Shown here piece by piece: positions 1 through 57,713 of a DNA stretch of 57,713 nucleotides. Source of the stretch: an uncultured Bacteroides sp. (GTDB lineage: Bacteria > Bacteroidota > Bacteroidia > Bacteroidales > Bacteroidaceae). The number at the start of each line of letters is the position of its first letter. The first letter of the stretch is position 1. The notes below the pieces were generated by a model, which saw only the letters and a program-made list of their open reading frames with translations, did no database searches and was not told the DNA's origin. The DNA lies in assembly GCA_947646015.1 (NCBI GenBank), contig CANSEY010000026.1:1-57713 (forward strand), in the 5' to 3' direction. Made by a program: the position numbers and the translations under genes.

Positions 1-52
1 GTAAGCCAGCAGATTTACAGTCTGCCCCATTTGGCCACTCTGGTATTTGCCC
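1..52 (-). tRNA. tRNA-Tyr (GTA), 3' part cut by window edge
   Basis: Read on the minus strand, the 5' acceptor strand, the D arm and an anticodon stem-loop with GTA (loop CTGTAAA) are visible. The long variable arm expected of tRNA-Tyr begins at the window edge; the T arm and 3' acceptor strand lie outside. It follows tRNA-Thr in the same direction, so both are probably processed from one transcript with hpf upstream. Confidence 0.92.
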
Positions 53-126
53 TTTATACGAAACCCAAACATTGAAATAGATAATAAAACTCCCGATTCC
101 ACTTATTTAGGTTCTTCTTTTTCTTG

Positions 127-200
127 AGCCTCTTGTCGGATTCGAACCAACGACCCCGAGATTACAAATCACGTGCTCTGGCCAACTGAGCTAAAGAGGC
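127..200 (-). tRNA. tRNA-Thr (TGT)
   Basis: A complete cloverleaf reads on the minus strand: acceptor strands GCCTCTT and AAGAGGC pair perfectly, the D stem is GCTC/GAGC, the anticodon loop TTTGTAA carries TGT, and the T stem-loop GTTGG-TTCGAAT-CCGAC is intact. The 3' CCA is not encoded. The anticodon stem CGTGA/TCTCG holds one T-T mismatch (29:41). It lies about 100 bases downstream of hpf and upstream of tRNA-Tyr. Confidence 0.95.
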
Positions 201-298
201 GTTTTTACTTAAAAAATGCAACCGTCACGTCCTAACGCGAGCGAAACGGCTGCAAATTTAGTTATTTATTTCTTTCCCGCAAAATATTTGCGATATTT

Positions 299-598
299 TT
301 ATTTATTTCGTTGCTTTTCCTTGTATTTAACCAACTGTTTTTCCAATGCTTCCACACACAAGTCGACTGCTTCCTCAAAAGTATCGCATATTTTACTTGC
401 ATGAAAATCATTATTCGGAACCAGCACCGTAATGCCGGCTTCTTTATTCTCCGCAGTTTCTGGTTTAACTACCTTTAATGACACCTCCACTTTCTTTATA
501 TCTTCGTAATATTTTTCCAACTTAGACACTTTCTTCTGAATGAAAGCCTGCAATTGTTCTGTTGCATCAAAGTGAATCGATTGAATTCTAATTTCCAT
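299..598 (-). CDS. hpf: Ribosome hibernation promoting factor, short HPF/YfiA type
   Basis: This 99-residue protein begins MEIRIQSIHFDATEQL and has the beta-alpha-beta-beta-beta-alpha layout of the HPF/RaiA family, with a basic lysine-rich C-terminal helix. Family members bind the 30S decoding region and silence or dimerise ribosomes in stationary phase. At 99 residues it lacks the C-terminal dimerisation domain of long HPF. It starts 14 bases after the recombinase gene ends and precedes the tRNA-Thr and tRNA-Tyr genes, an order I know from Bacteroides, where this cluster runs on toward tuf. Confidence 0.92.
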   Translation of the reverse strand: MEIRIQSIHFDATEQLQAFIQKKVSKLEKYYEDIKKVEVSLKVVKPETAENKEAGITVLVPNNDFHASKICDTFEEAVDLCVEALEKQLVKYKEKQRNK

Positions 599-612
599 AC
601 TTACCTCCTTTT

Positions 613-1494
613 TTAGGCTCGTGGATGAGCTTGTTTATACACTTTTTTAAGTTCTTCAAAAGTGGTATGCGTATAAATCTCCGTAGTCGCCAGACTACTG
701 TGACCCAAAAGCTCTTTCACCGCACCCAACTCCGCATCATTATTCAGCATCGTTGTGGCAAAAGTATGTCTCAACACGTGAGGACTACGCTTTTTAAGCG
801 TTACCACCTTCGAAAGGTTCCGTTTCACTAAATTATAGACCAGATTCTTATAAAGCCGCTCACCATTCTCTCTTACAAAAAAGGCATCCGACCTTCCGGA
901 AATCATTTCGTTTCTTATATCAACATACTCAAGCATCGTCTCTTTCAACTCATCGCCAAAAGGTATCAAACGTTGCTTATTCCTCTTTCCCGTTACTTTC
1001 AGAAGAGAAGCAGAGAAATCCACATCCTTATCATCCAGACCGATCAACTCAGAGAGACGCATGCCCGTAGCATAAAACATCTCAATAATCAGACGATCCC
1101 GACAACCTTTAAACCCTTCACCAAAATCTGTATCATCCAGCAATTTATTCATTTCACTCTCTTTCAAGAAAGAGGGAAGTGGCTTTTTATTTTTCGGTCC
1201 TGTTATTTTACGCAACGGATCGACGCTCACCTCTCCCTGCCTGAGAAGATATTTATAAAATGACCGGAGAGAACTTAGCTTACGGTTTACCGAAGTTGAA
1301 GTATACCCCTGATCCATCAGTGAAACAATCCACTCACGAACTAGTTCTGGCTTCACCTCCGCCGGATCAAACTTCTCCATCCTTTCCTGAGCAAACTCCC
1401 GCAACTGCGAAATATCCTCGCCGTAAGCCAGTACGGTTTTCTCAGAATAATTCCGCTCGTACCGGAGATAATCAAGAAAAGAATCTGTTAACAT
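613..1494 (-). CDS. xerC: Tyrosine recombinase, XerC/XerD type
   Basis: The 293-residue protein has an N-terminal SAM-like DNA-binding domain (about residues 1-90) and a C-terminal catalytic domain. The catalytic set is visible: Arg in TGMRLSELIGL, His-x-x-Arg in HVLRHTFATTML, His in LGHSSLATTEIYTH and the Tyr nucleophile in the same motif. Family members resolve chromosome dimers at dif. I chose the ATG at 1494 (MLTDSFLDYL) because it matches the usual N-terminus; an upstream ATG at 1521 would add nine unlikely residues. The location between rpsU and hpf is the housekeeping Bacteroides position, so this is not a mobile-element integrase. Whether it is the XerC or XerD partner cannot be decided here. 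Confidence 0.9.
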   Translation of the reverse strand: MLTDSFLDYLRYERNYSEKTVLAYGEDISQLREFAQERMEKFDPAEVKPELVREWIVSLMDQGYTSTSVNRKLSSLRSFYKYLLRQGEVSVDPLRKITGPKNKKPLPSFLKESEMNKLLDDTDFGEGFKGCRDRLIIEMFYATGMRLSELIGLDDKDVDFSASLLKVTGKRNKQRLIPFGDELKETMLEYVDIRNEMISGRSDAFFVRENGERLYKNLVYNLVKRNLSKVVTLKKRSPHVLRHTFATTMLNNDAELGAVKELLGHSSLATTEIYTHTTFEELKKVYKQAHPRA

Positions 1495-1567
1495 AATATC
1501 GCTACATCTATAATTCTGCAACGAATGTATGAAAAGAATTCAATAATTCAAAGGAAATTACGAATTA

Positions 1568-1759
1568 TTAATCTTCTACTTGCTGAAGTTGTTGTACGTA
1601 AACTGCACGTTCTTTCTTAAGTCTTTTAGTTACAGACGGTTTATCAAACTGCTGTCTGCTTCTCAATTCTTTTACGATGCCAGTTTTCTCAAATTTTCTT
1701 TTGAACTTCTTCAGCGCTTTTTCAATGTTTTCGCCTTCTTTTACAGGTACTACAATCAT
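1568..1759 (-). CDS. rpsU: 30S ribosomal protein S21
   Basis: The 63-residue product starts MIVVPVKEGENIEKALKK and is rich in Lys and Arg, which is the S21 signature; S21 binds the 30S platform and helps translation initiation. The open frame extends upstream to 1816, but the family start MIVV is at 1759. A good promoter (1814-1844) lies upstream of 1759 and partly within that extension, supporting the shorter form. It is first in a leftward unit with the recombinase, hpf and tRNA genes. Confidence 0.95.
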   Translation of the reverse strand: MIVVPVKEGENIEKALKKFKRKFEKTGIVKELRSRQQFDKPSVTKRLKKERAVYVQQLQQVED

Positions 1760-1813
1760 TTTGTTACTATTAAATATGTTATGGTTTAAAATTTCCGCAG
1801 TCAAATTGCGCCG

Positions 1814-1844
1814 CAAAATTACACATACTTTCTTTATTCACAAA
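1814..1844 (-). promoter_or_regulatory. Promoter of the rpsU unit
   Basis: On the minus strand a TTTG (-33) is followed by exactly 19 bases and then TAATTTTG (-7). This fits the Bacteroides primary sigma consensus TTTG-N19-21-TAnnTTTG. It lies about 55 bases upstream of the rpsU start codon. Confidence 0.75.
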
Positions 1845-1894
1845 ACTTTCGGCAATTATTTCTCAAAATCAATGCAAAAGGTACAGAAAGTAGT

Positions 1895-1902
1895 TATCTT
1901 TG
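1895..1902 (+). promoter_or_regulatory. Putative -7 box of the M24 aminopeptidase gene
   Basis: TATCTTTG matches TAnnTTTG and sits 30 bases before the ATG at 1933. No clear -33 TTTG is seen at the usual spacing. Confidence 0.5.
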
Positions 1903-1932
1903 GAGAGTATAACGATATAATATATATAATGT

Positions 1933-3711
1933 ATGAAACAGTCTATCAGTGAACGAATACATGCATTACGCATGTGGTTTAAACCCAACATTCAAGCATT
2001 CATCATTCCCAGCACAGACCCTCACCTCAGCGAATACGTAGCACCGCACTGGAAATCAAGAGAGTGGATATCAGGATTTACCGGCTCGGCAGGTACGGTA
2101 GTGATTACTGAAAAAAAAGCCGGACTTTGGACTGACTCAAGATATTTTCTACAGGCAGCAGAGCAATTGCAGGGAAGCGGTATCGATCTATACAAAGAGA
2201 TGTTACCGGAAACTCCAAGTATCACAAAATTCCTTTCCGACGAGCTACAGCCGGGCAAATCCGTAGGTATCGATGGAAAAATGTTCTCTGTTGAACAAGT
2301 AGAAAGTATGCAAGCGGAACTTTCAGCAAAGAACATTCAGATTGTGTTCTGCCCCGACCCCATGGACGAGCTTTGGGAAAACCGACCGCCCATGCCGGAG
2401 TCTCCCGCTTTTGTATACGATATCAAATACGCCGGCAAAAGTTGCTCTGAAAAGATTGCAGCCATTCGTACAGAGTTGAAAAAGAAAAGCGCAGAAAGCG
2501 TGATGCTGTCAGCTTTAGACGAAATAGCCTGGACTTTGAATCTGCGTGGCAATGATGTACATTGCAATCCGGTAGTAGTGAGCTATCTGCTTATAACAGA
2601 AAAAAAAGCAGTATTATTTATTGCACCGGAGAAAGTGACAGAAGAGGTACGGAATTATTTAGAAGAGCAACAGATAGAGATACAAAACTATTCAGATACA
2701 GAGATTTACTTATCTGATCTCAATAGTTCAAGTATCTTAATGAATCCTGCAAAAACCAACTATTCTGTTTTCTCTTCGGTAAATCCCCAATGCCGGATTA
2801 TACGGGGAGAAGCGCCGGTAGCTCTATTGAAAGCCATACGTAACGAACAAGAAATCAAAGGCATTCATGCAGCCATGCAACGTGATGGCGTAGCATTAGT
2901 CAAGTTTCTGAGATGGCTGGAGTCGGCTGTTCCCTCCGGAACAGAAACAGAATTAAGCATTGACCGTAAATTGCACGCATTTCGTGCGACACAAGATTTA
3001 TATGTAGGCGAAAGCTTCGATACCATCGCAGGCTACAAAGAACATGGAGCTATTGTACACTATTCGGCAACCGAGGAAAGCAACGCAACATTGCACCCGA
3101 AAGGTTTTCTTCTCCTCGACTCAGGAGCTCAATACCTGGATGGTACTACAGACATTACACGTACCATTGCGTTAGGCGAACTGACTACAGAAGAAAAAAC
3201 AGATTATACATTGGTTCTGAAAGGACATATCGCACTGGCGATGGCCGTATTCCCTTCAGGTACCAGAGGGGCACAGCTGGATGTCCTCGCACGCATGCCG
3301 TTATGGAGTCATAAAATGAACTTCCTACATGGTACAGGTCATGGTGTAGGTCATTTCTTAAGTGTACACGAAGGACCGCAAAGCATTCGCATGAACGAAA
3401 ACCCCATTGTATTGCAACCCGGAATGGTCACCTCAAATGAACCGGGAGTGTACAAAGGCGGTAGTCATGGAATCCGTACGGAAAACCTGACACTGGTATG
3501 CAGCGCCGGTGAAGGCCTGTTCGGTGAATACCTGAAGTTCGAAACAATTACGCTCTGCCCTATCTGCAAGAAGGGAATCATCAAAGAGTTATTAACTGCC
3601 GATGAGGTCGACTGGTTGAATAATTACCACCAGCAGGTATATGAAAAGCTGTCTCCCAAGCTGAACGAAGAAGAAAAGGCATGGCTGAAAGAAGCTACAG
3701 CAGTAATCTGA
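1933..3711 (+). CDS. Xaa-Pro aminopeptidase, M24 family
   Basis: The 592-residue protein is a large, three-domain creatinase/aminopeptidase-P-like enzyme: two N-terminal creatinase-type domains (about residues 1-310) and a C-terminal pita-bread catalytic domain. Metal ligands can be seen: the Asp pair in DSGAQYLDGTTDITRT, His in HGTGHGVGHFLSVHEGP and the two Glu in TSNEPGVY and GIRTENL. The family removes N-terminal residues preceding proline. No signal peptide is present, so it is cytoplasmic. The length agrees with eukaryote-like long aminopeptidase P, common in Bacteroidetes. It stands alone, divergent from rpsU. Confidence 0.92.
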   Translation: MKQSISERIHALRMWFKPNIQAFIIPSTDPHLSEYVAPHWKSREWISGFTGSAGTVVITEKKAGLWTDSRYFLQAAEQLQGSGIDLYKEMLPETPSITKFLSDELQPGKSVGIDGKMFSVEQVESMQAELSAKNIQIVFCPDPMDELWENRPPMPESPAFVYDIKYAGKSCSEKIAAIRTELKKKSAESVMLSALDEIAWTLNLRGNDVHCNPVVVSYLLITEKKAVLFIAPEKVTEEVRNYLEEQQIEIQNYSDTEIYLSDLNSSSILMNPAKTNYSVFSSVNPQCRIIRGEAPVALLKAIRNEQEIKGIHAAMQRDGVALVKFLRWLESAVPSGTETELSIDRKLHAFRATQDLYVGESFDTIAGYKEHGAIVHYSATEESNATLHPKGFLLLDSGAQYLDGTTDITRTIALGELTTEEKTDYTLVLKGHIALAMAVFPSGTRGAQLDVLARMPLWSHKMNFLHGTGHGVGHFLSVHEGPQSIRMNENPIVLQPGMVTSNEPGVYKGGSHGIRTENLTLVCSAGEGLFGEYLKFETITLCPICKKGIIKELLTADEVDWLNNYHQQVYEKLSPKLNEEEKAWLKEATAVI

Positions 3712-3805
3712 CAAATCGGAAAAATAGCTCAGTCCTTACTGGCTGCAAAATAGTTATTTATGCAAGTCAGCGGCTGAATTTGAAATAAGTATAAAACAAC
3801 AATCT

Positions 3806-4318
3806 ATGGCTTTAATAAAATCAGTAAGAGGTTTTACTCCCGAATTTGGAGAAAACTGTTTTCTGGCCGATAACGCCACCATCATCGGCGATGTAAAAAT
3901 GGGACAGAATTGTAGCATTTGGTTCAGCACCGTGTTGAGAGGAGATGTAAACTCGATCCGCATGGGTGATGGAGTGAACATACAGGACGGAAGTGTCTTA
4001 CACACTCTTTACGAAAAATCAACCATCGAAATAGGTAACTATGTATCGGTAGGGCACAATGTGACAATCCATGGTGCAACAGTAAAGGACTATGCTTTGA
4101 TCGGCATGGGATCGACCTTGCTCGATCATGCAGTCATTGGCGAAGGCGCAATCGTTGCCGCAGGCTCACTTGTACTGAGCAATACCATCATCGAACCGGG
4201 AAGTATTTGGGGAGGTGTACCGGCCAAGTTCATAAAGAAGGTAGATCCGGAACAAGCTAAAGAACTGAACCAGAAAATAGCTCACAACTACCTGATGTAT
4301 TCTGACTGGTATAAATAA
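3806..4318 (+). CDS. Gamma-carbonic-anhydrase-like hexapeptide repeat protein
   Basis: This 170-residue protein is a left-handed beta-helix of hexapeptide repeats (for example ADNATIIGDVKMGQNCSIW, VGHNVTIHGATVKDY, IGMGSTLLDHAVIGEGAIV) ending in an alpha helix. Zn-ligand His residues of the YrdA/CaiE/gamma-CA type are present (HTL, GHN and IHG). Family members include carbonic anhydrases, but many have no proven activity, so the reaction is not assigned. It follows the aminopeptidase gene after 94 bases in the same direction. Confidence 0.85.
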   Translation: MALIKSVRGFTPEFGENCFLADNATIIGDVKMGQNCSIWFSTVLRGDVNSIRMGDGVNIQDGSVLHTLYEKSTIEIGNYVSVGHNVTIHGATVKDYALIGMGSTLLDHAVIGEGAIVAAGSLVLSNTIIEPGSIWGGVPAKFIKKVDPEQAKELNQKIAHNYLMYSDWYK

Positions 4319-4325
4319 TTTATAC

Positions 4326-4467
4326 AAAATAGAGGGCGTTCAAAACTCGTATTCACCACAGACTGCACGGATTTACACAGATAAATATTATCGGTTATCA
4401 GCAGATTAAAAATCGTTTTGTGTAAATCTGTGTAATCTGTAGTGAGTTATGAAACACCCTCTATTTT
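4326..4467. repeat. Long imperfect palindrome between convergent genes
   Basis: The arms AAAATAGAGGG (4326-4336) and CCCTCTATTTT (4457-4467) pair perfectly, and inside them a second pair, GATTTACACAGA (about 4370-4382) with TGTGTAAATCTG (about 4420-4431), continues the hairpin. The transcript would fold into one long stem-loop ending in U-rich arms. It fills the gap between two converging genes and could stop transcription from both sides. The CACAGATTTACACAGATT-like core resembles an interspersed intergenic repeat I recall from Bacteroides genomes. Confidence 0.7.
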
Positions 4468-4492
4468 ATTTATTTCCTTTCGAACAGGAAAC

Positions 4493-5713
4493 TTAAAAGT
4501 TTATCATATGCAGCACTTTCTCTGTTGCTCCGGAATTACCAATGACATAATTACCGGCATTCGTGCCGGTCTTCTTCAGGAATGCTTCATCGGTTAAAAG
4601 TCTGTCGAGCAATGTTTTCAGTTCATTGTAATCCTTAATGGAATAGGCTCCCCCGGCTTCGATTAGTTGCATAGCTTCCATAAATTTCTGGTATTTGGGT
4701 CCGAAAATTACCGGAATGCCATATACAGCCGCTTCAAGCGTATTGTGAATCCCGACTCCAAAACCACCACCGATATAAGCAATTTCCCCATAACGATAGA
4801 TCGAAGAGAGCAAACCGAAACAATCGATTATCAAGCAGTCCGCCTTCCGGACATTCTTTTCATCTGCACGGGTATAGCGTACAGAAGGACGTTTCAATTT
4901 ACCTATAATCTCTACCAGATGATTTTCATCGATTACGTGAGGAGCTATAATCAACTTCATCTCAGGGTGACTATTAAAATATTCGATGAAAAGATCTTCG
5001 TCCGGCCCCCATGAACTTCCTGCCACAAAAGTAAATGCACCGTTTTTAAACTGCTCCACCAACGGCAACTCTTTTGCCTGCTCCCGAATCTGCAGGACGC
5101 GGTCGAAGCGGGTATCTCCCACTACCGTTACCCTTGTGATACCGATCTTGGCAAGAAAACGCTTTGAAGCCTCATTCTGCACAAACAGATGATCAAAATC
5201 TTTCAGTACATTTCGATAAGTCCCTCCGTACCATTTGAAAAAAATCTGATCTTTGCGGAAAATAGACGAAACACTGTAGACGGGAATACGACGTTTGTGC
5301 AATTCGTCCAGATAGTTCTTCCAGAATTCATATTTAATGAAGAAAGCCATACAAGGATTCACGATATCCAGAAACTTCTTCACATTACGAGGTTTATCAA
5401 ACGGCAAATAGCAAACAATATCTGCTCCTCTATAGTTCTTCCGGACTTCATATCCCGAAGGAGAAAAGAACGTTTGCAGTATTTTATAATCGGGATATCG
5501 CTCCCGTATACTCTCAATTAAAGGACGTCCCTGCTCAAACTCCCCCAGAGAAGCGGCGTGAAACCAAATGTAACGCTCGTCTTTCTCTACCTGTTGGCGA
5601 AGAAGATCGTACACCACCCAGTGCCCCTTCATCATCTTCCGGGGTTTGCGACTGAATGGTGCAGCCAAATGCACCAGAAGGTCGTAAATTCCTATTGCCA
5701 GATCGTAAAACAT
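4493..5713 (-). CDS. waaA: 3-deoxy-D-manno-octulosonic acid (Kdo) transferase
   Basis: The 406-residue protein is a GT30 glycosyltransferase: an N-terminal segment with membrane-anchor character, the motif WFHAASLGEFEQGRPLIE (about residues 50-67) containing the conserved Gly-Glu, and a C-terminal GT-B nucleotide-binding half with GEIAYIGGGFGVGIHNTLEAA. It adds Kdo from CMP-Kdo to lipid A precursors on the inner face of the inner membrane. It begins 12 bases after gltX ends and is probably cotranscribed with it. Confidence 0.93.
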   Translation of the reverse strand: MFYDLAIGIYDLLVHLAAPFSRKPRKMMKGHWVVYDLLRQQVEKDERYIWFHAASLGEFEQGRPLIESIRERYPDYKILQTFFSPSGYEVRKNYRGADIVCYLPFDKPRNVKKFLDIVNPCMAFFIKYEFWKNYLDELHKRRIPVYSVSSIFRKDQIFFKWYGGTYRNVLKDFDHLFVQNEASKRFLAKIGITRVTVVGDTRFDRVLQIREQAKELPLVEQFKNGAFTFVAGSSWGPDEDLFIEYFNSHPEMKLIIAPHVIDENHLVEIIGKLKRPSVRYTRADEKNVRKADCLIIDCFGLLSSIYRYGEIAYIGGGFGVGIHNTLEAAVYGIPVIFGPKYQKFMEAMQLIEAGGAYSIKDYNELKTLLDRLLTDEAFLKKTGTNAGNYVIGNSGATEKVLHMINF

Positions 5714-5725
5714 ACCTCCGGATCC

Positions 5726-7243
5726 TTATTTCAAAACCTCTACGGCACGTTTCATGCGAGCCAATGTTTCTTCTTTTCCCAACACCCAGGAAATATCGAA
5801 CATATGAGGACCTTTGCCCTCACCTACCAGTGTCAGGCGGAAAGCATTCATAATATTACCTGTATGATACCCCTTCTCGGCAATCCAGTCCATTACTATT
5901 TTTTCTTGACCTTCAATGCTGAAATCTTCAATTCCGGCCAATACCTCCGCCAGTTCGGTCATACATTTAGCCGAATCCTCTTTCCAGCGTTTCTTAACCG
6001 TCTTTTCGTCATATTCCGTCGGAGCCACAAAGAAGAAACTGCATACCTCCCATAGTTCTTTAACAAAGCTGACACGGTCTTTCATCATACCAACCACCGT
6101 CACCACTTTTTCGAAAGGAGCTTCTACTCCATGCTCTTTCAGCACCGGTACAAACAGCTCGGCTATCTCTTTGTCAGATTTCTGCTGAATGTAAGTATGA
6201 TTGAACCAGATACCTTTTTTATAATCAAATTTTGCACCCGACTTGCTGCAACGATGCAGGTCGAACAGACGGATCAGCTCGTCCATAGACATCACTTCCT
6301 GGTCGTTACCCGGATTCCATCCCAGCAGAGCAAGGAAATTGATAACAGCCTCGGGCAGATAACCTGATTCACGATAACCGGAAGAAATCTCACCGCTCTT
6401 CGGGTCATGCCACTCAAGAGGGAATACAGGGAATCCCAAACGATCACCGTCACGTTTACTCAGTTTTCCATTGCCTTCCGGTTTCAGCAGCAAAGGCAAG
6501 TGGGCAAAAGCCGGCATAGTATCTTCCCAGCCGAATGCACGATACAGCAGCACGTGCAGCGGAGCGGAAGGCAGCCACTCTTCACCACGAATCACGTGTG
6601 ACACCTCCATTAAATGGTCATCTACGATATTGGCCAGGTGATAAGTAGGCAGTTCGTCGGCCGATTTATATAAAACTTTATCATCAAGGATAGACGAATT
6701 GATAACCACTTCGCCACGAATCAAGTCGTTCACATGGATATCCTCGTTCGGTTCTATTTTGAAACGTACCACATATTGTTTTCCGTCAGTGATCAGCGCT
6801 TCCACTTCTTCTTTCGGGAGCGTCAACGAATTGCGCATTCCCACACGGGTAGACGCATCATACTGGAAATTAGCTATTTCAGCACGCTTGGCATCCAGTT
6901 CTTCCGGAGTATCGAAAGCGATGTAGGCCTTTCCGTTATCAAGTAACACTTGTACATACTTCTTGTATATTTCACGACGTTCCGACTGGCGGTACGGTCC
7001 GTATTCTCCTCCGAAGCTTACACCTTCATCAAACTGTATTCCTAACCATTTGAAAGACTCCAGAATATATTCTTCCGCACCCGGAACGAAACGGTTGGAA
7101 TCCGTATCCTCGATACGGAAAATCAAATCTCCCCCATGCTGGCGGGCAAACAGATAATTATACAAAGCGGTACGCACACCACCTATATGCAATGCTCCTG
7201 TTGGGCTCGGAGCAAAACGAACTCTTACTTTTCTTTCTGCCAT
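5726..7243 (-). CDS. gltX: Glutamyl-tRNA synthetase
   Basis: The 505-residue class I synthetase has the HIGH-type motif [19 protein letters not shown] at residues 12-30 and the KMSKS-type motif KLSKRDG near residue 260, followed by the helical anticodon-binding C-terminal domain. It charges tRNA-Glu. The length is normal for the family. It is divergent from the c-di-AMP phosphodiesterase gene with under 100 bases between starts. Confidence 0.97.
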
Positions 7244-7337
7244 AATTTGCGTTAGTATAGGTAAATCGTGGCAAAATTAAACCTTTTTTTCCACACTATT
7301 GTTTTTTTTTGTACTTTTCGCAAAAAATTCAAGGGTT

Positions 7338-9395
7338 ATGGAACACTGGAAGAAGAAAAATAGTTTCTCATACAAAGATTTGTTATATAAAGCGCTGATT
7401 TTCGTCGGTACTGTGGCGTTCATTGTTTACTTCCTGCCCCGTGACGGGAAGTTTAACTATCAGTTTGACATTAACAAACCATGGAAGTATGGCCAGTTAA
7501 TGGCAACTTTCGATTTTCCGATCTACAAAGACGAAGCGGTAGTAAAACGGGAACAAGACAGTCTTCTGGCTTCTTTCCAGCCTTACTTTGAACTGGACAA
7601 AGAAGTGGAGAAGAGTGCCCTTGCCAAACTGAAAGAGAATTATCATGCCCATCTGAAAGGCATATTGCCTTCGACGGACTACATCCGATACATCGAGAGA
7701 GGCCTGAAAGCCATCTATCAATCGGGAGTCGTATCGACAGAAGAGATGCGGACCCTCCTCCACGACAGCATCTTTTCTGTCATGGTGATTGAAGATAAGT
7801 TGGCCAACCAACGGACGACCGACGGCATCTATACCGTAAAGAGAGCCTACGAGAATCTTATATCGGGTGATACCGCCCATTATAACAGAGACATCCTGCG
7901 GCAATGTGCACTCAACGACTACATTACCCCCAATCTCATTTACGATTCTGTGCGTACGGAGACAGCCCGGAAAGAATTGCTCGACAACTACTCCTGGGCA
8001 AACGGAGTAGTACAAAGCGGCCAGAAAATCATTGACCGTGGAGAGATAGTCAACAAACAAACCTATAACATCCTGGAATCTTTGCGCAAGGAATCTATCA
8101 AGCGAAGCGAATCCATCGGACAGAAGCGACTGATCTTGGGCGGACAAATCTTGTTTGTCGGCATATTGATACTCTGCTTTATGCTTTACCTGGAACTGTT
8201 CCGCAAAGATTATTATGAACGCAAAGGCAGCTTATCGTTGCTCTTCGCCCTGATCGTGTTCTATTGTGTCATCACGGCGCTTATGGTGACAAACAATATA
8301 TTCAATGTGTACATCCTGCCCTATGCCATGCTCCCGATTATTATCCGGGTCTTCCTCGATTCGCGTACGGCATTCCTGACACATGTCATCACCATACTGA
8401 TCTGCTCCATCACCCTAAGGTATCCCCACGAATTTATCCTGACACAAATAGCCGCCGGCCTGGTAGCTATCTTCAGCTTGAGAGAACTGTCACAACGTTC
8501 GCAGTTGTTCCGCACGGCCCTTCTGGTCATACTGACGTATGCAGCTATCTATTTCGCTTTTGAGCTGATCAGTGAAAACGATCTTTCGAAGCTGAACGTA
8601 AGTATGTATATCTACTTCATTATTAACGGTGTACTATTGCTTTTCGCTTATCCTCTGCTATTCCTGCTTGAGAAGACTTTTGGCTTCACGTCGAATGTTA
8701 CGCTTGTAGAATTATCGAACATCAACAATGATCTGTTGAGAAGAATGTCCGAAACTGTTCCGGGTACCTTCCAACACTCCATGCAAGTGGCCAATCTGGC
8801 TGCTGAAGCTGCGATACGTATCGGAGCCAAAAGCCAGTTGGTACGTACCGGAGCATTGTATCATGACATCGGCAAAATGGAAAATCCGGCTTTCTTTACC
8901 GAAAACCAGTCCGGAGTGAACCCCCATAAGAATTTAAGTTATGAACAGAGTGCCCAGGTGGTTATCAGCCATGTGACGGACGGATTAAAACTGGCCGACA
9001 AGCATAATCTGCCTAAAGTGATCAAGGACTTTATCAGTACTCACCACGGGCGCGGAAAGACCAAGTTCTTCTACATATCCTGGAAAAACGAACATCCGGG
9101 CGAAGAACCGAACGAAGAAGTTTTCACGTATCCGGGTCCCAATCCGTTCTCGAAAGAGACAGCCATACTGATGATGGCAGACTCCGTAGAAGCCGCCTCA
9201 CGCAGCTTGCCGGAGTATACCGAAGAGAGCATCAGTAATCTGGTAGATAAGATTATCGATTCGCAAGTACAAGAGGGGTATTTCAAAGAATGCCCGATCA
9301 CATTCAAAGACATCGCGACGATAAAAGCTGTATTCAAAGAAAAGCTGAAAACGATTTATCACACACGCATCAGCTATCCTGAGTTAAAGAAGTAA
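7338..9395 (+). CDS. pgpH: 7TM-HD family phosphodiesterase, PgpH type
   Basis: The 685-residue protein has an N-terminal transmembrane helix (about residues 15-32), a large extracytoplasmic 7TMR-HDED-like domain (about 45-250), a bundle of seven hydrophobic helices (about 265-460) and a cytoplasmic HD domain with the metal motif YHDIGKMENP and STHHGRGKTKFFY. Homologues (PgpH of Listeria) hydrolyse the second messenger c-di-AMP. The ATG at 7338 (MEHWKKKNSF) was chosen over an upstream start because it places positive charges just before the first helix. Confidence 0.88.
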   Translation: MEHWKKKNSFSYKDLLYKALIFVGTVAFIVYFLPRDGKFNYQFDINKPWKYGQLMATFDFPIYKDEAVVKREQDSLLASFQPYFELDKEVEKSALAKLKENYHAHLKGILPSTDYIRYIERGLKAIYQSGVVSTEEMRTLLHDSIFSVMVIEDKLANQRTTDGIYTVKRAYENLISGDTAHYNRDILRQCALNDYITPNLIYDSVRTETARKELLDNYSWANGVVQSGQKIIDRGEIVNKQTYNILESLRKESIKRSESIGQKRLILGGQILFVGILILCFMLYLELFRKDYYERKGSLSLLFALIVFYCVITALMVTNNIFNVYILPYAMLPIIIRVFLDSRTAFLTHVITILICSITLRYPHEFILTQIAAGLVAIFSLRELSQRSQLFRTALLVILTYAAIYFAFELISENDLSKLNVSMYIYFIINGVLLLFAYPLLFLLEKTFGFTSNVTLVELSNINNDLLRRMSETVPGTFQHSMQVANLAAEAAIRIGAKSQLVRTGALYHDIGKMENPAFFTENQSGVNPHKNLSYEQSAQVVISHVTDGLKLADKHNLPKVIKDFISTHHGRGKTKFFYISWKNEHPGEEPNEEVFTYPGPNPFSKETAILMMADSVEAASRSLPEYTEESISNLVDKIIDSQVQEGYFKECPITFKDIATIKAVFKEKLKTIYHTRISYPELKK

Positions 9396-9843
9396 GGAGT
9401 CCGGCACAAGCATCCTCAAGTATGTCGAGCACGTATTCAAAGCCCTCCGCACCTCCATAATAAGGGTCGGGCACGTGATCGGCAGGGATGCGGGTGCAGT
9501 ATTCCGTCATCCGGTGGATCTTTTTCCACTCTGCCGGAGAGGGTGCTTTCTCCTTCAGATCGTCCATGTTCCGATCATCCATACCGATTATAAGATCGAA
9601 GTTGTAAAAATCTTCCGTACGGACAGGACGCGAACGATGTACCAGTTCATATCCTCTGCGGGCGGCATGGGCACGCATACGGCTATCGGGCAGTTCCCCC
9701 TGGTGATAAGCCAATATACCGGCTGAATCAATCACAAACTCTTTTTCCAGGCCGGCTTCTTTAATCAGATGAAGCATCACGCCTTCTGCCGTAGAAGAGC
9801 GGCAAATGTTGCCTAAACAAACAAAAAGTATTTTCTTTTTCAT
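9370..9843 (-). CDS. Low-molecular-weight protein tyrosine phosphatase
   Basis: The 157-residue protein begins MKKKILFVCLGNICRSST, which carries the P-loop C-x5-R-S with Cys9 as the nucleophile. The general-acid motif DPYYGG (DPY) is near residue 125. Family members dephosphorylate phosphotyrosine, in bacteria often on exopolysaccharide kinases, but no such genes are adjacent. Its last 26 bases overlap the 3' end of the convergent pgpH gene. Confidence 0.93.
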   Translation of the reverse strand: MKKKILFVCLGNICRSSTAEGVMLHLIKEAGLEKEFVIDSAGILAYHQGELPDSRMRAHAARRGYELVHRSRPVRTEDFYNFDLIIGMDDRNMDDLKEKAPSPAEWKKIHRMTEYCTRIPADHVPDPYYGGAEGFEYVLDILEDACAGLLTSLTQDS

Positions 9844-9878
9844 GCTTTCTTACTTTTGAAATATAAAGATATAAAAAT

Positions 9879-9932
9879 CCGCATGCAACAACGTGCCGCA
9901 TGGATCTCCCAGCTACGCGTTTCTGCATGCGG
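9879..9932 (-). terminator. Stem-loop downstream of the GH123-like gene
   Basis: On the minus strand CCGCATGCA (9924-9932) pairs with TGCATGCGG (9879-9887), and the stem is followed by ATTTTTAT. It begins about 25 bases beyond the stop codon at 9958. The loop is long (36 nt) with a possible inner pairing, so it may be an imperfect terminator. Confidence 0.55.
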
Positions 9933-9957
9933 TATCATATAAGTACAGTCAATAATT

Positions 9958-11757
9958 CTACAACGAATTCAGTATTTTGTTCGCCTTATTCACTGTTTCG
10001 GCAGCCGGAACTTCAGGGAAGTCTCTCAAGTTAAATGTGGAGAGCATTTTTTCCAGCTTCTTAAATCCGGTCTTGTTTTTCTTATCCGTAAATTCCTTGC
10101 GAAGGATCGTTATCTTTTCGTGAGCCTGAACACCCTCGATCAATTTCTCGAAACGAATGGAAGAGCGTGCTCCCGGATAAACCAGATAAGTGTCTCCACC
10201 GGCCCAGGCCTCAAAACGTGAATCAAGCAGCGGCTCTTTCGGCCAACTATTATAAGCCCAACGCAGATAGCCGTCAAGATGATCTTTGGCAGAATAATAA
10301 CTCATCCAGGCAGCCTCGGCAGGATCGGAGAAGGTAAAGGTATTCGGGAAAGCTTCCGTACAGCACGTATAATAGGTAGTAGGAAGATTGTTTTGTGCAC
10401 GACGTGCCAATACCTCCGCCGGATAAGAAGCTCCGATAGGAATACAATAGTCGTAGATATCCGCTTCCAGTTCTTTGTGGAAGTTACCCGCCAGCGATAC
10501 TTTAAACTCAGGATCGGCTTTGCGGATCACCTGCAATGTTTTCTGCATAACCTCCATCGGGCGTTCGTCCATGGCAATGGTACAAATATCGAACCAACCT
10601 TTCTCACGTAAATGTTTAGAGAATGACTTCAACATAGCCACCCACATCTCTTCGTAAGCTTTTTCGCCCGGAGCGGTTTTCACATACTGCATACTGTTTG
10701 TAGCCTGATCGAAATATTGGAAAGACAACTTCCACGGAACCATCGAGTAGCAATTGATCTGCTTGTCGATGCCCACGCTCATCATCATCTCTACCCACTT
10801 GTCGAACACATCATAATCGAAAGCCCAAGTGCCGTCCACTTTCTTTGTCCAGGTGACCATCGATTCAAAGTAGTCATAAGTCTGTCCGTTCCAGGGTTTA
10901 TGCATGATGGAAGCCGTAATAATCTTCTGTCCGGCATCCGCCAGCATCTTCATCACAGGACGCATGGCATCTATGTGTGCCTGACTCCAGAGCGGAACCT
11001 GATAATAACGTGCCACGGCAAACGGACTCTGCCACAAATCGAGGTGGAAAGCCCACTGAGACGGGGCAGGCAACACGCGTGAAGAGACTTTGATATCCAT
11101 CTTCAAGGTAGACAGACGGTTATCTCCGTCTTTCACCTCGACCGTACCACGATAGACTCCCGGTGACACAGTCTGGGGAACCTGGCAATTGATCCAGATG
11201 GCCTGAGTGCTTTTAGCTTCCATAGGCATCGAAGTCAGCAAGTGGTCAATCGGATCGGCAACCAACAGAGAGTCGTAAATGGAGTGATCGGGACGATAAC
11301 CACAGCCGCCACGTCCGTCTTTATTCAATTCGTCGGTCATCACATAGCGGACAAAACCTCCGCTGAATGCATCGGCCGGAAGTACATCTCCCTTGGAGTT
11401 TTTAAATTCGGAGAGAGAATAGTTCAATCCTTTCAGGTCGGTACCGGTCCAGACAACAGCCTGCGCATGGAGTTTCTCACCGCGCCATCCCTCCAGCGTA
11501 ATGCTTTTCTGCGGCTGGATCACAGGTACGGCATGTTTCGCATACCGGGTATCGGTATTTCCCCATTGTACCTGAGGGGCTTTGACTGCCGCCCATTCTT
11601 TTTCGGAAGGAGCAACCGGATCGGGCAATTCTTTATAAGACTGGATGGGGAACGGGGCCTGTCCGGTCGGTGTTCCACATTGTGTCACTCCTTGCTGGGC
11701 AAGAAGCGGGCCTGTACTAACCAGGCAAGAAAGCAAAAGTGTCGTGATTCGCTTCAT
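9958..11757 (-). CDS. Secreted GH123-like glycosidase (DUF4091-type)
   Basis: The 599-residue protein starts with a signal peptide (MKRITTLLLSCLVSTGPLLAQQ) and resembles the DUF4091/GH123 family: an N-terminal beta-sandwich (about residues 60-215) and a C-terminal TIM barrel. The acidic pair in IAMDERPMEV (about residue 395) matches the position of the Asp-Glu dyad known in GH123 beta-N-acetylgalactosaminidases, which act by substrate assistance. The start at 11757 gives a proper signal peptide; the longer frame to 11799 would overlap priA. No PUL genes are beside it. Substrate specificity cannot be read from the sequence. Confidence 0.72.
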   Translation of the reverse strand: MKRITTLLLSCLVSTGPLLAQQGVTQCGTPTGQAPFPIQSYKELPDPVAPSEKEWAAVKAPQVQWGNTDTRYAKHAVPVIQPQKSITLEGWRGEKLHAQAVVWTGTDLKGLNYSLSEFKNSKGDVLPADAFSGGFVRYVMTDELNKDGRGGCGYRPDHSIYDSLLVADPIDHLLTSMPMEAKSTQAIWINCQVPQTVSPGVYRGTVEVKDGDNRLSTLKMDIKVSSRVLPAPSQWAFHLDLWQSPFAVARYYQVPLWSQAHIDAMRPVMKMLADAGQKIITASIMHKPWNGQTYDYFESMVTWTKKVDGTWAFDYDVFDKWVEMMMSVGIDKQINCYSMVPWKLSFQYFDQATNSMQYVKTAPGEKAYEEMWVAMLKSFSKHLREKGWFDICTIAMDERPMEVMQKTLQVIRKADPEFKVSLAGNFHKELEADIYDYCIPIGASYPAEVLARRAQNNLPTTYYTCCTEAFPNTFTFSDPAEAAWMSYYSAKDHLDGYLRWAYNSWPKEPLLDSRFEAWAGGDTYLVYPGARSSIRFEKLIEGVQAHEKITILRKEFTDKKNKTGFKKLEKMLSTFNLRDFPEVPAAETVNKANKILNSL

Positions 11758-11798
11758 GGTTTCATTTTTTAAGGGTAATATATTAAGATTGGTTTTCA

Positions 11799-14258
11799 TT
11801 ACATAGGATCTACATCATAGTAAACAATCAGCGATTTAAACCGTTCGTCTTCTATCATTTCACGTTGTACCCGCAAAAGTAATTCACGGGCACGACTCAT
11901 CGGCGCATTTTGTTCTATTTTAACAACTATTTTTCGTATGAACAAAGTTTGAATACGGGCAACGGGCGGTTTATCCGGTCCCAGTATCCGGTTTCCGAAC
12001 AATGCGCGCAGTTTCTCGGCCATGGTGTGTGCCATCACATCAAGCAACGTCTCGTTCCGGTTTTTCAGATAGACATACACCATCCGGTAATACGGAGGAT
12101 AATGAAACATCTGCCGCTCAGCCAGTTGTCCCGCCACCATATCTTCATAATCGTTCGTCATCACCTGACGGATGATGGGATGGTCTATACTTTTGGTTTG
12201 CAACACTACCCTGCCCCGTTTATTTTTTCGTCCGGCACGTCCGGCAACCTGCGCCATCAACTGGAAGGCACGTTCGTACGAACGGAAATCGGGATAATTC
12301 AGCATCGTGTCCGCATTAAGTATCCCCACCACGCTGACGTGGTCAAAGTCGAGTCCTTTGGATACCATCTGGGTACCGATCAGTATATCGGTCTTTCCCT
12401 GTTCAAAGTCTGCAATAATTTTTTCGTATGCCGACCGCGTACGTGTAGTATCGAGATCCATACGTGCTACGGAAGCTTCCGGAAAAATCAGCTTCACATC
12501 ATCTTCTATCTTTTCCGTACCAAATCCTCTGTGCATCAGCTCGACCCCTTCGCAAGCCGGACACGAACGGGGCAACTGGTAAGTATACCCGCAATAGTGG
12601 CAAGTCAGCTGATTGATACCTTTATGATAGGTCAGGCTGACATCACAGTTCTTGCACTTTGGTACCCATCCGCACGTGCGGCACTCTATCATCGGAGCAA
12701 ATCCCCGGCGATTCTGAAACAGAATCACCTGCTGTTTATTATCGAGTGCCTCGCGGACATATTGCAGCAGCAACGGAGAGAACTGCCCCGTCATCCGCTT
12801 CTTGCGGTGCAACTCCTTTATATCTACCGGAATAATCTCCGGCAATTGAATTTCCTTATAGCGTTCTTTCAGTTCCACCCACCCGAATTTGCCGGTAGTG
12901 GCATTCTGCCAAGTCTCCACCGAAGGAGTGGCAGTACCCAGCAACGTCTTTGCCCCATACATCGAAGCCAGCACGATGGCAGCATTCCGGGCATGATAGC
13001 GCGGTGCGGGATCTTGTTGCTTATACGTATTTTCGTGTTCCTCGTCCACAATGACCAGTCCGAGATTCCGGAACGGGAGGAACACCGAAGAGCGTACCCC
13101 CAGAATAATATCGTAACCCTCCTCCGTCAACTGCTTTTGCCAGATCTCTACTCTCTCGGCGTCGGGGAACTTGGAGTGATAGATTCCCAACCGGGGGCCG
13201 AACACCCGTTTCAGCCGTTCGGTGATCTGGGTAGTCAATGCTATTTCGGGCAACAGATAAAGCACCTGCCTGCCTTGCCTCAACGTCTCTTCTATCAGGT
13301 GGATGTATACTTCGGTCTTTCCACTGGAAGTCACTCCGTGGAGCAGACAGACATTCTTCTCCTGAAAGCTCTGCATGATTTCATGATAAGCCCGTTGCTG
13401 GTGCTCGTTCAGCACGTTCAGTTCTACCGTCTTTCCGACCAAACGGTTCAACCGCCCGATTTCCTGATAATAGACCTCGAATATCTGTTTTTCTACCAAT
13501 CCGTTGAAAATAGCGGGAGAAGCAGAGGCACGTTGCAGAAGTTCTTTCTTGGACACTTCTTTGGATGCACCGTCCCCCAACACGCCGGAAAGCTCCACAT
13601 ACTTCATCAACAACGCCAACTGTTTCGGAGCGCGCTCCAGCTCGTCAAAGATACGCCGGAGATTCTCTTCACCGGAAGCGTCTGCCGCCAGCCGGACCCG
13701 GGCTTCCGTTTTGGGTTTATAGGTGCGGCGGAGCTCTTCTTTTACAAACAGAGCTTCCTTGTCGAGCAGCGACTTGATAACGGTGAGAATGTTTTTCAAT
13801 CCGCTCTCTTTCTCAAGTTTGGTGACACATTGCTCGGGTTCTTTAGCAAGCAGGTCGAGCACCAGTTGCTCGCGTTCAGAAAGAGGAGCATCCGCCTCGA
13901 AGTCGGGATTATACTCCACAATCGTCTCGCTCTCCAACTTCAGGCCGGAAGGCAATGCGGCTTTGTAAACATCACCCTGCGTACACAGATAATAATCGGC
14001 CAGCCATTCCCAGAACCGGAACTGACCGGGCAGCAGTATCGGAGAGGTGTCAAGTACGGTAGAAATCTCTTTGACTTCATATTCGGTCGGTGCATAGTGA
14101 TGCACATTGCGAACAATGGCTGTATAGTACTTCTTCCGCCCGAAAGGTACAACTACCCGGCAACCTATTTGCACCTCTTCAGCCCCTTCGTCCGGAAGGG
14201 AATAGGTAAAGCAACGGGGCAGAGGCAAAGGTAATATGACATCTACATACTTTTTCAT
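11799..14258 (-). CDS. priA: Primosomal protein N', replication restart helicase
   Basis: The 819-residue protein has the PriA layout: N-terminal 3'BD and winged-helix domains, Walker A in GVTSSGKTEVYIHLIEE (about residue 305), the DEAH-box variant DEEH, and eight paired cysteines of the zinc-binding insert (CRTCGWVPKCKNC and CHYCGYTYQLPRSCPAC), followed by helicase motifs such as GTQMVSKGLDFDHV. It reloads the replisome at stalled forks. The ATG at 14258 (MKKYVDVILPLPLP) is the family start; the frame is open to 14363 but would run into the hairpin of the next gene. Confidence 0.96.
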   Translation of the reverse strand: MKKYVDVILPLPLPRCFTYSLPDEGAEEVQIGCRVVVPFGRKKYYTAIVRNVHHYAPTEYEVKEISTVLDTSPILLPGQFRFWEWLADYYLCTQGDVYKAALPSGLKLESETIVEYNPDFEADAPLSEREQLVLDLLAKEPEQCVTKLEKESGLKNILTVIKSLLDKEALFVKEELRRTYKPKTEARVRLAADASGEENLRRIFDELERAPKQLALLMKYVELSGVLGDGASKEVSKKELLQRASASPAIFNGLVEKQIFEVYYQEIGRLNRLVGKTVELNVLNEHQQRAYHEIMQSFQEKNVCLLHGVTSSGKTEVYIHLIEETLRQGRQVLYLLPEIALTTQITERLKRVFGPRLGIYHSKFPDAERVEIWQKQLTEEGYDIILGVRSSVFLPFRNLGLVIVDEEHENTYKQQDPAPRYHARNAAIVLASMYGAKTLLGTATPSVETWQNATTGKFGWVELKERYKEIQLPEIIPVDIKELHRKKRMTGQFSPLLLQYVREALDNKQQVILFQNRRGFAPMIECRTCGWVPKCKNCDVSLTYHKGINQLTCHYCGYTYQLPRSCPACEGVELMHRGFGTEKIEDDVKLIFPEASVARMDLDTTRTRSAYEKIIADFEQGKTDILIGTQMVSKGLDFDHVSVVGILNADTMLNYPDFRSYERAFQLMAQVAGRAGRKNKRGRVVLQTKSIDHPIIRQVMTNDYEDMVAGQLAERQMFHYPPYYRMVYVYLKNRNETLLDVMAHTMAEKLRALFGNRILGPDKPPVARIQTLFIRKIVVKIEQNAPMSRARELLLRVQREMIEDERFKSLIVYYDVDPM

Positions 14259-14279
14259 TGTGAGGACAAAGATACAAAA

Positions 14280-14305
14280 AATCCCCGACGCAAGCGCCGG
14301 GGATT
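14280..14305 (-). terminator. Rho-independent terminator of the outer-membrane barrel gene
   Basis: AATCCCCG and CGGGGATT form an 8-bp stem with a short GC-rich loop, followed on the minus strand by TTTTTT. It lies 28 bases after the stop codon of the barrel gene and just before priA. Confidence 0.85.
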
Positions 14306-14332
14306 CGTTTATCATAAAATGATTCTGTCTTC

Positions 14333-14911
14333 TTAGAAAATGTAAGCTGCGGAAATCTGCCACATTTTAGTCTTATAAGAGAAATCAGCCTCTTTCCATT
14401 CTGCCGTTTTATTCAACGGAATGTTATAATTGGCACCTACTTGTAAGTGTCTCAACAGCTTCACACCAGCACCTACATTGATTCCTACCTGAGCATTTTT
14501 TTTATTCAACCGTCCAAGCTCTCCATAGTTTTTATCACCGGAGAAGTTGAAATAGAAATCCGGACCGGCTGCTACATAGATACCCAATGCGCTACCCAAA
14601 CCGATAGTATACTTTAAGTTGATTGGAATATCAAGCCCATTCTGTCTGATAGACTCATCACCGACTTTTACACCTCTCTGAGCAAATAAAAGGGCACCGT
14701 CAACACCCAGACCTACCAATGGAATAGTAACTTCAGCCATCGGACCGATAAAGAATCCGGTGAAGTTGTCTGTTTTTAAATCAGACTTATTAAAATCAGC
14801 TTTTGCCAGGTTTACACCACCTTTCACACCAAACTTGATAAGTTGTGCCTGAGCAGGCATAGCCATACCGATACATACAGCCATCATTAAAGCACTAATA
14901 ATCTTTTTCAT
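14333..14911 (-). CDS. Small outer-membrane beta-barrel protein
   Basis: The 192-residue protein has a clear signal peptide (MKKIISALMMAVCIGMAMPAQAQ) and then alternating amphipathic strands beginning FGVKGGVNLAKADF and ending in an aromatic residue (SAAYIF), as expected for BamA-dependent barrels of the OmpX/OMP_b-brl_2 type (porin family, PF13568-like). About eight strands fit the length. Its function is unknown. It is a single-gene unit with its own terminator. Confidence 0.82.
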   Translation of the reverse strand: MKKIISALMMAVCIGMAMPAQAQLIKFGVKGGVNLAKADFNKSDLKTDNFTGFFIGPMAEVTIPLVGLGVDGALLFAQRGVKVGDESIRQNGLDIPINLKYTIGLGSALGIYVAAGPDFYFNFSGDKNYGELGRLNKKNAQVGINVGAGVKLLRHLQVGANYNIPLNKTAEWKEADFSYKTKMWQISAAYIF

Positions 14912-15105
14912 AACTAAGTTGTGTTTAAAATTCGGGACAAAGATATAGTTTTAAATTAAAAAAACATTAAATCTGTTTGCATATTTTCAGCAAAGCTTCC
15001 TATTCTATAACATTACGCTACCCTATTTTGTTTTTTGATAACGTTCATATAAAGGCACATGCCATCTATCGGAAAGCCCGTGTGAGCATCTTCCTAAGGC
15101 AGCAT

Positions 15106-15150
15106 ATACCAGTTGTGCAACTCGTCATACACCAGTTGCACAACTGGTAT
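15106..15150. repeat. Perfect 17-bp inverted repeat in an intergenic region
   Basis: The 385-base gap between the barrel gene and tRNA-Ser holds no gene I can support. It does hold a perfect 17-bp inverted repeat, ATACCAGTTGTGCAACT (15106-15122) and its complement (15134-15150), with an 11-base spacer. The right half is itself nearly palindromic (ACCAGTTG-CA-CAACTGGT), so two hairpins compete. No T-run follows on either strand. Confidence 0.7.
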
Positions 15151-15296
15151 CGTCCGGGTTGCCCATCCGGTAGTTCCTTTCCTTAAAAGATACCCTTACC
15201 GTCTCAGGATGGAAACATTCAGATGCAGGCAAGAAGAAAAAAATACCTTTCCCGGAACAACGGACCGAAAATCCATGTACCTTTGTGGTACTTCAA

Positions 15297-15384
15297 GGAA
15301 AGATGCCAGAGTGATCGAATGGGCCGGACTCGAAATCCGGTGAACGGCTTGTCCGTTCCGTGGGTTTGAATCCCACTCTTTCCG
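15297..15384 (+). tRNA. tRNA-Ser (CGA)
   Basis: An 88-base class II tRNA: acceptor GGAAAGA/TCTTTCC, anticodon stem CCGGA/TCCGG with loop CTCGAAA (anticodon CGA, reading UCG), a long variable arm (GAACGGCTTGTCCGTTC) and T arm GTGGGTTTGAATCCCAC. Discriminator base G is typical of serine. CCA is not encoded. Confidence 0.96.
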
Positions 15385-15437
15385 CAATAATTTTGTTGTT
15401 TGTCCGTCTCCCCCACAAGTGGAGTCACCAAAAAAGA

Positions 15438-15476
15438 AGAGATGCACCGAGAAATAAGAATCTACGGCACATCTCT
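15438..15476 (+). terminator. Terminator downstream of tRNA-Ser
   Basis: AGAGATG (15438-15444) pairs with CATCTCT (15470-15476), with a further CCG/CGG pairing inside, followed by a run of seven T. It is about 50 bases after the tRNA. Confidence 0.75.
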
Positions 15477-15568
15477 TTTTTTATGTCAAATGCAAGCGGA
15501 AGCTTTCTATGCCGGACGAGAGCATACGACGCGACTTTCTTCTTGCGTCCTCGGCGAGGAAGGCTTCC

Positions 15569-16729
15569 TTACTTTTTGAAGTGAATCAACATCAATACCG
15601 GGTTGTCATCGGCTTTCAGGCCGGCTGCTATCTCTTTCAATTCACCGCTCAGCTGACCGGCTTCGTAAGCATCCATCAGGTCTTCGGACTTCAGAACAGC
15701 CAAGCCGCAATCTTCGGGATAGCAAAAGAACATGATACCTTCCACACGTTTCGAAGCATCGTCTTTATTCTTCAACAAGTAACGGCAGACTTCCTGCGTG
15801 CGACAGTCGTACAGCCACTCTTCACTTTTCAGATCCAATGACTCGATACTGTTCATCGGCACTTCCATAGGTTGCTTAGTCAGAAAGAAATAAGCCCCCG
15901 CCGCTCCCCGTAAAAACAAACCATACTTGTTTCCCTCCTCCGAATGTGAAGGAGTACGGACGAGCAATGGCTCTAAGGTGCGGTCCGGATTCATTGCAAA
16001 CAAGGTATCCGAGTCGGGATTGCCGATATAAAAGCGGGAGCCATTACGAATCAAAGAGGGTTCCAGAAGATAAGCGTATGAATGGTTTTCCGCATTGACA
16101 ATAAGCTTGACGAGAATATTTCTTTTCTGCACATAGTCCAGTGAATCCAGATGCCCGTCCCGGGTGGAGACCAAAAGATAAGGATAGAAGTTGGCATCCT
16201 GATCGTCCGGCACCTTTGACTCCTGTTCCGCTATCAAATAGTCGGGAGAGAACAGGCACATGCGACTCATCCGTTTCCCTTCAGGGAAAGTAAAAGAGTG
16301 CTTGAACTTTCCGTCCAGAGAATAGACGTGAATCTGCTGACGGTTCATCTCCTTCAGGTAAAGTTCGCCGTTCGCCGGGTTTACATCTATCGAACCGATA
16401 TCCTTGTATTCACCCGGGCCGTTACCGACCCTGTGGATGCGGTTGAGTGCTTTTCCCTGCCGGCTGAAGAAGCAGACGTCGTTTCCCCGATGTCCTTTGG
16501 TTATCACATATTGATCGGTGACCACTTCAACCGAACCGTCGAACAGAAATTCGTCGTTAGTCTCCAAAGGAATATAGCTTATGTCAGCAATATCCTGCAA
16601 CACGATCTCCTTTTCGGGATAATCTTCATTCATATCAATCACAGGCAGAGCCTGATTCACTGCTTCCTTGCCCCCCTGACACGAAGCCAACGCAAGGGAT
16701 ACCCAAAAATAAAACGGGAGTCTTTTCAT
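15569..16729 (-). CDS. 6-bladed beta-propeller lipoprotein
   Basis: The 386-residue protein begins MKRLPFYFWVSLALASCQGG, a type II signal peptide with lipobox LASC. The rest resembles the 6-bladed beta-propeller family common in Bacteroides (PF17170): blades with DISYIPLETNDEFLFDGSV, GKALNRIHRVGNGPGEYKDI and LYLKEMNRQQIHVYSLDGK. Such proteins are anchored in the outer membrane or periplasm and their role is mostly unknown. The ATG at 16729 gives the lipobox; 33 upstream bases in frame are probably untranslated. Confidence 0.82.
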   Translation of the reverse strand: MKRLPFYFWVSLALASCQGGKEAVNQALPVIDMNEDYPEKEIVLQDIADISYIPLETNDEFLFDGSVEVVTDQYVITKGHRGNDVCFFSRQGKALNRIHRVGNGPGEYKDIGSIDVNPANGELYLKEMNRQQIHVYSLDGKFKHSFTFPEGKRMSRMCLFSPDYLIAEQESKVPDDQDANFYPYLLVSTRDGHLDSLDYVQKRNILVKLIVNAENHSYAYLLEPSLIRNGSRFYIGNPDSDTLFAMNPDRTLEPLLVRTPSHSEEGNKYGLFLRGAAGAYFFLTKQPMEVPMNSIESLDLKSEEWLYDCRTQEVCRYLLKNKDDASKRVEGIMFFCYPEDCGLAVLKSEDLMDAYEAGQLSGELKEIAAGLKADDNPVLMLIHFKK

Positions 16730-16807
16730 AGTACAAATTATTAACCGACGGGAAAGATACATATTATTACTGAAACCGATGTACTACTATACCCTAAAAA
16801 TAAAAAA

Positions 16808-16837
16808 GAAGGAGATACCCGAACGGTCATCTCCTTC
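16808..16837 (-). terminator. Terminator of aspA
   Basis: GAAGGAGAT and ATCTCCTTC form a 9-bp stem with a 12-base loop; on the minus strand the stem is followed by TTTTTTA. It is 39 bases after the aspA stop codon. Confidence 0.85.
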
Positions 16838-16875
16838 CTCCTACTTACTGAAAATTATACTTCATATTCCTGATA

Positions 16876-18309
16876 TCAATGATTGGGCTTAATATCGAGT
16901 TTCACCGGATGAATCATATTTTCCGGTTTAAGGATCGTATCGAGGTCTTCTTTTGAAAGAATGTCATGTTCCAACACCAGTTCATAGACTCCCTTACCGG
17001 TCTCCTGTGCTTCTTTGGCAATCTTGGTAGAGTTTTTATATCCGATAACAGGATTCAGTGCAGTCACCACACCGATACTGTTGTGAACATCTTTCCGGCA
17101 TTTTTCCTCATTGGCCGTGATGCCGTCTATACACAAGGTACGCAACGTATCGAAACCATTCATCAGCAAATCGGCAGATTCGAAACAGCACTGGGCCATG
17201 ACCGGTTCCATCGCATTCAGTTCCATCTGGGCCGCTTCACCACTCATAGCTACACAAAGGTCGTTACCTATTACTTTATAGTCAATCTGATTCATCACTT
17301 CGGGAATAACCGGATTGACCTTACCCGGCATAATGGACGAACCGGGCTGCATGGCCGGCAGATTGATTTCGCCCAACCCGCAACGCGGGCCGGATGCCAA
17401 AAGGCGCAAGTCATTGCATATCTTATTCATTTTTACAGCTATACGGCGCATAGCGGAAGAGTAACCTACCAGACAAGAAGTGTCGGAAGTAGCTCCTATC
17501 AGATCATCGGCCAAACGGATATCCAGTCCGGTAATCTTCCGGAGAGCCGCTATGCATTTGCTTGCATATTCCGGCTCGGCGGTGATTCCGGTTCCGATGG
17601 CAGTAGCTCCCATATTGACGGTCAGAAAGTCCTGAGCAGCAAAGTCCAGGTTCTTGACTTCATCCTGAAGGATACTGGCAAAACCATTGAACGTCTGTCC
17701 GAGTGTCATCGGCACCGCATCTTCCAGCTGGGTGCGCCCCATCTTGATCACGTGTGCAAACTCTTCGCCCTTTCTTCTGAAAGCATCGATCACCTCCTTA
17801 AAATGTTTCACCAGTTTGAGGTGCGTATAATACATACCGATATGAATAGCGGTCGGATAAGCGTCATTGGTAGACTGCGAACGGTTAACATGATCATTGG
17901 GCGAACAATATTGATATTCCCCACGTTTATGTCCCATCAACTCGAGTGCGCGGTTGGCTATCACCTCGTTGGCATTCATGTTGGTGGTAGTTCCGGCTCC
18001 ACCCTGGATCATGTCTACCGGGAACTGGTCATGATGCTTCCCTTCCAGAATTTCTTTACATGCACGAAGAATGGCATTTGCCTGCTCTTCGGTCAGCAGT
18101 CCAAGTTCAAAGTTAGCCATAGCGGCTCCCATCTTGGTAATGGCCAGTGCATTAATAAATAAGGGATACTCACAAAGATGATATTTGCTAATGCGGAAGT
18201 TCTCTATCCCCCGAAGGGTTTGTACGCCATATAAGGCGGTTTCGGGTACTTCACGTTCACCTATTAAATCACTCTCTGTACGAGTTGCTTTCGATAATTC
18301 TTCTTTCAT
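16876..18309 (-). CDS. aspA: Aspartate ammonia-lyase
   Basis: The 477-residue protein belongs to the fumarase/aspartase superfamily, with the signature GSSIMPGKVNPVIPE near residue 325 (Ser-containing flexible loop) and TSTND-type residues in NRSQSTNDAYPTAIH. It splits L-aspartate into fumarate and ammonia. It is divergent from dcuB and ansB, forming a logical set: asparagine to aspartate (periplasm), uptake, aspartate to fumarate, then fumarate respiration. The N-terminus MKEELSKATRTESDLIGERE fits the family. Confidence 0.95.
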   Translation of the reverse strand: MKEELSKATRTESDLIGEREVPETALYGVQTLRGIENFRISKYHLCEYPLFINALAITKMGAAMANFELGLLTEEQANAILRACKEILEGKHHDQFPVDMIQGGAGTTTNMNANEVIANRALELMGHKRGEYQYCSPNDHVNRSQSTNDAYPTAIHIGMYYTHLKLVKHFKEVIDAFRRKGEEFAHVIKMGRTQLEDAVPMTLGQTFNGFASILQDEVKNLDFAAQDFLTVNMGATAIGTGITAEPEYASKCIAALRKITGLDIRLADDLIGATSDTSCLVGYSSAMRRIAVKMNKICNDLRLLASGPRCGLGEINLPAMQPGSSIMPGKVNPVIPEVMNQIDYKVIGNDLCVAMSGEAAQMELNAMEPVMAQCCFESADLLMNGFDTLRTLCIDGITANEEKCRKDVHNSIGVVTALNPVIGYKNSTKIAKEAQETGKGVYELVLEHDILSKEDLDTILKPENMIHPVKLDIKPNH

Positions 18310-18356
18310 AATATATCTTTATTAACAATTACATTCTTAACTGTGTTTACAATAAC

Positions 18357-18364
18357 CAAACTTA
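18357..18364 (-). promoter_or_regulatory. Putative -7 box of aspA
   Basis: On the minus strand TAAGTTTG matches TAnnTTTG, 47 bases before the aspA start. The 318-base gap to dcuB otherwise contains AT-rich DNA in which I see no gene. Confidence 0.5.
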
Positions 18365-18599
18365 AGCAATATTGTTTTGAAAGCATACATATTCGCAATT
18401 TAGTTAACATACTTTAAACAAGGAACAGTTTTTATACATGAAGACAAATAGATGTATCATATTGTAAACCTCCCCTCCCAACAGGGATTTTAATAAAATC
18501 TCCTTCATAATGAAAAAATATACTAATAGACAAAAACCTATTAACTTCTTTTTTGTTGATTAGCATATCATTTACCGATTCAGAGACAATTTATTCAAT

Positions 18600-18607
18600 T
18601 ATCTTTG
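18600..18607 (+). promoter_or_regulatory. Putative -7 box of dcuB
   Basis: TATCTTTG fits TAnnTTTG and lies 20 bases before the dcuB ATG. Its position inside a longer open frame supports the shorter start at 18628. No TTTG at -33 is evident. Confidence 0.6.
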
Positions 18608-18627
18608 CCAAAATAAAAAAGAAAGAT

Positions 18628-19938
18628 ATGATTCTACAATTGGCTTTTGTACTGACAGCTATCATTATCGGTGCCCGTCTGGGAGGTATCGGACTCGGAG
18701 TAATGGGCGGCGTAGGTTTAGGAATACTTACTTTTGCCTTCGGATTGCAACCCACAGCTCCTCCAATCGACGTGATGTTGATGATTGCCGCAGTCATCTC
18801 GGCCGCCTCCTGCATGCAAGCAGCCGGCGGGCTGGATTATATGGTGAAGCTGGCAGAAAAGTTATTGCGTAAGAACCCGTCACATGTCACCATATTAAGT
18901 CCCATTGTGACCTACCTGTTTACTTTTGTTGCGGGAACAGGGCATGTCGCTTACTCCGTATTGCCTGTGATTGCAGAGGTAGCCACCGAAACAAAGATTC
19001 GTCCGGAACGTCCCCTCGGCATAGCCGTCATCGCTTCGCAACAAGCCATCACGGCAAGTCCCATCTCGGCAGCCACGGTCGCCTTACTCGGACTGTTGGC
19101 CGGTTTCGACATTACCCTGTTCGATATTCTCAAAATAACGATTCCCGCAACCATTATCGGCGTACTGGTAGGTGCACTTTTTTCTATGAAAGTAGGTAAA
19201 GAGCTGGTAGACGACCCGGAATACCAGAAACGATTGGCTGAAGGATACTTCAACTCAAAGAAAATAGAGATTAAAGACGTACACAATAGGCGCAATGCAA
19301 TGATATCGGTGTTGATTTTCATCTTAGCTACCGCCTTTATTGTATTTTTCGGCTCTTTCGACGGTATGCGCCCCACATTTCTGATCGATGGCGAAACAGT
19401 CACCCTGGGCATGTCTGCCATTATCGAAATCGTCATGCTTTCGGCAGCTGCGCTTATCCTGCTGATCACGAAGACAGATGGTATCAAAGCGACGCAGGGT
19501 TCTGTTTTTCCGGCAGGGATGCAGGCGGTAATCGCTATTTTTGGTATAGCCTGGATGGGCGATACGTTTCTGCAAGGCAACATGGGGCAACTGACCGAAT
19601 CGATCGAAGGACTTGTCCGCCAGATGCCGTGGTTGTTCGGCATTGCCCTGTTCATAATGTCCATCCTGCTCTACAGCCAGGCTGCTACGGTACGTGCACT
19701 GATGCCGTTGGGTATTGCTCTCGGCATTTCACCGTATATGCTGATCGCCATGTTCCCGGCTGTAAACGGATATTTCTTCATTCCGAACTATCCGACAGTA
19801 GTGGCCGCCATCAATTTCGACCGGACCGGTACAACGAAAATCGGTAAATACGTATTGAATCATTCGTTTATGATGCCCGGACTGGTATCGACCGTTGTAG
19901 CCATCGCGCTCGGATTGCTCTTTATCCAGATATTCTAA
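18628..19938 (+). CDS. dcuB: Anaerobic C4-dicarboxylate transporter, DcuA/DcuB family
   Basis: The 436-residue protein is a polytopic membrane protein with about 10-12 hydrophobic helices and begins MILQLAFVLTAIIIGARLGG, the Dcu family N-terminus. FVAGTGHVAYSVLPVIAEVA and the C-terminal PNYPTVVAAINFDRTGTT are family-typical. It exchanges fumarate or aspartate for succinate during anaerobic growth. The ATG at 18628 is supported by the -7 box and homology; the frame upstream is spurious. ansB follows after 45 bases. DcuA and DcuB cannot be separated here. Confidence 0.9.
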   Translation: MILQLAFVLTAIIIGARLGGIGLGVMGGVGLGILTFAFGLQPTAPPIDVMLMIAAVISAASCMQAAGGLDYMVKLAEKLLRKNPSHVTILSPIVTYLFTFVAGTGHVAYSVLPVIAEVATETKIRPERPLGIAVIASQQAITASPISAATVALLGLLAGFDITLFDILKITIPATIIGVLVGALFSMKVGKELVDDPEYQKRLAEGYFNSKKIEIKDVHNRRNAMISVLIFILATAFIVFFGSFDGMRPTFLIDGETVTLGMSAIIEIVMLSAAALILLITKTDGIKATQGSVFPAGMQAVIAIFGIAWMGDTFLQGNMGQLTESIEGLVRQMPWLFGIALFIMSILLYSQAATVRALMPLGIALGISPYMLIAMFPAVNGYFFIPNYPTVVAAINFDRTGTTKIGKYVLNHSFMMPGLVSTVVAIALGLLFIQIF

Positions 19939-19983
19939 AAGAACGGAACTATCTATTTTTTTAACCTAAATAACAGTTGAGTC

Positions 19984-21042
19984 ATGAAAGAATTAAAAAG
20001 ACTAAGCTTTGTAGTGGTCACACTACTACTTTCCACGATGATGGCTTTCGCGCAAAAGCCTAATATTCACATCCTTGCTACGGGTGGCACAATTGCCGGT
20101 ACAGGCGGTTCTGCCACTTCCACCAACTATACGGCCGGCCAGGTAGCAATCAGTACGCTGCTCGATGCAGTACCCGAACTCAAGGATATTGCCAACGTGA
20201 CCGGTGAGCAAATTGTACGTATCGCATCGCAGGACATGAGCGATGAAGTGTGGCTGATACTCGCCAAGAAGATCAACCAACTCCTGAAACGCCCGGACAT
20301 CGACGGTATCGTTATCACTCACGGAACAGATACGATGGAAGAGACTGCCTATTTCCTGAACCTGACCGTAAAAAGTAACAAACCCGTGGTACTTGTAGGA
20401 GCCATGCGCCCTTCTACCGCGCTGAGTGCCGATGGCCCGCTGAACCTCTACAACGCCGTAGTCACTGCCGGAGCCAAAGAATCTATCGGCAAAGGTGTGC
20501 TGATAGCCATGAACGGACTGATTCTCGGAGCCGAAAGCGCAATAAAGATGAATACGATCGACGTACAAACTTTCCAGGCACCCAACTCCGGTGCATTGGG
20601 CTATATCTTTAACGGAAAAGTATTCTATAACCAGGCTCCGCTCAAGAAACATACGACCCAATCTGTTTTCGACGTAACCAACCTGAACTCTCTTCCCAAA
20701 GTAGGCATTGTCTACAGCTACTCGAACATCGATCCCGATATGGTGACCCCACTGTTGCATCATGACTACAAAGGTATCATCCATGCGGGAGTAGGAAACG
20801 GCAACTTCCACAAAAACATTTTACCGGTACTGCTGGAAGCACGCAAGAAAGGAATCCTCGTGGTTCGCTCCTCCCGCGTACCTACCGGTCCTACCACAAT
20901 GGATGCCGAAGTAGACGATACTCAATATCAGTTTATTGCTTCTCAGGAACTGAATCCGCAGAAGTCACGTGTATTGCTGATTCTCGGACTGACCAAAACC
21001 AATGACTGGAAACAGATTCAGCAATATTTTAATGAGTATTAA
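19984..21042 (+). CDS. ansB: L-asparaginase, type II periplasmic
   Basis: The 352-residue protein has a signal peptide (MKELKRLSFVVVTLLLSTMMAFAQ) and the two catalytic motifs of the family: ILATGGTIAGTGG (nucleophile Thr) and GIVITHGTDTMEETAYFL (Thr-Asp pair, with Lys in GAMRPST-type context downstream). It releases aspartate and ammonia from asparagine in the periplasm. It sits in one unit with dcuB and a porin, which suggests import of the aspartate formed. Confidence 0.94.
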   Translation: MKELKRLSFVVVTLLLSTMMAFAQKPNIHILATGGTIAGTGGSATSTNYTAGQVAISTLLDAVPELKDIANVTGEQIVRIASQDMSDEVWLILAKKINQLLKRPDIDGIVITHGTDTMEETAYFLNLTVKSNKPVVLVGAMRPSTALSADGPLNLYNAVVTAGAKESIGKGVLIAMNGLILGAESAIKMNTIDVQTFQAPNSGALGYIFNGKVFYNQAPLKKHTTQSVFDVTNLNSLPKVGIVYSYSNIDPDMVTPLLHHDYKGIIHAGVGNGNFHKNILPVLLEARKKGILVVRSSRVPTGPTTMDAEVDDTQYQFIASQELNPQKSRVLLILGLTKTNDWKQIQQYFNEY

Positions 21043-21074
21043 CCGGACATCGGACCGATAAAACCTGAACACTT

Positions 21075-22262
21075 ATGAAAAAATTAATGGCCATGTTGCT
21101 CCTTGCGGGCAGCATACAAGGAGTCTATGCCCAAAAGACGGAAAAGAAAGAGATGTTTCTTGAAAATAAATCGTTGTATGAAGAGCTGACCAACGTGCAG
21201 AAGAAGACGGATAAGTTCAATCTGTATCTCAATATGCAAGGTAGTTTCGACGCCAACTTCCGCGACGGTTTCGACGAAGGAGTATTCAAGATGCGCCAAC
21301 TTCGTATCGAAGCCAAGGGCAACCTCAACAGCTGGCTCTCCTATCGTTATCGCCAGCGTCTGAACCGTTCGAACGAGGGAGGAGGAATGATCGACAACAT
21401 ACCGACTTCGATTGACTATGCCGGTATCGGTGTAAAGCTGAACGACCAGTTCTCTTTCTTTGCCGGTAAACAATGCACCGCTTACGGCGGTTTCGAGTTC
21501 GACCTGAATCCGATTGACATCTACCAATACAGCGACATGATCGAGAATATGAGCAATTTTATGACCGGATTGAACATCGGTTATAACATTACACCTACCC
21601 AGCAGCTCAACTTGCAGATCCTGAACAGTCGCAACAGTTCGTTCGACAAGACGTATGGAATCACCGAAGACTCGGAAGGCAAACTTCCGGACCTCAAGTC
21701 GGGCAAGATGCCTTTGGTCTATACCCTGAACTGGAATGGTAACTTTAATGAGGTGTTCAAGACCCGCTGGTCGGCTTCCGTCATGAGTGAAGCCAAAGGC
21801 AAGAACCTCTATTATTATGCAGTGGGCAACGAACTGAATCTGGATAAGTTCAATATGTTCGTCGATTTCATGTATTCGCAGGAAGGCATCGACCGTAACG
21901 GTACCATCACCGGGATTGTAGGCAATGCCGGCGGACACAATGCTTTCAACGCCGGCTACTTGTCGGTAGTGACCAAGCTCAATTACCGTTTCCTCCCCAA
22001 GTGGAATGCTTTCGTGAAAGGCATGTACGAAACGGCCTCCGTCACCAAAGCAGCCGACGGCATTGAAAAAGGTAACTACCGTACTTCCTGGGGCTACCTG
22101 GCGGGGGTAGAGTTTTATCCAATGAAGACTAATTTGCACTTCTTCCTGACCTACGTAGGGCGTTCATACGACTTCACACATCGTGCCAAAGTACTGGGAC
22201 AGGAGAATTACAGTACTAACCGATTGTCTTTAGGCTTCATCTACCAACTGCCGATGTTCTGA
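21075..22262 (+). CDS. Outer-membrane porin, OprO/OprP-like
   Basis: The 395-residue protein has a signal peptide (MKKLMAMLLLAGSIQGVYAQ) and an extended beta-barrel with alternating strands (for example LSYRYRQRLNRS, FSFFAGKQCTAYGGFEF) ending SLGFIYQLPMF, a terminal Phe as used by the Bam machinery. It resembles phosphate-selective porin O/P family members, but the substrate is unknown. Its place after ansB, 32 bases on, suggests it admits asparagine or dicarboxylates. Confidence 0.82.
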   Translation: MKKLMAMLLLAGSIQGVYAQKTEKKEMFLENKSLYEELTNVQKKTDKFNLYLNMQGSFDANFRDGFDEGVFKMRQLRIEAKGNLNSWLSYRYRQRLNRSNEGGGMIDNIPTSIDYAGIGVKLNDQFSFFAGKQCTAYGGFEFDLNPIDIYQYSDMIENMSNFMTGLNIGYNITPTQQLNLQILNSRNSSFDKTYGITEDSEGKLPDLKSGKMPLVYTLNWNGNFNEVFKTRWSASVMSEAKGKNLYYYAVGNELNLDKFNMFVDFMYSQEGIDRNGTITGIVGNAGGHNAFNAGYLSVVTKLNYRFLPKWNAFVKGMYETASVTKAADGIEKGNYRTSWGYLAGVEFYPMKTNLHFFLTYVGRSYDFTHRAKVLGQENYSTNRLSLGFIYQLPMF

Positions 22263-22270
22263 CCTGAAAT

Positions 22271-22312
22271 AAAATAGTCCCGATAAACCGGATGGTTTAT
22301 CGGGACTATTTT
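22271..22312 (+). terminator. Terminator of the dcuB-ansB-porin unit
   Basis: AAAATAGTCCCGATAAACC (22271-22289) and its exact complement (22294-22312) make a 19-bp stem with a four-base loop, followed by T-rich sequence. It ends the core region. Confidence 0.93.
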
Positions 22313-22649
22313 ATTATTTTCAATCAATTCGTTCGTATCAATACTCCTCTTCGTTAAAGAAATCAATTAGCATTGATTTTCAATTTATTGTATAAATTAC
22401 ATCGTCGTTTAGCCAAATAAACTGCGCCATTAGAGACGGTCTGAGGCGATAGAAAGAATGGGCGGACAAACAAATTATTAGTTGGTATAACACTACAGCA
22501 TTTAGAGTCCTATTCCATGATAAGCATTAAATAGGAATATAATTGACGTTTTTATCATATTTTAGCGAGCCAAGGCTATATATCGCCTGTTCTATCAAGT
22601 ATATTCTCTGAATTATTAGTATCTTTGCCTCTATATTTGAAAAAATTCA
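22313..22649. other. Gene-free stretch at the island boundary
   Basis: No gene is supported in this 337-base stretch. It contains a TATCTTTG -7 box at 22620-22627, 23 bases before the broken XRE gene. It marks the switch from core genes to the degraded island. Confidence 0.5.
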
Positions 22650-22762
22650 TTGGATATAGAGCATAAATTACTGAATCGAATCAAAGTCGTCCTCGCGGAG
22701 AAAGATAAGAGCAATAAATGGCTCTCCGAACAATTGGATAAAGATCCTGCCATACTACTATG
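22650..22762 (+). pseudogene. XRE-type regulator, 5' fragment
   Basis: Translation from a TTG at 22650 gives a helix-turn-helix N-terminus, LNRIKVVLAEKDKSNKWLSE, then QLDKDPA, where similarity ends at the left edge of the IS110 element. The rest of the domain, WVTNTTQPNVETLIQISKVL and VTVDELLRTE, is found on the far side at 24011-24115. Together they form an approximately 65-residue Cro/CI-like regulator of a common Bacteroides kind. Neighbours suggest it once controlled the restriction-modification cluster. The exact insertion point is uncertain by a few bases. Confidence 0.72.
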
Positions 22763-22777
22763 ATTTTTGCAAATTAT

Positions 22778-23776
22778 TTATGATAAAATAGGTTTATATC
22801 TCTCATTTCTTTTGATGACCGCAAACATCCTCGCCACGATTTTTGCTCGTAGGGCATTGATTACGGACATCTTGTTTTTGCCTTCGGCAACTTTTCTTTC
22901 GTAATACTTCTTCAACTCACCTCCAATCCGGTGCGTTACAGCCACGGCAGCCAAATGCAGCAATCTTTTCATCACCTTGTCTGCCCGGTGTGATACCCTT
23001 GCTTTCGAGTGTTGGGAACTTCCGGAAGAATAAGAGAAAGGTGCTACTCCGGCATAACAGTTGAACTTCCTCGGATCATCAAAACGTGTAAAGGCTTCCG
23101 TTGCGATTATCATGTTGGTTGCCACCACACGCCCCACGCCATCTATGGACATCAACAGTTCCCTCTGCCTGAATAGTACCGGACAAGAAGCTATCACTTC
23201 ATCCATTTCGTCAGTAATGGACTGTATGGCTTCCTCCAAGTCGTCCATCAATGCCTGCAAACGCTTCATCTTGCGTTCATACAGGGATTTGGGCATATAC
23301 TCCTTTTGGTCTTTCATCTGTCCTTTATATTTGGCAAAATCCGTCACATACAAGGTGCGTTCGGATTCAAGCTGTTTCAATCTTTCAATATCCTCCGTGG
23401 GACGTTCGTAATAGCGCACTTTGTCTTGAAAACGGCTGGCATAAATGGCGATACGCTTGGCATCCACCTTGTCACTCTTTCCCCGTTGTACACCGGAAGA
23501 GTATTTGATTTCCGCTGCATTTTCAAGCCATAGCCTACATTCTACTGCTTTGCAGGCACAAGCCAAAGGGAACGTGTACTGCCCCGTATGCTCCGCACAG
23601 ACAAGCATTTGACCGCTTGCTATCCCATAATCCTCTTCCAAATGATGCAGCAACGACATGATCGCGCCTTGATGGTTGCTTGTTTCTTCTTCATGTACAA
23701 CCTTTCCCTCAAACATTACGCAGAAGTTCAGCTTCTTTTTCAACACGTCCACACCGATAAAATAAAAATTTTCCAT
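22778..23776 (-). CDS. IS110-family transposase (DEDD type)
   Basis: The 332-residue protein starts MENFYFIGVDVLKKKLNFCV, the DEDD RuvC-like N-terminal domain with catalytic Asp in GVDV, Glu in CAEHTGQY and Asp in KSDKVDAKRIA. The C-terminal Transposase_20 domain (about residues 200-300) contains LLMSIDGVGRVVATNMI and RKFNCYAGVAPFSYSSGSS with the conserved Ser. The open frame continues upstream to 23959, but those residues have no family match, and the second copy is conserved only from MENFYF onward. The gene appears intact and is probably functional. Confidence 0.92.
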   Translation of the reverse strand: MENFYFIGVDVLKKKLNFCVMFEGKVVHEEETSNHQGAIMSLLHHLEEDYGIASGQMLVCAEHTGQYTFPLACACKAVECRLWLENAAEIKYSSGVQRGKSDKVDAKRIAIYASRFQDKVRYYERPTEDIERLKQLESERTLYVTDFAKYKGQMKDQKEYMPKSLYERKMKRLQALMDDLEEAIQSITDEMDEVIASCPVLFRQRELLMSIDGVGRVVATNMIIATEAFTRFDDPRKFNCYAGVAPFSYSSGSSQHSKARVSHRADKVMKRLLHLAAVAVTHRIGGELKKYYERKVAEGKNKMSVINALRAKIVARMFAVIKRNERYKPILS

Positions 23777-24010
23777 TCTTTTGTCTTTTACTGATTTAAG
23801 AAAGAAAGGGCTTGAACTTAACCCAATTACCTTAACAATGGATGCTAACCTACTATCTGGGTCTGGATTCAAACAAGCAGGAAGTCCGCTTATGGCAATG
23901 AAGCTCGCAAACTTCTTAATTCTAACTGGTTCACTTTCTGCATTCTTTCTTTGTATCACAAATTTATCCTTTCTATTTTATCTGTAATCTTCAGATGCAA
24001 ATCTAAGGTA
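23777..24010 (-). ncRNA. Candidate bridge RNA leader of the IS110 element
   Basis: These 234 noncoding bases lie between the transposase start and the element end. In IS110 elements this region encodes a bridge RNA that pairs with donor and target DNA. It is retained in the second copy (27601-27830). Conservation is high at both ends and over 23840-23930, and lowest at about 23925-23985, where a guide loop might lie. No promoter or fold was calculated. Confidence 0.55.
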
Positions 24011-24115
24011 ATATTCAAATGGGTTACAAACACAACTCAGCCTAATGTGGAGACGCTAATTCAAATATCCAAAGTATTGGGTGTCACTGTGGATGAATTA
24101 TTGAGGACGGAATAA
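24011..24115 (+). pseudogene. XRE-type regulator, 3' fragment
   Basis: The sequence after the IS110 end reads WVTNTTQPNVETLIQISKVL and then GVTVDELLRTE before TAA at 24113, the second half of the helix-turn-helix protein whose first half is at 22650-22762. Its stop codon is seven bases before the ATG of the DUF2971 gene, so the two were probably one operon. Confidence 0.75.
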
Positions 24116-24122
24116 TAAGTTG

Positions 24123-24886
24123 ATGGAAACAGAGAAATTATATAAGTATCTTGATTTCAATGATGGAGTGATGATGTTGCATTATAGTAATCTTCAATTT
24201 ACCAATGCTACGCAGTTGAACGACCCGTTTGACTGCCACCCATCGTTAATTGATTTCTCCAATGTTCCGAAAGAAGCATGTGGAGGATGGACTCCGGAAA
24301 TAATTGAAGAATTAAGAAGAGATCCATTTCGTAGAACCAGAGAAGAGGTGTGGATATGTAGCCTTTCCAAGATACATGATTCAATCTTGATGTGGAGCTA
24401 TTACGTAAGCATAAAGGTGTCTGCATCGGTTTGGACATGGAGAAAGTTCGAAAATACCTTTTTTGCATGTATGGCGGAATTATGATTGGTTGTTCCGAAG
24501 TGGAAGTCCAATATAAAGATATTGTAGAGAAGCCTGATTATTTCAGGGATGCAAAAGATTTCTTCCATTATCAATTATCCACAAAGGCAAAGGCTTGGGA
24601 GCATGAACAAGAGGTCAGGCTATTTATTTTAGACCCTAGTCCTACATATATGGCATTATTACCTGGTCAGAATGATGATAAAGGTCCGATTGCTTGGAAG
24701 GAAGTACGAGCTTTTCCTAAAATCGGAGGAGAGTGTTTCGAGTCCGTTTATTTGGGAATCAATATGAATGCAGATGAGAGATCAAAAATAATAAGTGTTG
24801 TCCAGAAACTGAATTCAGACATTAAGATTTACCAAATGGGGATTGATGCAAATGCTTTTAAATTAAATACAGAACTGATAAAATAA
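24123..24886 (+). pseudogene. DUF2971 protein, frameshifted
   Basis: Two overlapping frames together give one DUF2971-like protein. The first (to about 24404) has LYKYLDFNDGVMMLHYSNLQ, TQLNDPFDCHPSL and ICSLSKIHDSILMWSYY; the second resumes at KHKGVCIGLDMEKVRKYLF and runs to AFKLNTELIK. The normal family text continues SYYxxKHKGVCIG, so one base (or four) was lost near 24403. The function of DUF2971 is unknown; such genes are often found beside restriction or anti-phage genes. The stop codon is four bases before hsdM. Confidence 0.8.
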
Positions 24887-24890
24887 TAGA

Positions 24891-26444
24891 ATGGCTAAGA
24901 AACAGAATAAACCGGTAAAGGAAGAGACCCTTGAAACGATACTTTTCAACTGTCGTAACAGTCTGCGTGGGCGTGCAGCCATGACAGATAAACGCGACTT
25001 GCTGTTGACTCTTGTATTCCTGAAATTCATAGGAGAACGGTTCAAACAGCAAAAGGAGAAGATCAGGTATGAAATAGTGGAAGTGCAGGGCATTGATGAT
25101 AAGGATTTCATTGAGTTGCAACTTTCGCGCCCCAACCAATATATGTAGGACGGAGTGTTTTTCCTAACGGATGAAACATTTTGGGACAAGTTGATTCTTA
25201 CCTTGCCTACTGGTATGGCCATAAAATCGTTGGACGACAACGAGCCTAAGCTGAAAAATGCCCTTCCGCAGCAGATTTTCACAAAAACAGCTCTTGAACC
25301 GGGCGTTTTGAAAAGCGTTGTGGATGAAATAAACAAGATAGATCCTCAGAAATTTAATGACCATGACCTCATAGGACGTGTATATGAGTCTTTTTTACAG
25401 GCTTTCTCAATCAACGCAGACAAAGAGGAAGGGGAATTTTACACTCCGCATTCTATCGTAGAGCTTATCGCGTCCCTTATAGAACCTTTTGATGGGACGG
25501 TCTATGACCCTTGCTGTGGTTCCGGCGGTATGTTCGTTCAAGCTGCAATATTCATAGAGGCTCACGGCGGAAATACTAAAGCTGTCAATGTGTATGGGCA
25601 GGAATCCGAACCGGCCACCTATCGCCTTGCAAAGATGAATTTAGCTATCCGAGGCATCTCTTACCATTTGGGGGATAGAGCCGTGTCCACTTTCTCTGAT
25701 GACCAGCATAAGGAACTCAAGTTTGATAACACCATGGCTAACCCATTAAAGAAATATGCCGAATATGGAGGTTTTGAGACTGATCCTCGATGGCAAGGCT
25801 ATGGAGTCCCTCCGACAAGTAATGCCAACTATGCGTGGATTCTTCATATCCTAAATAAACTGAATGTCAGTTGCGGAATTGCAGGATTCCTGCTTGCCAA
25901 TGGTGCTTTGGGTGATAATGATACGCAGGGAATACGCAAACAGCTAATCGAAAGCGACAAAGTAGAAGCGATTATCGTTTCGCCGCGAAATATGTTCTAT
26001 TCTACCGATATATCATCTGTCACCCTTTGAATTTTGAACAATAACAAGAAAGGCGGTCCATGGCATGGCAGACAACTTCGCAATCGTACGGGTGAGATTC
26101 TGTTCATCGATTTGCGAATCTGGAACAGTAATATATACGAAAAGAAATATGTCCGTCTGGCAGAAGCGGAAATAGACAGAGTGCGTCAAATATACTTCGG
26201 TTGGCAAATCGAAAATTTTGCCGAGTATGCCGAGCCAGAATTATACTATGCGGCGCATTGTGACGAAATTCAAAAAAAAGGATATTCTCTCGTACCTTCA
26301 GATATAGATCGCGATACGGAAATAGACTATAAGTCCGCTCTTTCCGAGATGAGTGATAAATTTGATGCGCTGAAGAAAAGATGGGATGCAAACGAAACGG
26401 AACTTGTAAATGCTTTCAAAATTTTAGGGTATGGAAAAGAATAA
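24891..26444 (+). pseudogene. hsdM: Type I restriction-modification methylase subunit, inactivated
   Basis: The reading covers an entire HsdM (about 517 codons). The N-terminal helical domain (MAKKQNKPVKEETLETILFN) is followed by an in-frame TAG at 25146, where NQYM-Q-DGVFF would be expected. The SAM motif DPCCGSGGMFVQA is intact. The catalytic NPPF motif is gone: at 25740-25751 it reads NPLK where family members read NPPFNLK, a nine-base in-frame deletion. A TGA at 26028 replaces the Trp codon in VTLWILNNNKKGG. A second small deletion affects the C-terminus near 26300. No hsdS or hsdR follows. The methylase is dead by several independent lesions. Confidence 0.88.
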
Positions 26445-27217
26445 AATACAGCATCTCAATATTACAACCGACAAGCTCTTTGATGACATTCGGAACATCA
26501 TAGAACAAGGTCGGAGACAGGCATACGCAGCAACCAATCAGATTGTGCTACTTACCTATTGGCACATTGGGCGGCGAATCGTGGAGGAAGAGCAGCATGG
26601 AAAAGCCCGTGCACAATATGGTACTCGGTTGATTAAAACATTAGCAGAGCAACTAGTACCTAAATACGGTGCGACATTCTGCAAACGAAATTTGGATTAC
26701 TTCCGCCAATTTTATTTGTGTTTCAATGATTTGGAGCGATTATACAGGTTGCAGACCCTAAGGCCAGAGAGTGGTATGTAAAAGAGGCATCGGAACAGAT
26801 GTGGAGTGTGAGGACACTCAATCGCAGTATCGGCACGCAATACTATGGTCGCCATATGGCCTGTGTAAGGGAGGGATTAGCATTGCCTGCACCGGACATC
26901 GAATCTAACGATCCCTTGGAATATATAAAAGCCCGGTAGTTGCCGAATTCTTGGGATTCCGTAAGGATAGCAAATATGACGAGAGCCAGTTGAAACAAGC
27001 CTTAATAGACCATTTGCAACAATTTATCATGGGGCGTGGCTTCGCTTTTGTCGATAGGCAGAAACATATATCAATAGATACAGGTGATTTTTACATAGAC
27101 CTCGTGTTCTATAACATCAAGCTCAAGCGTTATGTACTGTTTGAATTGAAAACACGTCCTCTTACACATGCGGATGTGGGACAATTGGATATGTATGTGC
27201 AGATGTATAATGATCTT
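26431..27217 (+). pseudogene. DUF1016/YhcG-type PD-(D/E)xK nuclease, broken and truncated
   Basis: The start overlaps the end of hsdM by 14 bases. The N-terminal DUF1016 domain reads LTYWHIGRRIVEEEQHGKAR and YGTRLIKTLAEQL, then shifts frame near 26750 (ADPKAREWYVKEASEQMW lies in another frame) and again near 26935. The C-terminal nuclease domain has DFYIDLVFYNIKLKRYVLFE and LKTRPLTHADVGQLDMYVQM, where Asp and the E-x-K core are visible. It stops at MYNDL, where the IS110 remnant begins, so the last residues are lost. Such genes are commonly carried in type I restriction loci. Confidence 0.8.
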
Positions 27218-27600
27218 TTCCGTAGGACGTTTATAGTACTGCACCTTGTCCTGAAAACGGCTGGTATAGAGGCGATGCGTCTGGCATCTACTTTGTCATT
27301 CTTTCTTCGCTGCACACCTGAAGAGTATTTGATTTCAGCAGGGTTCTCAAGCCAAAGCCTACATTCTACAGCTTTACAAGCACAAGCCAAAGGGAACGTA
27401 TATTGCCCGGTATGCTCTGCACAGACAAGCATTTGACCATTATTTATCCCATAATCCTCTTCCAAATGGCGTAGCAACGACATGATTGCGCTTTGATGGT
27501 TGGCTGCTTCTTCTTCATGTACAACCTTTCCCTCAAACATTACGCAGAAGTCCAGCTTCTTTTTAGATACATCCACTCCGATAAAATAAAAATTTTCCAT
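27218..27600 (-). pseudogene. IS110 transposase fragment
   Basis: It begins MENFYFIGVDVSKKKLDFCV and follows the complete copy to KNDKVDARRIAS, where a frameshift occurs (about 27285). DNA similarity continues to about 27218, but the protein would end in unrelated residues. Conserved DEDD acidic residues are present, yet the C-terminal Transposase_20 domain is absent, so it cannot be active. Confidence 0.85.
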
Positions 27601-27830
27601 ACTTTTGTCTTCACAAATTTTCAGTAAAGAAAGAGCTTGAACTTAACCTAACTACCTTAACAATGGATGTTAATCTACTATCTGGGTTTGGATTCAAACA
27701 AGTAAGAAGTCCTCTTATGGCAATGGAGCTTAACTCTTCCTAATCGTAATCGGTTCACTTCTTGCTATCTTTCTTTCACAAATTTATTCTTTCTATTTTA
27801 TCTGTAATCCTCAGATGCAAATCTAAGGTA
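27601..27830 (-). ncRNA. Candidate bridge RNA leader, second copy
   Basis: This leader aligns end to end with 23777-24010, with a few small gaps in the central divergent segment. It is separated from a working transposase, so it could act only in trans with the intact copy's protein. Confidence 0.4.
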
Positions 27831-27832
27831 TC

Positions 27833-27934
27833 GTCAAGGTGAAGCACATCGGAAAGATAAAGGTCGGCGTGAAGAGCCTGCTTTTGCACTCCGATGTGGA
27901 ACGTGTCATGGCTGAGAGGGACAAACAACCGTGA
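27833..27934 (+). pseudogene. 3' fragment of an unknown mobile-element gene
   Basis: An open frame without a start codon runs from the IS110 end: VKVKHIGKIKVGVKSLLLHS then DVERVMAERDKQP and a stop at 27932. Its ending resembles the tails of small helix-turn-helix proteins of Bacteroides mobile elements, but I do not recognise it with confidence. The following 130 bases to the integrase show no gene. Confidence 0.35.
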
Positions 27935-28067
27935 GCAACCGCCATTACCGGAAAATTATTTCAAAATGATTGTCGTGGAGTTATTCACGGCTGTTTCACG
28001 TTGTTCCTTTACCACCATAAACACGGGGACACCTCCGAAAATGTATAACCAGTAAAACATCATCAAT

Positions 28068-29176
28068 ATGAGTAAATGCAAGACAGTCACCTTGCGCAAG
28101 CGCAAGGTGAAGAACGGGACACAGTATTCTCTGTGTCTGGATTATTATCCCGGCTACCGTGACAACATCACCATGAAAGTGATTACCCGTGAAGCTCTGG
28201 GGATTTATATCTTCGCCAAACCTGCCAACCAGCAGGAACGCGATTTCAACGCACGCATGATGAAAAAAGCGGAGATATTGCGTAACCGGCGTTATGAGTC
28301 CATCTTCAACGAGAACAACGGCTTCTTTGACAAAGCCAAGATGAAAGGCGATTTCCTTGCCTACTTCAAGGGGGTGGCAGACAGGAAAAATATCACGTGG
28401 CAGCACGTCTATAAACATTTCGAGCGGTTCGTGAACGGCAAATGTACCTTTGAGGAGGTGGAACCGCAAGTTCATGGAATATCTGCTTAACCGCCCCACA
28501 GTCCATACACACCAACCAAAAGTTGCATATAAATTCCGTAACAGGTTACTGGTCGGCTTTCCGTGCCGTTCTCCACGCCGCCTACCGTGACGGGAAGATT
28601 AAAGAGAACCCCAACGGTTTCTTAGACCGCATCGAGAGCATCCCCACCATAAGGGAGCATCTGAGCCAAGAGGAACTGATACGGCTTGCCGAAACGCCCT
28701 ATGAGGAAGAAGTATTGAAAAGGGCATTCCTTTTCAGCTGCCTGACCGGGCTGAGGAAGAGCGACATCAAGCAGCTCACTTGGCAACAGATACAACCGTA
28801 CACCAACGGCAAGATGTTTGTGACCACCCGTATGCAAAAGACCAAGCAGATTGTACACAACCCCATCAGTGATGAAGCCTACGGGTTGCTCGGAGAACGG
28901 TGCGAGGGGCTTATCTTTGCCGGATTCAAGGACAAGATGCTGCAAGGACCATTGAAACGGTGTCTTTTGGCGGCAGGCATAACCAAGAAGATAACCTTTC
29001 ACTGCACCTGGCATTCATTCGGAAGCCTGCACGTGGAAATGGGTATGGACATGGCTGTCATCCAAGCTTATCTGGAACACAAGAACATTACCACCACGCA
29101 GATTTACTCCAAGATGGCAGCGCAGCAGATGTGTGAGGTCGTGGACAAGATAACCTTGAAACGCAGAGAGGCATAA
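28068..29176 (+). pseudogene. Tyrosine integrase of a mobile element, frameshifted and catalytically broken
   Basis: The N-terminal part (MSKCKTVTLRKRKVKNGTQY to GKCTFEEVE) has an arm-binding and SAM-like layout typical of Bacteroides integrases. Frameshifts between about 28463 and 28540 break the reading (the expected NQKLHINSVTGYW resumes in another frame). The catalytic domain has Arg in TGLRKSDIKQL and the Tyr motif EHKNITTTQIYSKM. The His-x-x-Arg box reads HCTWHSF (29000-29020): a Trp stands where Arg is needed, and LGH has become LEH. Thus the protein is both split and missing a key residue. Confidence 0.88.
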
Positions 29177-29401
29177 GGCGATTTGAATATTCAGAGAGAG
29201 GTTATTGCTTGGAGCTTTAACCACTCCTTTTATTTTGGGTGGTAACCAATAAGTCCTTAAAGTATGATAATTGAGTATGATTTCGGATATTTGGTGAAAA
29301 ACATTGAAAAAGAAACCGCTAACCAAGGATAATGAGTAACAATTGAAAGAAGACTATTAAATTTGCGAAAACAGTAACAAGTAACAACCAGATAAGACAA
29401 T

Positions 29402-30252
29402 ATGGAACCGTCCGTAAAGGACAAATATATCATTTTAGGATTCATCGGCTTTGCCATTCTCTTGATCCCATTTATCGCAACGCTGATTGTTGCCAACAAA
29501 TTCAATCAGGATACTTTTGTAAGGCTGATTGTCTTTGTATGCAGCAACCTTTTAGGCTGGCTGCTCTACTTCTCCTTCTAGACAGTCATCTTCGACGCAT
29601 ACGAAATCTACAAAATCAAGTTCGGCAAGAAAAAGACGCCTGCCACCGAGATCATAACAGTTCAGGAAGAGCCGTCCCAAGAAGCGCATGAGCCTATAAC
29701 ACCGTCATCAATGCCGACAGGTGGAGAAGCGACCCCGAAAATAAAACCGGTAGAGATTGCCATTGCCTCGGAGCTTCACGAGAAGAACCGTGCCAGCTAT
29801 GAGGACAAGCAGAAGCAGGAAGAGGAGGAGCGTATCCGCATGGTCATGGAATACATCCATTTCGTCATGCCCCGCATTGCAGACCAAGGGACCGTGAACC
29901 ATATCTGTGGCGAGGTCAACAACTGGATACGCCTTCACAGTTACAAGCCCAAGCCGATAAAGGGACGGCTAACCAAGGATGTTTCAAACATTCCGCTCCT
30001 CCATTTCGTATGGAATATCTCCGAGCGTTTCATGTACAAGAAATACTACACGGGGGACACCGTGCCCGTTTCATCAGCACCCTTTTCCCACGGGAGTTCG
30101 CCGATACGGACTTGGCGACCATCAAAAACTTCAAGGTAGAGCCGTTAAAGACACAAATTCCCATAGACGAGCCGGAAAACGGCAAGCCGGATTTCCAGTA
30201 TCCTGCGGATTATGTACGGGAAGAGTATAGCCAGCCTTTCCACAACCAATAA
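29402..30252 (+). pseudogene. Two-helix membrane protein of a mobilizable element, broken
   Basis: The reading starts MEPSVKDKYIILGFIGFAIL, has two hydrophobic segments (about residues 9-33 and 39-59), meets TAG at codon 60 (29579) and continues TVIFDAYEIYKIKFGKKKTP. A charged coiled-coil-like stretch (EDKQKQEEEERIRM) and a conserved C-terminal part follow. A second frameshift near 30060 is needed to read RFISTLFPREFADTDLATIK to the stop at 30250. I know such proteins next to the integrase in Bacteroides integrative mobilizable elements, but no function is assigned. Confidence 0.68.
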
Positions 30253-30434
30253 CCGCAAGTATTCAACAACAGATAACTGTCTATATCACACCGTTTCCCG
30301 AACAGCTTTGTCCGTCAGTCACGGTTGGGCATCGTTATTCGGGAATTATTTTGCAATGACCTTTCGTGGAGGTGTTCACGGCTGTATCATTCCAGTCCTT
30401 TGCGCCAAGCCTTACAAAAGAGGCGAGTACGCAA

Positions 30435-30808
30435 ATGGAAAAAACAGTGATTACATTCAACGACCTCCCGGAGGTTGTCACCCAGCTTCGGGACGAGGTG
30501 ATGGGCTTGAAAAGCCTGCTTAGAGAGCAGCGCAGTGTGAACAATGCAAAAGCGGTGGACACCCATGTTCCCATGTCGGTGAAAGAGGCGGCGGAGTATC
30601 TGGGCATTCCCAAAGGCACGCTCTACATGAAGCTGTCAGAGGGAAGCATTCCTGCCACCAAGCCCGGCAAACGCTATTGCCTTTACCGGGACGAGCTGGA
30701 CAGATGCTGGAATCCTCCCGGAAGAATCCCGTACCCTTGTCCAATGAGGAACTCAGCGAATCCATATCCTCTTCCCACCGCCACAAGCCTAATCCCCGTA
30801 ACTGGTAA
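30435..30808 (+). pseudogene. Excisionase-like helix-turn-helix protein, frameshifted near its end
   Basis: The protein starts MEKTVITFNDLPEVVTQLRD, has a coiled segment and an excisionase-type winged helix: MSVKEAAEYLGIPKGTLYMK then SEGSIPATKPGKRYCLYRDE. Near 30703 the reading passes from DRCWN into a frame (LESSRKNPVPLSNEELSES) that ends NPRNW at 30806, as expected for the family; the lost base is probably a G in the Trp codon. Proteins of this type control excision or transfer of integrative elements. It is followed by the ATPase gene after six bases. Confidence 0.75.
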
Positions 30809-30814
30809 GAACCC

Positions 30815-31412
30815 ATGGAAGAGGATAAGGATTATATCAATCTGATACATGGCGACCTGACGAGGGCAACCCAAATACAGAACGGTTTGCCGGACAGCAT
30901 CGGCGTGATGAGTATCAAGACCGCCAACTGGACGATACTCGAAGCGTCGCTGCTACCCACGCCCCGTGCTTTGTGGAACAGTTTTGGGTATGAGGGGGAG
31001 CTGTCCTGCGTCTTTGCGGATTCCAATGTGGGCAAGTCTATCCTTGCCGTGCAGATAGCCGACCGTATCGCTCGGACTGACAATGTGCTGTATCTGGACC
31101 TCGAACTATCCGAAAAGCAGTTCCAGCTCCGCTACACGGGCGAGCACGGAAAGCTCTATACCTTTCCCGACAGGCTGTACAGGGTATCGCTTGACTCTAA
31201 TTCGTTGCTGGAAGACAATTTCGAGGAAGCCATCATCGGCGGCATGGAGCAAATGGCACTGCAAACCGGCTGTAAAATCTTCATTGTGGACAATCTTACC
31301 TACCTGTGCTGCGCCATGGAGAAAGGCGATGCGGCGGGACGGCTGATGATACAACTCAACAACCTCAAAAAGAGATACGGGCTGTCCATCCTTGTTCTGG
31401 CGCATACCCATG
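30815..31412 (+). pseudogene. RepA-like/AAA ATPase of a mobilizable element, 3' truncated
   Basis: The frame encodes MEEDKDYINLIHGDLTRATQ, then a RecA-like core with Walker A in CVFADSNVGKSILAVQIADR (about residues 67-87) and Walker B in CKIFIVDNLTYL. Similarity ends at ILVLAHTH (about 31410); the rest of the open frame to 31537 is antisense to the HTCS gene. Family members bind ATP and act in element replication. The remaining primase and mobilization genes expected downstream are absent, so the element was cut here. Confidence 0.78.
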
Positions 31413-31414
31413 TA

Positions 31415-34400
31415 TCATTTATTACATTTTTCATTTCTAAATTGTTTTGGAGTCATTCCTGTCATGCTTTTAAACGTAGAACTGAAATATCGGGGATAAG
31501 TAAAACCCACTTCGCAACTTATTTCATTTATATTTAAATTTGTGTTAACAAGTAGTGACATCGCTTGCTCTATGCGTAATCTGTTTATATAGTCATTTAC
31601 TCCCATACCTGTTATAATTTTTATTTTGCTGTATAATGAAGATCGGCTGACTATCATTGCATCCGCCAATTGCTGGACGGAGAACTCTTCGTCAGATAGA
31701 TTTTCATGTATGACAGCATTTATCTTTTTCATGAAATCCTCATCGGCCTTACTGTTTGTCAAATCTAATAAGGAGGGTGAACCAGTAACCGTTACATATT
31801 GACTGTGTATTTTTTCTCTGTTTTTTAAAATATTGCCGACGACGACCTTTAAAAAGGCCAAATCAAAAGGTTTAGGGATATAAGAATCGGCTCCGGATTT
31901 ATATCCGGTTGTTATTCCTGTTTGGTCATAACGTGCTGTCAGCAATATTACTGGTATATGGCTTATCCGGATGTCGTTTTTTATTTGACGGCATAATTCA
32001 AAACCATCCATTTGGGGCATCATTACATCGCTCACAATGATAGACGGTTGTTTCTTTCTGCATGTTTCCAGTGCCGAGATTGCATTGTCTGCTGCATAAA
32101 CTTTTTTAAAAGTTTCTGTAAAGGACTCTATTAGGTATTCTCTTAACTCCTTTTCATCCTCTACGATAAGTATGGTCTTCCCCGTACAATCGAAATGTAA
32201 ATCTTGAGTTGTGTTCACAATGGGGGCTTCTTTTTGTAGTAACTTTGTGGCTTCTGCCTTTTCATTGATATCAAGAAGCGGCAACTCTAAATAAAATGTC
32301 GCCCCTTTGTCGGTATTATTATAGGTCCCAATATCCCCTCCATGCATTTCCATGATTGTTTTGGCATAATATAATCCGAACCCGCTTCCTTTTTCCTTAT
32401 GATTACCTTTATAAAACCGTGTGAAAAGGTTTGTTATATCCGAATCTTGTATACCGATTCCTTCATCTACAACTGATATTCTGACTTTGTTTTCAAGCTT
32501 CCGTGTGTTTATTGTTATACAACTTTCGGGCATGCTGAATTTCAGTGCATTCATCAGCAGGTTTGACAGTACGGTATGACATTTTTGCTTATCAAACCAT
32601 ACCTCTTCTATATCGGTGGTCATTTGTAATTTTATGCATATCCCTTTCTGCCTAGCTTCTTCTGTAAAATCTTTTACAATATTAGTTATCCATTCGTCTA
32701 ATTTGCATTTTTGTATTTTCAATTTACTATAGCCTGCTTCCATACTGTTCCAGTCTAGTACCATGTCCACTATTTCCCTCATATATTGTGCCTGATTGAA
32801 TATTAATTGCAATTGTGGCATCAGATATGAAGGTAACCCTTGTGTCTCGTTTTTATCTATCAAACATTTTAGTGGAGCATAAATCAATGTCAAAGGGGTC
32901 CGTAATTCATGATTTATGTGAATGAGAAAATCTATCTTCTTTTCATTAAAATATTGTCTATATTCTTTTAGTCTCTTTTGTATTTTGACTTCTTTTCTTA
33001 TATTAAAAATAGACATTCCTACAATGATTCCTCCTGTAAGAAAAATGCAACATAGGATTATAAACCAGTCCGTTTTATACCATGGTGGGGTGACATGAAT
33101 GTCAGTTAGGTGGATGGGCATGGTATAATTCCCGTCTTTTGTCATGCATGATACTTCAATGTGGTATTTGCCTGGGGAGAGATTGGAAAGTTCCAGCATC
33201 GGATGATATGAGTCAATGCTTTTATCAACGTCTCCTTTTATAATATATCGAAATGGAACCCGCTGGAAAATATCTTTGTTTTTGATATGTACCTGTAGTA
33301 TGAGTGTATTATATTTCCATGGAATCTTTATGTTGCGTATATTTATATCTGATGTTTGTAGTTGTCCGTTAAGCTCTACTCCACAAAGATCTATCTCAGG
33401 ATATGGCTCATTAGGCTCTGGAATATCCGTGTTAATTTGCACCAGCCCTTCTATACCACCGAAATAAAGATATCGGTGTTTTTTCATAGTCCGTTGTTGA
33501 TAAGTGAATATTATTTCATTGGGATGAAATCCGTCGCTTCTGTTCCATTGGATAAACTTGTCGTCTTTTATACAATACGAGTACAGCTGGTTTTGCGCGC
33601 AAATCCATACCCTTTCAGAGGAAGGGTCATAGCGGAGTGCACTAATGTCACTGAACAATTGTGAGTCTATTTTTGAGTATCTTTTTTCTTTTAGATTGTA
33701 ATATCCTATCCCGGCTGTTGTTCCCACCCATATCCTATCTTGTCCGTCACAATCGATTGCAGTGATGGTCTCTTTTTCGTCTATTTGAAAAAGAGGTTGG
33801 ATGCTATCATTTTTATTAATGATTTGGAATACTTTATTGCCACTCATCGTTAGAGACATCTTTTCATCAGAATACCCCATTACTGAAGTTGGTAATTGGT
33901 AATTCTTGTCTGTTTTGATCGGAGAGAATTTTCTATTATTTATATCATATATCCATATATCTTTGCTTAGTATATATATTTTGTTCTTTGTCACCCGATG
34001 GGCGCGTGGAATATATCCGTAAAAGCATTGCCTGAAATTGATACTATCATTTATTATTAAAAATGGTCGGTAAGCTCCCGTGTGTGTGTCGAATAAAAAG
34101 AGTCCTTTGGTATAAACAGATACTATCAGCTCTTTTTCTGATATAGGAGCTATGGAAACCACTTTATCTCCATAGGTGGAGTAAAAATGCTTGAAATCTC
34201 CCGTTTGAGGCTCATACAGGTTTATTCCGCCACCGTCTGTACCGATCCATAGCCTTCCATTAGGCTCTTCGAATAAACTTGTTACCGATTTCTCGCTCAG
34301 TCCGTTAATATATCCTAATGGGCAGTCTTTATATGTGCGTATGTAGCTTTCTTTAATATTGAAAACCCCTCCTCTGACACTTCCGGCCCATAGGCCTTCA

Positions 34401-35338
34401 TTTTCATCCTTATATAATATAGTAACAGAATTTACGGGTAACGAATTTTTATCTCCAGCAATATGGTAGAGATTGGAGAAATTCTCATTAGACAGTTCCA
34501 GACGGTTGATTCCTCCTCCGTCAGTCGCCAGCCATAGAAACCCTTCCTTCTCTACGATATCCAATACATAATTGTTTGTTAGGTCGGAGTTTTCTTTTGT
34601 ATACCGTTTTATAAACTTACCTGTTTTTTCATAACAAAACAAACCTTGTCCCCAAAAGGATAAATATATATATCCGTTTGACGATAGATACGCCCCTTGC
34701 AGAATATTGTTTGAACCAGAGAAAAGCCTTTTCAGTCGCATGGTCTGATAGTCCAATACGTATACCCCATCTCTTCTGGTGGCGACTAGTGCCTCTCTTT
34801 CAGAAAATGCTATAATTTTTTGTACCCTGTACTTTGTAACATCACTACCTTTATCCTCTTGCTTTTTAATATTAATGGATTTAAAAGAGCGTTTTTTATA
34901 GTCATATTTGTATATTCGGTTTTCGCTTCCGAAAAGTATTCCATCGGTTATGCATAAAGAGGAGTATATTATATCTCGATTAACAAGAGTAAAATTCCCA
35001 TGTTTCTCATCATATGTTACCATCCCCTCCCGGGTGGATATCCATATATTGTTTAGAGAATCTTGAGTTAGATGTAGAATCTCATTGTCGGGTAAAGAAT
35101 ATCTGTCTTCCGGGTTACTCTTGAATATTTTTAAATCTTGTCCCGTATAAGAATTTAGTCCATTCCTCGTTCCTATCCATAACTTTCCCTTTTTATCCAA
35201 GAGAATGGATTGGACAGTTGATTGTGAAAGCCCTTCCTCAATGGAAATGGACGTAAACTGATAGTTTACGCCGCGGCCCAGGGCAGAGGATGCACAAAGT
35301 AATATTACTATAATAAGTAGGGCTGTGTTTCTATGCAT
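31415..35338 (-). CDS. Hybrid two-component system regulator (HTCS)
   Basis: The 1307-residue protein combines sensor kinase and regulator in one chain. It has a signal peptide (MHRNTALLIIVILLCASSALG), a periplasmic double beta-propeller with Reg_prop repeats such as GKLWIGTRNGLNSYTGQDL and GRLWIGTDGGGINLYEP, a Y_Y_Y domain, and a transmembrane helix near residue 785. The HisKA motif is HINHELRTPLTLIY, the HATPase domain has GIGIQDSDITNLF and GSGFGLYYAKTIME, the receiver has SDVMMPQMDGFELC (phospho-Asp), and a C-terminal AraC helix-turn-helix ends the chain (about residues 1190-1307). Such proteins sense glycan breakdown products in the periplasm and activate PULs. It is adjacent to the sialidase and susCD genes, its likely targets. 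Confidence 0.95.
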   Translation of the reverse strand: MHRNTALLIIVILLCASSALGRGVNYQFTSISIEEGLSQSTVQSILLDKKGKLWIGTRNGLNSYTGQDLKIFKSNPEDRYSLPDNEILHLTQDSLNNIWISTREGMVTYDEKHGNFTLVNRDIIYSSLCITDGILFGSENRIYKYDYKKRSFKSINIKKQEDKGSDVTKYRVQKIIAFSEREALVATRRDGVYVLDYQTMRLKRLFSGSNNILQGAYLSSNGYIYLSFWGQGLFCYEKTGKFIKRYTKENSDLTNNYVLDIVEKEGFLWLATDGGGINRLELSNENFSNLYHIAGDKNSLPVNSVTILYKDENEGLWAGSVRGGVFNIKESYIRTYKDCPLGYINGLSEKSVTSLFEEPNGRLWIGTDGGGINLYEPQTGDFKHFYSTYGDKVVSIAPISEKELIVSVYTKGLFLFDTHTGAYRPFLIINDSINFRQCFYGYIPRAHRVTKNKIYILSKDIWIYDINNRKFSPIKTDKNYQLPTSVMGYSDEKMSLTMSGNKVFQIINKNDSIQPLFQIDEKETITAIDCDGQDRIWVGTTAGIGYYNLKEKRYSKIDSQLFSDISALRYDPSSERVWICAQNQLYSYCIKDDKFIQWNRSDGFHPNEIIFTYQQRTMKKHRYLYFGGIEGLVQINTDIPEPNEPYPEIDLCGVELNGQLQTSDINIRNIKIPWKYNTLILQVHIKNKDIFQRVPFRYIIKGDVDKSIDSYHPMLELSNLSPGKYHIEVSCMTKDGNYTMPIHLTDIHVTPPWYKTDWFIILCCIFLTGGIIVGMSIFNIRKEVKIQKRLKEYRQYFNEKKIDFLIHINHELRTPLTLIYAPLKCLIDKNETQGLPSYLMPQLQLIFNQAQYMREIVDMVLDWNSMEAGYSKLKIQKCKLDEWITNIVKDFTEEARQKGICIKLQMTTDIEEVWFDKQKCHTVLSNLLMNALKFSMPESCITINTRKLENKVRISVVDEGIGIQDSDITNLFTRFYKGNHKEKGSGFGLYYAKTIMEMHGGDIGTYNNTDKGATFYLELPLLDINEKAEATKLLQKEAPIVNTTQDLHFDCTGKTILIVEDEKELREYLIESFTETFKKVYAADNAISALETCRKKQPSIIVSDVMMPQMDGFELCRQIKNDIRISHIPVILLTARYDQTGITTGYKSGADSYIPKPFDLAFLKVVVGNILKNREKIHSQYVTVTGSPSLLDLTNSKADEDFMKKINAVIHENLSDEEFSVQQLADAMIVSRSSLYSKIKIITGMGVNDYINRLRIEQAMSLLVNTNLNINEISCEVGFTYPRYFSSTFKSMTGMTPKQFRNEKCNK

Positions 35339-35455
35339 TTTTATCTTTATAGTGTTATTTCAAGTTTGTATTTTATTAATAAACGATATTGTTACATAAA
35401 ATGTTTGTTAAATCCATGTTTTTAAGACAAAAAAATAATTATTGGATGTACCGAG

Positions 35456-35463
35456 CAAATTTA
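35456..35463 (-). promoter_or_regulatory. Putative -7 box of the HTCS gene
   Basis: On the minus strand TAAATTTG fits TAnnTTTG. The IS21 element begins only 13 bases upstream of it (35477), within the space where a -33 box would lie. The native -33 region has therefore been displaced. Confidence 0.5.
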
Positions 35464-35536
35464 CAGGTCCCTTTTTTGTGCAATTTAACAGTATCCACTT
35501 TCCTTAGTTCTCTTCTTTACTTTCATTAACTTTTTT

Positions 35537-36328
35537 TTAAGATGCAGTCCCTATCTGTTGATTGCTAAAAATTGTTTTCCTGTTTTCCATGCGGTAGCTT
35601 TTTCCTGATAGCCTGATTATCTCACAACAATAGAGTAGTCTGTCCAGTAGAGCTGCCGCACAAACTTCGTCTCCTGCCATCTCCAGCCATCCGGTAAGAT
35701 CCCGGCTTGCGGTAATGATAAGTGATGTCTTACCTTGAACGCAATTCACCAGTTTAAACAGTAGCAGTACATCTTCTCCTTTCAGGGGAAACAGCGTAAC
35801 ATCATCGATTGCCAGCAGCTGCGCTTTCATTATTCGTTTGTATGTTTTCATCGCGGGTCGTGATATCTCCTTAGTCTTCAAACAGACAAACAGTTCTTCC
35901 AAGGTCAGCAGGTATGCCTTATAACCCGCTTTCACTGCTTCATGGATAAGTCCTGAAGCAATGAATGTCTTTCCGGTTCCGGAATCTCCTACCAGCAGAA
36001 GATTATATGTCCTTCTTATCCATACCAGTTCACGCAATTCGCGCATCTGCCTTTGGTCAATCCCTTCGGTACGTGAGAAATCATATAGATCCAGATCATA
36101 CCTTGCAGGCAATCCTGCAAATTTCAACCTGGTCAGATAACTTCTCCTTTCCTTGTCCCGAAGTTCCCGCATCAGACAAGTTGACAGAAACTCGGAGTAA
36201 GTCTGTTGCTTTTCCTGTGCTTCATGTAGTATTTCATCCAGGTGTTCTGCCAGGAATGGCAGCTTCAGGTTGCGGGCACATTCGGTCAGTTCTTTCTTAT
36301 ACCTTGCCATTGTTTCTAAAGATTTCAT
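35537..36328 (-). CDS. istB: IS21 helper ATPase IstB
   Basis: The 263-residue AAA+ ATPase has Walker A in [19 protein letters not shown] (about residue 115) and Walker B in [12 protein letters not shown]. IstB remodels target DNA to help the transposase. Its start lies 32 bases inside the end of istA, an overlap typical of the family that suggests coupled translation. Length is normal. Confidence 0.93.
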
Positions 36329-37856
36329 TATATGTTTTTACCAATCCGGTTGACTGTGTCCGGGAAGCAGGATTTTTTCCTACATCCGATTCTCTCATTT
36401 TCTTCTTCCATATATGTCCGCACAGGCTTTTAACGGACTCACCATTATAGATTCCCTTGTCCAGACATACACTAACCGCTTCTGTCAGGATGGCTTTGTC
36501 ATATCCGGGAATTATGCGTAGAATTACCTCCAGATTCTCCCTGTAATAACGTTCCTTCCTTCTCTGCAGGTTCTCAAGCCATAAGGCGACCTCTCTATTG
36601 TACGATACATAGATAAGAATGCGTTCAGCCAGCTTTTGTGCTCCGATATTTCTTTGCCTTCTGTGTCCTTCACCATAGATAGTCTTTCCCTTGAGTTCGC
36701 ACAGATCATGCCGGCAGACAAGCTTTCCCGTCTCCTTATTATAAAGTTCCAGGCATCCGTCTGTTTCATGGAGCCATACTGTCGTTTCTCCTCCCCGATA
36801 GGTTCCGCATGGCAGGCTATAGTAGTTTCCCCTGTACTGTACGGTATTGTCTTTACGTACATGATATTCCTTCATTTCTCCACCGGGTGAGTGCGGAGTA
36901 CCGTGATAGGGTACAAGGTATTCTCTTTCCTGTGCAAATTCCTCAAGGGGAATCCGGTGTGTGGTACCATATTCCTTCCCGTTTCCCGTTCTTTCAAGCC
37001 AGAGACGTGCTTCTTCATTAAGTCTGTCTACATTCTGAAAAATACGTGCCGTGAGGAAATTCGTCTTCACATATTTCACAACATTCTCTACCCTCCCCTT
37101 TGACTCCGGATCGGCCTTGTGACAGAACACGGGATGGAAATGCTGCTCTTTTACAAATGCCTGAAATTTGCCGGTCAGTATCAAATCCCCCATGTTCGCC
37201 CGTGCTATAAGTACTTTATCCTGGTCGTAAATGATCTTTTGCGGCCTGCCTCCGAAGTATTCGAAGGCAAGTTCATGGGCATAAACCGCAAGCCCGGTGT
37301 CAAAGGGCCTCCGGCTAAAATAGATAAATTTATATCGTGAACGGGACAGGACAATAGCAAAGAAGTACACTTTGATGGACTTCCCGTTTTCAGTGCGCAT
37401 ACATTTCTCCCCAAAATCCGCCTGTGCGTATTCCCCGTAGGGAGTATCAGGCTGCTTCTCGTAGTTTCGCTTATGCGTTTCAACCTTTTTCCCGATGCCG
37501 TATTTTTTGCGTACCCTTTCCACGAAACCGGATATGGTTCTGTTACATACACGGGGGAAGTCCGGATAGCATTCCTTCAGCCAGTCATGTATCCTGGCGG
37601 CCGATATATACGGGTATTCTTCCAGGTTTGCACGTACATATTGCTCGTAGTTTTCCAGTTTCAGCCTGTACTTGCGGTGAGAACTTTGTTTTTTAACAAA
37701 CTCCTCCATAGTCATATTCAGATACCGTCGTACAGTCTTACGGTTCACACCCAGATATATTCCAATTTGTGTTTTGTTCAGTCCTTTCAACTGAAGCTCC
37801 CTTACTTTATGCCACATATATTGTTTCTCCTTAAAATATTGTTTCCTTATTTCCAT
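36297..37856 (-). CDS. istA: IS21 transposase IstA
   Basis: The 519-residue protein has an N-terminal helix-turn-helix ([20 protein letters not shown]), then a DDE integrase core with Asp in [14 protein letters not shown], Asp in [18 protein letters not shown] and Glu in [17 protein letters not shown]. The C-terminal beta-barrel domain follows. It performs cut-and-insert or copy-paste transposition together with IstB. No break is visible, so the element may still be active. Confidence 0.94.
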
Positions 37857-38004
37857 TGCAGTATCTGTCTATGCTTTGTTTGAGCGGCAAAGATAGACAT
37901 TCCCCGACATGCAAAAAACACTGTATTCGTCTCTATAAAAGTGGTACCTTTGCTTTTTCCACTTTTTGAAAGATAAAGTTACAGCCTACATTATTGGATT
38001 ATAC

Positions 38005-38059
38005 ATGACTTTTTTTGCATGATTTTTGATCTTTTTTTTTACGCTGCTACATACTTTTG
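38005..38059 (+). promoter_or_regulatory. Candidate HTCS operator (copy A) and -7 box of the sialidase gene
   Basis: A 26-bp box (38005-38030) contains ATGA at 38005 and again at 38019, separated by a T-tract, with TTGAT at its end. After 21 bases comes TACTTTTG (38052-38059, fits TAnnTTTG), and the sialidase ATG is 27 bases further. The same box and spacing occur at 44905 and 55115. The direct repeat ATGA-N10-ATGA is the type of pattern bound by AraC-type domains such as that of the HTCS. Confidence 0.7.
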
Positions 38060-38086
38060 CTACAAATAATTAACTGTTTTTAGAAT

Positions 38087-39721
38087 ATGAAATTTTATTT
38101 GCTTTTTATTTTTATCTCCTTAAATCTGTGTTCCTTTTCTGCACGAGCTACAGATACTATTTTTGTTTATGAAACACAAGTTCCAATTTTGATAGAACGC
38201 CAAGATAACATGTTATTTTTAATGCGTTTGACTACTGCTAGAAGTGATACAAAATTAAATGAAGTGGTTTTACGATTGGGTCAAAATGTGAACTTGTCAA
38301 ACATCCAATCTATCAAGTTGTATTATGGAGGTACGGAAGCACGTCAGAACTATGGTAAGGAGCTTTATCTTCCTGTTACCTACATTTCTCGTGATGTGTC
38401 AGGGAAGACATTGGCTGCGAATCCTTCTTATTCGATTAATAAATCACAGGTAAATAATCCCGGGCGGAAAGTGATACTGAATGCTAATCAGAAACTTTTT
38501 CCCGGAATCAATTATTTTTGGATCAGTCTGCAAATGAAACCGGGCGCCTCTTTGCTGGATAAAGTGTCAGCTAAGATTGTTACTGTTAAGGTTGATAATA
38601 AAGAAGCACTTATATATACGGTTTCACCGGAGAATATAACTCATAGGGTAGGAGTAGGGGTACGCCATGCCGGTGATGATGGTTCGGCTGCTTTCCGTAT
38701 TCCGGGATTGGCAACTACTAATAAAGGAACATTGCTGGGAGTTTATGATGTACGTTATAATAGCAGTGTTGATTTGCAGGAACACATGGACGTCGGTTTG
38801 AGCCGTAGTGTAGACGGTGGTAAAACATGGGAGAAGATGCGTTTACCTTTAGCTTTTGGTGAAACTGGCGGTTTGCCTGCTGCTCAGAACGGCGTTGGCG
38901 ACCCTTCGATCTTAGTGGATACCAAGACCAACACAACATGGGTGGTGGCGGCTTGGACACATGGAATGGGTAATCAGCGTGCTTGGTGGAGTTCTTATCC
39001 GGGAATGGATATGAATCATACGGCCCAGTTGGTATTGTCAAAGAGTACGGACGATGGTAAAACGTGGTCGGAGCCTATTAATATAACAGATCAGGTGAAA
39101 GAGCCATCCTGGTATTTCCTTTTGCAAGGACCGGGACGAGGTATCACCATGCAAGACGGCACATTGGTATTCCCGATTCAGTTTATCGATTCTACCCGTG
39201 TTCCGAATGCGGGAATTATGTATAGCAAAGACCGTGGCGAAACATGGAAAATCCATAACTATGCGCGCACCAATACAACAGAAGCTCAAGTAGCGGAAGT
39301 GGAGCCTGGCGTACTGATGTTAAATATGAGAGATAACCGTGGAGGTAGTCGTGCTGTCGCTACTACCAAGGATCTCGGTAAGACTTGGACAGAACATCCT
39401 TCTTCCCGTAAAGCTTTACAGGAACCGGTGTGTATGGCAAGTTTAATCAGCGTGAAAGCGGCAGACAACACATTAAATAAGGATATTCTTTTATTCTCCA
39501 ATCCGAATACGGTAAAAGGTCGTCATCATATCACGATCAAGGCCAGTCTGGATGGAGGTATCACCTGGCTACCCGAACATCAAGTGATGCTGGATGAAGG
39601 TGACGGTTGGGGATATTCTTGTTTGACAATGATTGATAAAGAGACAGTCGGCATATTATATGAAAGCAGTGTCGCTCATATGACTTTTCAGGCAATCCGA
39701 CTGAGAGATATAATACAATAG
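38087..39721 (+). CDS. nanH: Exo-alpha-sialidase, GH33
   Basis: The 544-residue secreted enzyme has a signal peptide (MKFYLLFIFISLNLCSFSA), an N-terminal carbohydrate-binding-like domain (about residues 20-180) and a six-blade propeller. The Arg motif is FRIPGLATTNKGTLLGVYD, and Asp boxes are SVDGGKTWEK, STDDGKTWSE, SKDRGETWKI, TKDLGKTWTE and SLDGGITWLP. It removes terminal sialic acids from glycans. This is the first gene of the rightward PUL and exposes underlying galactose for the GH35 and GH16 enzymes. I recall B. fragilis NanH as being this length. Confidence 0.95.
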   Translation: MKFYLLFIFISLNLCSFSARATDTIFVYETQVPILIERQDNMLFLMRLTTARSDTKLNEVVLRLGQNVNLSNIQSIKLYYGGTEARQNYGKELYLPVTYISRDVSGKTLAANPSYSINKSQVNNPGRKVILNANQKLFPGINYFWISLQMKPGASLLDKVSAKIVTVKVDNKEALIYTVSPENITHRVGVGVRHAGDDGSAAFRIPGLATTNKGTLLGVYDVRYNSSVDLQEHMDVGLSRSVDGGKTWEKMRLPLAFGETGGLPAAQNGVGDPSILVDTKTNTTWVVAAWTHGMGNQRAWWSSYPGMDMNHTAQLVLSKSTDDGKTWSEPINITDQVKEPSWYFLLQGPGRGITMQDGTLVFPIQFIDSTRVPNAGIMYSKDRGETWKIHNYARTNTTEAQVAEVEPGVLMLNMRDNRGGSRAVATTKDLGKTWTEHPSSRKALQEPVCMASLISVKAADNTLNKDILLFSNPNTVKGRHHITIKASLDGGITWLPEHQVMLDEGDGWGYSCLTMIDKETVGILYESSVAHMTFQAIRLRDIIQ

Positions 39722-39744
39722 GAATTATCATACGACCTGTAATC

Positions 39745-39810
39745 ATGAAAAACAGACTCATATTATTTATATATATTATAATTAACTTATGCACAATTTC
39801 AGTGGTAAAA
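39745..39810 (+). pseudogene. Signal-peptide start of a gene cut off by IS1182
   Basis: An ATG 23 bases after the sialidase stop begins MKNRLILFIYIIINLCTISV and two more residues, a typical export signal, and then runs into the IS1182 left end. The downstream part is absent from the other side of the element, where an epimerase fragment starts instead. The original gene product is unknown. Confidence 0.7.
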
Positions 39811-41569
39811 GGGGCTGTCCAAAAAGTCGGATAGCCCCTTTTGCTATTGTTTATTTCGTTAAAAATCAGTATCTTACCGTTGCAACAAATAAACATTATA
39901 GCAATGGCTAAGATAGTATTTAAAGAGTTAACTTCCAACCAAAATGTACTTTTTCCTGTCAGTTTATCGGAAAAGATCGCTCCCAATCATCCCGTTCGTG
40001 TTGTAAACAGTGTTGTAGACGCATTGGATATTAGTTGTCTGCTTTGGGCATATAAAGGCGGAGGCACCAGCAGCTATCATCCGCGTATGATGCTCAAGGT
40101 CCTGTTTTATGCCTACCTGACCAATATCTATTCCTGCCGCAAAATAGAAAAGGCCTTGCAGGAGAATATTCACTTCATGTGGTTGTCCGGTAATAGTACT
40201 CCCGATTTCCGTACAATCAATGATTTCCGTGGCAAACGTTTAAAAGAACACATAAAATCGTTGTTTTCAGCCATTGTTCTACTACTACAGGAATCCGGCT
40301 ATGTCAGTTTGGATGTACAGTATATCGATGGCACCAAAGTGGAATCGGCATCCAACCGCTACACTTTTGTCTGGCGTGGCAGCGTGGAAAAGAACAAGGC
40401 AAAACTGGAATCGAAAATACAGGCAATCCTTAGTGAGGTTGACAGACATATCGAACAGGACAAACAGGAAAGGACCCCGGATGCCTTACCGGATATGGAT
40501 TCCTGTGGCTTGAGGGAAAAAGTGAGCGCTTTAAACAAACGGCTCTCCGGGATGAACAAGGCTGAGCAGAAGCAAGTCAGAAAGCTACAGGAAGAATATC
40601 TGCCCCGCCTTGCCAAATATGAATCGCAATTAGAGAAATTAGGGGACCGTAATTCTTTCAGTAAGACCGATGAGGATGCCACCTTCATGCGCATGAAGGA
40701 GGATCATATGAAAAACGGGCAATTGAAACCCGCCTATAACATACAGATTGCTACAGAGAATCAGTTTATTACAAACCTAGGGATTTACAGGCGCGCCGGA
40801 GATACGGGAACTCTAATTTCTTTTTTGAAAGATTTTCGAGAGACTTATCATAGGCAATCCTCTATAGTAGTGGCCGATACCGGTTATGGAAGCGAACAAA
40901 ACTACGAGTTTATGGAGAATGCGAGTATAGAGGCTTTTGTCAAGTACAATTATTTCCACAAAGAGCAGAAGCGTGCATGGAAGAAGGATGCTTTTGCCAT
41001 ACAGAACCTTTACTATAATCAGGAACAGGATTACTACGTATGCCCGATGGGACAACATCTGGAACATACAGGTCAAAGGAAAAGCAAGTCCGATTTGGGA
41101 TATGTATCCGTACTGAAGCGTTATCAGGCACAGAACTGTGAGGGTTGCCCGCTGAAATCTCAATGTCATAAATCAAAAACTAACCGGATCATAGAAGTTA
41201 ACTATAACCTTAACAGGCATAAACAAAAAACACGGGAAAAACTCATGAGTGAGGAAGGTATTTATCATCGGGGCAGACGATGTATAGAACCGGAAGCTGT
41301 CTTTGCGCAGATAAAGCATAACTCGGCATGGAACCGGTTTAGATTAAGAGGGTTGGAGAAGGTAAAAACAGAGTTTACCCTGGCTGCTATTGCACATAAT
41401 CTAAGGAAACTGGCTAAAAAAGTCAGTGCTCTTTTCTTTTTTACTTATTTCTGTAGGATAACTTCTCGGAAAAAGATAATTGAGAAAAACAAAGATGGTT
41501 TTAAAATAAAAATGGATAATAGAAGAGCGGCATAACAAAAAAAAGAAGGCATCCTTTTCAGACACCTTC
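39811..41569 (+). mobile_element. IS1182-family insertion sequence
   Basis: The element begins with GGGGCTGTCC and ends with GACACCTTC; the two ends are imperfect inverted repeats sharing TGTC-N2-AAAAG. The left end folds as a hairpin (GGGGCT ... AGCCCC). No target duplication is seen, and the flanks belong to different genes. This indicates a deletion or recombination at the element rather than simple insertion. Confidence 0.8.
39904..41535 (+). CDS. IS1182-family transposase
   Basis: The 543-residue protein starts MAKIVFKELTSNQNVLFPVS. It has an N-terminal DUF772-type domain (YHPRMMLKVLFYAYLTNIYS) and a DDE core with Asp in VQYIDGTKVESASNRYTFVW, Asp in VVADTGYGSEQNYEF and a C-terminal Glu in RRCIEPEAVFAQIKHNSAWN. 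A zinc-type motif CEGCPLKSQCHKS is present. The ATG at 39904 is chosen over an upstream start in the terminal repeat. The gene is intact. Confidence 0.92.
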   Translation: MAKIVFKELTSNQNVLFPVSLSEKIAPNHPVRVVNSVVDALDISCLLWAYKGGGTSSYHPRMMLKVLFYAYLTNIYSCRKIEKALQENIHFMWLSGNSTPDFRTINDFRGKRLKEHIKSLFSAIVLLLQESGYVSLDVQYIDGTKVESASNRYTFVWRGSVEKNKAKLESKIQAILSEVDRHIEQDKQERTPDALPDMDSCGLREKVSALNKRLSGMNKAEQKQVRKLQEEYLPRLAKYESQLEKLGDRNSFSKTDEDATFMRMKEDHMKNGQLKPAYNIQIATENQFITNLGIYRRAGDTGTLISFLKDFRETYHRQSSIVVADTGYGSEQNYEFMENASIEAFVKYNYFHKEQKRAWKKDAFAIQNLYYNQEQDYYVCPMGQHLEHTGQRKSKSDLGYVSVLKRYQAQNCEGCPLKSQCHKSKTNRIIEVNYNLNRHKQKTREKLMSEEGIYHRGRRCIEPEAVFAQIKHNSAWNRFRLRGLEKVKTEFTLAAIAHNLRKLAKKVSALFFFTYFCRITSRKKIIEKNKDGFKIKMDNRRAA

Positions 41570-41572
41570 CGG

Positions 41573-42334
41573 GTGCTTCGTTTCATTACGACCCCAGGAA
41601 TATTGTCTCCGAAATATTGTGATACCCTTTCCTTGCGGGGGCATTCCATTACGATGATTCTGATCAATACAGCTTCCCGTATACGTGAGGCTATTGACAA
41701 TCCCGTATTAACAGCCAGAATCGATGATTCGCTTTCCGATTTGAAGACTTTTTTTATGCATCCTGAGTTTCATGCCCTGCTTGAGACTGTGGGGGAAAAC
41801 GGTGAGTTTATAGATACCATTAACGGACGTATCATCAATCCCGGGCATTGTATTGAAACGGCATGGTTCATACTTGAAGAATCCAGATACCGTGGCTGGG
41901 ACAAGGAGATGCTTGAAACAGCCCTGACCATTCTGGACTGGTCTTGGGAGTGGGGCTGGGATAAGGATTTCGGCGGTATCATCAATTTTCGTGATTGTAG
42001 GAATCTCCCCGTACAGGATTATTCACAGGATATGAAATTCTGGTGGCCGCAGACGGAAGCAATCATTGCCACTTTGTATGCCTATGAAGCTACAGGAGAT
42101 GAAAAATACTTGAAAATGCACAATCAGGTTAGTGATTGGACATATGCACATTTCCCGGACCGGGAATACGGAGAATGGTACGGGTATCTGCATCGCGACG
42201 GCAGTGTGGCCCAGCCCGCCAAGGGGAATATCTTCAAAGGGCCTTTTCATATTCCCAGAATGATGATTAAGGGCCATGTTCTGTGTAACGAGATCTTATC
42301 CGGTCTGTCCGGTACGGAAAATATAAAATTGTAA
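41573..42334 (+). pseudogene. N-acylglucosamine 2-epimerase, N-terminal third missing
   Basis: The open frame (up to 253 residues) aligns with the C-terminal two-thirds of AGE-family epimerases: GHSITMILINTASRIREAID, FIDTINGRIINPGHCIETAW, DMKFWWPQTEAIIATLYAYE and GPFHIPRMMIKGHVLCNEIL. The His and Glu of the catalytic (alpha/alpha)6 barrel in this part are present, but family members are about 390-400 residues and the first 140 or so are lost at the IS1182 end. AGE enzymes convert ManNAc to GlcNAc in sialic acid breakdown. An internal start (ATG 41657) could make a shorter protein, but a partial barrel should be inactive. Confidence 0.85.
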
Positions 42335-42343
42335 TTGGACATA

Positions 42344-43582
42344 ATGAAAAACAACAGAATATATCCCTGGATATTGGTTGGTTTGCTTTGGGGAGTGGCC
42401 CTTCTCAATTATATGGACCGCCAGATGCTTTCCACCATGAAAGAAGCCATGCAAGTGGATATCTCGGCGCTTGAGTCTGCGGAGAACTTTGGTCGTCTGA
42501 TGGCGGTCTTTCTTTGGATTTACGGATTCATGAGTCCTGTTGCGGGCATGATCGCTGATCGTCTTAATCGCAAATGGTTGATTGTAGGCAGTTTGTTTGT
42601 CTGGTCAGCGGTTACTTATGGAATGGGATACGCTGAAACGTTCACACAGCTTTATTGGTTGCGTGCTGTAATGGGGATCAGTGAGGCTTTGTATATACCG
42701 GCCGGCCTTTCCCTAATAGCGGATTGGCACCAGGGAAAGTCACGTTCGCTAGCCGTGGGTATTCATATGACGGGCCTTTATACCGGTCAGGCTATCGGGG
42801 GATTCGGGGCCACCGTGTCTGCCGTCTATTCCTGGCATGCCACTTTTCATGGCTTCGGAATTATTGGGATCATATACGCAGTCGTTCTGATCCTTTTTCT
42901 TCGTGAGAACAAGGGGACAGGCACGGCAGAGCAGGTGTGTCGCGAAGGGGTGAAAGCACCTTCCCCGTCTATCTTCAAAGGAATGTCGCTGTTATTCTGC
43001 AATATCGCCTTTTGGGTGATTCTGTTCTATTTTGCGGTGCCCTCCCTGCCTAGCTGGGCTACTAAAAATTGGCTTCCGACCCTGTTCTCTGACAGTTTGG
43101 ATATGCCTATGTCCGAAGCCGGTCCGTTGTCCACGATCACAATAGCGCTCTCCTCTTTTCTCGGAGTAATTGCCGGAGGGATACTGTCTGACCGTTGGGT
43201 CCTAAAAAATATTCGTGGTCGTGTGTATACAGGGGCTATTGGATTGGGGTTAACGATCCCTGCCTTGCTATTGTTGGGGTTCGCTCATAGTGTTTTCGGT
43301 GTGGTCGGGGCAGGTCTGCTGTTCGGTCTGGGGTTCGGCATCTTTGATGCAAACAATATGCCTATTCTTTGCCAGTTTGTTCCTTCCGGATACCGTGCTA
43401 CAGCCTATGGAATCATGAATATGACAGGCGTCTTCGCCGGAGCGGCCGTGACCCATGTGTTGGGGCGGTGGACTGACCAGGGGAATCTGGGATTTGGGTT
43501 CGCCATACTTGGTGTCGGTGTTTTATGTGCCCTTGTCCTGCAGCTTTATTTCCTAAGGCCCCAAACGGATAACATGGAGTAG
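42344..43582 (+). CDS. nanT: MFS transporter, sialic acid (NanT-like)
   Basis: The 412-residue protein has about 12 hydrophobic helices in two halves and MFS motif A in GMIADRLNRKWLIVGSL (about residues 70-86). MDRQMLSTM near residue 24 resembles ACS-family transporters. In Bacteroides, NanT-like MFS proteins import N-acetylneuraminate released by sialidases; the assignment rests on the neighbours. It starts nine bases after the epimerase fragment, so they share an operon. IS1182 insertion may reduce its expression. Confidence 0.8.
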   Translation: MKNNRIYPWILVGLLWGVALLNYMDRQMLSTMKEAMQVDISALESAENFGRLMAVFLWIYGFMSPVAGMIADRLNRKWLIVGSLFVWSAVTYGMGYAETFTQLYWLRAVMGISEALYIPAGLSLIADWHQGKSRSLAVGIHMTGLYTGQAIGGFGATVSAVYSWHATFHGFGIIGIIYAVVLILFLRENKGTGTAEQVCREGVKAPSPSIFKGMSLLFCNIAFWVILFYFAVPSLPSWATKNWLPTLFSDSLDMPMSEAGPLSTITIALSSFLGVIAGGILSDRWVLKNIRGRVYTGAIGLGLTIPALLLLGFAHSVFGVVGAGLLFGLGFGIFDANNMPILCQFVPSGYRATAYGIMNMTGVFAGAAVTHVLGRWTDQGNLGFGFAILGVGVLCALVLQLYFLRPQTDNME

Positions 43583-43678
43583 TATGAGTTTTGCGGAGTC
43601 TGTCTCTGCTCGGAAATATATCATGATTTTACGAATTGGCCAGGAAAGATCTTTGTCGCTCCGTTTAATAAAGTGTTT

Positions 43679-44818
43679 ATGTGGAATTATCAGAAAAATA
43701 TACTTGTTTGTATGATTGCAGGTTTAGGTTTGTCAACTTGTACCCCGTCAGATGTTAGTATTCCCGGGGCTGCAACAATTGATGTCATGAACGGTTTTCC
43801 CGATGGAGAATCCGGATATGCTTTGGGAGTATCCGGTTGCTATGCCGGAAAGTTAGGAGATTTCTTGTTAATGGCCGGCGGATGCAATTTCCCGGATAAA
43901 CCGGTTTCGGAAGGGGGGATCAAGCATTATTATAAGGGCATTTATATAGCCCGGGTGGATGACTCTTCTTCCTTGCGTTGGGTGAAGGCTGGAGAACTTC
44001 CTATGGAGGCGGCCTATGGAGCTACGGTATCCTTGCCGGATAGGCTTATTTTTATTGGAGGAAGCAACTCTTCCGACCGGTTTTCTTCCGTACTTTCCTT
44101 TTCTTTTGATTGCATGAAGGATTCAGGCTTGATATGTGAGACTTTGCCTCCGCTTCCTCATGCGGTTGATAATATGTCGGCAACCCTATTGGGCGATACA
44201 TTGTATGTCCTGGGTGGGAATAGGAACGGGATTCCTTCCAGTTCCATGTTCTCTCTTTGCTTGGACAATTATTCTGCAGGATGGACAGAGGTTCCTTTTC
44301 CCGGGAGGCCACGTGTGCAGCCTGTGTGTTCCTCTCTGCTTGGCAAATTGTATGTTTTCGGTGGATTTACCTCCGGAGGGGATGCGTCTGTTTCAACAGA
44401 TGGATTATGTTACCATCCTGAATCTGGACAATGGCAGGTGGTTAAGGCACCTCTCACCACAAAAGGTGAACCTCTCACATTGACGGGCGGTGCCTCGGTC
44501 TCCTATGGGGATGTTCTGCTTATATGTGCAGGCGGGGTTAATCGGGATATTTTTGAGGATGCCATCAGTGCCCGTTATCAGATGGTTCGTGAATCAGAGT
44601 ATCTCCTACAGCCTATAGAATGGTATCGTTTTAATGATCAGCTGCTGGCGTATAACGTACGGTCGGGTGAGTGGATACGGATTGGTGTCCCTTCTCCGAT
44701 GCTGGCTCGGGCCGGTTCCTCATTGGTTGTATTTGGAGATATTTTGTTCTATATTGGGGGAGAGCTTAAGCCCGGCGTGAGAACTCCTGGTATCTGCCGT
44801 ATATCTCTTCAAAAATAA
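43679..44818 (+). CDS. nanM: Kelch-repeat lipoprotein, NanM-like sialic acid mutarotase
   Basis: The 379-residue protein has a type II signal peptide (MWNYQKNILVCMIAGLGLST then Cys) and six kelch-like blades, each with a GG pair: LLMAGGCNFPD, LIFIGGSNSSD, LYVLGGNRNGIP, LYVFGGFTSGGD, LLICAGGVNRD and LFYIGGELKPG. NanM of E. coli (YjhT) is a periplasmic propeller that interconverts alpha and beta N-acetylneuraminate. A GTG at 43673 is an alternative start. It follows nanT after 96 bases. Confidence 0.8.
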   Translation: MWNYQKNILVCMIAGLGLSTCTPSDVSIPGAATIDVMNGFPDGESGYALGVSGCYAGKLGDFLLMAGGCNFPDKPVSEGGIKHYYKGIYIARVDDSSSLRWVKAGELPMEAAYGATVSLPDRLIFIGGSNSSDRFSSVLSFSFDCMKDSGLICETLPPLPHAVDNMSATLLGDTLYVLGGNRNGIPSSSMFSLCLDNYSAGWTEVPFPGRPRVQPVCSSLLGKLYVFGGFTSGGDASVSTDGLCYHPESGQWQVVKAPLTTKGEPLTLTGGASVSYGDVLLICAGGVNRDIFEDAISARYQMVRESEYLLQPIEWYRFNDQLLAYNVRSGEWIRIGVPSPMLARAGSSLVVFGDILFYIGGELKPGVRTPGICRISLQK

Positions 44819-44904
44819 CAGCGGAATTGAAGATGTAAGCTTGGGCCCTTTCATTCTGTTTTGTGGTTCTTTTTTTGATGGAATTTTCATGTTCTGGATG
44901 TTGG

Positions 44905-44959
44905 ATGAGTTTTTTTAAATGATTTCTGACTCTTTTTTATTTTATGCAGATTTTCTTTG
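44905..44959 (+). promoter_or_regulatory. Candidate HTCS operator (copy C) and -7 box of susC
   Basis: Box 44905-44930 has ATGA at 44905 and at 44919 with the same T-tract between, ending CTGAC. After 21 bases comes TTTCTTTG (44952-44959). The susC ATG is at 45086, so the leader is about 120 bases long. Spacing matches copies A and B exactly. Confidence 0.65.
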
Positions 44960-45085
44960 CATCCATAAATTAACCTACAAATTTAATTGATATGTGTTTA
45001 TTTGTATCTTCATGAACTGTGACTTTTGGGGATCTGAATCCCCCTTTATTACAAAATTAATTTTTAATGAAAAACATCAAATTGC

Positions 45086-48000
45086 ATGAAAAAGAATTTT
45101 ATTTTATTTATTTTCCTTTTGTGCTCCATTGTAGCTGTAGCACAGAAGAAGAGTATTACGGGCATAATAACGGATACTGCGGGAGAGGCCGTTATTGGTG
45201 CCAGTATTGTGGAAGTCGGGACAACGAATGGTACGGTCTCTGACGTTGATGGCAATTTTACACTTTCTGTTTCTGAGAATGCCAGTATTCAGGTATCATT
45301 CATCGGCTTCTCTTCCCAAACCTTGAGTGTGAAGGGAAAAACAAATTTTAAGATTGTATTGAAAGAGGACAGTGAACTTTTGCAGGAAGTTGTTGTTACG
45401 GGTTATGGCGGTAAGGTATCACGATCCAAACTTACGAATTCCATTTCGACAGTCAATCCCCAGATGTTGGACAAGGGTATATACACCAATCCCTCTCAGG
45501 CCTTGTCAGGCTCTGTTCCCGGTTTGAAGGTCTCTCTCACCTCGGGGAATCCAACCTCGTCTCCTAAAATTATATTACGTGGTGGTACAAATTTCGATGG
45601 TTCCGGGGGGCCCTTGGTGGTAGTGGACGGGCAGCTTCGTGATAATTTTGATGATATCAATCCTCAGGATATTGCATCTATGGATGTGCTGAAGGATGCC
45701 GGGGCTACAGCCATCTACGGCGCCCGTGCAAGTAATGGTGTCATTTTGATTACGACAAAGTCAGGCAAGGCAGGACATCGGGAAATAAACTTTAGGGCCA
45801 ATGTGGGGCTTGGTTACGTTAATAATCCCTATGATTTTCTGGGCGCGGAAGACTATATTATAGCCCTTCGTACCGCCTATAAAAATACCCCGTGGGCACC
45901 TCAGGCGAGTTTGACAGGTTCCACTGCCTTGGGTACGGGAAATCAGATTGGACCGAAAATGGTATGGAACATTATGGGAAAAACAGATGCAAACGCCTAC
46001 CTTTTGGATAAGGGATGGCGTGAAATGCCGGACCCCTTGGATCCTTCCAAAACAATCATATACAAAGAGACAAAGCCGGAGGAGTATAATCTTCGTAACC
46101 CGGTAGTTACGCAGGATTATACAGTCAGTATGTCCGGTGGTAATGATAGGGGTACTTATTATGCTAGTTTGGGCTATAATGATTCCCCAGGAGCTCCTAT
46201 CACTACCGAGTATACACGTTATAATTTCACATTTAATGGTTCATACAAAATTGCGGATTGGTTGAAAACGACTTCCAATGCAACTTTCAGCCGTGCTAAT
46301 TATGTATGGTTAAACAACGATTGGGGGACGGAGGCGGATTATTTTGGTCGCGTGATGAGCTCCCCCCCCACCGTCCGTTTTGAAGACGAAGACGGTAATT
46401 CGACGTTGGGTCCATCTCCGGGCGACGGTAACCAGACCTATGTTGCAAGAAGTTATGACCAGGACAATGAACGGACCAAATTGACCCTTATGCAGTCCGT
46501 GGAAGCAAATTTATTCAAAGGGTTGGTTTTGAGGGCCTCTGCCAGCTGGTATTATTTTCATACTGTAGAAGAAAATATGCGCAAGGATTATGAGACGGTT
46601 CCGGGACAATGGGATCGAACCCGTTCAACCAGTGCGAGCTATTCCCGCCAGTTCTCTCAGACTTATAATGCCGTTTTGGACTATACAACAACATTTGCCA
46701 CTTCACATAATTTGAATGTTATGCTTGGTAGTGAGTTTTATGATCAGTATAATAACGGTTTCTCAGCATCCGGTTTTGGTGCCTCTACCGATGATTTTAA
46801 AAAATTAGGCTTGACCGATGCGGGTGAGGGAAAACGTTCTATAGATTCGAGTCATAGCCGTTACCGTATCCTGTCTTATTTTGGTCGTTTGAACTATGAC
46901 TATGAGGGTAAATATTTATTCTCTGGAGTATTCCGTTATGACGGTTATTCTTCTTTGTTGGGTAAGAACCGGTGGGGTTTTTTTCCGGGAGTTTCCGGTG
47001 GCTGGGTTTTCACGAAAGAGGATTTTGTGAAGGAGTCACTTCCTTTCCTTTATTATGGAAAGCTGAGGGCTAGTTACGGTTTGAACGGTAATGCCAGCGG
47101 AATCGGTCCATATACCCTTCAAGGTTCATATAATTCAAACAAATATCATGGTAATAACGGTTTCCTGATAGGAGCCTTACCCAATCCTTCCCTTCGTTGG
47201 GAAAAGACGGCCAGCTTTGACATAGGCTTGAATGTAGGACTTTTGGATGGACGGTTGAATCTGGATATCGATTATTACAACCGTCTGACCTCTGACAAAT
47301 ATGCGGACCTCACACTTCCCTCAACCACGGGATTCTCTTCTATAAGGAACAATAATGGGAAACTGCGTAATCGTGGAATTGAGCTACAGCTTTCCGGTAA
47401 AATTATGGAAACCAGGGATTTTACTTGGGACGCTTCCCTTAATATAACTTATAACAAAAATAAGATCATAGCCCTGCCCTATAACAAAGAGCCGCGCAAC
47501 AGACAGGAAGGACAGCAGGTGTACACAGGACGGAAGATAGCAAATCCGGAAACAGGTGTATTCGAAGATGAGAAGGTGTGGGTCGGAGGTTTTCAGGAAG
47601 GAATGGAATATGGCGTGCTTGTCGGTTATCAGGCAGAAGGTATTTACCAAAGTATGGATGACATTCCCGGAGATTTGGTTGTAAAGTCTGGTAATGCTCA
47701 AGGTAAATATCAGTATGGTCCTGATGCCTGGAAGAGACTTTCTGCTGCCGAGCAGGCAAAAGGTGTAGAGATTAAGCCGGGAGATATGAAATGGAAGGAT
47801 GTGAATGGAGATGGCATGATTGACCAGTATGATCAGGTGGTAATAGGAAATACCACTCCTCGCTGGTTTGGTGGTTTTAATACCACAATGTCTTGGAAGG
47901 GACTTAGCTTGTATGCCCGTTTTGATTTCGCGCTTGATTATTGGGTTTACGATAATCAAACCCCATGGCTCTTAGGATGTATGCAGGGGACTTACAATAC

Positions 48001-48331
48001 GACAAAGGATGTCTTCAACACCTGGAATGAAAGCAATCCAAATGCAAAATATCCCCGTTATGTATATGGTGATCAGCTAGGAACCGCCAACTACAACCGC
48101 ACCTCTACCTTGTTTGCATCCAAGGGCAACTATTTAGGTGTCAGGGAGTTGTCTCTGTCATATACTCTTCCTCAAGAATTGTCTAAAAAACTGTATATGC
48201 AGAAGTTACAATTCTCAATTACAGGACAAAATTTGGGTTATTTGACATCTGCCAGGACAGTGAGTCCGGAAATCTCCTCGGGATACCCCTTGCCACGGAC
48301 CGTCATTCTTGGCGTTAATGTTACATTTTAA
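45086..48331 (+). CDS. susC: SusC-family TonB-dependent receptor
   Basis: The 1081-residue outer-membrane transporter has a signal peptide (MKKNFILFIFLLCSIVAVAQ), a CarboxypepD_reg-like domain (about residues 22-100), the conserved junction LQEVVVTGYG, a plug domain and a large barrel ending LGVNVTF. RGGTNFDGSGGPLVVVDG and GATAIYGARASNGVILITTK are SusC signatures. It imports oligosaccharides bound by the SusD partner. A run of eight C occurs at 46362-46369, within codons for Ser-Pro-Pro. Confidence 0.95.
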   Translation: MKKNFILFIFLLCSIVAVAQKKSITGIITDTAGEAVIGASIVEVGTTNGTVSDVDGNFTLSVSENASIQVSFIGFSSQTLSVKGKTNFKIVLKEDSELLQEVVVTGYGGKVSRSKLTNSISTVNPQMLDKGIYTNPSQALSGSVPGLKVSLTSGNPTSSPKIILRGGTNFDGSGGPLVVVDGQLRDNFDDINPQDIASMDVLKDAGATAIYGARASNGVILITTKSGKAGHREINFRANVGLGYVNNPYDFLGAEDYIIALRTAYKNTPWAPQASLTGSTALGTGNQIGPKMVWNIMGKTDANAYLLDKGWREMPDPLDPSKTIIYKETKPEEYNLRNPVVTQDYTVSMSGGNDRGTYYASLGYNDSPGAPITTEYTRYNFTFNGSYKIADWLKTTSNATFSRANYVWLNNDWGTEADYFGRVMSSPPTVRFEDEDGNSTLGPSPGDGNQTYVARSYDQDNERTKLTLMQSVEANLFKGLVLRASASWYYFHTVEENMRKDYETVPGQWDRTRSTSASYSRQFSQTYNAVLDYTTTFATSHNLNVMLGSEFYDQYNNGFSASGFGASTDDFKKLGLTDAGEGKRSIDSSHSRYRILSYFGRLNYDYEGKYLFSGVFRYDGYSSLLGKNRWGFFPGVSGGWVFTKEDFVKESLPFLYYGKLRASYGLNGNASGIGPYTLQGSYNSNKYHGNNGFLIGALPNPSLRWEKTASFDIGLNVGLLDGRLNLDIDYYNRLTSDKYADLTLPSTTGFSSIRNNNGKLRNRGIELQLSGKIMETRDFTWDASLNITYNKNKIIALPYNKEPRNRQEGQQVYTGRKIANPETGVFEDEKVWVGGFQEGMEYGVLVGYQAEGIYQSMDDIPGDLVVKSGNAQGKYQYGPDAWKRLSAAEQAKGVEIKPGDMKWKDVNGDGMIDQYDQVVIGNTTPRWFGGFNTTMSWKGLSLYARFDFALDYWVYDNQTPWLLGCMQGTYNTTKDVFNTWNESNPNAKYPRYVYGDQLGTANYNRTSTLFASKGNYLGVRELSLSYTLPQELSKKLYMQKLQFSITGQNLGYLTSARTVSPEISSGYPLPRTVILGVNVTF

Positions 48332-48345
48332 AAAATTGGAATAAG

Positions 48346-49962
48346 ATGAGAAAGATAAAATTTATAAATCATATGGTGTTGTGTGTAGCTGCTATTGTTA
48401 CAACTTCATGCGGGGACCTGCTCGATCTCGCCCCGATAGACAATTATGGAAGCGGCAATTTCTGGAAGACGGAGGCCCAGGTCAGTGCATATGTGGATGG
48501 GCTTCATGATGCCTTAAGAGCTAAGGCCGGGCAGCACGTCATCACTTTTGGAGAATTGAGGGGGGGGCATTACAAGGATGGTGTAAGTGCAGATGGACTG
48601 ACTATTTCCAACGGTGCAATTATTTTACAGAATTTATCCAGAGAGACTCCTGGAGTTAGTAAATTTGGAGATATTTATGGTTGTATAACTAATATCAATC
48701 TTTTTATTGCCCATGTAACAGATGCCGCTTTTATGCCGGAGAATAAAAAGAATTATTATTTGGGACAGGCATATGGTCTTCGCGCCTTTTACTATTTTGA
48801 TCTTTATAGGGTCTATGGTGGGGTGCCCATTCGTTTGGGTGTGGAAGTTGTCGAAGGAGAGCTTGACCCGCTCAAACTTTCTTTGGGGAGGGCTAAACCC
48901 AGTGAAGTCATGGCACAGATTAAAAAGGATCTGGACACTTCACTTCAGTATTTTGGAGAACAATCAGGTTTCGACCCATATGGACACGGCAATAAGGTAT
49001 ACTGGTCAAAGGCCGCTACGGAATGTCTGGCCGGCGAGGTCTATTTATGGAATTCTAAAGTGACCATTGGTGATAACAAGGCCGATATATCAGATTTGTC
49101 AAAGGCTAAGCATTTCTTAAAAAATGTAGAGGGTAATTATGGACTCCAGTTGCAACAGGATTTTAAGCGTATATTCAGCACCGATAACGAAGGTAATAGT
49201 GAAGTGATATTGGCCGTTTCCTATATGGAGGGTGAAGCTGAAAATTCACTTCCTCGCGCATATACTTATTCCCTTGTTTCCGGGACGACCAATAAAGATA
49301 GTTACAGGGCGGATGGAAGTGTTTGGAATGATGCGCTTGATATACAGAATAACGGGCAGCAGCAGTATGAGTATAAGTTCGCCCTTTATGAGAAGTTTGA
49401 GGATAGTGATTCTCGTCGTGAAGCTACATTTATGCCTTCATATCGGAAAAAGGAAAGTGGAGAATTATACATATATGGTACCCATGTATGTAAGAATTTG
49501 GGTTCTCTCAATGCTCAGGGGAACAGAGTTTATGATGGTGATTTTATTCTTTATCGTTTATCCTGGGTATATCTGGCATTAGCCGAGATTGCTAATATGG
49601 AGAGTGATAATGTAAATGTTGAGAGATATATAAATTTAGTCAGAAATAGGGCGTATAAGTCTGAGACAGGTTCGCATATATATAAGGCATCTGATTTTCT
49701 AACTAATGAATTAGCTATTTTACATGAAAAGGATAAGGAGTTTGTACAGGAAGGACAGCGTTGGTGGGATTTGTGCCGCATGAAAAATGCAAAGGACGGA
49801 ATTCCATTAGTGTTCTGCAAAGAAGGGGATATTGAAGGTAAACGAGCGGTGCTTAATCAAGAAACTGAGGCATATAAAGTTTTGTGGCCGTTGGATAATG
49901 AGATACTTAATAATGATTCGGCCTTGGAACAGACCCCCGGTTACGAAAAGCAAGAAGAATAA
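48346..49962 (+). CDS. susD: SusD-family glycan-binding lipoprotein
   Basis: The 538-residue protein has a type II signal peptide (MRKIKFINHMVLCVAAIVTT then SC) and the TPR-based SusD fold, with FYYFDLYRVYGGVPIRLGV and the C-terminal RWWDLCRMKNA motif. It lies over the SusC barrel and captures glycan. It begins 14 bases after susC. A G-tract of eight bases at 48560-48567 falls in codons for Arg-Gly-Gly, a possible slippage site. Confidence 0.95.
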   Translation: MRKIKFINHMVLCVAAIVTTSCGDLLDLAPIDNYGSGNFWKTEAQVSAYVDGLHDALRAKAGQHVITFGELRGGHYKDGVSADGLTISNGAIILQNLSRETPGVSKFGDIYGCITNINLFIAHVTDAAFMPENKKNYYLGQAYGLRAFYYFDLYRVYGGVPIRLGVEVVEGELDPLKLSLGRAKPSEVMAQIKKDLDTSLQYFGEQSGFDPYGHGNKVYWSKAATECLAGEVYLWNSKVTIGDNKADISDLSKAKHFLKNVEGNYGLQLQQDFKRIFSTDNEGNSEVILAVSYMEGEAENSLPRAYTYSLVSGTTNKDSYRADGSVWNDALDIQNNGQQQYEYKFALYEKFEDSDSRREATFMPSYRKKESGELYIYGTHVCKNLGSLNAQGNRVYDGDFILYRLSWVYLALAEIANMESDNVNVERYINLVRNRAYKSETGSHIYKASDFLTNELAILHEKDKEFVQEGQRWWDLCRMKNAKDGIPLVFCKEGDIEGKRAVLNQETEAYKVLWPLDNEILNNDSALEQTPGYEKQEE

Positions 49963-49970
49963 ATGAGGGT

Positions 49971-50010
49971 ATCCGGTTGGAGGGGAAGGTATGTCTTATT
50001 CCAACCGGAT
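49971..50010 (+). terminator. Stem-loop between susD and GH16
   Basis: ATCCGGTTGGA (49971-49981) pairs with TCCAACCGGAT (50000-50010), an 11-bp perfect stem extended by one A-T pair, nine bases after the susD stop. No long T-run follows (GTACTTTTCC). It is likely an attenuator or mRNA-stabilising hairpin that gives more susCD than enzyme message. Confidence 0.6.
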
Positions 50011-50049
50011 GTACTTTTCCGTGTATTTAATTATATAAATAGAGATTGT

Positions 50050-50883
50050 ATGAAAATGAAATATTTTACTTTATTGTTTTTTTGTAGTTTATTTGTCGGA
50101 TGTTCAGATGAAACCTCTACCTCTTTTGTTAACAATCAAAACCAACAGGCTAGGGATACCATTGATAATGAGGATGATAATTCGTGGGTTTTAATTTTTG
50201 CAGATGAATTTAATATCGATGGGGCCGTTGACTCCAAGAAGTGGAATTATACTCCCAGGGGAGATGTTGCTCATGCCTATTATTATAAGCCGAATGATAC
50301 ATCCGTTGTTTGGTGTGAAGATGGCATGTTGAATCTCAAGTTTATGAAGGATGAAACAGATCCCCGCGGATATAAATCCGGAAGTATACGCACTGATGGG
50401 GGGAAATTTGATTTTACTTATGGTAAGGTAGAGGTCAAGGCCAAGTTTTCATCAGGGGACGGTTCATGGCCGGCTATATGGATGATGCCCGCCAGCTCAA
50501 AATATGGGAGATGGCCTGCAAGTGGTGAAATAGATATAATGGAGCATATAAAAGATTTAGATGTTGCTGTACAAACGGTACATACTACTGGTACGGAGCA
50601 AAAGACATATCCTTTTGGTCATTCAGGGTCTAAATTCAAGCGGGGTGAATGGAATATATGGGGAATAGAATGGAACGATAAGAAAATTGATTTTATGGTA
50701 AATGGAGAAGTTTGCGCAACCTATTATAACAAGGGTTTGGGCGCTGTACAATGGCCCTTTGATATTCCTTTCTTCTTGATATTGAATGTTGCAGGTGGAA
50801 AGGGGATGGCTGGTCCTATAAATGAGAAACATTTACCTTTTACCATGCAAGTTGATTATGTGCGGGTATATCAGTGGAAATAG
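50050..50883 (+). CDS. GH16 endo-glycosidase lipoprotein
   Basis: The 277-residue protein has a type II signal (MKMKYFTLLFFCSLFVGC), then a linker and a beta-jelly-roll. Catalytic residues Glu160, Asp162 and Glu165 are seen in SGEIDIMEHI, and the N-terminal strand reads WVLIFADEFNIDGAVDSKKW. Bacteroides GH16 proteins in mucin PULs are endo-acting beta-galactosidases on poly-LacNAc; I recall two such enzymes being described from B. fragilis, but the link to these genes is inferred. The lipid anchor suggests the cell surface. The ATG at 50050 is used since the upstream frame covers the susD hairpin. Confidence 0.88.
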   Translation: MKMKYFTLLFFCSLFVGCSDETSTSFVNNQNQQARDTIDNEDDNSWVLIFADEFNIDGAVDSKKWNYTPRGDVAHAYYYKPNDTSVVWCEDGMLNLKFMKDETDPRGYKSGSIRTDGGKFDFTYGKVEVKAKFSSGDGSWPAIWMMPASSKYGRWPASGEIDIMEHIKDLDVAVQTVHTTGTEQKTYPFGHSGSKFKRGEWNIWGIEWNDKKIDFMVNGEVCATYYNKGLGAVQWPFDIPFFLILNVAGGKGMAGPINEKHLPFTMQVDYVRVYQWK

Positions 50884-51002
50884 ATTTTGTAAAGCACGCT
50901 GGTAGAGGTTGACAAGATATATTCTATGATGTGATATGATAGGTAATTTATATTTTTCATTTTTTGACGTAAAAGTTTGTTTTAGGGGTGATCTCTATTG
51001 AA

Positions 51003-51036
51003 AGGATTTGTCGGCATTGTTGTGTCGACAAGTCCT
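51003..51036. repeat. Inverted repeat before the GH20 gene
   Basis: AGGATTTGTCG (51003-51013) and CGACAAGTCCT (51026-51036) pair with one T-G mismatch. There is no T-run. It is in the 256-base gap between GH16 and GH20, in which no other gene is visible, and could mark processing or termination. Confidence 0.45.
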
Positions 51037-51139
51037 CTTCGGTATTCTTGGGAAAGACGGATAATAATATTTCTCCACTCTCCCATAATGTGTTCTTGTC
51101 CTTCAAAGAGAAAAAGTTTAATGCAATAATTGTATCTTG

Positions 51140-53500
51140 ATGAATATTAAAAAAAGTATCTTGTTTTTATGCGCAGGCATATTCTTGATTTCGTCACTCT
51201 CGTGTAGAGAGGGCGGACATGTTGCGAAATCATATAATGCCGGCATTAATATCATTCCCACGCCCCGCTCTTTAGAAAAGCGTGAGGGAAGTTTCAAATT
51301 GTCCGATGGTGTTTCTATAGGAGCCATTACCCCTGAGGCAAAAAAGATTGCAACGTATTTTGCCGCTAAAATCAGTCTGGCAACCGGGTACGATGTCAAG
51401 GTGGAGGATAAAGGAGAAATTACTCTAGTACTGGATTCTTGTGCAACGTTCTCTCCGGAAGGCTATGCATTGGATGTGGAATCATCCCGTGTGCAGGTAA
51501 CAGCGTGTTCTCCCCGGGGATTATTTTACGGGATGCAGAGTTTTCTGCAGTTGCTTCCGGCAGAAATAGAAAGTGCCGGGATCGTGCGGGATGTTGACTG
51601 GGAGGCTCCTGCCGCCAATATTATCGACTCGCCACGTTTTGCATACCGCGGAATACATATGGATCCTTGCCGCCATTTTATGACGGTTGAAGAAGTGAAG
51701 AAGCAGATAGATGTTTTATCCATGTTCAAAATAAATACGATTCACTGGCATCTGACGGACGACCAGGGATGGCGTATTGAAATAAAACAATATCCAGGAT
51801 TGGCGGAGATCGGCGGCAGGCGTATTGAAGGGGAAGGCGTGGAATACGGCCCCTTTTATTATACTCAGGAAGAGATCAAGGACATTGTCTCGTATGCGGC
51901 CGAGCGTTTTATCACCATTATTCCGGAATTAGAAATTCCGGGACATGAACTTGCGGCTATATCCGCCTATCCCGGGCTGTCCTGTAAGGGAGACCCCGTT
52001 ACCCCTCGGAATATTTGGGGAGTGGAGGATATCGTAATGTGTCCGGGTAAGGAGAGTGTTTTTACATTCCTGGAAAATGTCATTGATGAGATGGTTGCCC
52101 TTTTTCCGGGCACCTATTTCCATATTGGCGGTGATGAATGCCCCAAAGAGAGTTGGAAGTCCTGTCCCCTTTGTCAGAAGCGTATTCTGGAGGAGGGAAT
52201 AAAGCCTGATGGCAAGCATACTTCAGAGCAGTTGCTGCATACTTACGTTGTGGAGCGCATAGGGAAATATTTAGCCCGATATGATAAAAAAATAATCGGT
52301 TGGGATGAGATTCTGGAAGGCAAGCCTGACTCCACGGCGACCATTATGTCATGGCGGGGTGATGCCGGCGGTATATCGGCCGCTTTATCGGGACATGATG
52401 CGATAATGTCTCCCGGTCCGAACGGGCTCTATCTGGATTATTATCAGGGGGACAGCAAGATTGAGCCTATAGCTATCGGCGGTTGTTCGACTTTGGAAAA
52501 AGTGTATAATTACAATCCCGTACCCGACACATTGGTGCTTATTGGGAAGGACCATCATATAATAGGGGTTCAGGCTAATAATTGGAGTGAATATTTTTAT
52601 AATAATGATATCCGTGAGTATCACATGTATCCCCGTTCCTTGGCTTTGGCGGAAGTCGCCTGGACTGATGCCAAACGCAAGAATTACGTGGATTTTGAAC
52701 GGCGTATCAACAACGCGTATGTCCGTCTGGACGGACATGGCGTCAATTACCACATTCCATTGCCGGAGCAGCCGGGCGGTTCTTGTGACCATATCGCTTT
52801 TACAGACAGTGTGTCTCTGGAATTTACCACGAGCCGTCCTATTAGCTTAGTTTATACGCTTGACGGTACTGAACCTGGAGTATCCTCGGAAATTTATACT
52901 TCTCCTCTTTCTTTTTATCAGAACGGTATCCTTAAGATCGCTTCGTTGCTATCCTCTGGAAAACTGAGCAAAGTGCGTACAATCCAGATAGAGAAGCAGG
53001 TACTTTTGCCTGCTGTGGATGTAGAAGGGAGTTTTCATGGGTTAAATATGGAAGTGACATACGGTATGTTTCTTAATATGCAGGAGTTTATGAAAACGGG
53101 CAAGAGTGTGGATGTCAGTACGGATATCAGAGAAACGGGGGAATTAACGTCATTCGTGCCTTCTACGAATTCTATGCGAGACGTAAGACAATATGCTGCT
53201 GTGGCCACTGGATTTATTGATATTCCTGAAAATGGTGTTTACTTTTTCTCCTCTGATCTGGAAGAGGTTTGGGTCGGCGGAAAATTACTTGTAAACAATG
53301 GTGGAGAGGTGAAACGTCATTCCCGAAATGACCGCTCCATTGCTTTGGAGAAGGGGATGCATGAGTTGAAACTCGTTTTCTTGGGGCACATCATCGGAGG
53401 ATGGCCTTCGAACTGGAATAACGGAGTTGTCATGCTGCGAAAGTCTGATGAGAAAAAATTCCGAAAAATAACAAGTGACATGCTTTGGAGAAAAAAGTAG
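51140..53500 (+). CDS. Beta-N-acetylhexosaminidase, GH20
   Basis: The 786-residue protein has a type II signal (MNIKKSILFLCAGIFLISSL then SC), a GH20b N-terminal domain (about residues 35-155), the catalytic barrel with Asp342-Glu343 in HIGGDECPKESW, and HWHLTDDQGWRIEIKQYPG upstream. C-terminal domains include a chitobiase-like sandwich (YTLDGTEPGVSSEIYTSP) and a PA14-like region near residue 700. It removes terminal GlcNAc or GalNAc. In this PUL it should act after galactosidase action on LacNAc units. Confidence 0.93.
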   Translation: MNIKKSILFLCAGIFLISSLSCREGGHVAKSYNAGINIIPTPRSLEKREGSFKLSDGVSIGAITPEAKKIATYFAAKISLATGYDVKVEDKGEITLVLDSCATFSPEGYALDVESSRVQVTACSPRGLFYGMQSFLQLLPAEIESAGIVRDVDWEAPAANIIDSPRFAYRGIHMDPCRHFMTVEEVKKQIDVLSMFKINTIHWHLTDDQGWRIEIKQYPGLAEIGGRRIEGEGVEYGPFYYTQEEIKDIVSYAAERFITIIPELEIPGHELAAISAYPGLSCKGDPVTPRNIWGVEDIVMCPGKESVFTFLENVIDEMVALFPGTYFHIGGDECPKESWKSCPLCQKRILEEGIKPDGKHTSEQLLHTYVVERIGKYLARYDKKIIGWDEILEGKPDSTATIMSWRGDAGGISAALSGHDAIMSPGPNGLYLDYYQGDSKIEPIAIGGCSTLEKVYNYNPVPDTLVLIGKDHHIIGVQANNWSEYFYNNDIREYHMYPRSLALAEVAWTDAKRKNYVDFERRINNAYVRLDGHGVNYHIPLPEQPGGSCDHIAFTDSVSLEFTTSRPISLVYTLDGTEPGVSSEIYTSPLSFYQNGILKIASLLSSGKLSKVRTIQIEKQVLLPAVDVEGSFHGLNMEVTYGMFLNMQEFMKTGKSVDVSTDIRETGELTSFVPSTNSMRDVRQYAAVATGFIDIPENGVYFFSSDLEEVWVGGKLLVNNGGEVKRHSRNDRSIALEKGMHELKLVFLGHIIGGWPSNWNNGVVMLRKSDEKKFRKITSDMLWRKK

Positions 53501-53530
53501 AGCTTATAATCTTTTTAAAAATATAATCAT

Positions 53531-54391
53531 ATGAGACGAATTTTATATTGTTTTCTGTTTATTGCAGGCGGGGGTATTATCCATGCATCTGCCAGAGAAG
53601 AAAGAGTAGGGACAGAGGATCGGATTAAACCGGATAGTGTTTTATTTGTTGACAGTTTTGACGGTAGCTCCGTCGTGCCCGATACAGCAGTCTGGAAACT
53701 TTGTACGTATGCTAACAATGCCTGGTCACAGTGGTTTAGGGATGTGAATGGTTATGAAAACGTAAAAGTGGAGGATGGTTATTTGAAGTTGAGGGCCTGT
53801 AAGGATAACGGGACTTATAAAAATGGCGGGGTATTCTCCAAAATCGGTTTTCCCTGTGGTACACGTTTGGAAGTTAAAGCCAGATTAACCAAATTGGTTC
53901 GTGGAGGTTTTCCCGCTATCTGGCAAATGCCCATAGGAGCACCGGAATGGCCCAGAGGGGGAGAAATAGATCTTATGGAATGGGTTCAAGGAACTCCCTT
54001 GCAGATCTATCAGACAGTACATACTTATTATATAAACGGAGCAAACGGTTCTGCGGGCGTAACTAACAAGAATCCTGATAAAAACTTTGATGTGACTAAG
54101 GATCATGTATATGCAGTGGAGCGTACTGAAAAGGAAGTTATATTCTATGTCGACGGCAAAGAGACCTGGAGATATGGGAATCAATACTTGGATGAGGGGA
54201 AATTACAGTATCCGTTTTGTGAATATCCCTTCAATATAATTCTGAACTTCTCGTTGGGAGGCGAATTGAATGGCAGGATGACATGGTCGGGAGAAATCTG
54301 TGATGAAGATTTGCCGGGAGAGATGTGGGTTGACTGGGTGCGTGTTGTGTCGTTAAATAATGAAAATCAGTCCGATACGGGCGATAAATAA
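53531..54391 (+). CDS. GH16 endo-glycosidase, second
   Basis: The 286-residue protein has a signal peptide (MRRILYCFLFIAGGGIIHAS) without a clear lipobox, so periplasmic or soluble export is likely. The jelly-roll has Glu145, Asp147 and Glu150 in GGEIDLMEWV, and DSVLFVDSFDGSSVVPDT begins the domain. Sequence differs strongly from the first GH16, suggesting a different product size or location. Its C-terminal codons (NENQSDTGDK) are found again at about 55430-55460 in the relic, showing duplication. Confidence 0.88.
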   Translation: MRRILYCFLFIAGGGIIHASAREERVGTEDRIKPDSVLFVDSFDGSSVVPDTAVWKLCTYANNAWSQWFRDVNGYENVKVEDGYLKLRACKDNGTYKNGGVFSKIGFPCGTRLEVKARLTKLVRGGFPAIWQMPIGAPEWPRGGEIDLMEWVQGTPLQIYQTVHTYYINGANGSAGVTNKNPDKNFDVTKDHVYAVERTEKEVIFYVDGKETWRYGNQYLDEGKLQYPFCEYPFNIILNFSLGGELNGRMTWSGEICDEDLPGEMWVDWVRVVSLNNENQSDTGDK

Positions 54392-54480
54392 ATATCATTT
54401 GTTACAAGGCTGTTTTAAAACTGAAAGGTAATAAGTGTAAACAATATATGTGTATAATTTAATTTTATAAGATTTCATAT

Positions 54481-55040
54481 GAAGATTTTTTGCCTTCTAC
54501 TATTGTTGCTTTGCTCAATGAATTCCATGTCTCAGGAAAAAATTCCTTTCGAGATCAGGGATGGACATTTTTATCGGTATGGGGAGAAACCCCTATTCTT
54601 TCTAGAGAGATGCATTATGTCCGTATACCACACTAATATTGGCGCCACCGCTTGCAAATGATGAAAGTAATGGGCTTAATACCGTGGCAACGTATGTTTT
54701 TGGGAATCTCCACGAGGTTGAACCAATTTTTCCGAAGATGAGAATCTGGCGGAATATATAAGGATTGTCGGGGAGGAAGTGATGATGGTCATCCTTCGTC
54801 CCGGACCTTATGTTTGTGCCGAGTGGGAATTCGGCGGGTATCCTTGGTGGCTGCAGAATATACCAGGTATGGAAAATAAAGAGGGATAATACGGAGTTTC
54901 TGAAATATACGAAAAAATATATTGATTGTCTGTTTCGGGAACTACTCTCTTGTAATATATCAAGGGTGGCCCTATCATTATGGTACAGTGTGAAAATGAG
55001 TTTGGCTCATACGTTTCCTAGCGTAGGGATATTTTTATCA
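54481..55040 (+). pseudogene. GH35 beta-galactosidase, decayed and truncated copy
   Basis: This copy starts MKIFCLLLLLLCSMNSMSQE and is nearly identical in DNA to the first 560 or so bases of the intact GH35 at 55535. Frameshifts appear near 54586 (GEKPLFF in place of GETTPIL), near 54670 and near 54720-54745. It ends at about 55040 after GEFGSYV-equivalent DNA, before the second catalytic Glu. It arose by tandem duplication; the upstream 90 bases are also shared. Confidence 0.88.
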
Positions 55041-55114
55041 ATAAACAATATATTTGTATAAATGTTGCTAAACATATGTCTATTAGTAAAAAAGATAGTA
55101 ACATTGGACAATAC

Positions 55115-55169
55115 ATGAGTTATTTTACATGATTTTTGATCTTTCTTTGTGTGTTCCAATTTAATTTTG
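55115..55169 (+). promoter_or_regulatory. Candidate HTCS operator (copy B) and -7 box in the relic
   Basis: Box 55115-55140 has ATGA at 55115 and 55129 with ATTTTTGAT at its end, then 21 bases, then TAATTTTG (55162-55169, a perfect TAnnTTTG). It closely matches copy A of the sialidase. It sits 366 bases upstream of the intact GH35 gene and could drive it. Confidence 0.65.
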
Positions 55170-55460
55170 CAAAAAATAAATGATATATATATCTTATATT
55201 TTTGTTTCTTAAGATATCATCTTGGTTCGTGTGGGATAGTGCGCTAAGGAAATATGCTATTTTTAATGCGTTTGACCACTGCAAATCGGATAGTGTTTTA
55301 CTGGCAGGCAGTTATGATGAGTTTTTCGTCATAACAGATAAGGGGGGGGGGAACTTTATAGGTACGCTAATGTCTAGCCATAATATTCCAAGGATGTGAA
55401 GGAGTACGAAAATGTAAAAGTGAAAAAATGGGAATGAGTCTGATACGGGCGATAAATAAA
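55170..55460 (+). pseudogene. Chimeric relic of sialidase and GH16 genes
   Basis: The first part resembles sialidase DNA: TATTTTTAATGCGTTTGAC followed by CACTGC (55260-55284) matches 38215-38238 with one change. It joins GH16 DNA: KSDSVLLAGSYD (55286 on) matches KPDSVLFVDSFD. Then GGATGTGAA and TACGAAAATGTAAAAGTG (55393-55425) match 53740-53770, and the last part matches the 3' end of GH16 (54365-54395). A run of nine G is at 55342-55350. No protein can be made from it. The order of pieces shows successive internal deletions. Confidence 0.72.
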
Positions 55461-55534
55461 TATCATTTGTTACGTAGGACTGAAAAGTAAAAGTATAAAC
55501 AATATGTGTATAATTTAATTCTATAAGATTTCAT

Positions 55535-57409
55535 ATGAAGATTTTTTGCCTTCTACTATTGTTACTTTGCTCAATGAATTCCATGTCTCAGGAAAAAATT
55601 CCTTTTGAGATCAGGGATGGACATTTTTATCGGTATGGGGAGACAACCCCTATTCTTTCTGGAGAGATGCATTATGCCCGTATACCACACCAATATTGGC
55701 GCCACCGCTTGCAGATGATGAAAGGAATGGGACTTAATACCGTGGCAACGTATGTTTTTTGGAATCTTCATGAGGTTGAACCTGGAAAATGGGATTTTTC
55801 CGGAGATAAGAATTTGGCAGAATATATAAGGATTGCCGGGGAAGAAGGGATGATGGTCATCCTTCGTCCCGGACCTTATGTTTGTGCCGAGTGGGAATTC
55901 GGCGGGTATCCTTGGTGGCTGCAGAATATACCAGGTATGGAAATAAGGAGGGATAATACGGAGTTTCTGAAATATACGAAAAAATATATTGATCGTCTGT
56001 ATCAGGAAGTGGGCCCCCTGCAATGTACCAAAGGTGGTCCTATCATTATGGTGCAGTGTGAAAATGAGTTTGGCTCATACGTTTCCCAGCGTAAAGATAT
56101 ATCGTTTGAAGAGCACCGTTCCTATAATGCAAAGATCAAAGGGCAGCTGGCTGATGCCGGATTTACCGTTCCGTTGTTCACCTCCGATGGAAGTTGGTTG
56201 TTTGAGGGCGGGTGTGTGGCAGGTGCCCTGCCTACGGCCAATGGGGAGAGTGATATCGCTAATCTTAAAAAGGTGGTGAACCAGTATCATGGTGGCAAAG
56301 GACCGTATATGGTTGCAGAGTTTTATCCGGGCTGGCTGTCGCATTGGGGAGAACCGTTTCCTCAGGTCTCTGCCTCGGAAATCGCCCGCCAGACTGAGGC
56401 TTATCTGCAAAATGATGTTTCATTTAATTTTTATATGGTGCATGGAGGAACGAACTTTGGTTTTACCAGCGGTGCCAATTATGACAAGAAAAGGGATATA
56501 CAGCCTGATTTGACCAGTTATGACTATGATGCTCCTATCAGCGAGGCCGGTTGGATCACTCCAAAATATGATTCTATACGTTCCGTCATCCAGAAATATG
56601 TGAAATATCCCATACCTACTCCTCCTGCCCCTATACCGGTTATAGAAATCTCTTCGATAAAACTGGAGAGGGTAGTTGATGCCCTGCTTCTTGCACAAAG
56701 TATACAACCAGTGAACGCCTCTACTCCTCTGACGTTCGAGCAACTTAATCAGGGATATGGTTACGTTTTGTACACCCGTCATTTCAATCAACCTATCAGT
56801 GGAATCCTTGAAATCCCAGGATTACGTGATTATGCCGTGGTTTATGTAGATGGTGAGAAAATAGGTGTTTTAAATCGCAATACCAGAACATATTCTATGG
56901 AGATAGATATCCCGTTCAATGCCACTTTACAGATTTTGGTGGAGAATATGGGACGTATCAACTATGGAAGTGAGATTGTATATAACACAAAGGGGATTAT
57001 CAGTCCTGTCACTGTTGCCGGTAAAGAAATTACGGGTGGCTGGAATATGTATCGGTTACCAATGGATAAATGTCCTGTATTGACTGAATTTGGCGATAAT
57101 GTCTGCAGGAACACACCTTTGCAGGCTGTTCAATTCAAGGATCGCCCGGTTATTTATGAGGGAGAATTCACATTGGATCAACCGGGAGATACCTTTATCG
57201 ATATGCGTGCATGGGGAAAAGGGGTTATTTTTATAAATGGTAAACACATCGGCCGTTATTGGAAAGTGGGACCACAACAGACTCTTTACATTCCGGGTGT
57301 ATGGTTAAGAAAAGGTGAAAATAAGATTGTAATTTTTGAACAGTTGAATGAGGTTTCCCAACAGAACGTCAATACGGTCCGAAAACCCGTGTTAATGAAT
57401 TTAAAATAG
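55535..57409 (+). CDS. Beta-galactosidase, GH35
   Basis: The 624-residue secreted protein (signal MKIFCLLLLLLCSMNSMSQ) has a GH35 barrel with acid/base Glu178 in MVQCENEFGSYV and nucleophile Glu262 in YMVAEFYPGWLSH. RPGPYVCAEWEFGGYPWWL is a family signature. The C-terminal beta-sandwich domains (about residues 400-624) include FINGKHIGRYWKVGPQQTLY. It removes terminal beta-galactose, probably from glycans cleared of sialic acid. It is the intact member of a tandem pair. Confidence 0.93.
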   Translation: MKIFCLLLLLLCSMNSMSQEKIPFEIRDGHFYRYGETTPILSGEMHYARIPHQYWRHRLQMMKGMGLNTVATYVFWNLHEVEPGKWDFSGDKNLAEYIRIAGEEGMMVILRPGPYVCAEWEFGGYPWWLQNIPGMEIRRDNTEFLKYTKKYIDRLYQEVGPLQCTKGGPIIMVQCENEFGSYVSQRKDISFEEHRSYNAKIKGQLADAGFTVPLFTSDGSWLFEGGCVAGALPTANGESDIANLKKVVNQYHGGKGPYMVAEFYPGWLSHWGEPFPQVSASEIARQTEAYLQNDVSFNFYMVHGGTNFGFTSGANYDKKRDIQPDLTSYDYDAPISEAGWITPKYDSIRSVIQKYVKYPIPTPPAPIPVIEISSIKLERVVDALLLAQSIQPVNASTPLTFEQLNQGYGYVLYTRHFNQPISGILEIPGLRDYAVVYVDGEKIGVLNRNTRTYSMEIDIPFNATLQILVENMGRINYGSEIVYNTKGIISPVTVAGKEITGGWNMYRLPMDKCPVLTEFGDNVCRNTPLQAVQFKDRPVIYEGEFTLDQPGDTFIDMRAWGKGVIFINGKHIGRYWKVGPQQTLYIPGVWLRKGENKIVIFEQLNEVSQQNVNTVRKPVLMNLK

Positions 57410-57566
57410 TATTATCGATATAATGGTTGTATTTATAAGCACTGATATTTGTGCTGTTTGTGTCTAGGTTGAAAATGGATGATCGGAAAAATCTGCCGGT
57501 GGTTTCTTCCAATTGTATTAATTTATTTTGATGTTTTTAGTGTGTTCAATCAAAGAAATACGAATA

Positions 57567-57577
57567 GGGGGGGGGGG
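57567..57577. repeat. Poly-G tract (11 G) upstream of the last gene
   Basis: Eleven consecutive G lie 61 bases before the ATG at 57639, in an AT-rich region where promoter spacing would be set. Slippage could change the spacing. The rest of the 229-base gap shows only a small hairpin AGCAC/GTGCT near 57438-57455. Confidence 0.6.
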
Positions 57578-57638
57578 ATTTTAGTTTTTTGATAAAGTAT
57601 AACGCTGAAATAGTTTTTTATCTTTTAATAAACAATCT

Positions 57639-57713
57639 ATGAATAACATTTTAAAACAAGCGGGAGCAATTCTGTCGCTCTCGCTATTGTGTGGGATGCA
57701 GGTTTATGCGTTC
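57639..57713 (+). CDS. Start of a secreted protein, cut by window edge
   Basis: The first 25 codons give MNNILKQAGAILSLSLLCGM then QVYAF, a typical export signal with a possible cleavage after VYA. Only the N-terminus is inside the window, so no function can be assigned. It continues the PUL in the same direction. Confidence 0.7.
   Translation, partial: MNNILKQAGAILSLSLLCGMQVYAF

Follow-up and report, generated by a model that had tools for sequence, protein, structure and literature searches.

Predicted HTCS operators in a mucin O-glycan PUL of an uncultured Bacteroides

Gene content of the locus

The window analyzed here is the whole stretch of 57,713 nucleotides of contig CANSEY010000026.1 (assembly GCA_947646015.1) from an uncultured Bacteroides sp. 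The following features were assigned from Pfam matches unless indicated otherwise.

31415..35338, minus strand: HTCS with Reg_prop propeller sensor, Y_Y_Y, HisKA, HATPase_c, Response_reg, and AraC-type HTH_18
35448..37989, minus strand: IS21-type insertion between the HTCS gene and box 1, with IstA (36297-37856) and IstB (35537-36328) (Pfam; flanking repeat; homology to G178)
38005..38038, plus strand: box 1, predicted operator before the sialidase gene, with TGA at 38006 and 38027 and a T tract behind each (pattern match)
38052..38059, plus strand: -7 element TACTTTTG of the sialidase promoter (sequence reading)
38087..39721, plus strand: sialidase (BNR_assoc_N, BNR_3)
44905..44938, plus strand: box 2, predicted operator before susC (pattern match; conservation)
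44952..44959, plus strand: -7-like element TTTCTTTG behind box 2 (sequence reading)
45086..48331, plus strand: SusC-like TonB-dependent transporter
48346..49962, 49963..50883, 51137..53500, and 53531..54391, plus strand: SusD, GH16, GH20, and GH16, downstream of susC
54420..55032, plus strand: GH35 gene relic covering the 5' part, interrupted by stops and frame breaks (nucleotide identity to 55479-56100, 90.9%)
55033..55422, plus strand: relic mosaic of HTCS-upstream-like (55033-55097) and box-1-promoter-like (55103-55179) pieces, a sialidase 5' remnant (55235-55282), and a GH16 remnant (55283-55422) (sequence comparison)
55115..55148, plus strand: box 3, paralogue of box 1 (pattern match; 24/27 bases shared with box 1)
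55162..55169, plus strand: -7 element TAATTTTG behind box 3 (sequence reading)
55535..57409, plus strand: intact GH35 beta-galactosidase, the sole intact gene found a short way downstream of box 3

The presence of an HTCS next to the boxes, proposed in the initial annotation, was confirmed, since the protein encoded at 31415-35338 combines sensor, HisKA, HATPase, receiver, and AraC HTH domains on one chain, with the Y_Y_Y match just under its Pfam cut-off. Its translation contains H810 in HisKA, the DVMMP residues, and a SHIP motif in Response_reg. A search with this protein across the genome retained 80 loci, all of them distant (best segments 23%-38% identical). The inferred ends of the IS21-type insertion are flanked by a candidate 10-bp repeat, ATTATTGGAT, at 35438 and 37990, and both sides are homologous to the uninterrupted intergenic region of a relative (G178).

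The GH16b protein of the window is identical in 241 of 241 residues to PDB 6t2s, which we take to be BF4060, and the best match of G178 GH16b is PDB 6t2o/6t2p, presumably BACCAC_02680. Mucin O-glycan PULs with GH16 enzymes were described by Crouch et al. (2020) in B. fragilis (BF4058/BF4060) and B. caccae (BACCAC_02679/02680), and such PULs often adjoin an HTCS that likely controls them; the passages on these PULs describe no operator. For the first GH16 pair, that paper gives an identity of 87%, versus 79.7% between the window and G178, two values that do not agree (PMC7419316).

Sequence and geometry of the boxes

The pattern ATGANTTNTTTTNNATGATTTYTGA has three matches in the window, at 38005, 44905, and 55115 of the plus strand, each with 0 mismatches, and a search of the source genome at 0-2 mismatches found no match beyond these three. 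Dinucleotide shuffling (100 shuffles, up to 3 mismatches permitted) gave 0 matches, a chance figure that is optimistic because the pattern was taken from these very boxes; the independent check is the cross-species comparison below.

In all three boxes, a -7-like octamer starts at box position 48 (38052, 44952, and 55162), 21 bases behind the 26-bp box. The Bacteroides sigma-ABfr promoter has the -7 consensus TAnnTTTG and a TTTG around -33 (PMC7366714). The octamers of boxes 1 and 3 fit TAnnTTTG perfectly, and that of box 2 differs by one base, as it does in the window, G178, and G182 alike; the same octamer, TTTCTTTG, is present in G178. On direct reading, TTTG lies within TTTTTGA in boxes 1 and 3, while box 2 and the boxes of G178 and G182 have TTTCTGA instead.

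The trinucleotide TGA occurs at positions 2, 16, and 23 of every box. Those at 2 and 23 open a 21-bp direct repeat, TGAsTTwTTTT and then TGA with a T-rich tract, together spanning about 34 bp, and this period is in phase with the -7 element, at an identical offset in all three boxes. Read directly, the boxes are direct repeats, not palindromes, and do not show the 22-bp palindrome of a Crp-type (BT4338) site.

The initial annotation had placed three copies of a 26-bp box exactly 21 bases ahead of -7-like elements, before the sialidase gene, susC, and the relic upstream of GH35. Positions and octamers match this description. The 26-bp motif is likewise present, although the real unit is the longer repeat of about 34 bp, which had been missed; all three copies exist, but boxes 1 and 2 alone are independent, since the region of box 1 was duplicated and box 3 belongs to the relic copy.

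Conservation and distribution of the boxes

A PWM built from the three boxes was run on the window and 18 further stretches. The 8 matches over the cut-off comprised the three boxes, their three copies in G081, and two new sites, one in G178 and the other in G182; the -7 element of the new sites has the same offset as in the window. Reversed sequence gave 0 matches. Both G178 and G182 encode an orthologous HTCS (HTH 85% identical over 110 residues), and each has one intact box, beside this ortholog. In the three-species alignment of the susC upstream region, the 27 bp from 44905 form the most conserved 27-bp window, with a pairwise identity of 0.93 versus a mean of 0.61 and 24/27 columns invariant (spacer, 10/20; -7 element, 7/8 columns). 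In G081, the -7 element of the sialidase gene has a final A in place of G.

The arrangement of the locus differs between these genomes. G178 has a single box at the meeting of HTCS-side and susC-side sequence. In the window, a sialidase-transporter-NanM module separates two boxes; in G182, both boxes are present and the module is ruined.

Among 158 genomes of the genus, the box at up to 1 mismatch was found in four (G000, G081, G178, and G182), and an HTH at least 85% identical (80%-82% over a longer 121-residue alignment) occurs in exactly those four. Since G000 and G081 are nearly identical here, these represent three independent lineages, and the match between the two distributions comes partly from presence or absence of the whole locus. 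At this threshold, all three places in G000 and all three in G081 lie within this PUL, and the one place in G178 and in G182 adjoins the HTCS ortholog. Occurrence of the box before many unrelated genes, for which the initial annotation had suggested a motif search of the genome, was thus not seen. The reversed control pattern had one match in the genus (G197) and one in G009 at up to 2 mismatches.

A variant box, TGACTnGAATTATACGATnyCTGAsTy, was found in 4/158 genomes (G009, G059, G150, and G178), with the same 21/25 spacing and with TACGTTTG. A cousin regulator, whose HTH is 60%-61% identical, is encoded in exactly these four. A domain scan of the cousin protein L185 gave no kinase or receiver match, so the part in common is the HTH. 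With this pair of a variant HTH and a variant box, the DNA specificity of the HTCS domain becomes directly testable.

In G182, the box before the live GH16b gene retains 26/27 bases and 7/8 of the -7 element, whereas the box before the dead sialidase gene retains 18/27 and 1/8. The box has therefore decayed to about the neutral level where the gene behind it died.

Origin of box 3

The sequence around box 3 is a relic copy of the intergenic region between the HTCS and sialidase genes, which makes box 3 a paralogue of box 1 rather than an independent site; it arrived together with a duplicated gene that has since decayed. We consider it possible, at somewhat below even chances, that boxes 1 and 2 are the live predicted HTCS operators and that box 3 is a fossil without a present-day target, in which case GH35 would be silent or transcribed by read-through from the susC operon. 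Pieces of decayed GH35, sialidase, and GH16 genes surround box 3, the leader to GH35 is about 365 bases long, and conservation is weakly above neutral (24/27; P = 0.04 at 73% background and 0.12 at 78%), all of which speak for a fossil. On the other hand, the repeat, the spacing, and a perfect TAnnTTTG are all retained, and the -7 element shares 7/8 bases with that of box 1, against 1/8 at the dead sialidase gene of G182. A fossil box 3 would be a variant of the HTCS-operator explanation given below, and the probabilities of the two overlap.

Upstream regions of other HTCS genes

On a grid of TGA spacings over 65 HTCS upstream regions, the top exact combination was period 21 with offset 25 (4/65, the cousin regulators); period 16 with offset 25 occurred in 3/65. 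With one mismatch, 21/25 reached 8 regions, 21/26 and 22/26 reached 7 each, and 16/25 reached 6. For a test of the period itself, 10 near-duplicates were dropped, and 20 of the 55 regions left had no TAnnTTTG in range, leaving 35. At offsets 24-27 and a threshold of at least 7/11, period 21 was found in 5/35 and period 16 in 4/35. Offsets 34-37, meant as a control, held the peak, so that this offset was chosen after the fact: period 21 in 12/35 (34.3%), period 22 in 7, and all others in at most 5. The peak spans offsets 29-40. Shuffling the 90 bases before each octamer 200 times gave a mean of 4.2% and a maximum of 14.3%, versus the observed 34.3%; on the opposite strand at the same offsets, period 21 occurred in 0/17 and any period in at most 2 of 16-17. 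Leaving out the cousin regulators, period 21 remained in 10/32. In other HTCS upstream regions, a repeat of period 21 is thus favored at this position ahead of TAnnTTTG.

A broader generalization is doubtful: Bacteroides HTCS promoters might share one rigid grammar, with a 21-bp direct repeat whose proximal half-site starts about 25 bases ahead of the -7 octamer, in place of a -33 element, and the operator described here might mark the joint at which a sialidase-transporter-NanM module was gained or lost.

Predicted function of the boxes

Ravcheev et al. (2013) predicted motifs for 16 HTCSs of B. thetaiotaomicron, including the O-glycan regulators HTCS_Ogl-1 (BT2826) and HTCS_Ogl-2 (BT4137), as direct repeats averaging 21 bp, in a set of genomes that included B. 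fragilis NCTC 9343 (PMC3878776). The present boxes resemble these in having a repeat of about 21 bp before PUL operons adjoining an HTCS gene and in the pairing of related HTH domains with related motifs. The passages of that study on these motifs do not name the present regulator and motif, which may be listed in its logos, additional files, or RegPrecise, nor do they mention that the repeat is in constant phase with the -7 element (PMC3878776). Binding of HTCS response regulators at PUL promoters has been reported for BT4124 at bt4114 and BT4663 at bt4662; in that work, susCD promoters with predicted sites gave band shifts, and these regulators, of the same class, contain an S/CHIP inhibitory motif, seen as SHIP in the window HTCS. 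The regulators and glycans are different, and the operator in the window is predicted from sequence (PMC11253607).

The boxes are very probably operators of the adjacent HTCS, co-activating the sialidase and mucin-sugar uptake genes. As far as sequence can test it, this proposal of the initial annotation held: the 21-bp direct-repeat geometry is like that of published HTCS predictions, the box is conserved at orthologous promoters, box and HTH distributions agree, and the box decayed where the gene died. A dimer of HTCS AraC-type domains would bind the repeat TGAsTTwTTTTnnATGATTTyTGA with its T tract; the 21-bp spacing would put both monomers on one DNA face. The promoter-proximal half-site starts 25 bases before the -7 octamer and would thus overlie the -33 position, in the manner of a class II activator. 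In response to a host-glycan signal, the phosphorylated HTCS would recruit RNA polymerase to two promoters, that of the sialidase gene (box 1) and that of susCD-GH16-GH20-GH16 (box 2), with GH35 (box 3) possibly a further target.

Control of Bacteroides PULs by BT4338 or ECF sigma factors is on record (PMC11501099), and the boxes could in principle serve such a global regulator, or another AraC protein, with the HTCS a mere neighbor. This is improbable: the Crp motif is a 22-bp palindrome (PMC3878776) and the boxes are direct repeats, a global regulator should have sites at many genes, rather than at three places in either of G000 and G081, and variant boxes accompany variant HTHs of this regulator type. 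Even less probable is that the likeness of the boxes is a by-product of duplication, either of promoter fragments of shared descent or of a small mobile repeat, with no regulatory role. Boxes 1 and 3 do have common descent, flanks included, but the alignment of boxes 1 and 2 spans no more than about 37 bp, the susC-type box stands out from its surroundings as conserved in three species, a box in front of a dead gene is at about the neutral level, and the 3 copies in each of G000 and G081 are all in one PUL. A mobile repeat was rejected on these copy numbers and on the lack of common flanks of boxes 1 and 2.

The interpretation of the boxes as HTCS operators is well supported as a new example of an already known kind of switch, and it proposes an operator and a regulon for a mucin O-glycan PUL regulator in a Bacteroides that appears to be B. 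fragilis. The box together with its 25-base offset offers a simple rule to find HTCS promoters. Sialic acid was never observed on the products of GH16 O-glycanases, which suggests that its prior removal is needed and makes co-induction meaningful (PMC7419316). If the proposal is true, sialic acid release and O-glycan import would be tied to one signal, which would fit GH16 O-glycanases that perhaps do not accommodate sialylated chains.

Candidate operators and gene content

The hybrid two-component regulator (HTCS) and the three candidate operators beside it (units of about 34 bp) are located as follows, with the first base given for each box.

31415–35338, − strand: HTCS
38005, + strand: box 1, ATGACTTTTTTTGCATGATTTTTGA
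44905, + strand: box 2, ATGAGTTTTTTTAAATGATTTCTGA
55115, + strand: box 3, ATGAGTTATTTTACATGATTTTTGA

A pattern search of the window found all three boxes on the + strand as the initial annotation had described them, and their placing was borne out: box 1 precedes the sialidase, box 2 precedes susC, and box 3 lies in a relic before GH35. The constant spacing claimed between box and −7 element was also recovered, since a −7-like octamer starts at box position 48 in all three. At up to three mismatches, the window contained no further match and 100 shuffles contained none. The proposed motif search of the whole genome (4.9 Mb, 74.7% complete) gave as next best matches two sites, each with three mismatches. 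More telling than the pair of ATGA words emphasised by the initial annotation, the second 14 bases after the first, is that TGA at box positions 2 and 23, each with a T-rich tract behind it, forms a direct repeat with a 21-base period. The promoter-proximal TGA begins 25 bases ahead of the −7 octamer. This geometry matches that of the HTCS operators predicted by Ravcheev et al. (2013, PMC3878776), which the accessible passages describe as direct repeats with an average spacing of 21 bp and read as a dimer sitting on one DNA face. The literature covered, namely the titles and abstract beginnings listed and open-access passages of PMC3878776, PMC11253607, PMC7419316, PMC7366714 and PMC11501099, yielded no description of the operator.

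The HTCS is followed by an IS21-type insertion, box 1, the sialidase, a DDE transposase, a truncated GlcNAc 2-epimerase, an MFS transporter and a NanM-like protein. From box 2 the order is SusC, SusD, GH16 (GH16a), GH20, a second GH16 (GH16b), the relic carrying box 3, and GH35. GlcNAc 2-epimerase covers only positions 184–336 of 347 of its Pfam profile. Its start appears to be missing, and it stands behind the DDE transposase, so the sialidase may be the only gene that box 1 still serves.

GH16b is identical to PDB 6t2s, which we take to be BF4060 of B. fragilis, at 241 of 241 residues. Its counterpart in the related genome G178 (80.2% identity to the GH16b of the window) has its best match in 6t2o/6t2p, presumably B. 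caccae BACCAC_02680. In the accessible part of PMC7419316, BF4060 is an endo-O-glycanase and the BF4060/BACCAC_02680 pair shares 79% identity; the GH16a pair fits less well, with 79.7% between the window and G178 but 87% in that paper.

The IS21-type insertion (35448–37989, between HTCS and box 1) ends about 15 bases ahead of box 1, is flanked by a candidate 10-bp repeat, and has its IstA and IstB also in G081, a genome near-identical at the locus. The DDE transposase gene lies downstream of the sialidase (39841–42334, including the epimerase). Genes for an N6 DNA methylase, a YhcG-type nuclease, a phage-type integrase and AAA_25 adjoin the HTCS (25155–31537), in surroundings that resemble a restriction-modification and mobile-element region. 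The sialidase −7 differs by a single base, its last, between the window (TACTTTTG, 38059) and G081 (TACTTTTA, stretch L195, 13025–13082).

Conservation in related genomes

G178 and G182 carry HTCS orthologs, whose AraC-type DNA-binding domain (HTH) is 85% identical over 110 residues and 80%–82% over 121 residues. A PWM made from the three window boxes, scanned over the window and 18 fetched stretches, matched these boxes, their three copies in G081, and two new sites, one in G178 and one in G182; it had no match on the reversed sequence of the same stretches. The order in G178 is HTCS, box, susC, susD, GH16a and GH16b. In G182 (L179, 17290–19236) the HTCS is followed by a decayed box and by remnants of the sialidase and NanM, then by an intact box and GH16b, with no susC or susD gene found in between. 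The most conserved 27-bp window of the three-species alignment starts at 44905 (0.93 versus a mean of 0.61), and invariant columns numbered 24/27 in the box, 10/20 in the spacer, 7/8 in the −7 and 55/126 in the leader. The G182 box before the live gene agrees with box 2 at 26/27 bases (−7, 7/8), whereas that before the dead sialidase agrees with box 1 at 18/27 (−7, 1/8), a contrast that speaks for box function.

The single intergenic region of G178 resembles the HTCS-upstream side as far as the box, and its match to the susC side sets in about 37 bases ahead of the box. The window and G182 hold, or formerly held, the sialidase-to-NanM block between two boxes; a fair reading is that this block was gained or lost through recombination at the box. 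The left flank matches boxes 1 and 2 equally (17/30 each), so the joint is not placed to the base.

An HTCS fragment of 81%–82% identity in G170 (L191, 13490–15820) falls within residues 201–987, lacks a matching HTH, and comes from a genome without a box; the 82% match spans residues 201–971 only.

Origin of box 3

Sequence comparison within the window showed that the DNA from the second GH16 to GH35 is a mosaic.

Pieces of the relic around box 3
54420–55032: like GH35 start, 90.9%
55033–55097: like HTCS upstream region, 73% (weak, E 0.005)
55103–55179: like sialidase promoter, 77.9%
55235–55282: like sialidase codons, 83%
55283–55422: like GH16, 68%
55420–55535: like GH16-GH35 junction, 81%

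All three annotated copies exist, but box 3 is, judging from these matches, a relic paralogue derived from the HTCS-sialidase intergenic region. It retains the repeat, the spacing and TAnnTTTG, and equals box 1 at 24/27 bases (P = 0.04 or 0.12, by the neutral level assumed). The intact GH35 starts about 370 bases downstream.

Distribution of the box and the HTH

Rather than standing ahead of many unrelated genes, the box at ≤1 mismatch occurred in 4 of 158 genus genomes, and all eight places belonged to this locus or its orthologs. One match in the 158 genomes (G197) came from the reversed pattern. The same four genomes encoded an HTH of at least 85% identity, with at most 29 candidates scored per genome. 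Because box pattern and HTH were drawn from the same loci, absence outside the matching genomes is the informative part of this distribution.

A cousin regulator (HTH 60%–61%) was present in G009, G059, G150 and G178. The DNA separating it from the adjoining GH16 and susC-like genes holds a variant box, TGACTTGAATTATACGATTTCTGAGTC (with variants), which again has a 21-bp repeat, and TACGTTTG at the identical 25-base offset; at ≤2 mismatches it occurred in exactly these four of the 158 genomes. Pfam analysis, made for the cousin in L185 (5260–8130, − strand), found a Reg_prop propeller and an AraC HTH and no match to HisKA, HATPase or receiver, which points to the HTH as the part of the regulator that tracks the box. 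Alignments of the cousins in L183, L186 and L187–L188 to the HTCS likewise skip most of the kinase-receiver stretch.

Repeat spacing upstream of HTCS genes

The 65 HTCS upstream regions taken from the genus were reduced to 55 by near-duplicate removal, and 35 had TAnnTTTG in range; the window, G178 and G182 orthologs, having none in range, contribute nothing to the test. For an 11-base window 34–37 bases ahead of TAnnTTTG, the best repeat period was 21 (12/35 with at least 7/11 matches), followed by 22 (7/35), and every other period reached five at most. The other strand gave 0/17 at period 21 and the same offsets, and 200 shuffles gave a mean of 4.2% and a maximum of 14.3%, versus 34.3% observed. 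With the cousins left out, 10/32 regions showed period 21, and the signal extends over offsets 29–40. Since the offset was chosen after inspection of the data and only about one third of regions have a clear repeat, the period-21 grammar is a tendency, no proof. Three of the 65 regions matched exactly at another spacing, less marked than the first, with a period of 16 and an offset of 25 to the −7.

Proposed regulation

The proposal that the boxes are operators of the adjacent HTCS is, with the corrections made here, supported by geometry, conservation and distribution, all from sequence comparison. The propeller sensor would bind the glycan, the receiver would be phosphorylated and the HTH then released; the HTCS contains SHIP, a form of the S/CHIP motif, which the accessible text of PMC11253607 links to inhibition. 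An HTH dimer would bind the 21-bp repeat and activate from a site that covers the −33 region. TTTG is expected around −33 according to the part of PMC7366714 available; in its place box 2, G178 and G182 have TTTCTGA, which fits an activator-dependent promoter, and boxes 1 and 3 have TTTTTGA. The sialidase and SusCD-GH16 would then be induced jointly. In the accessible part of PMC7419316, sialic acid was never observed on GH16 products, which suggests that its removal must come first.
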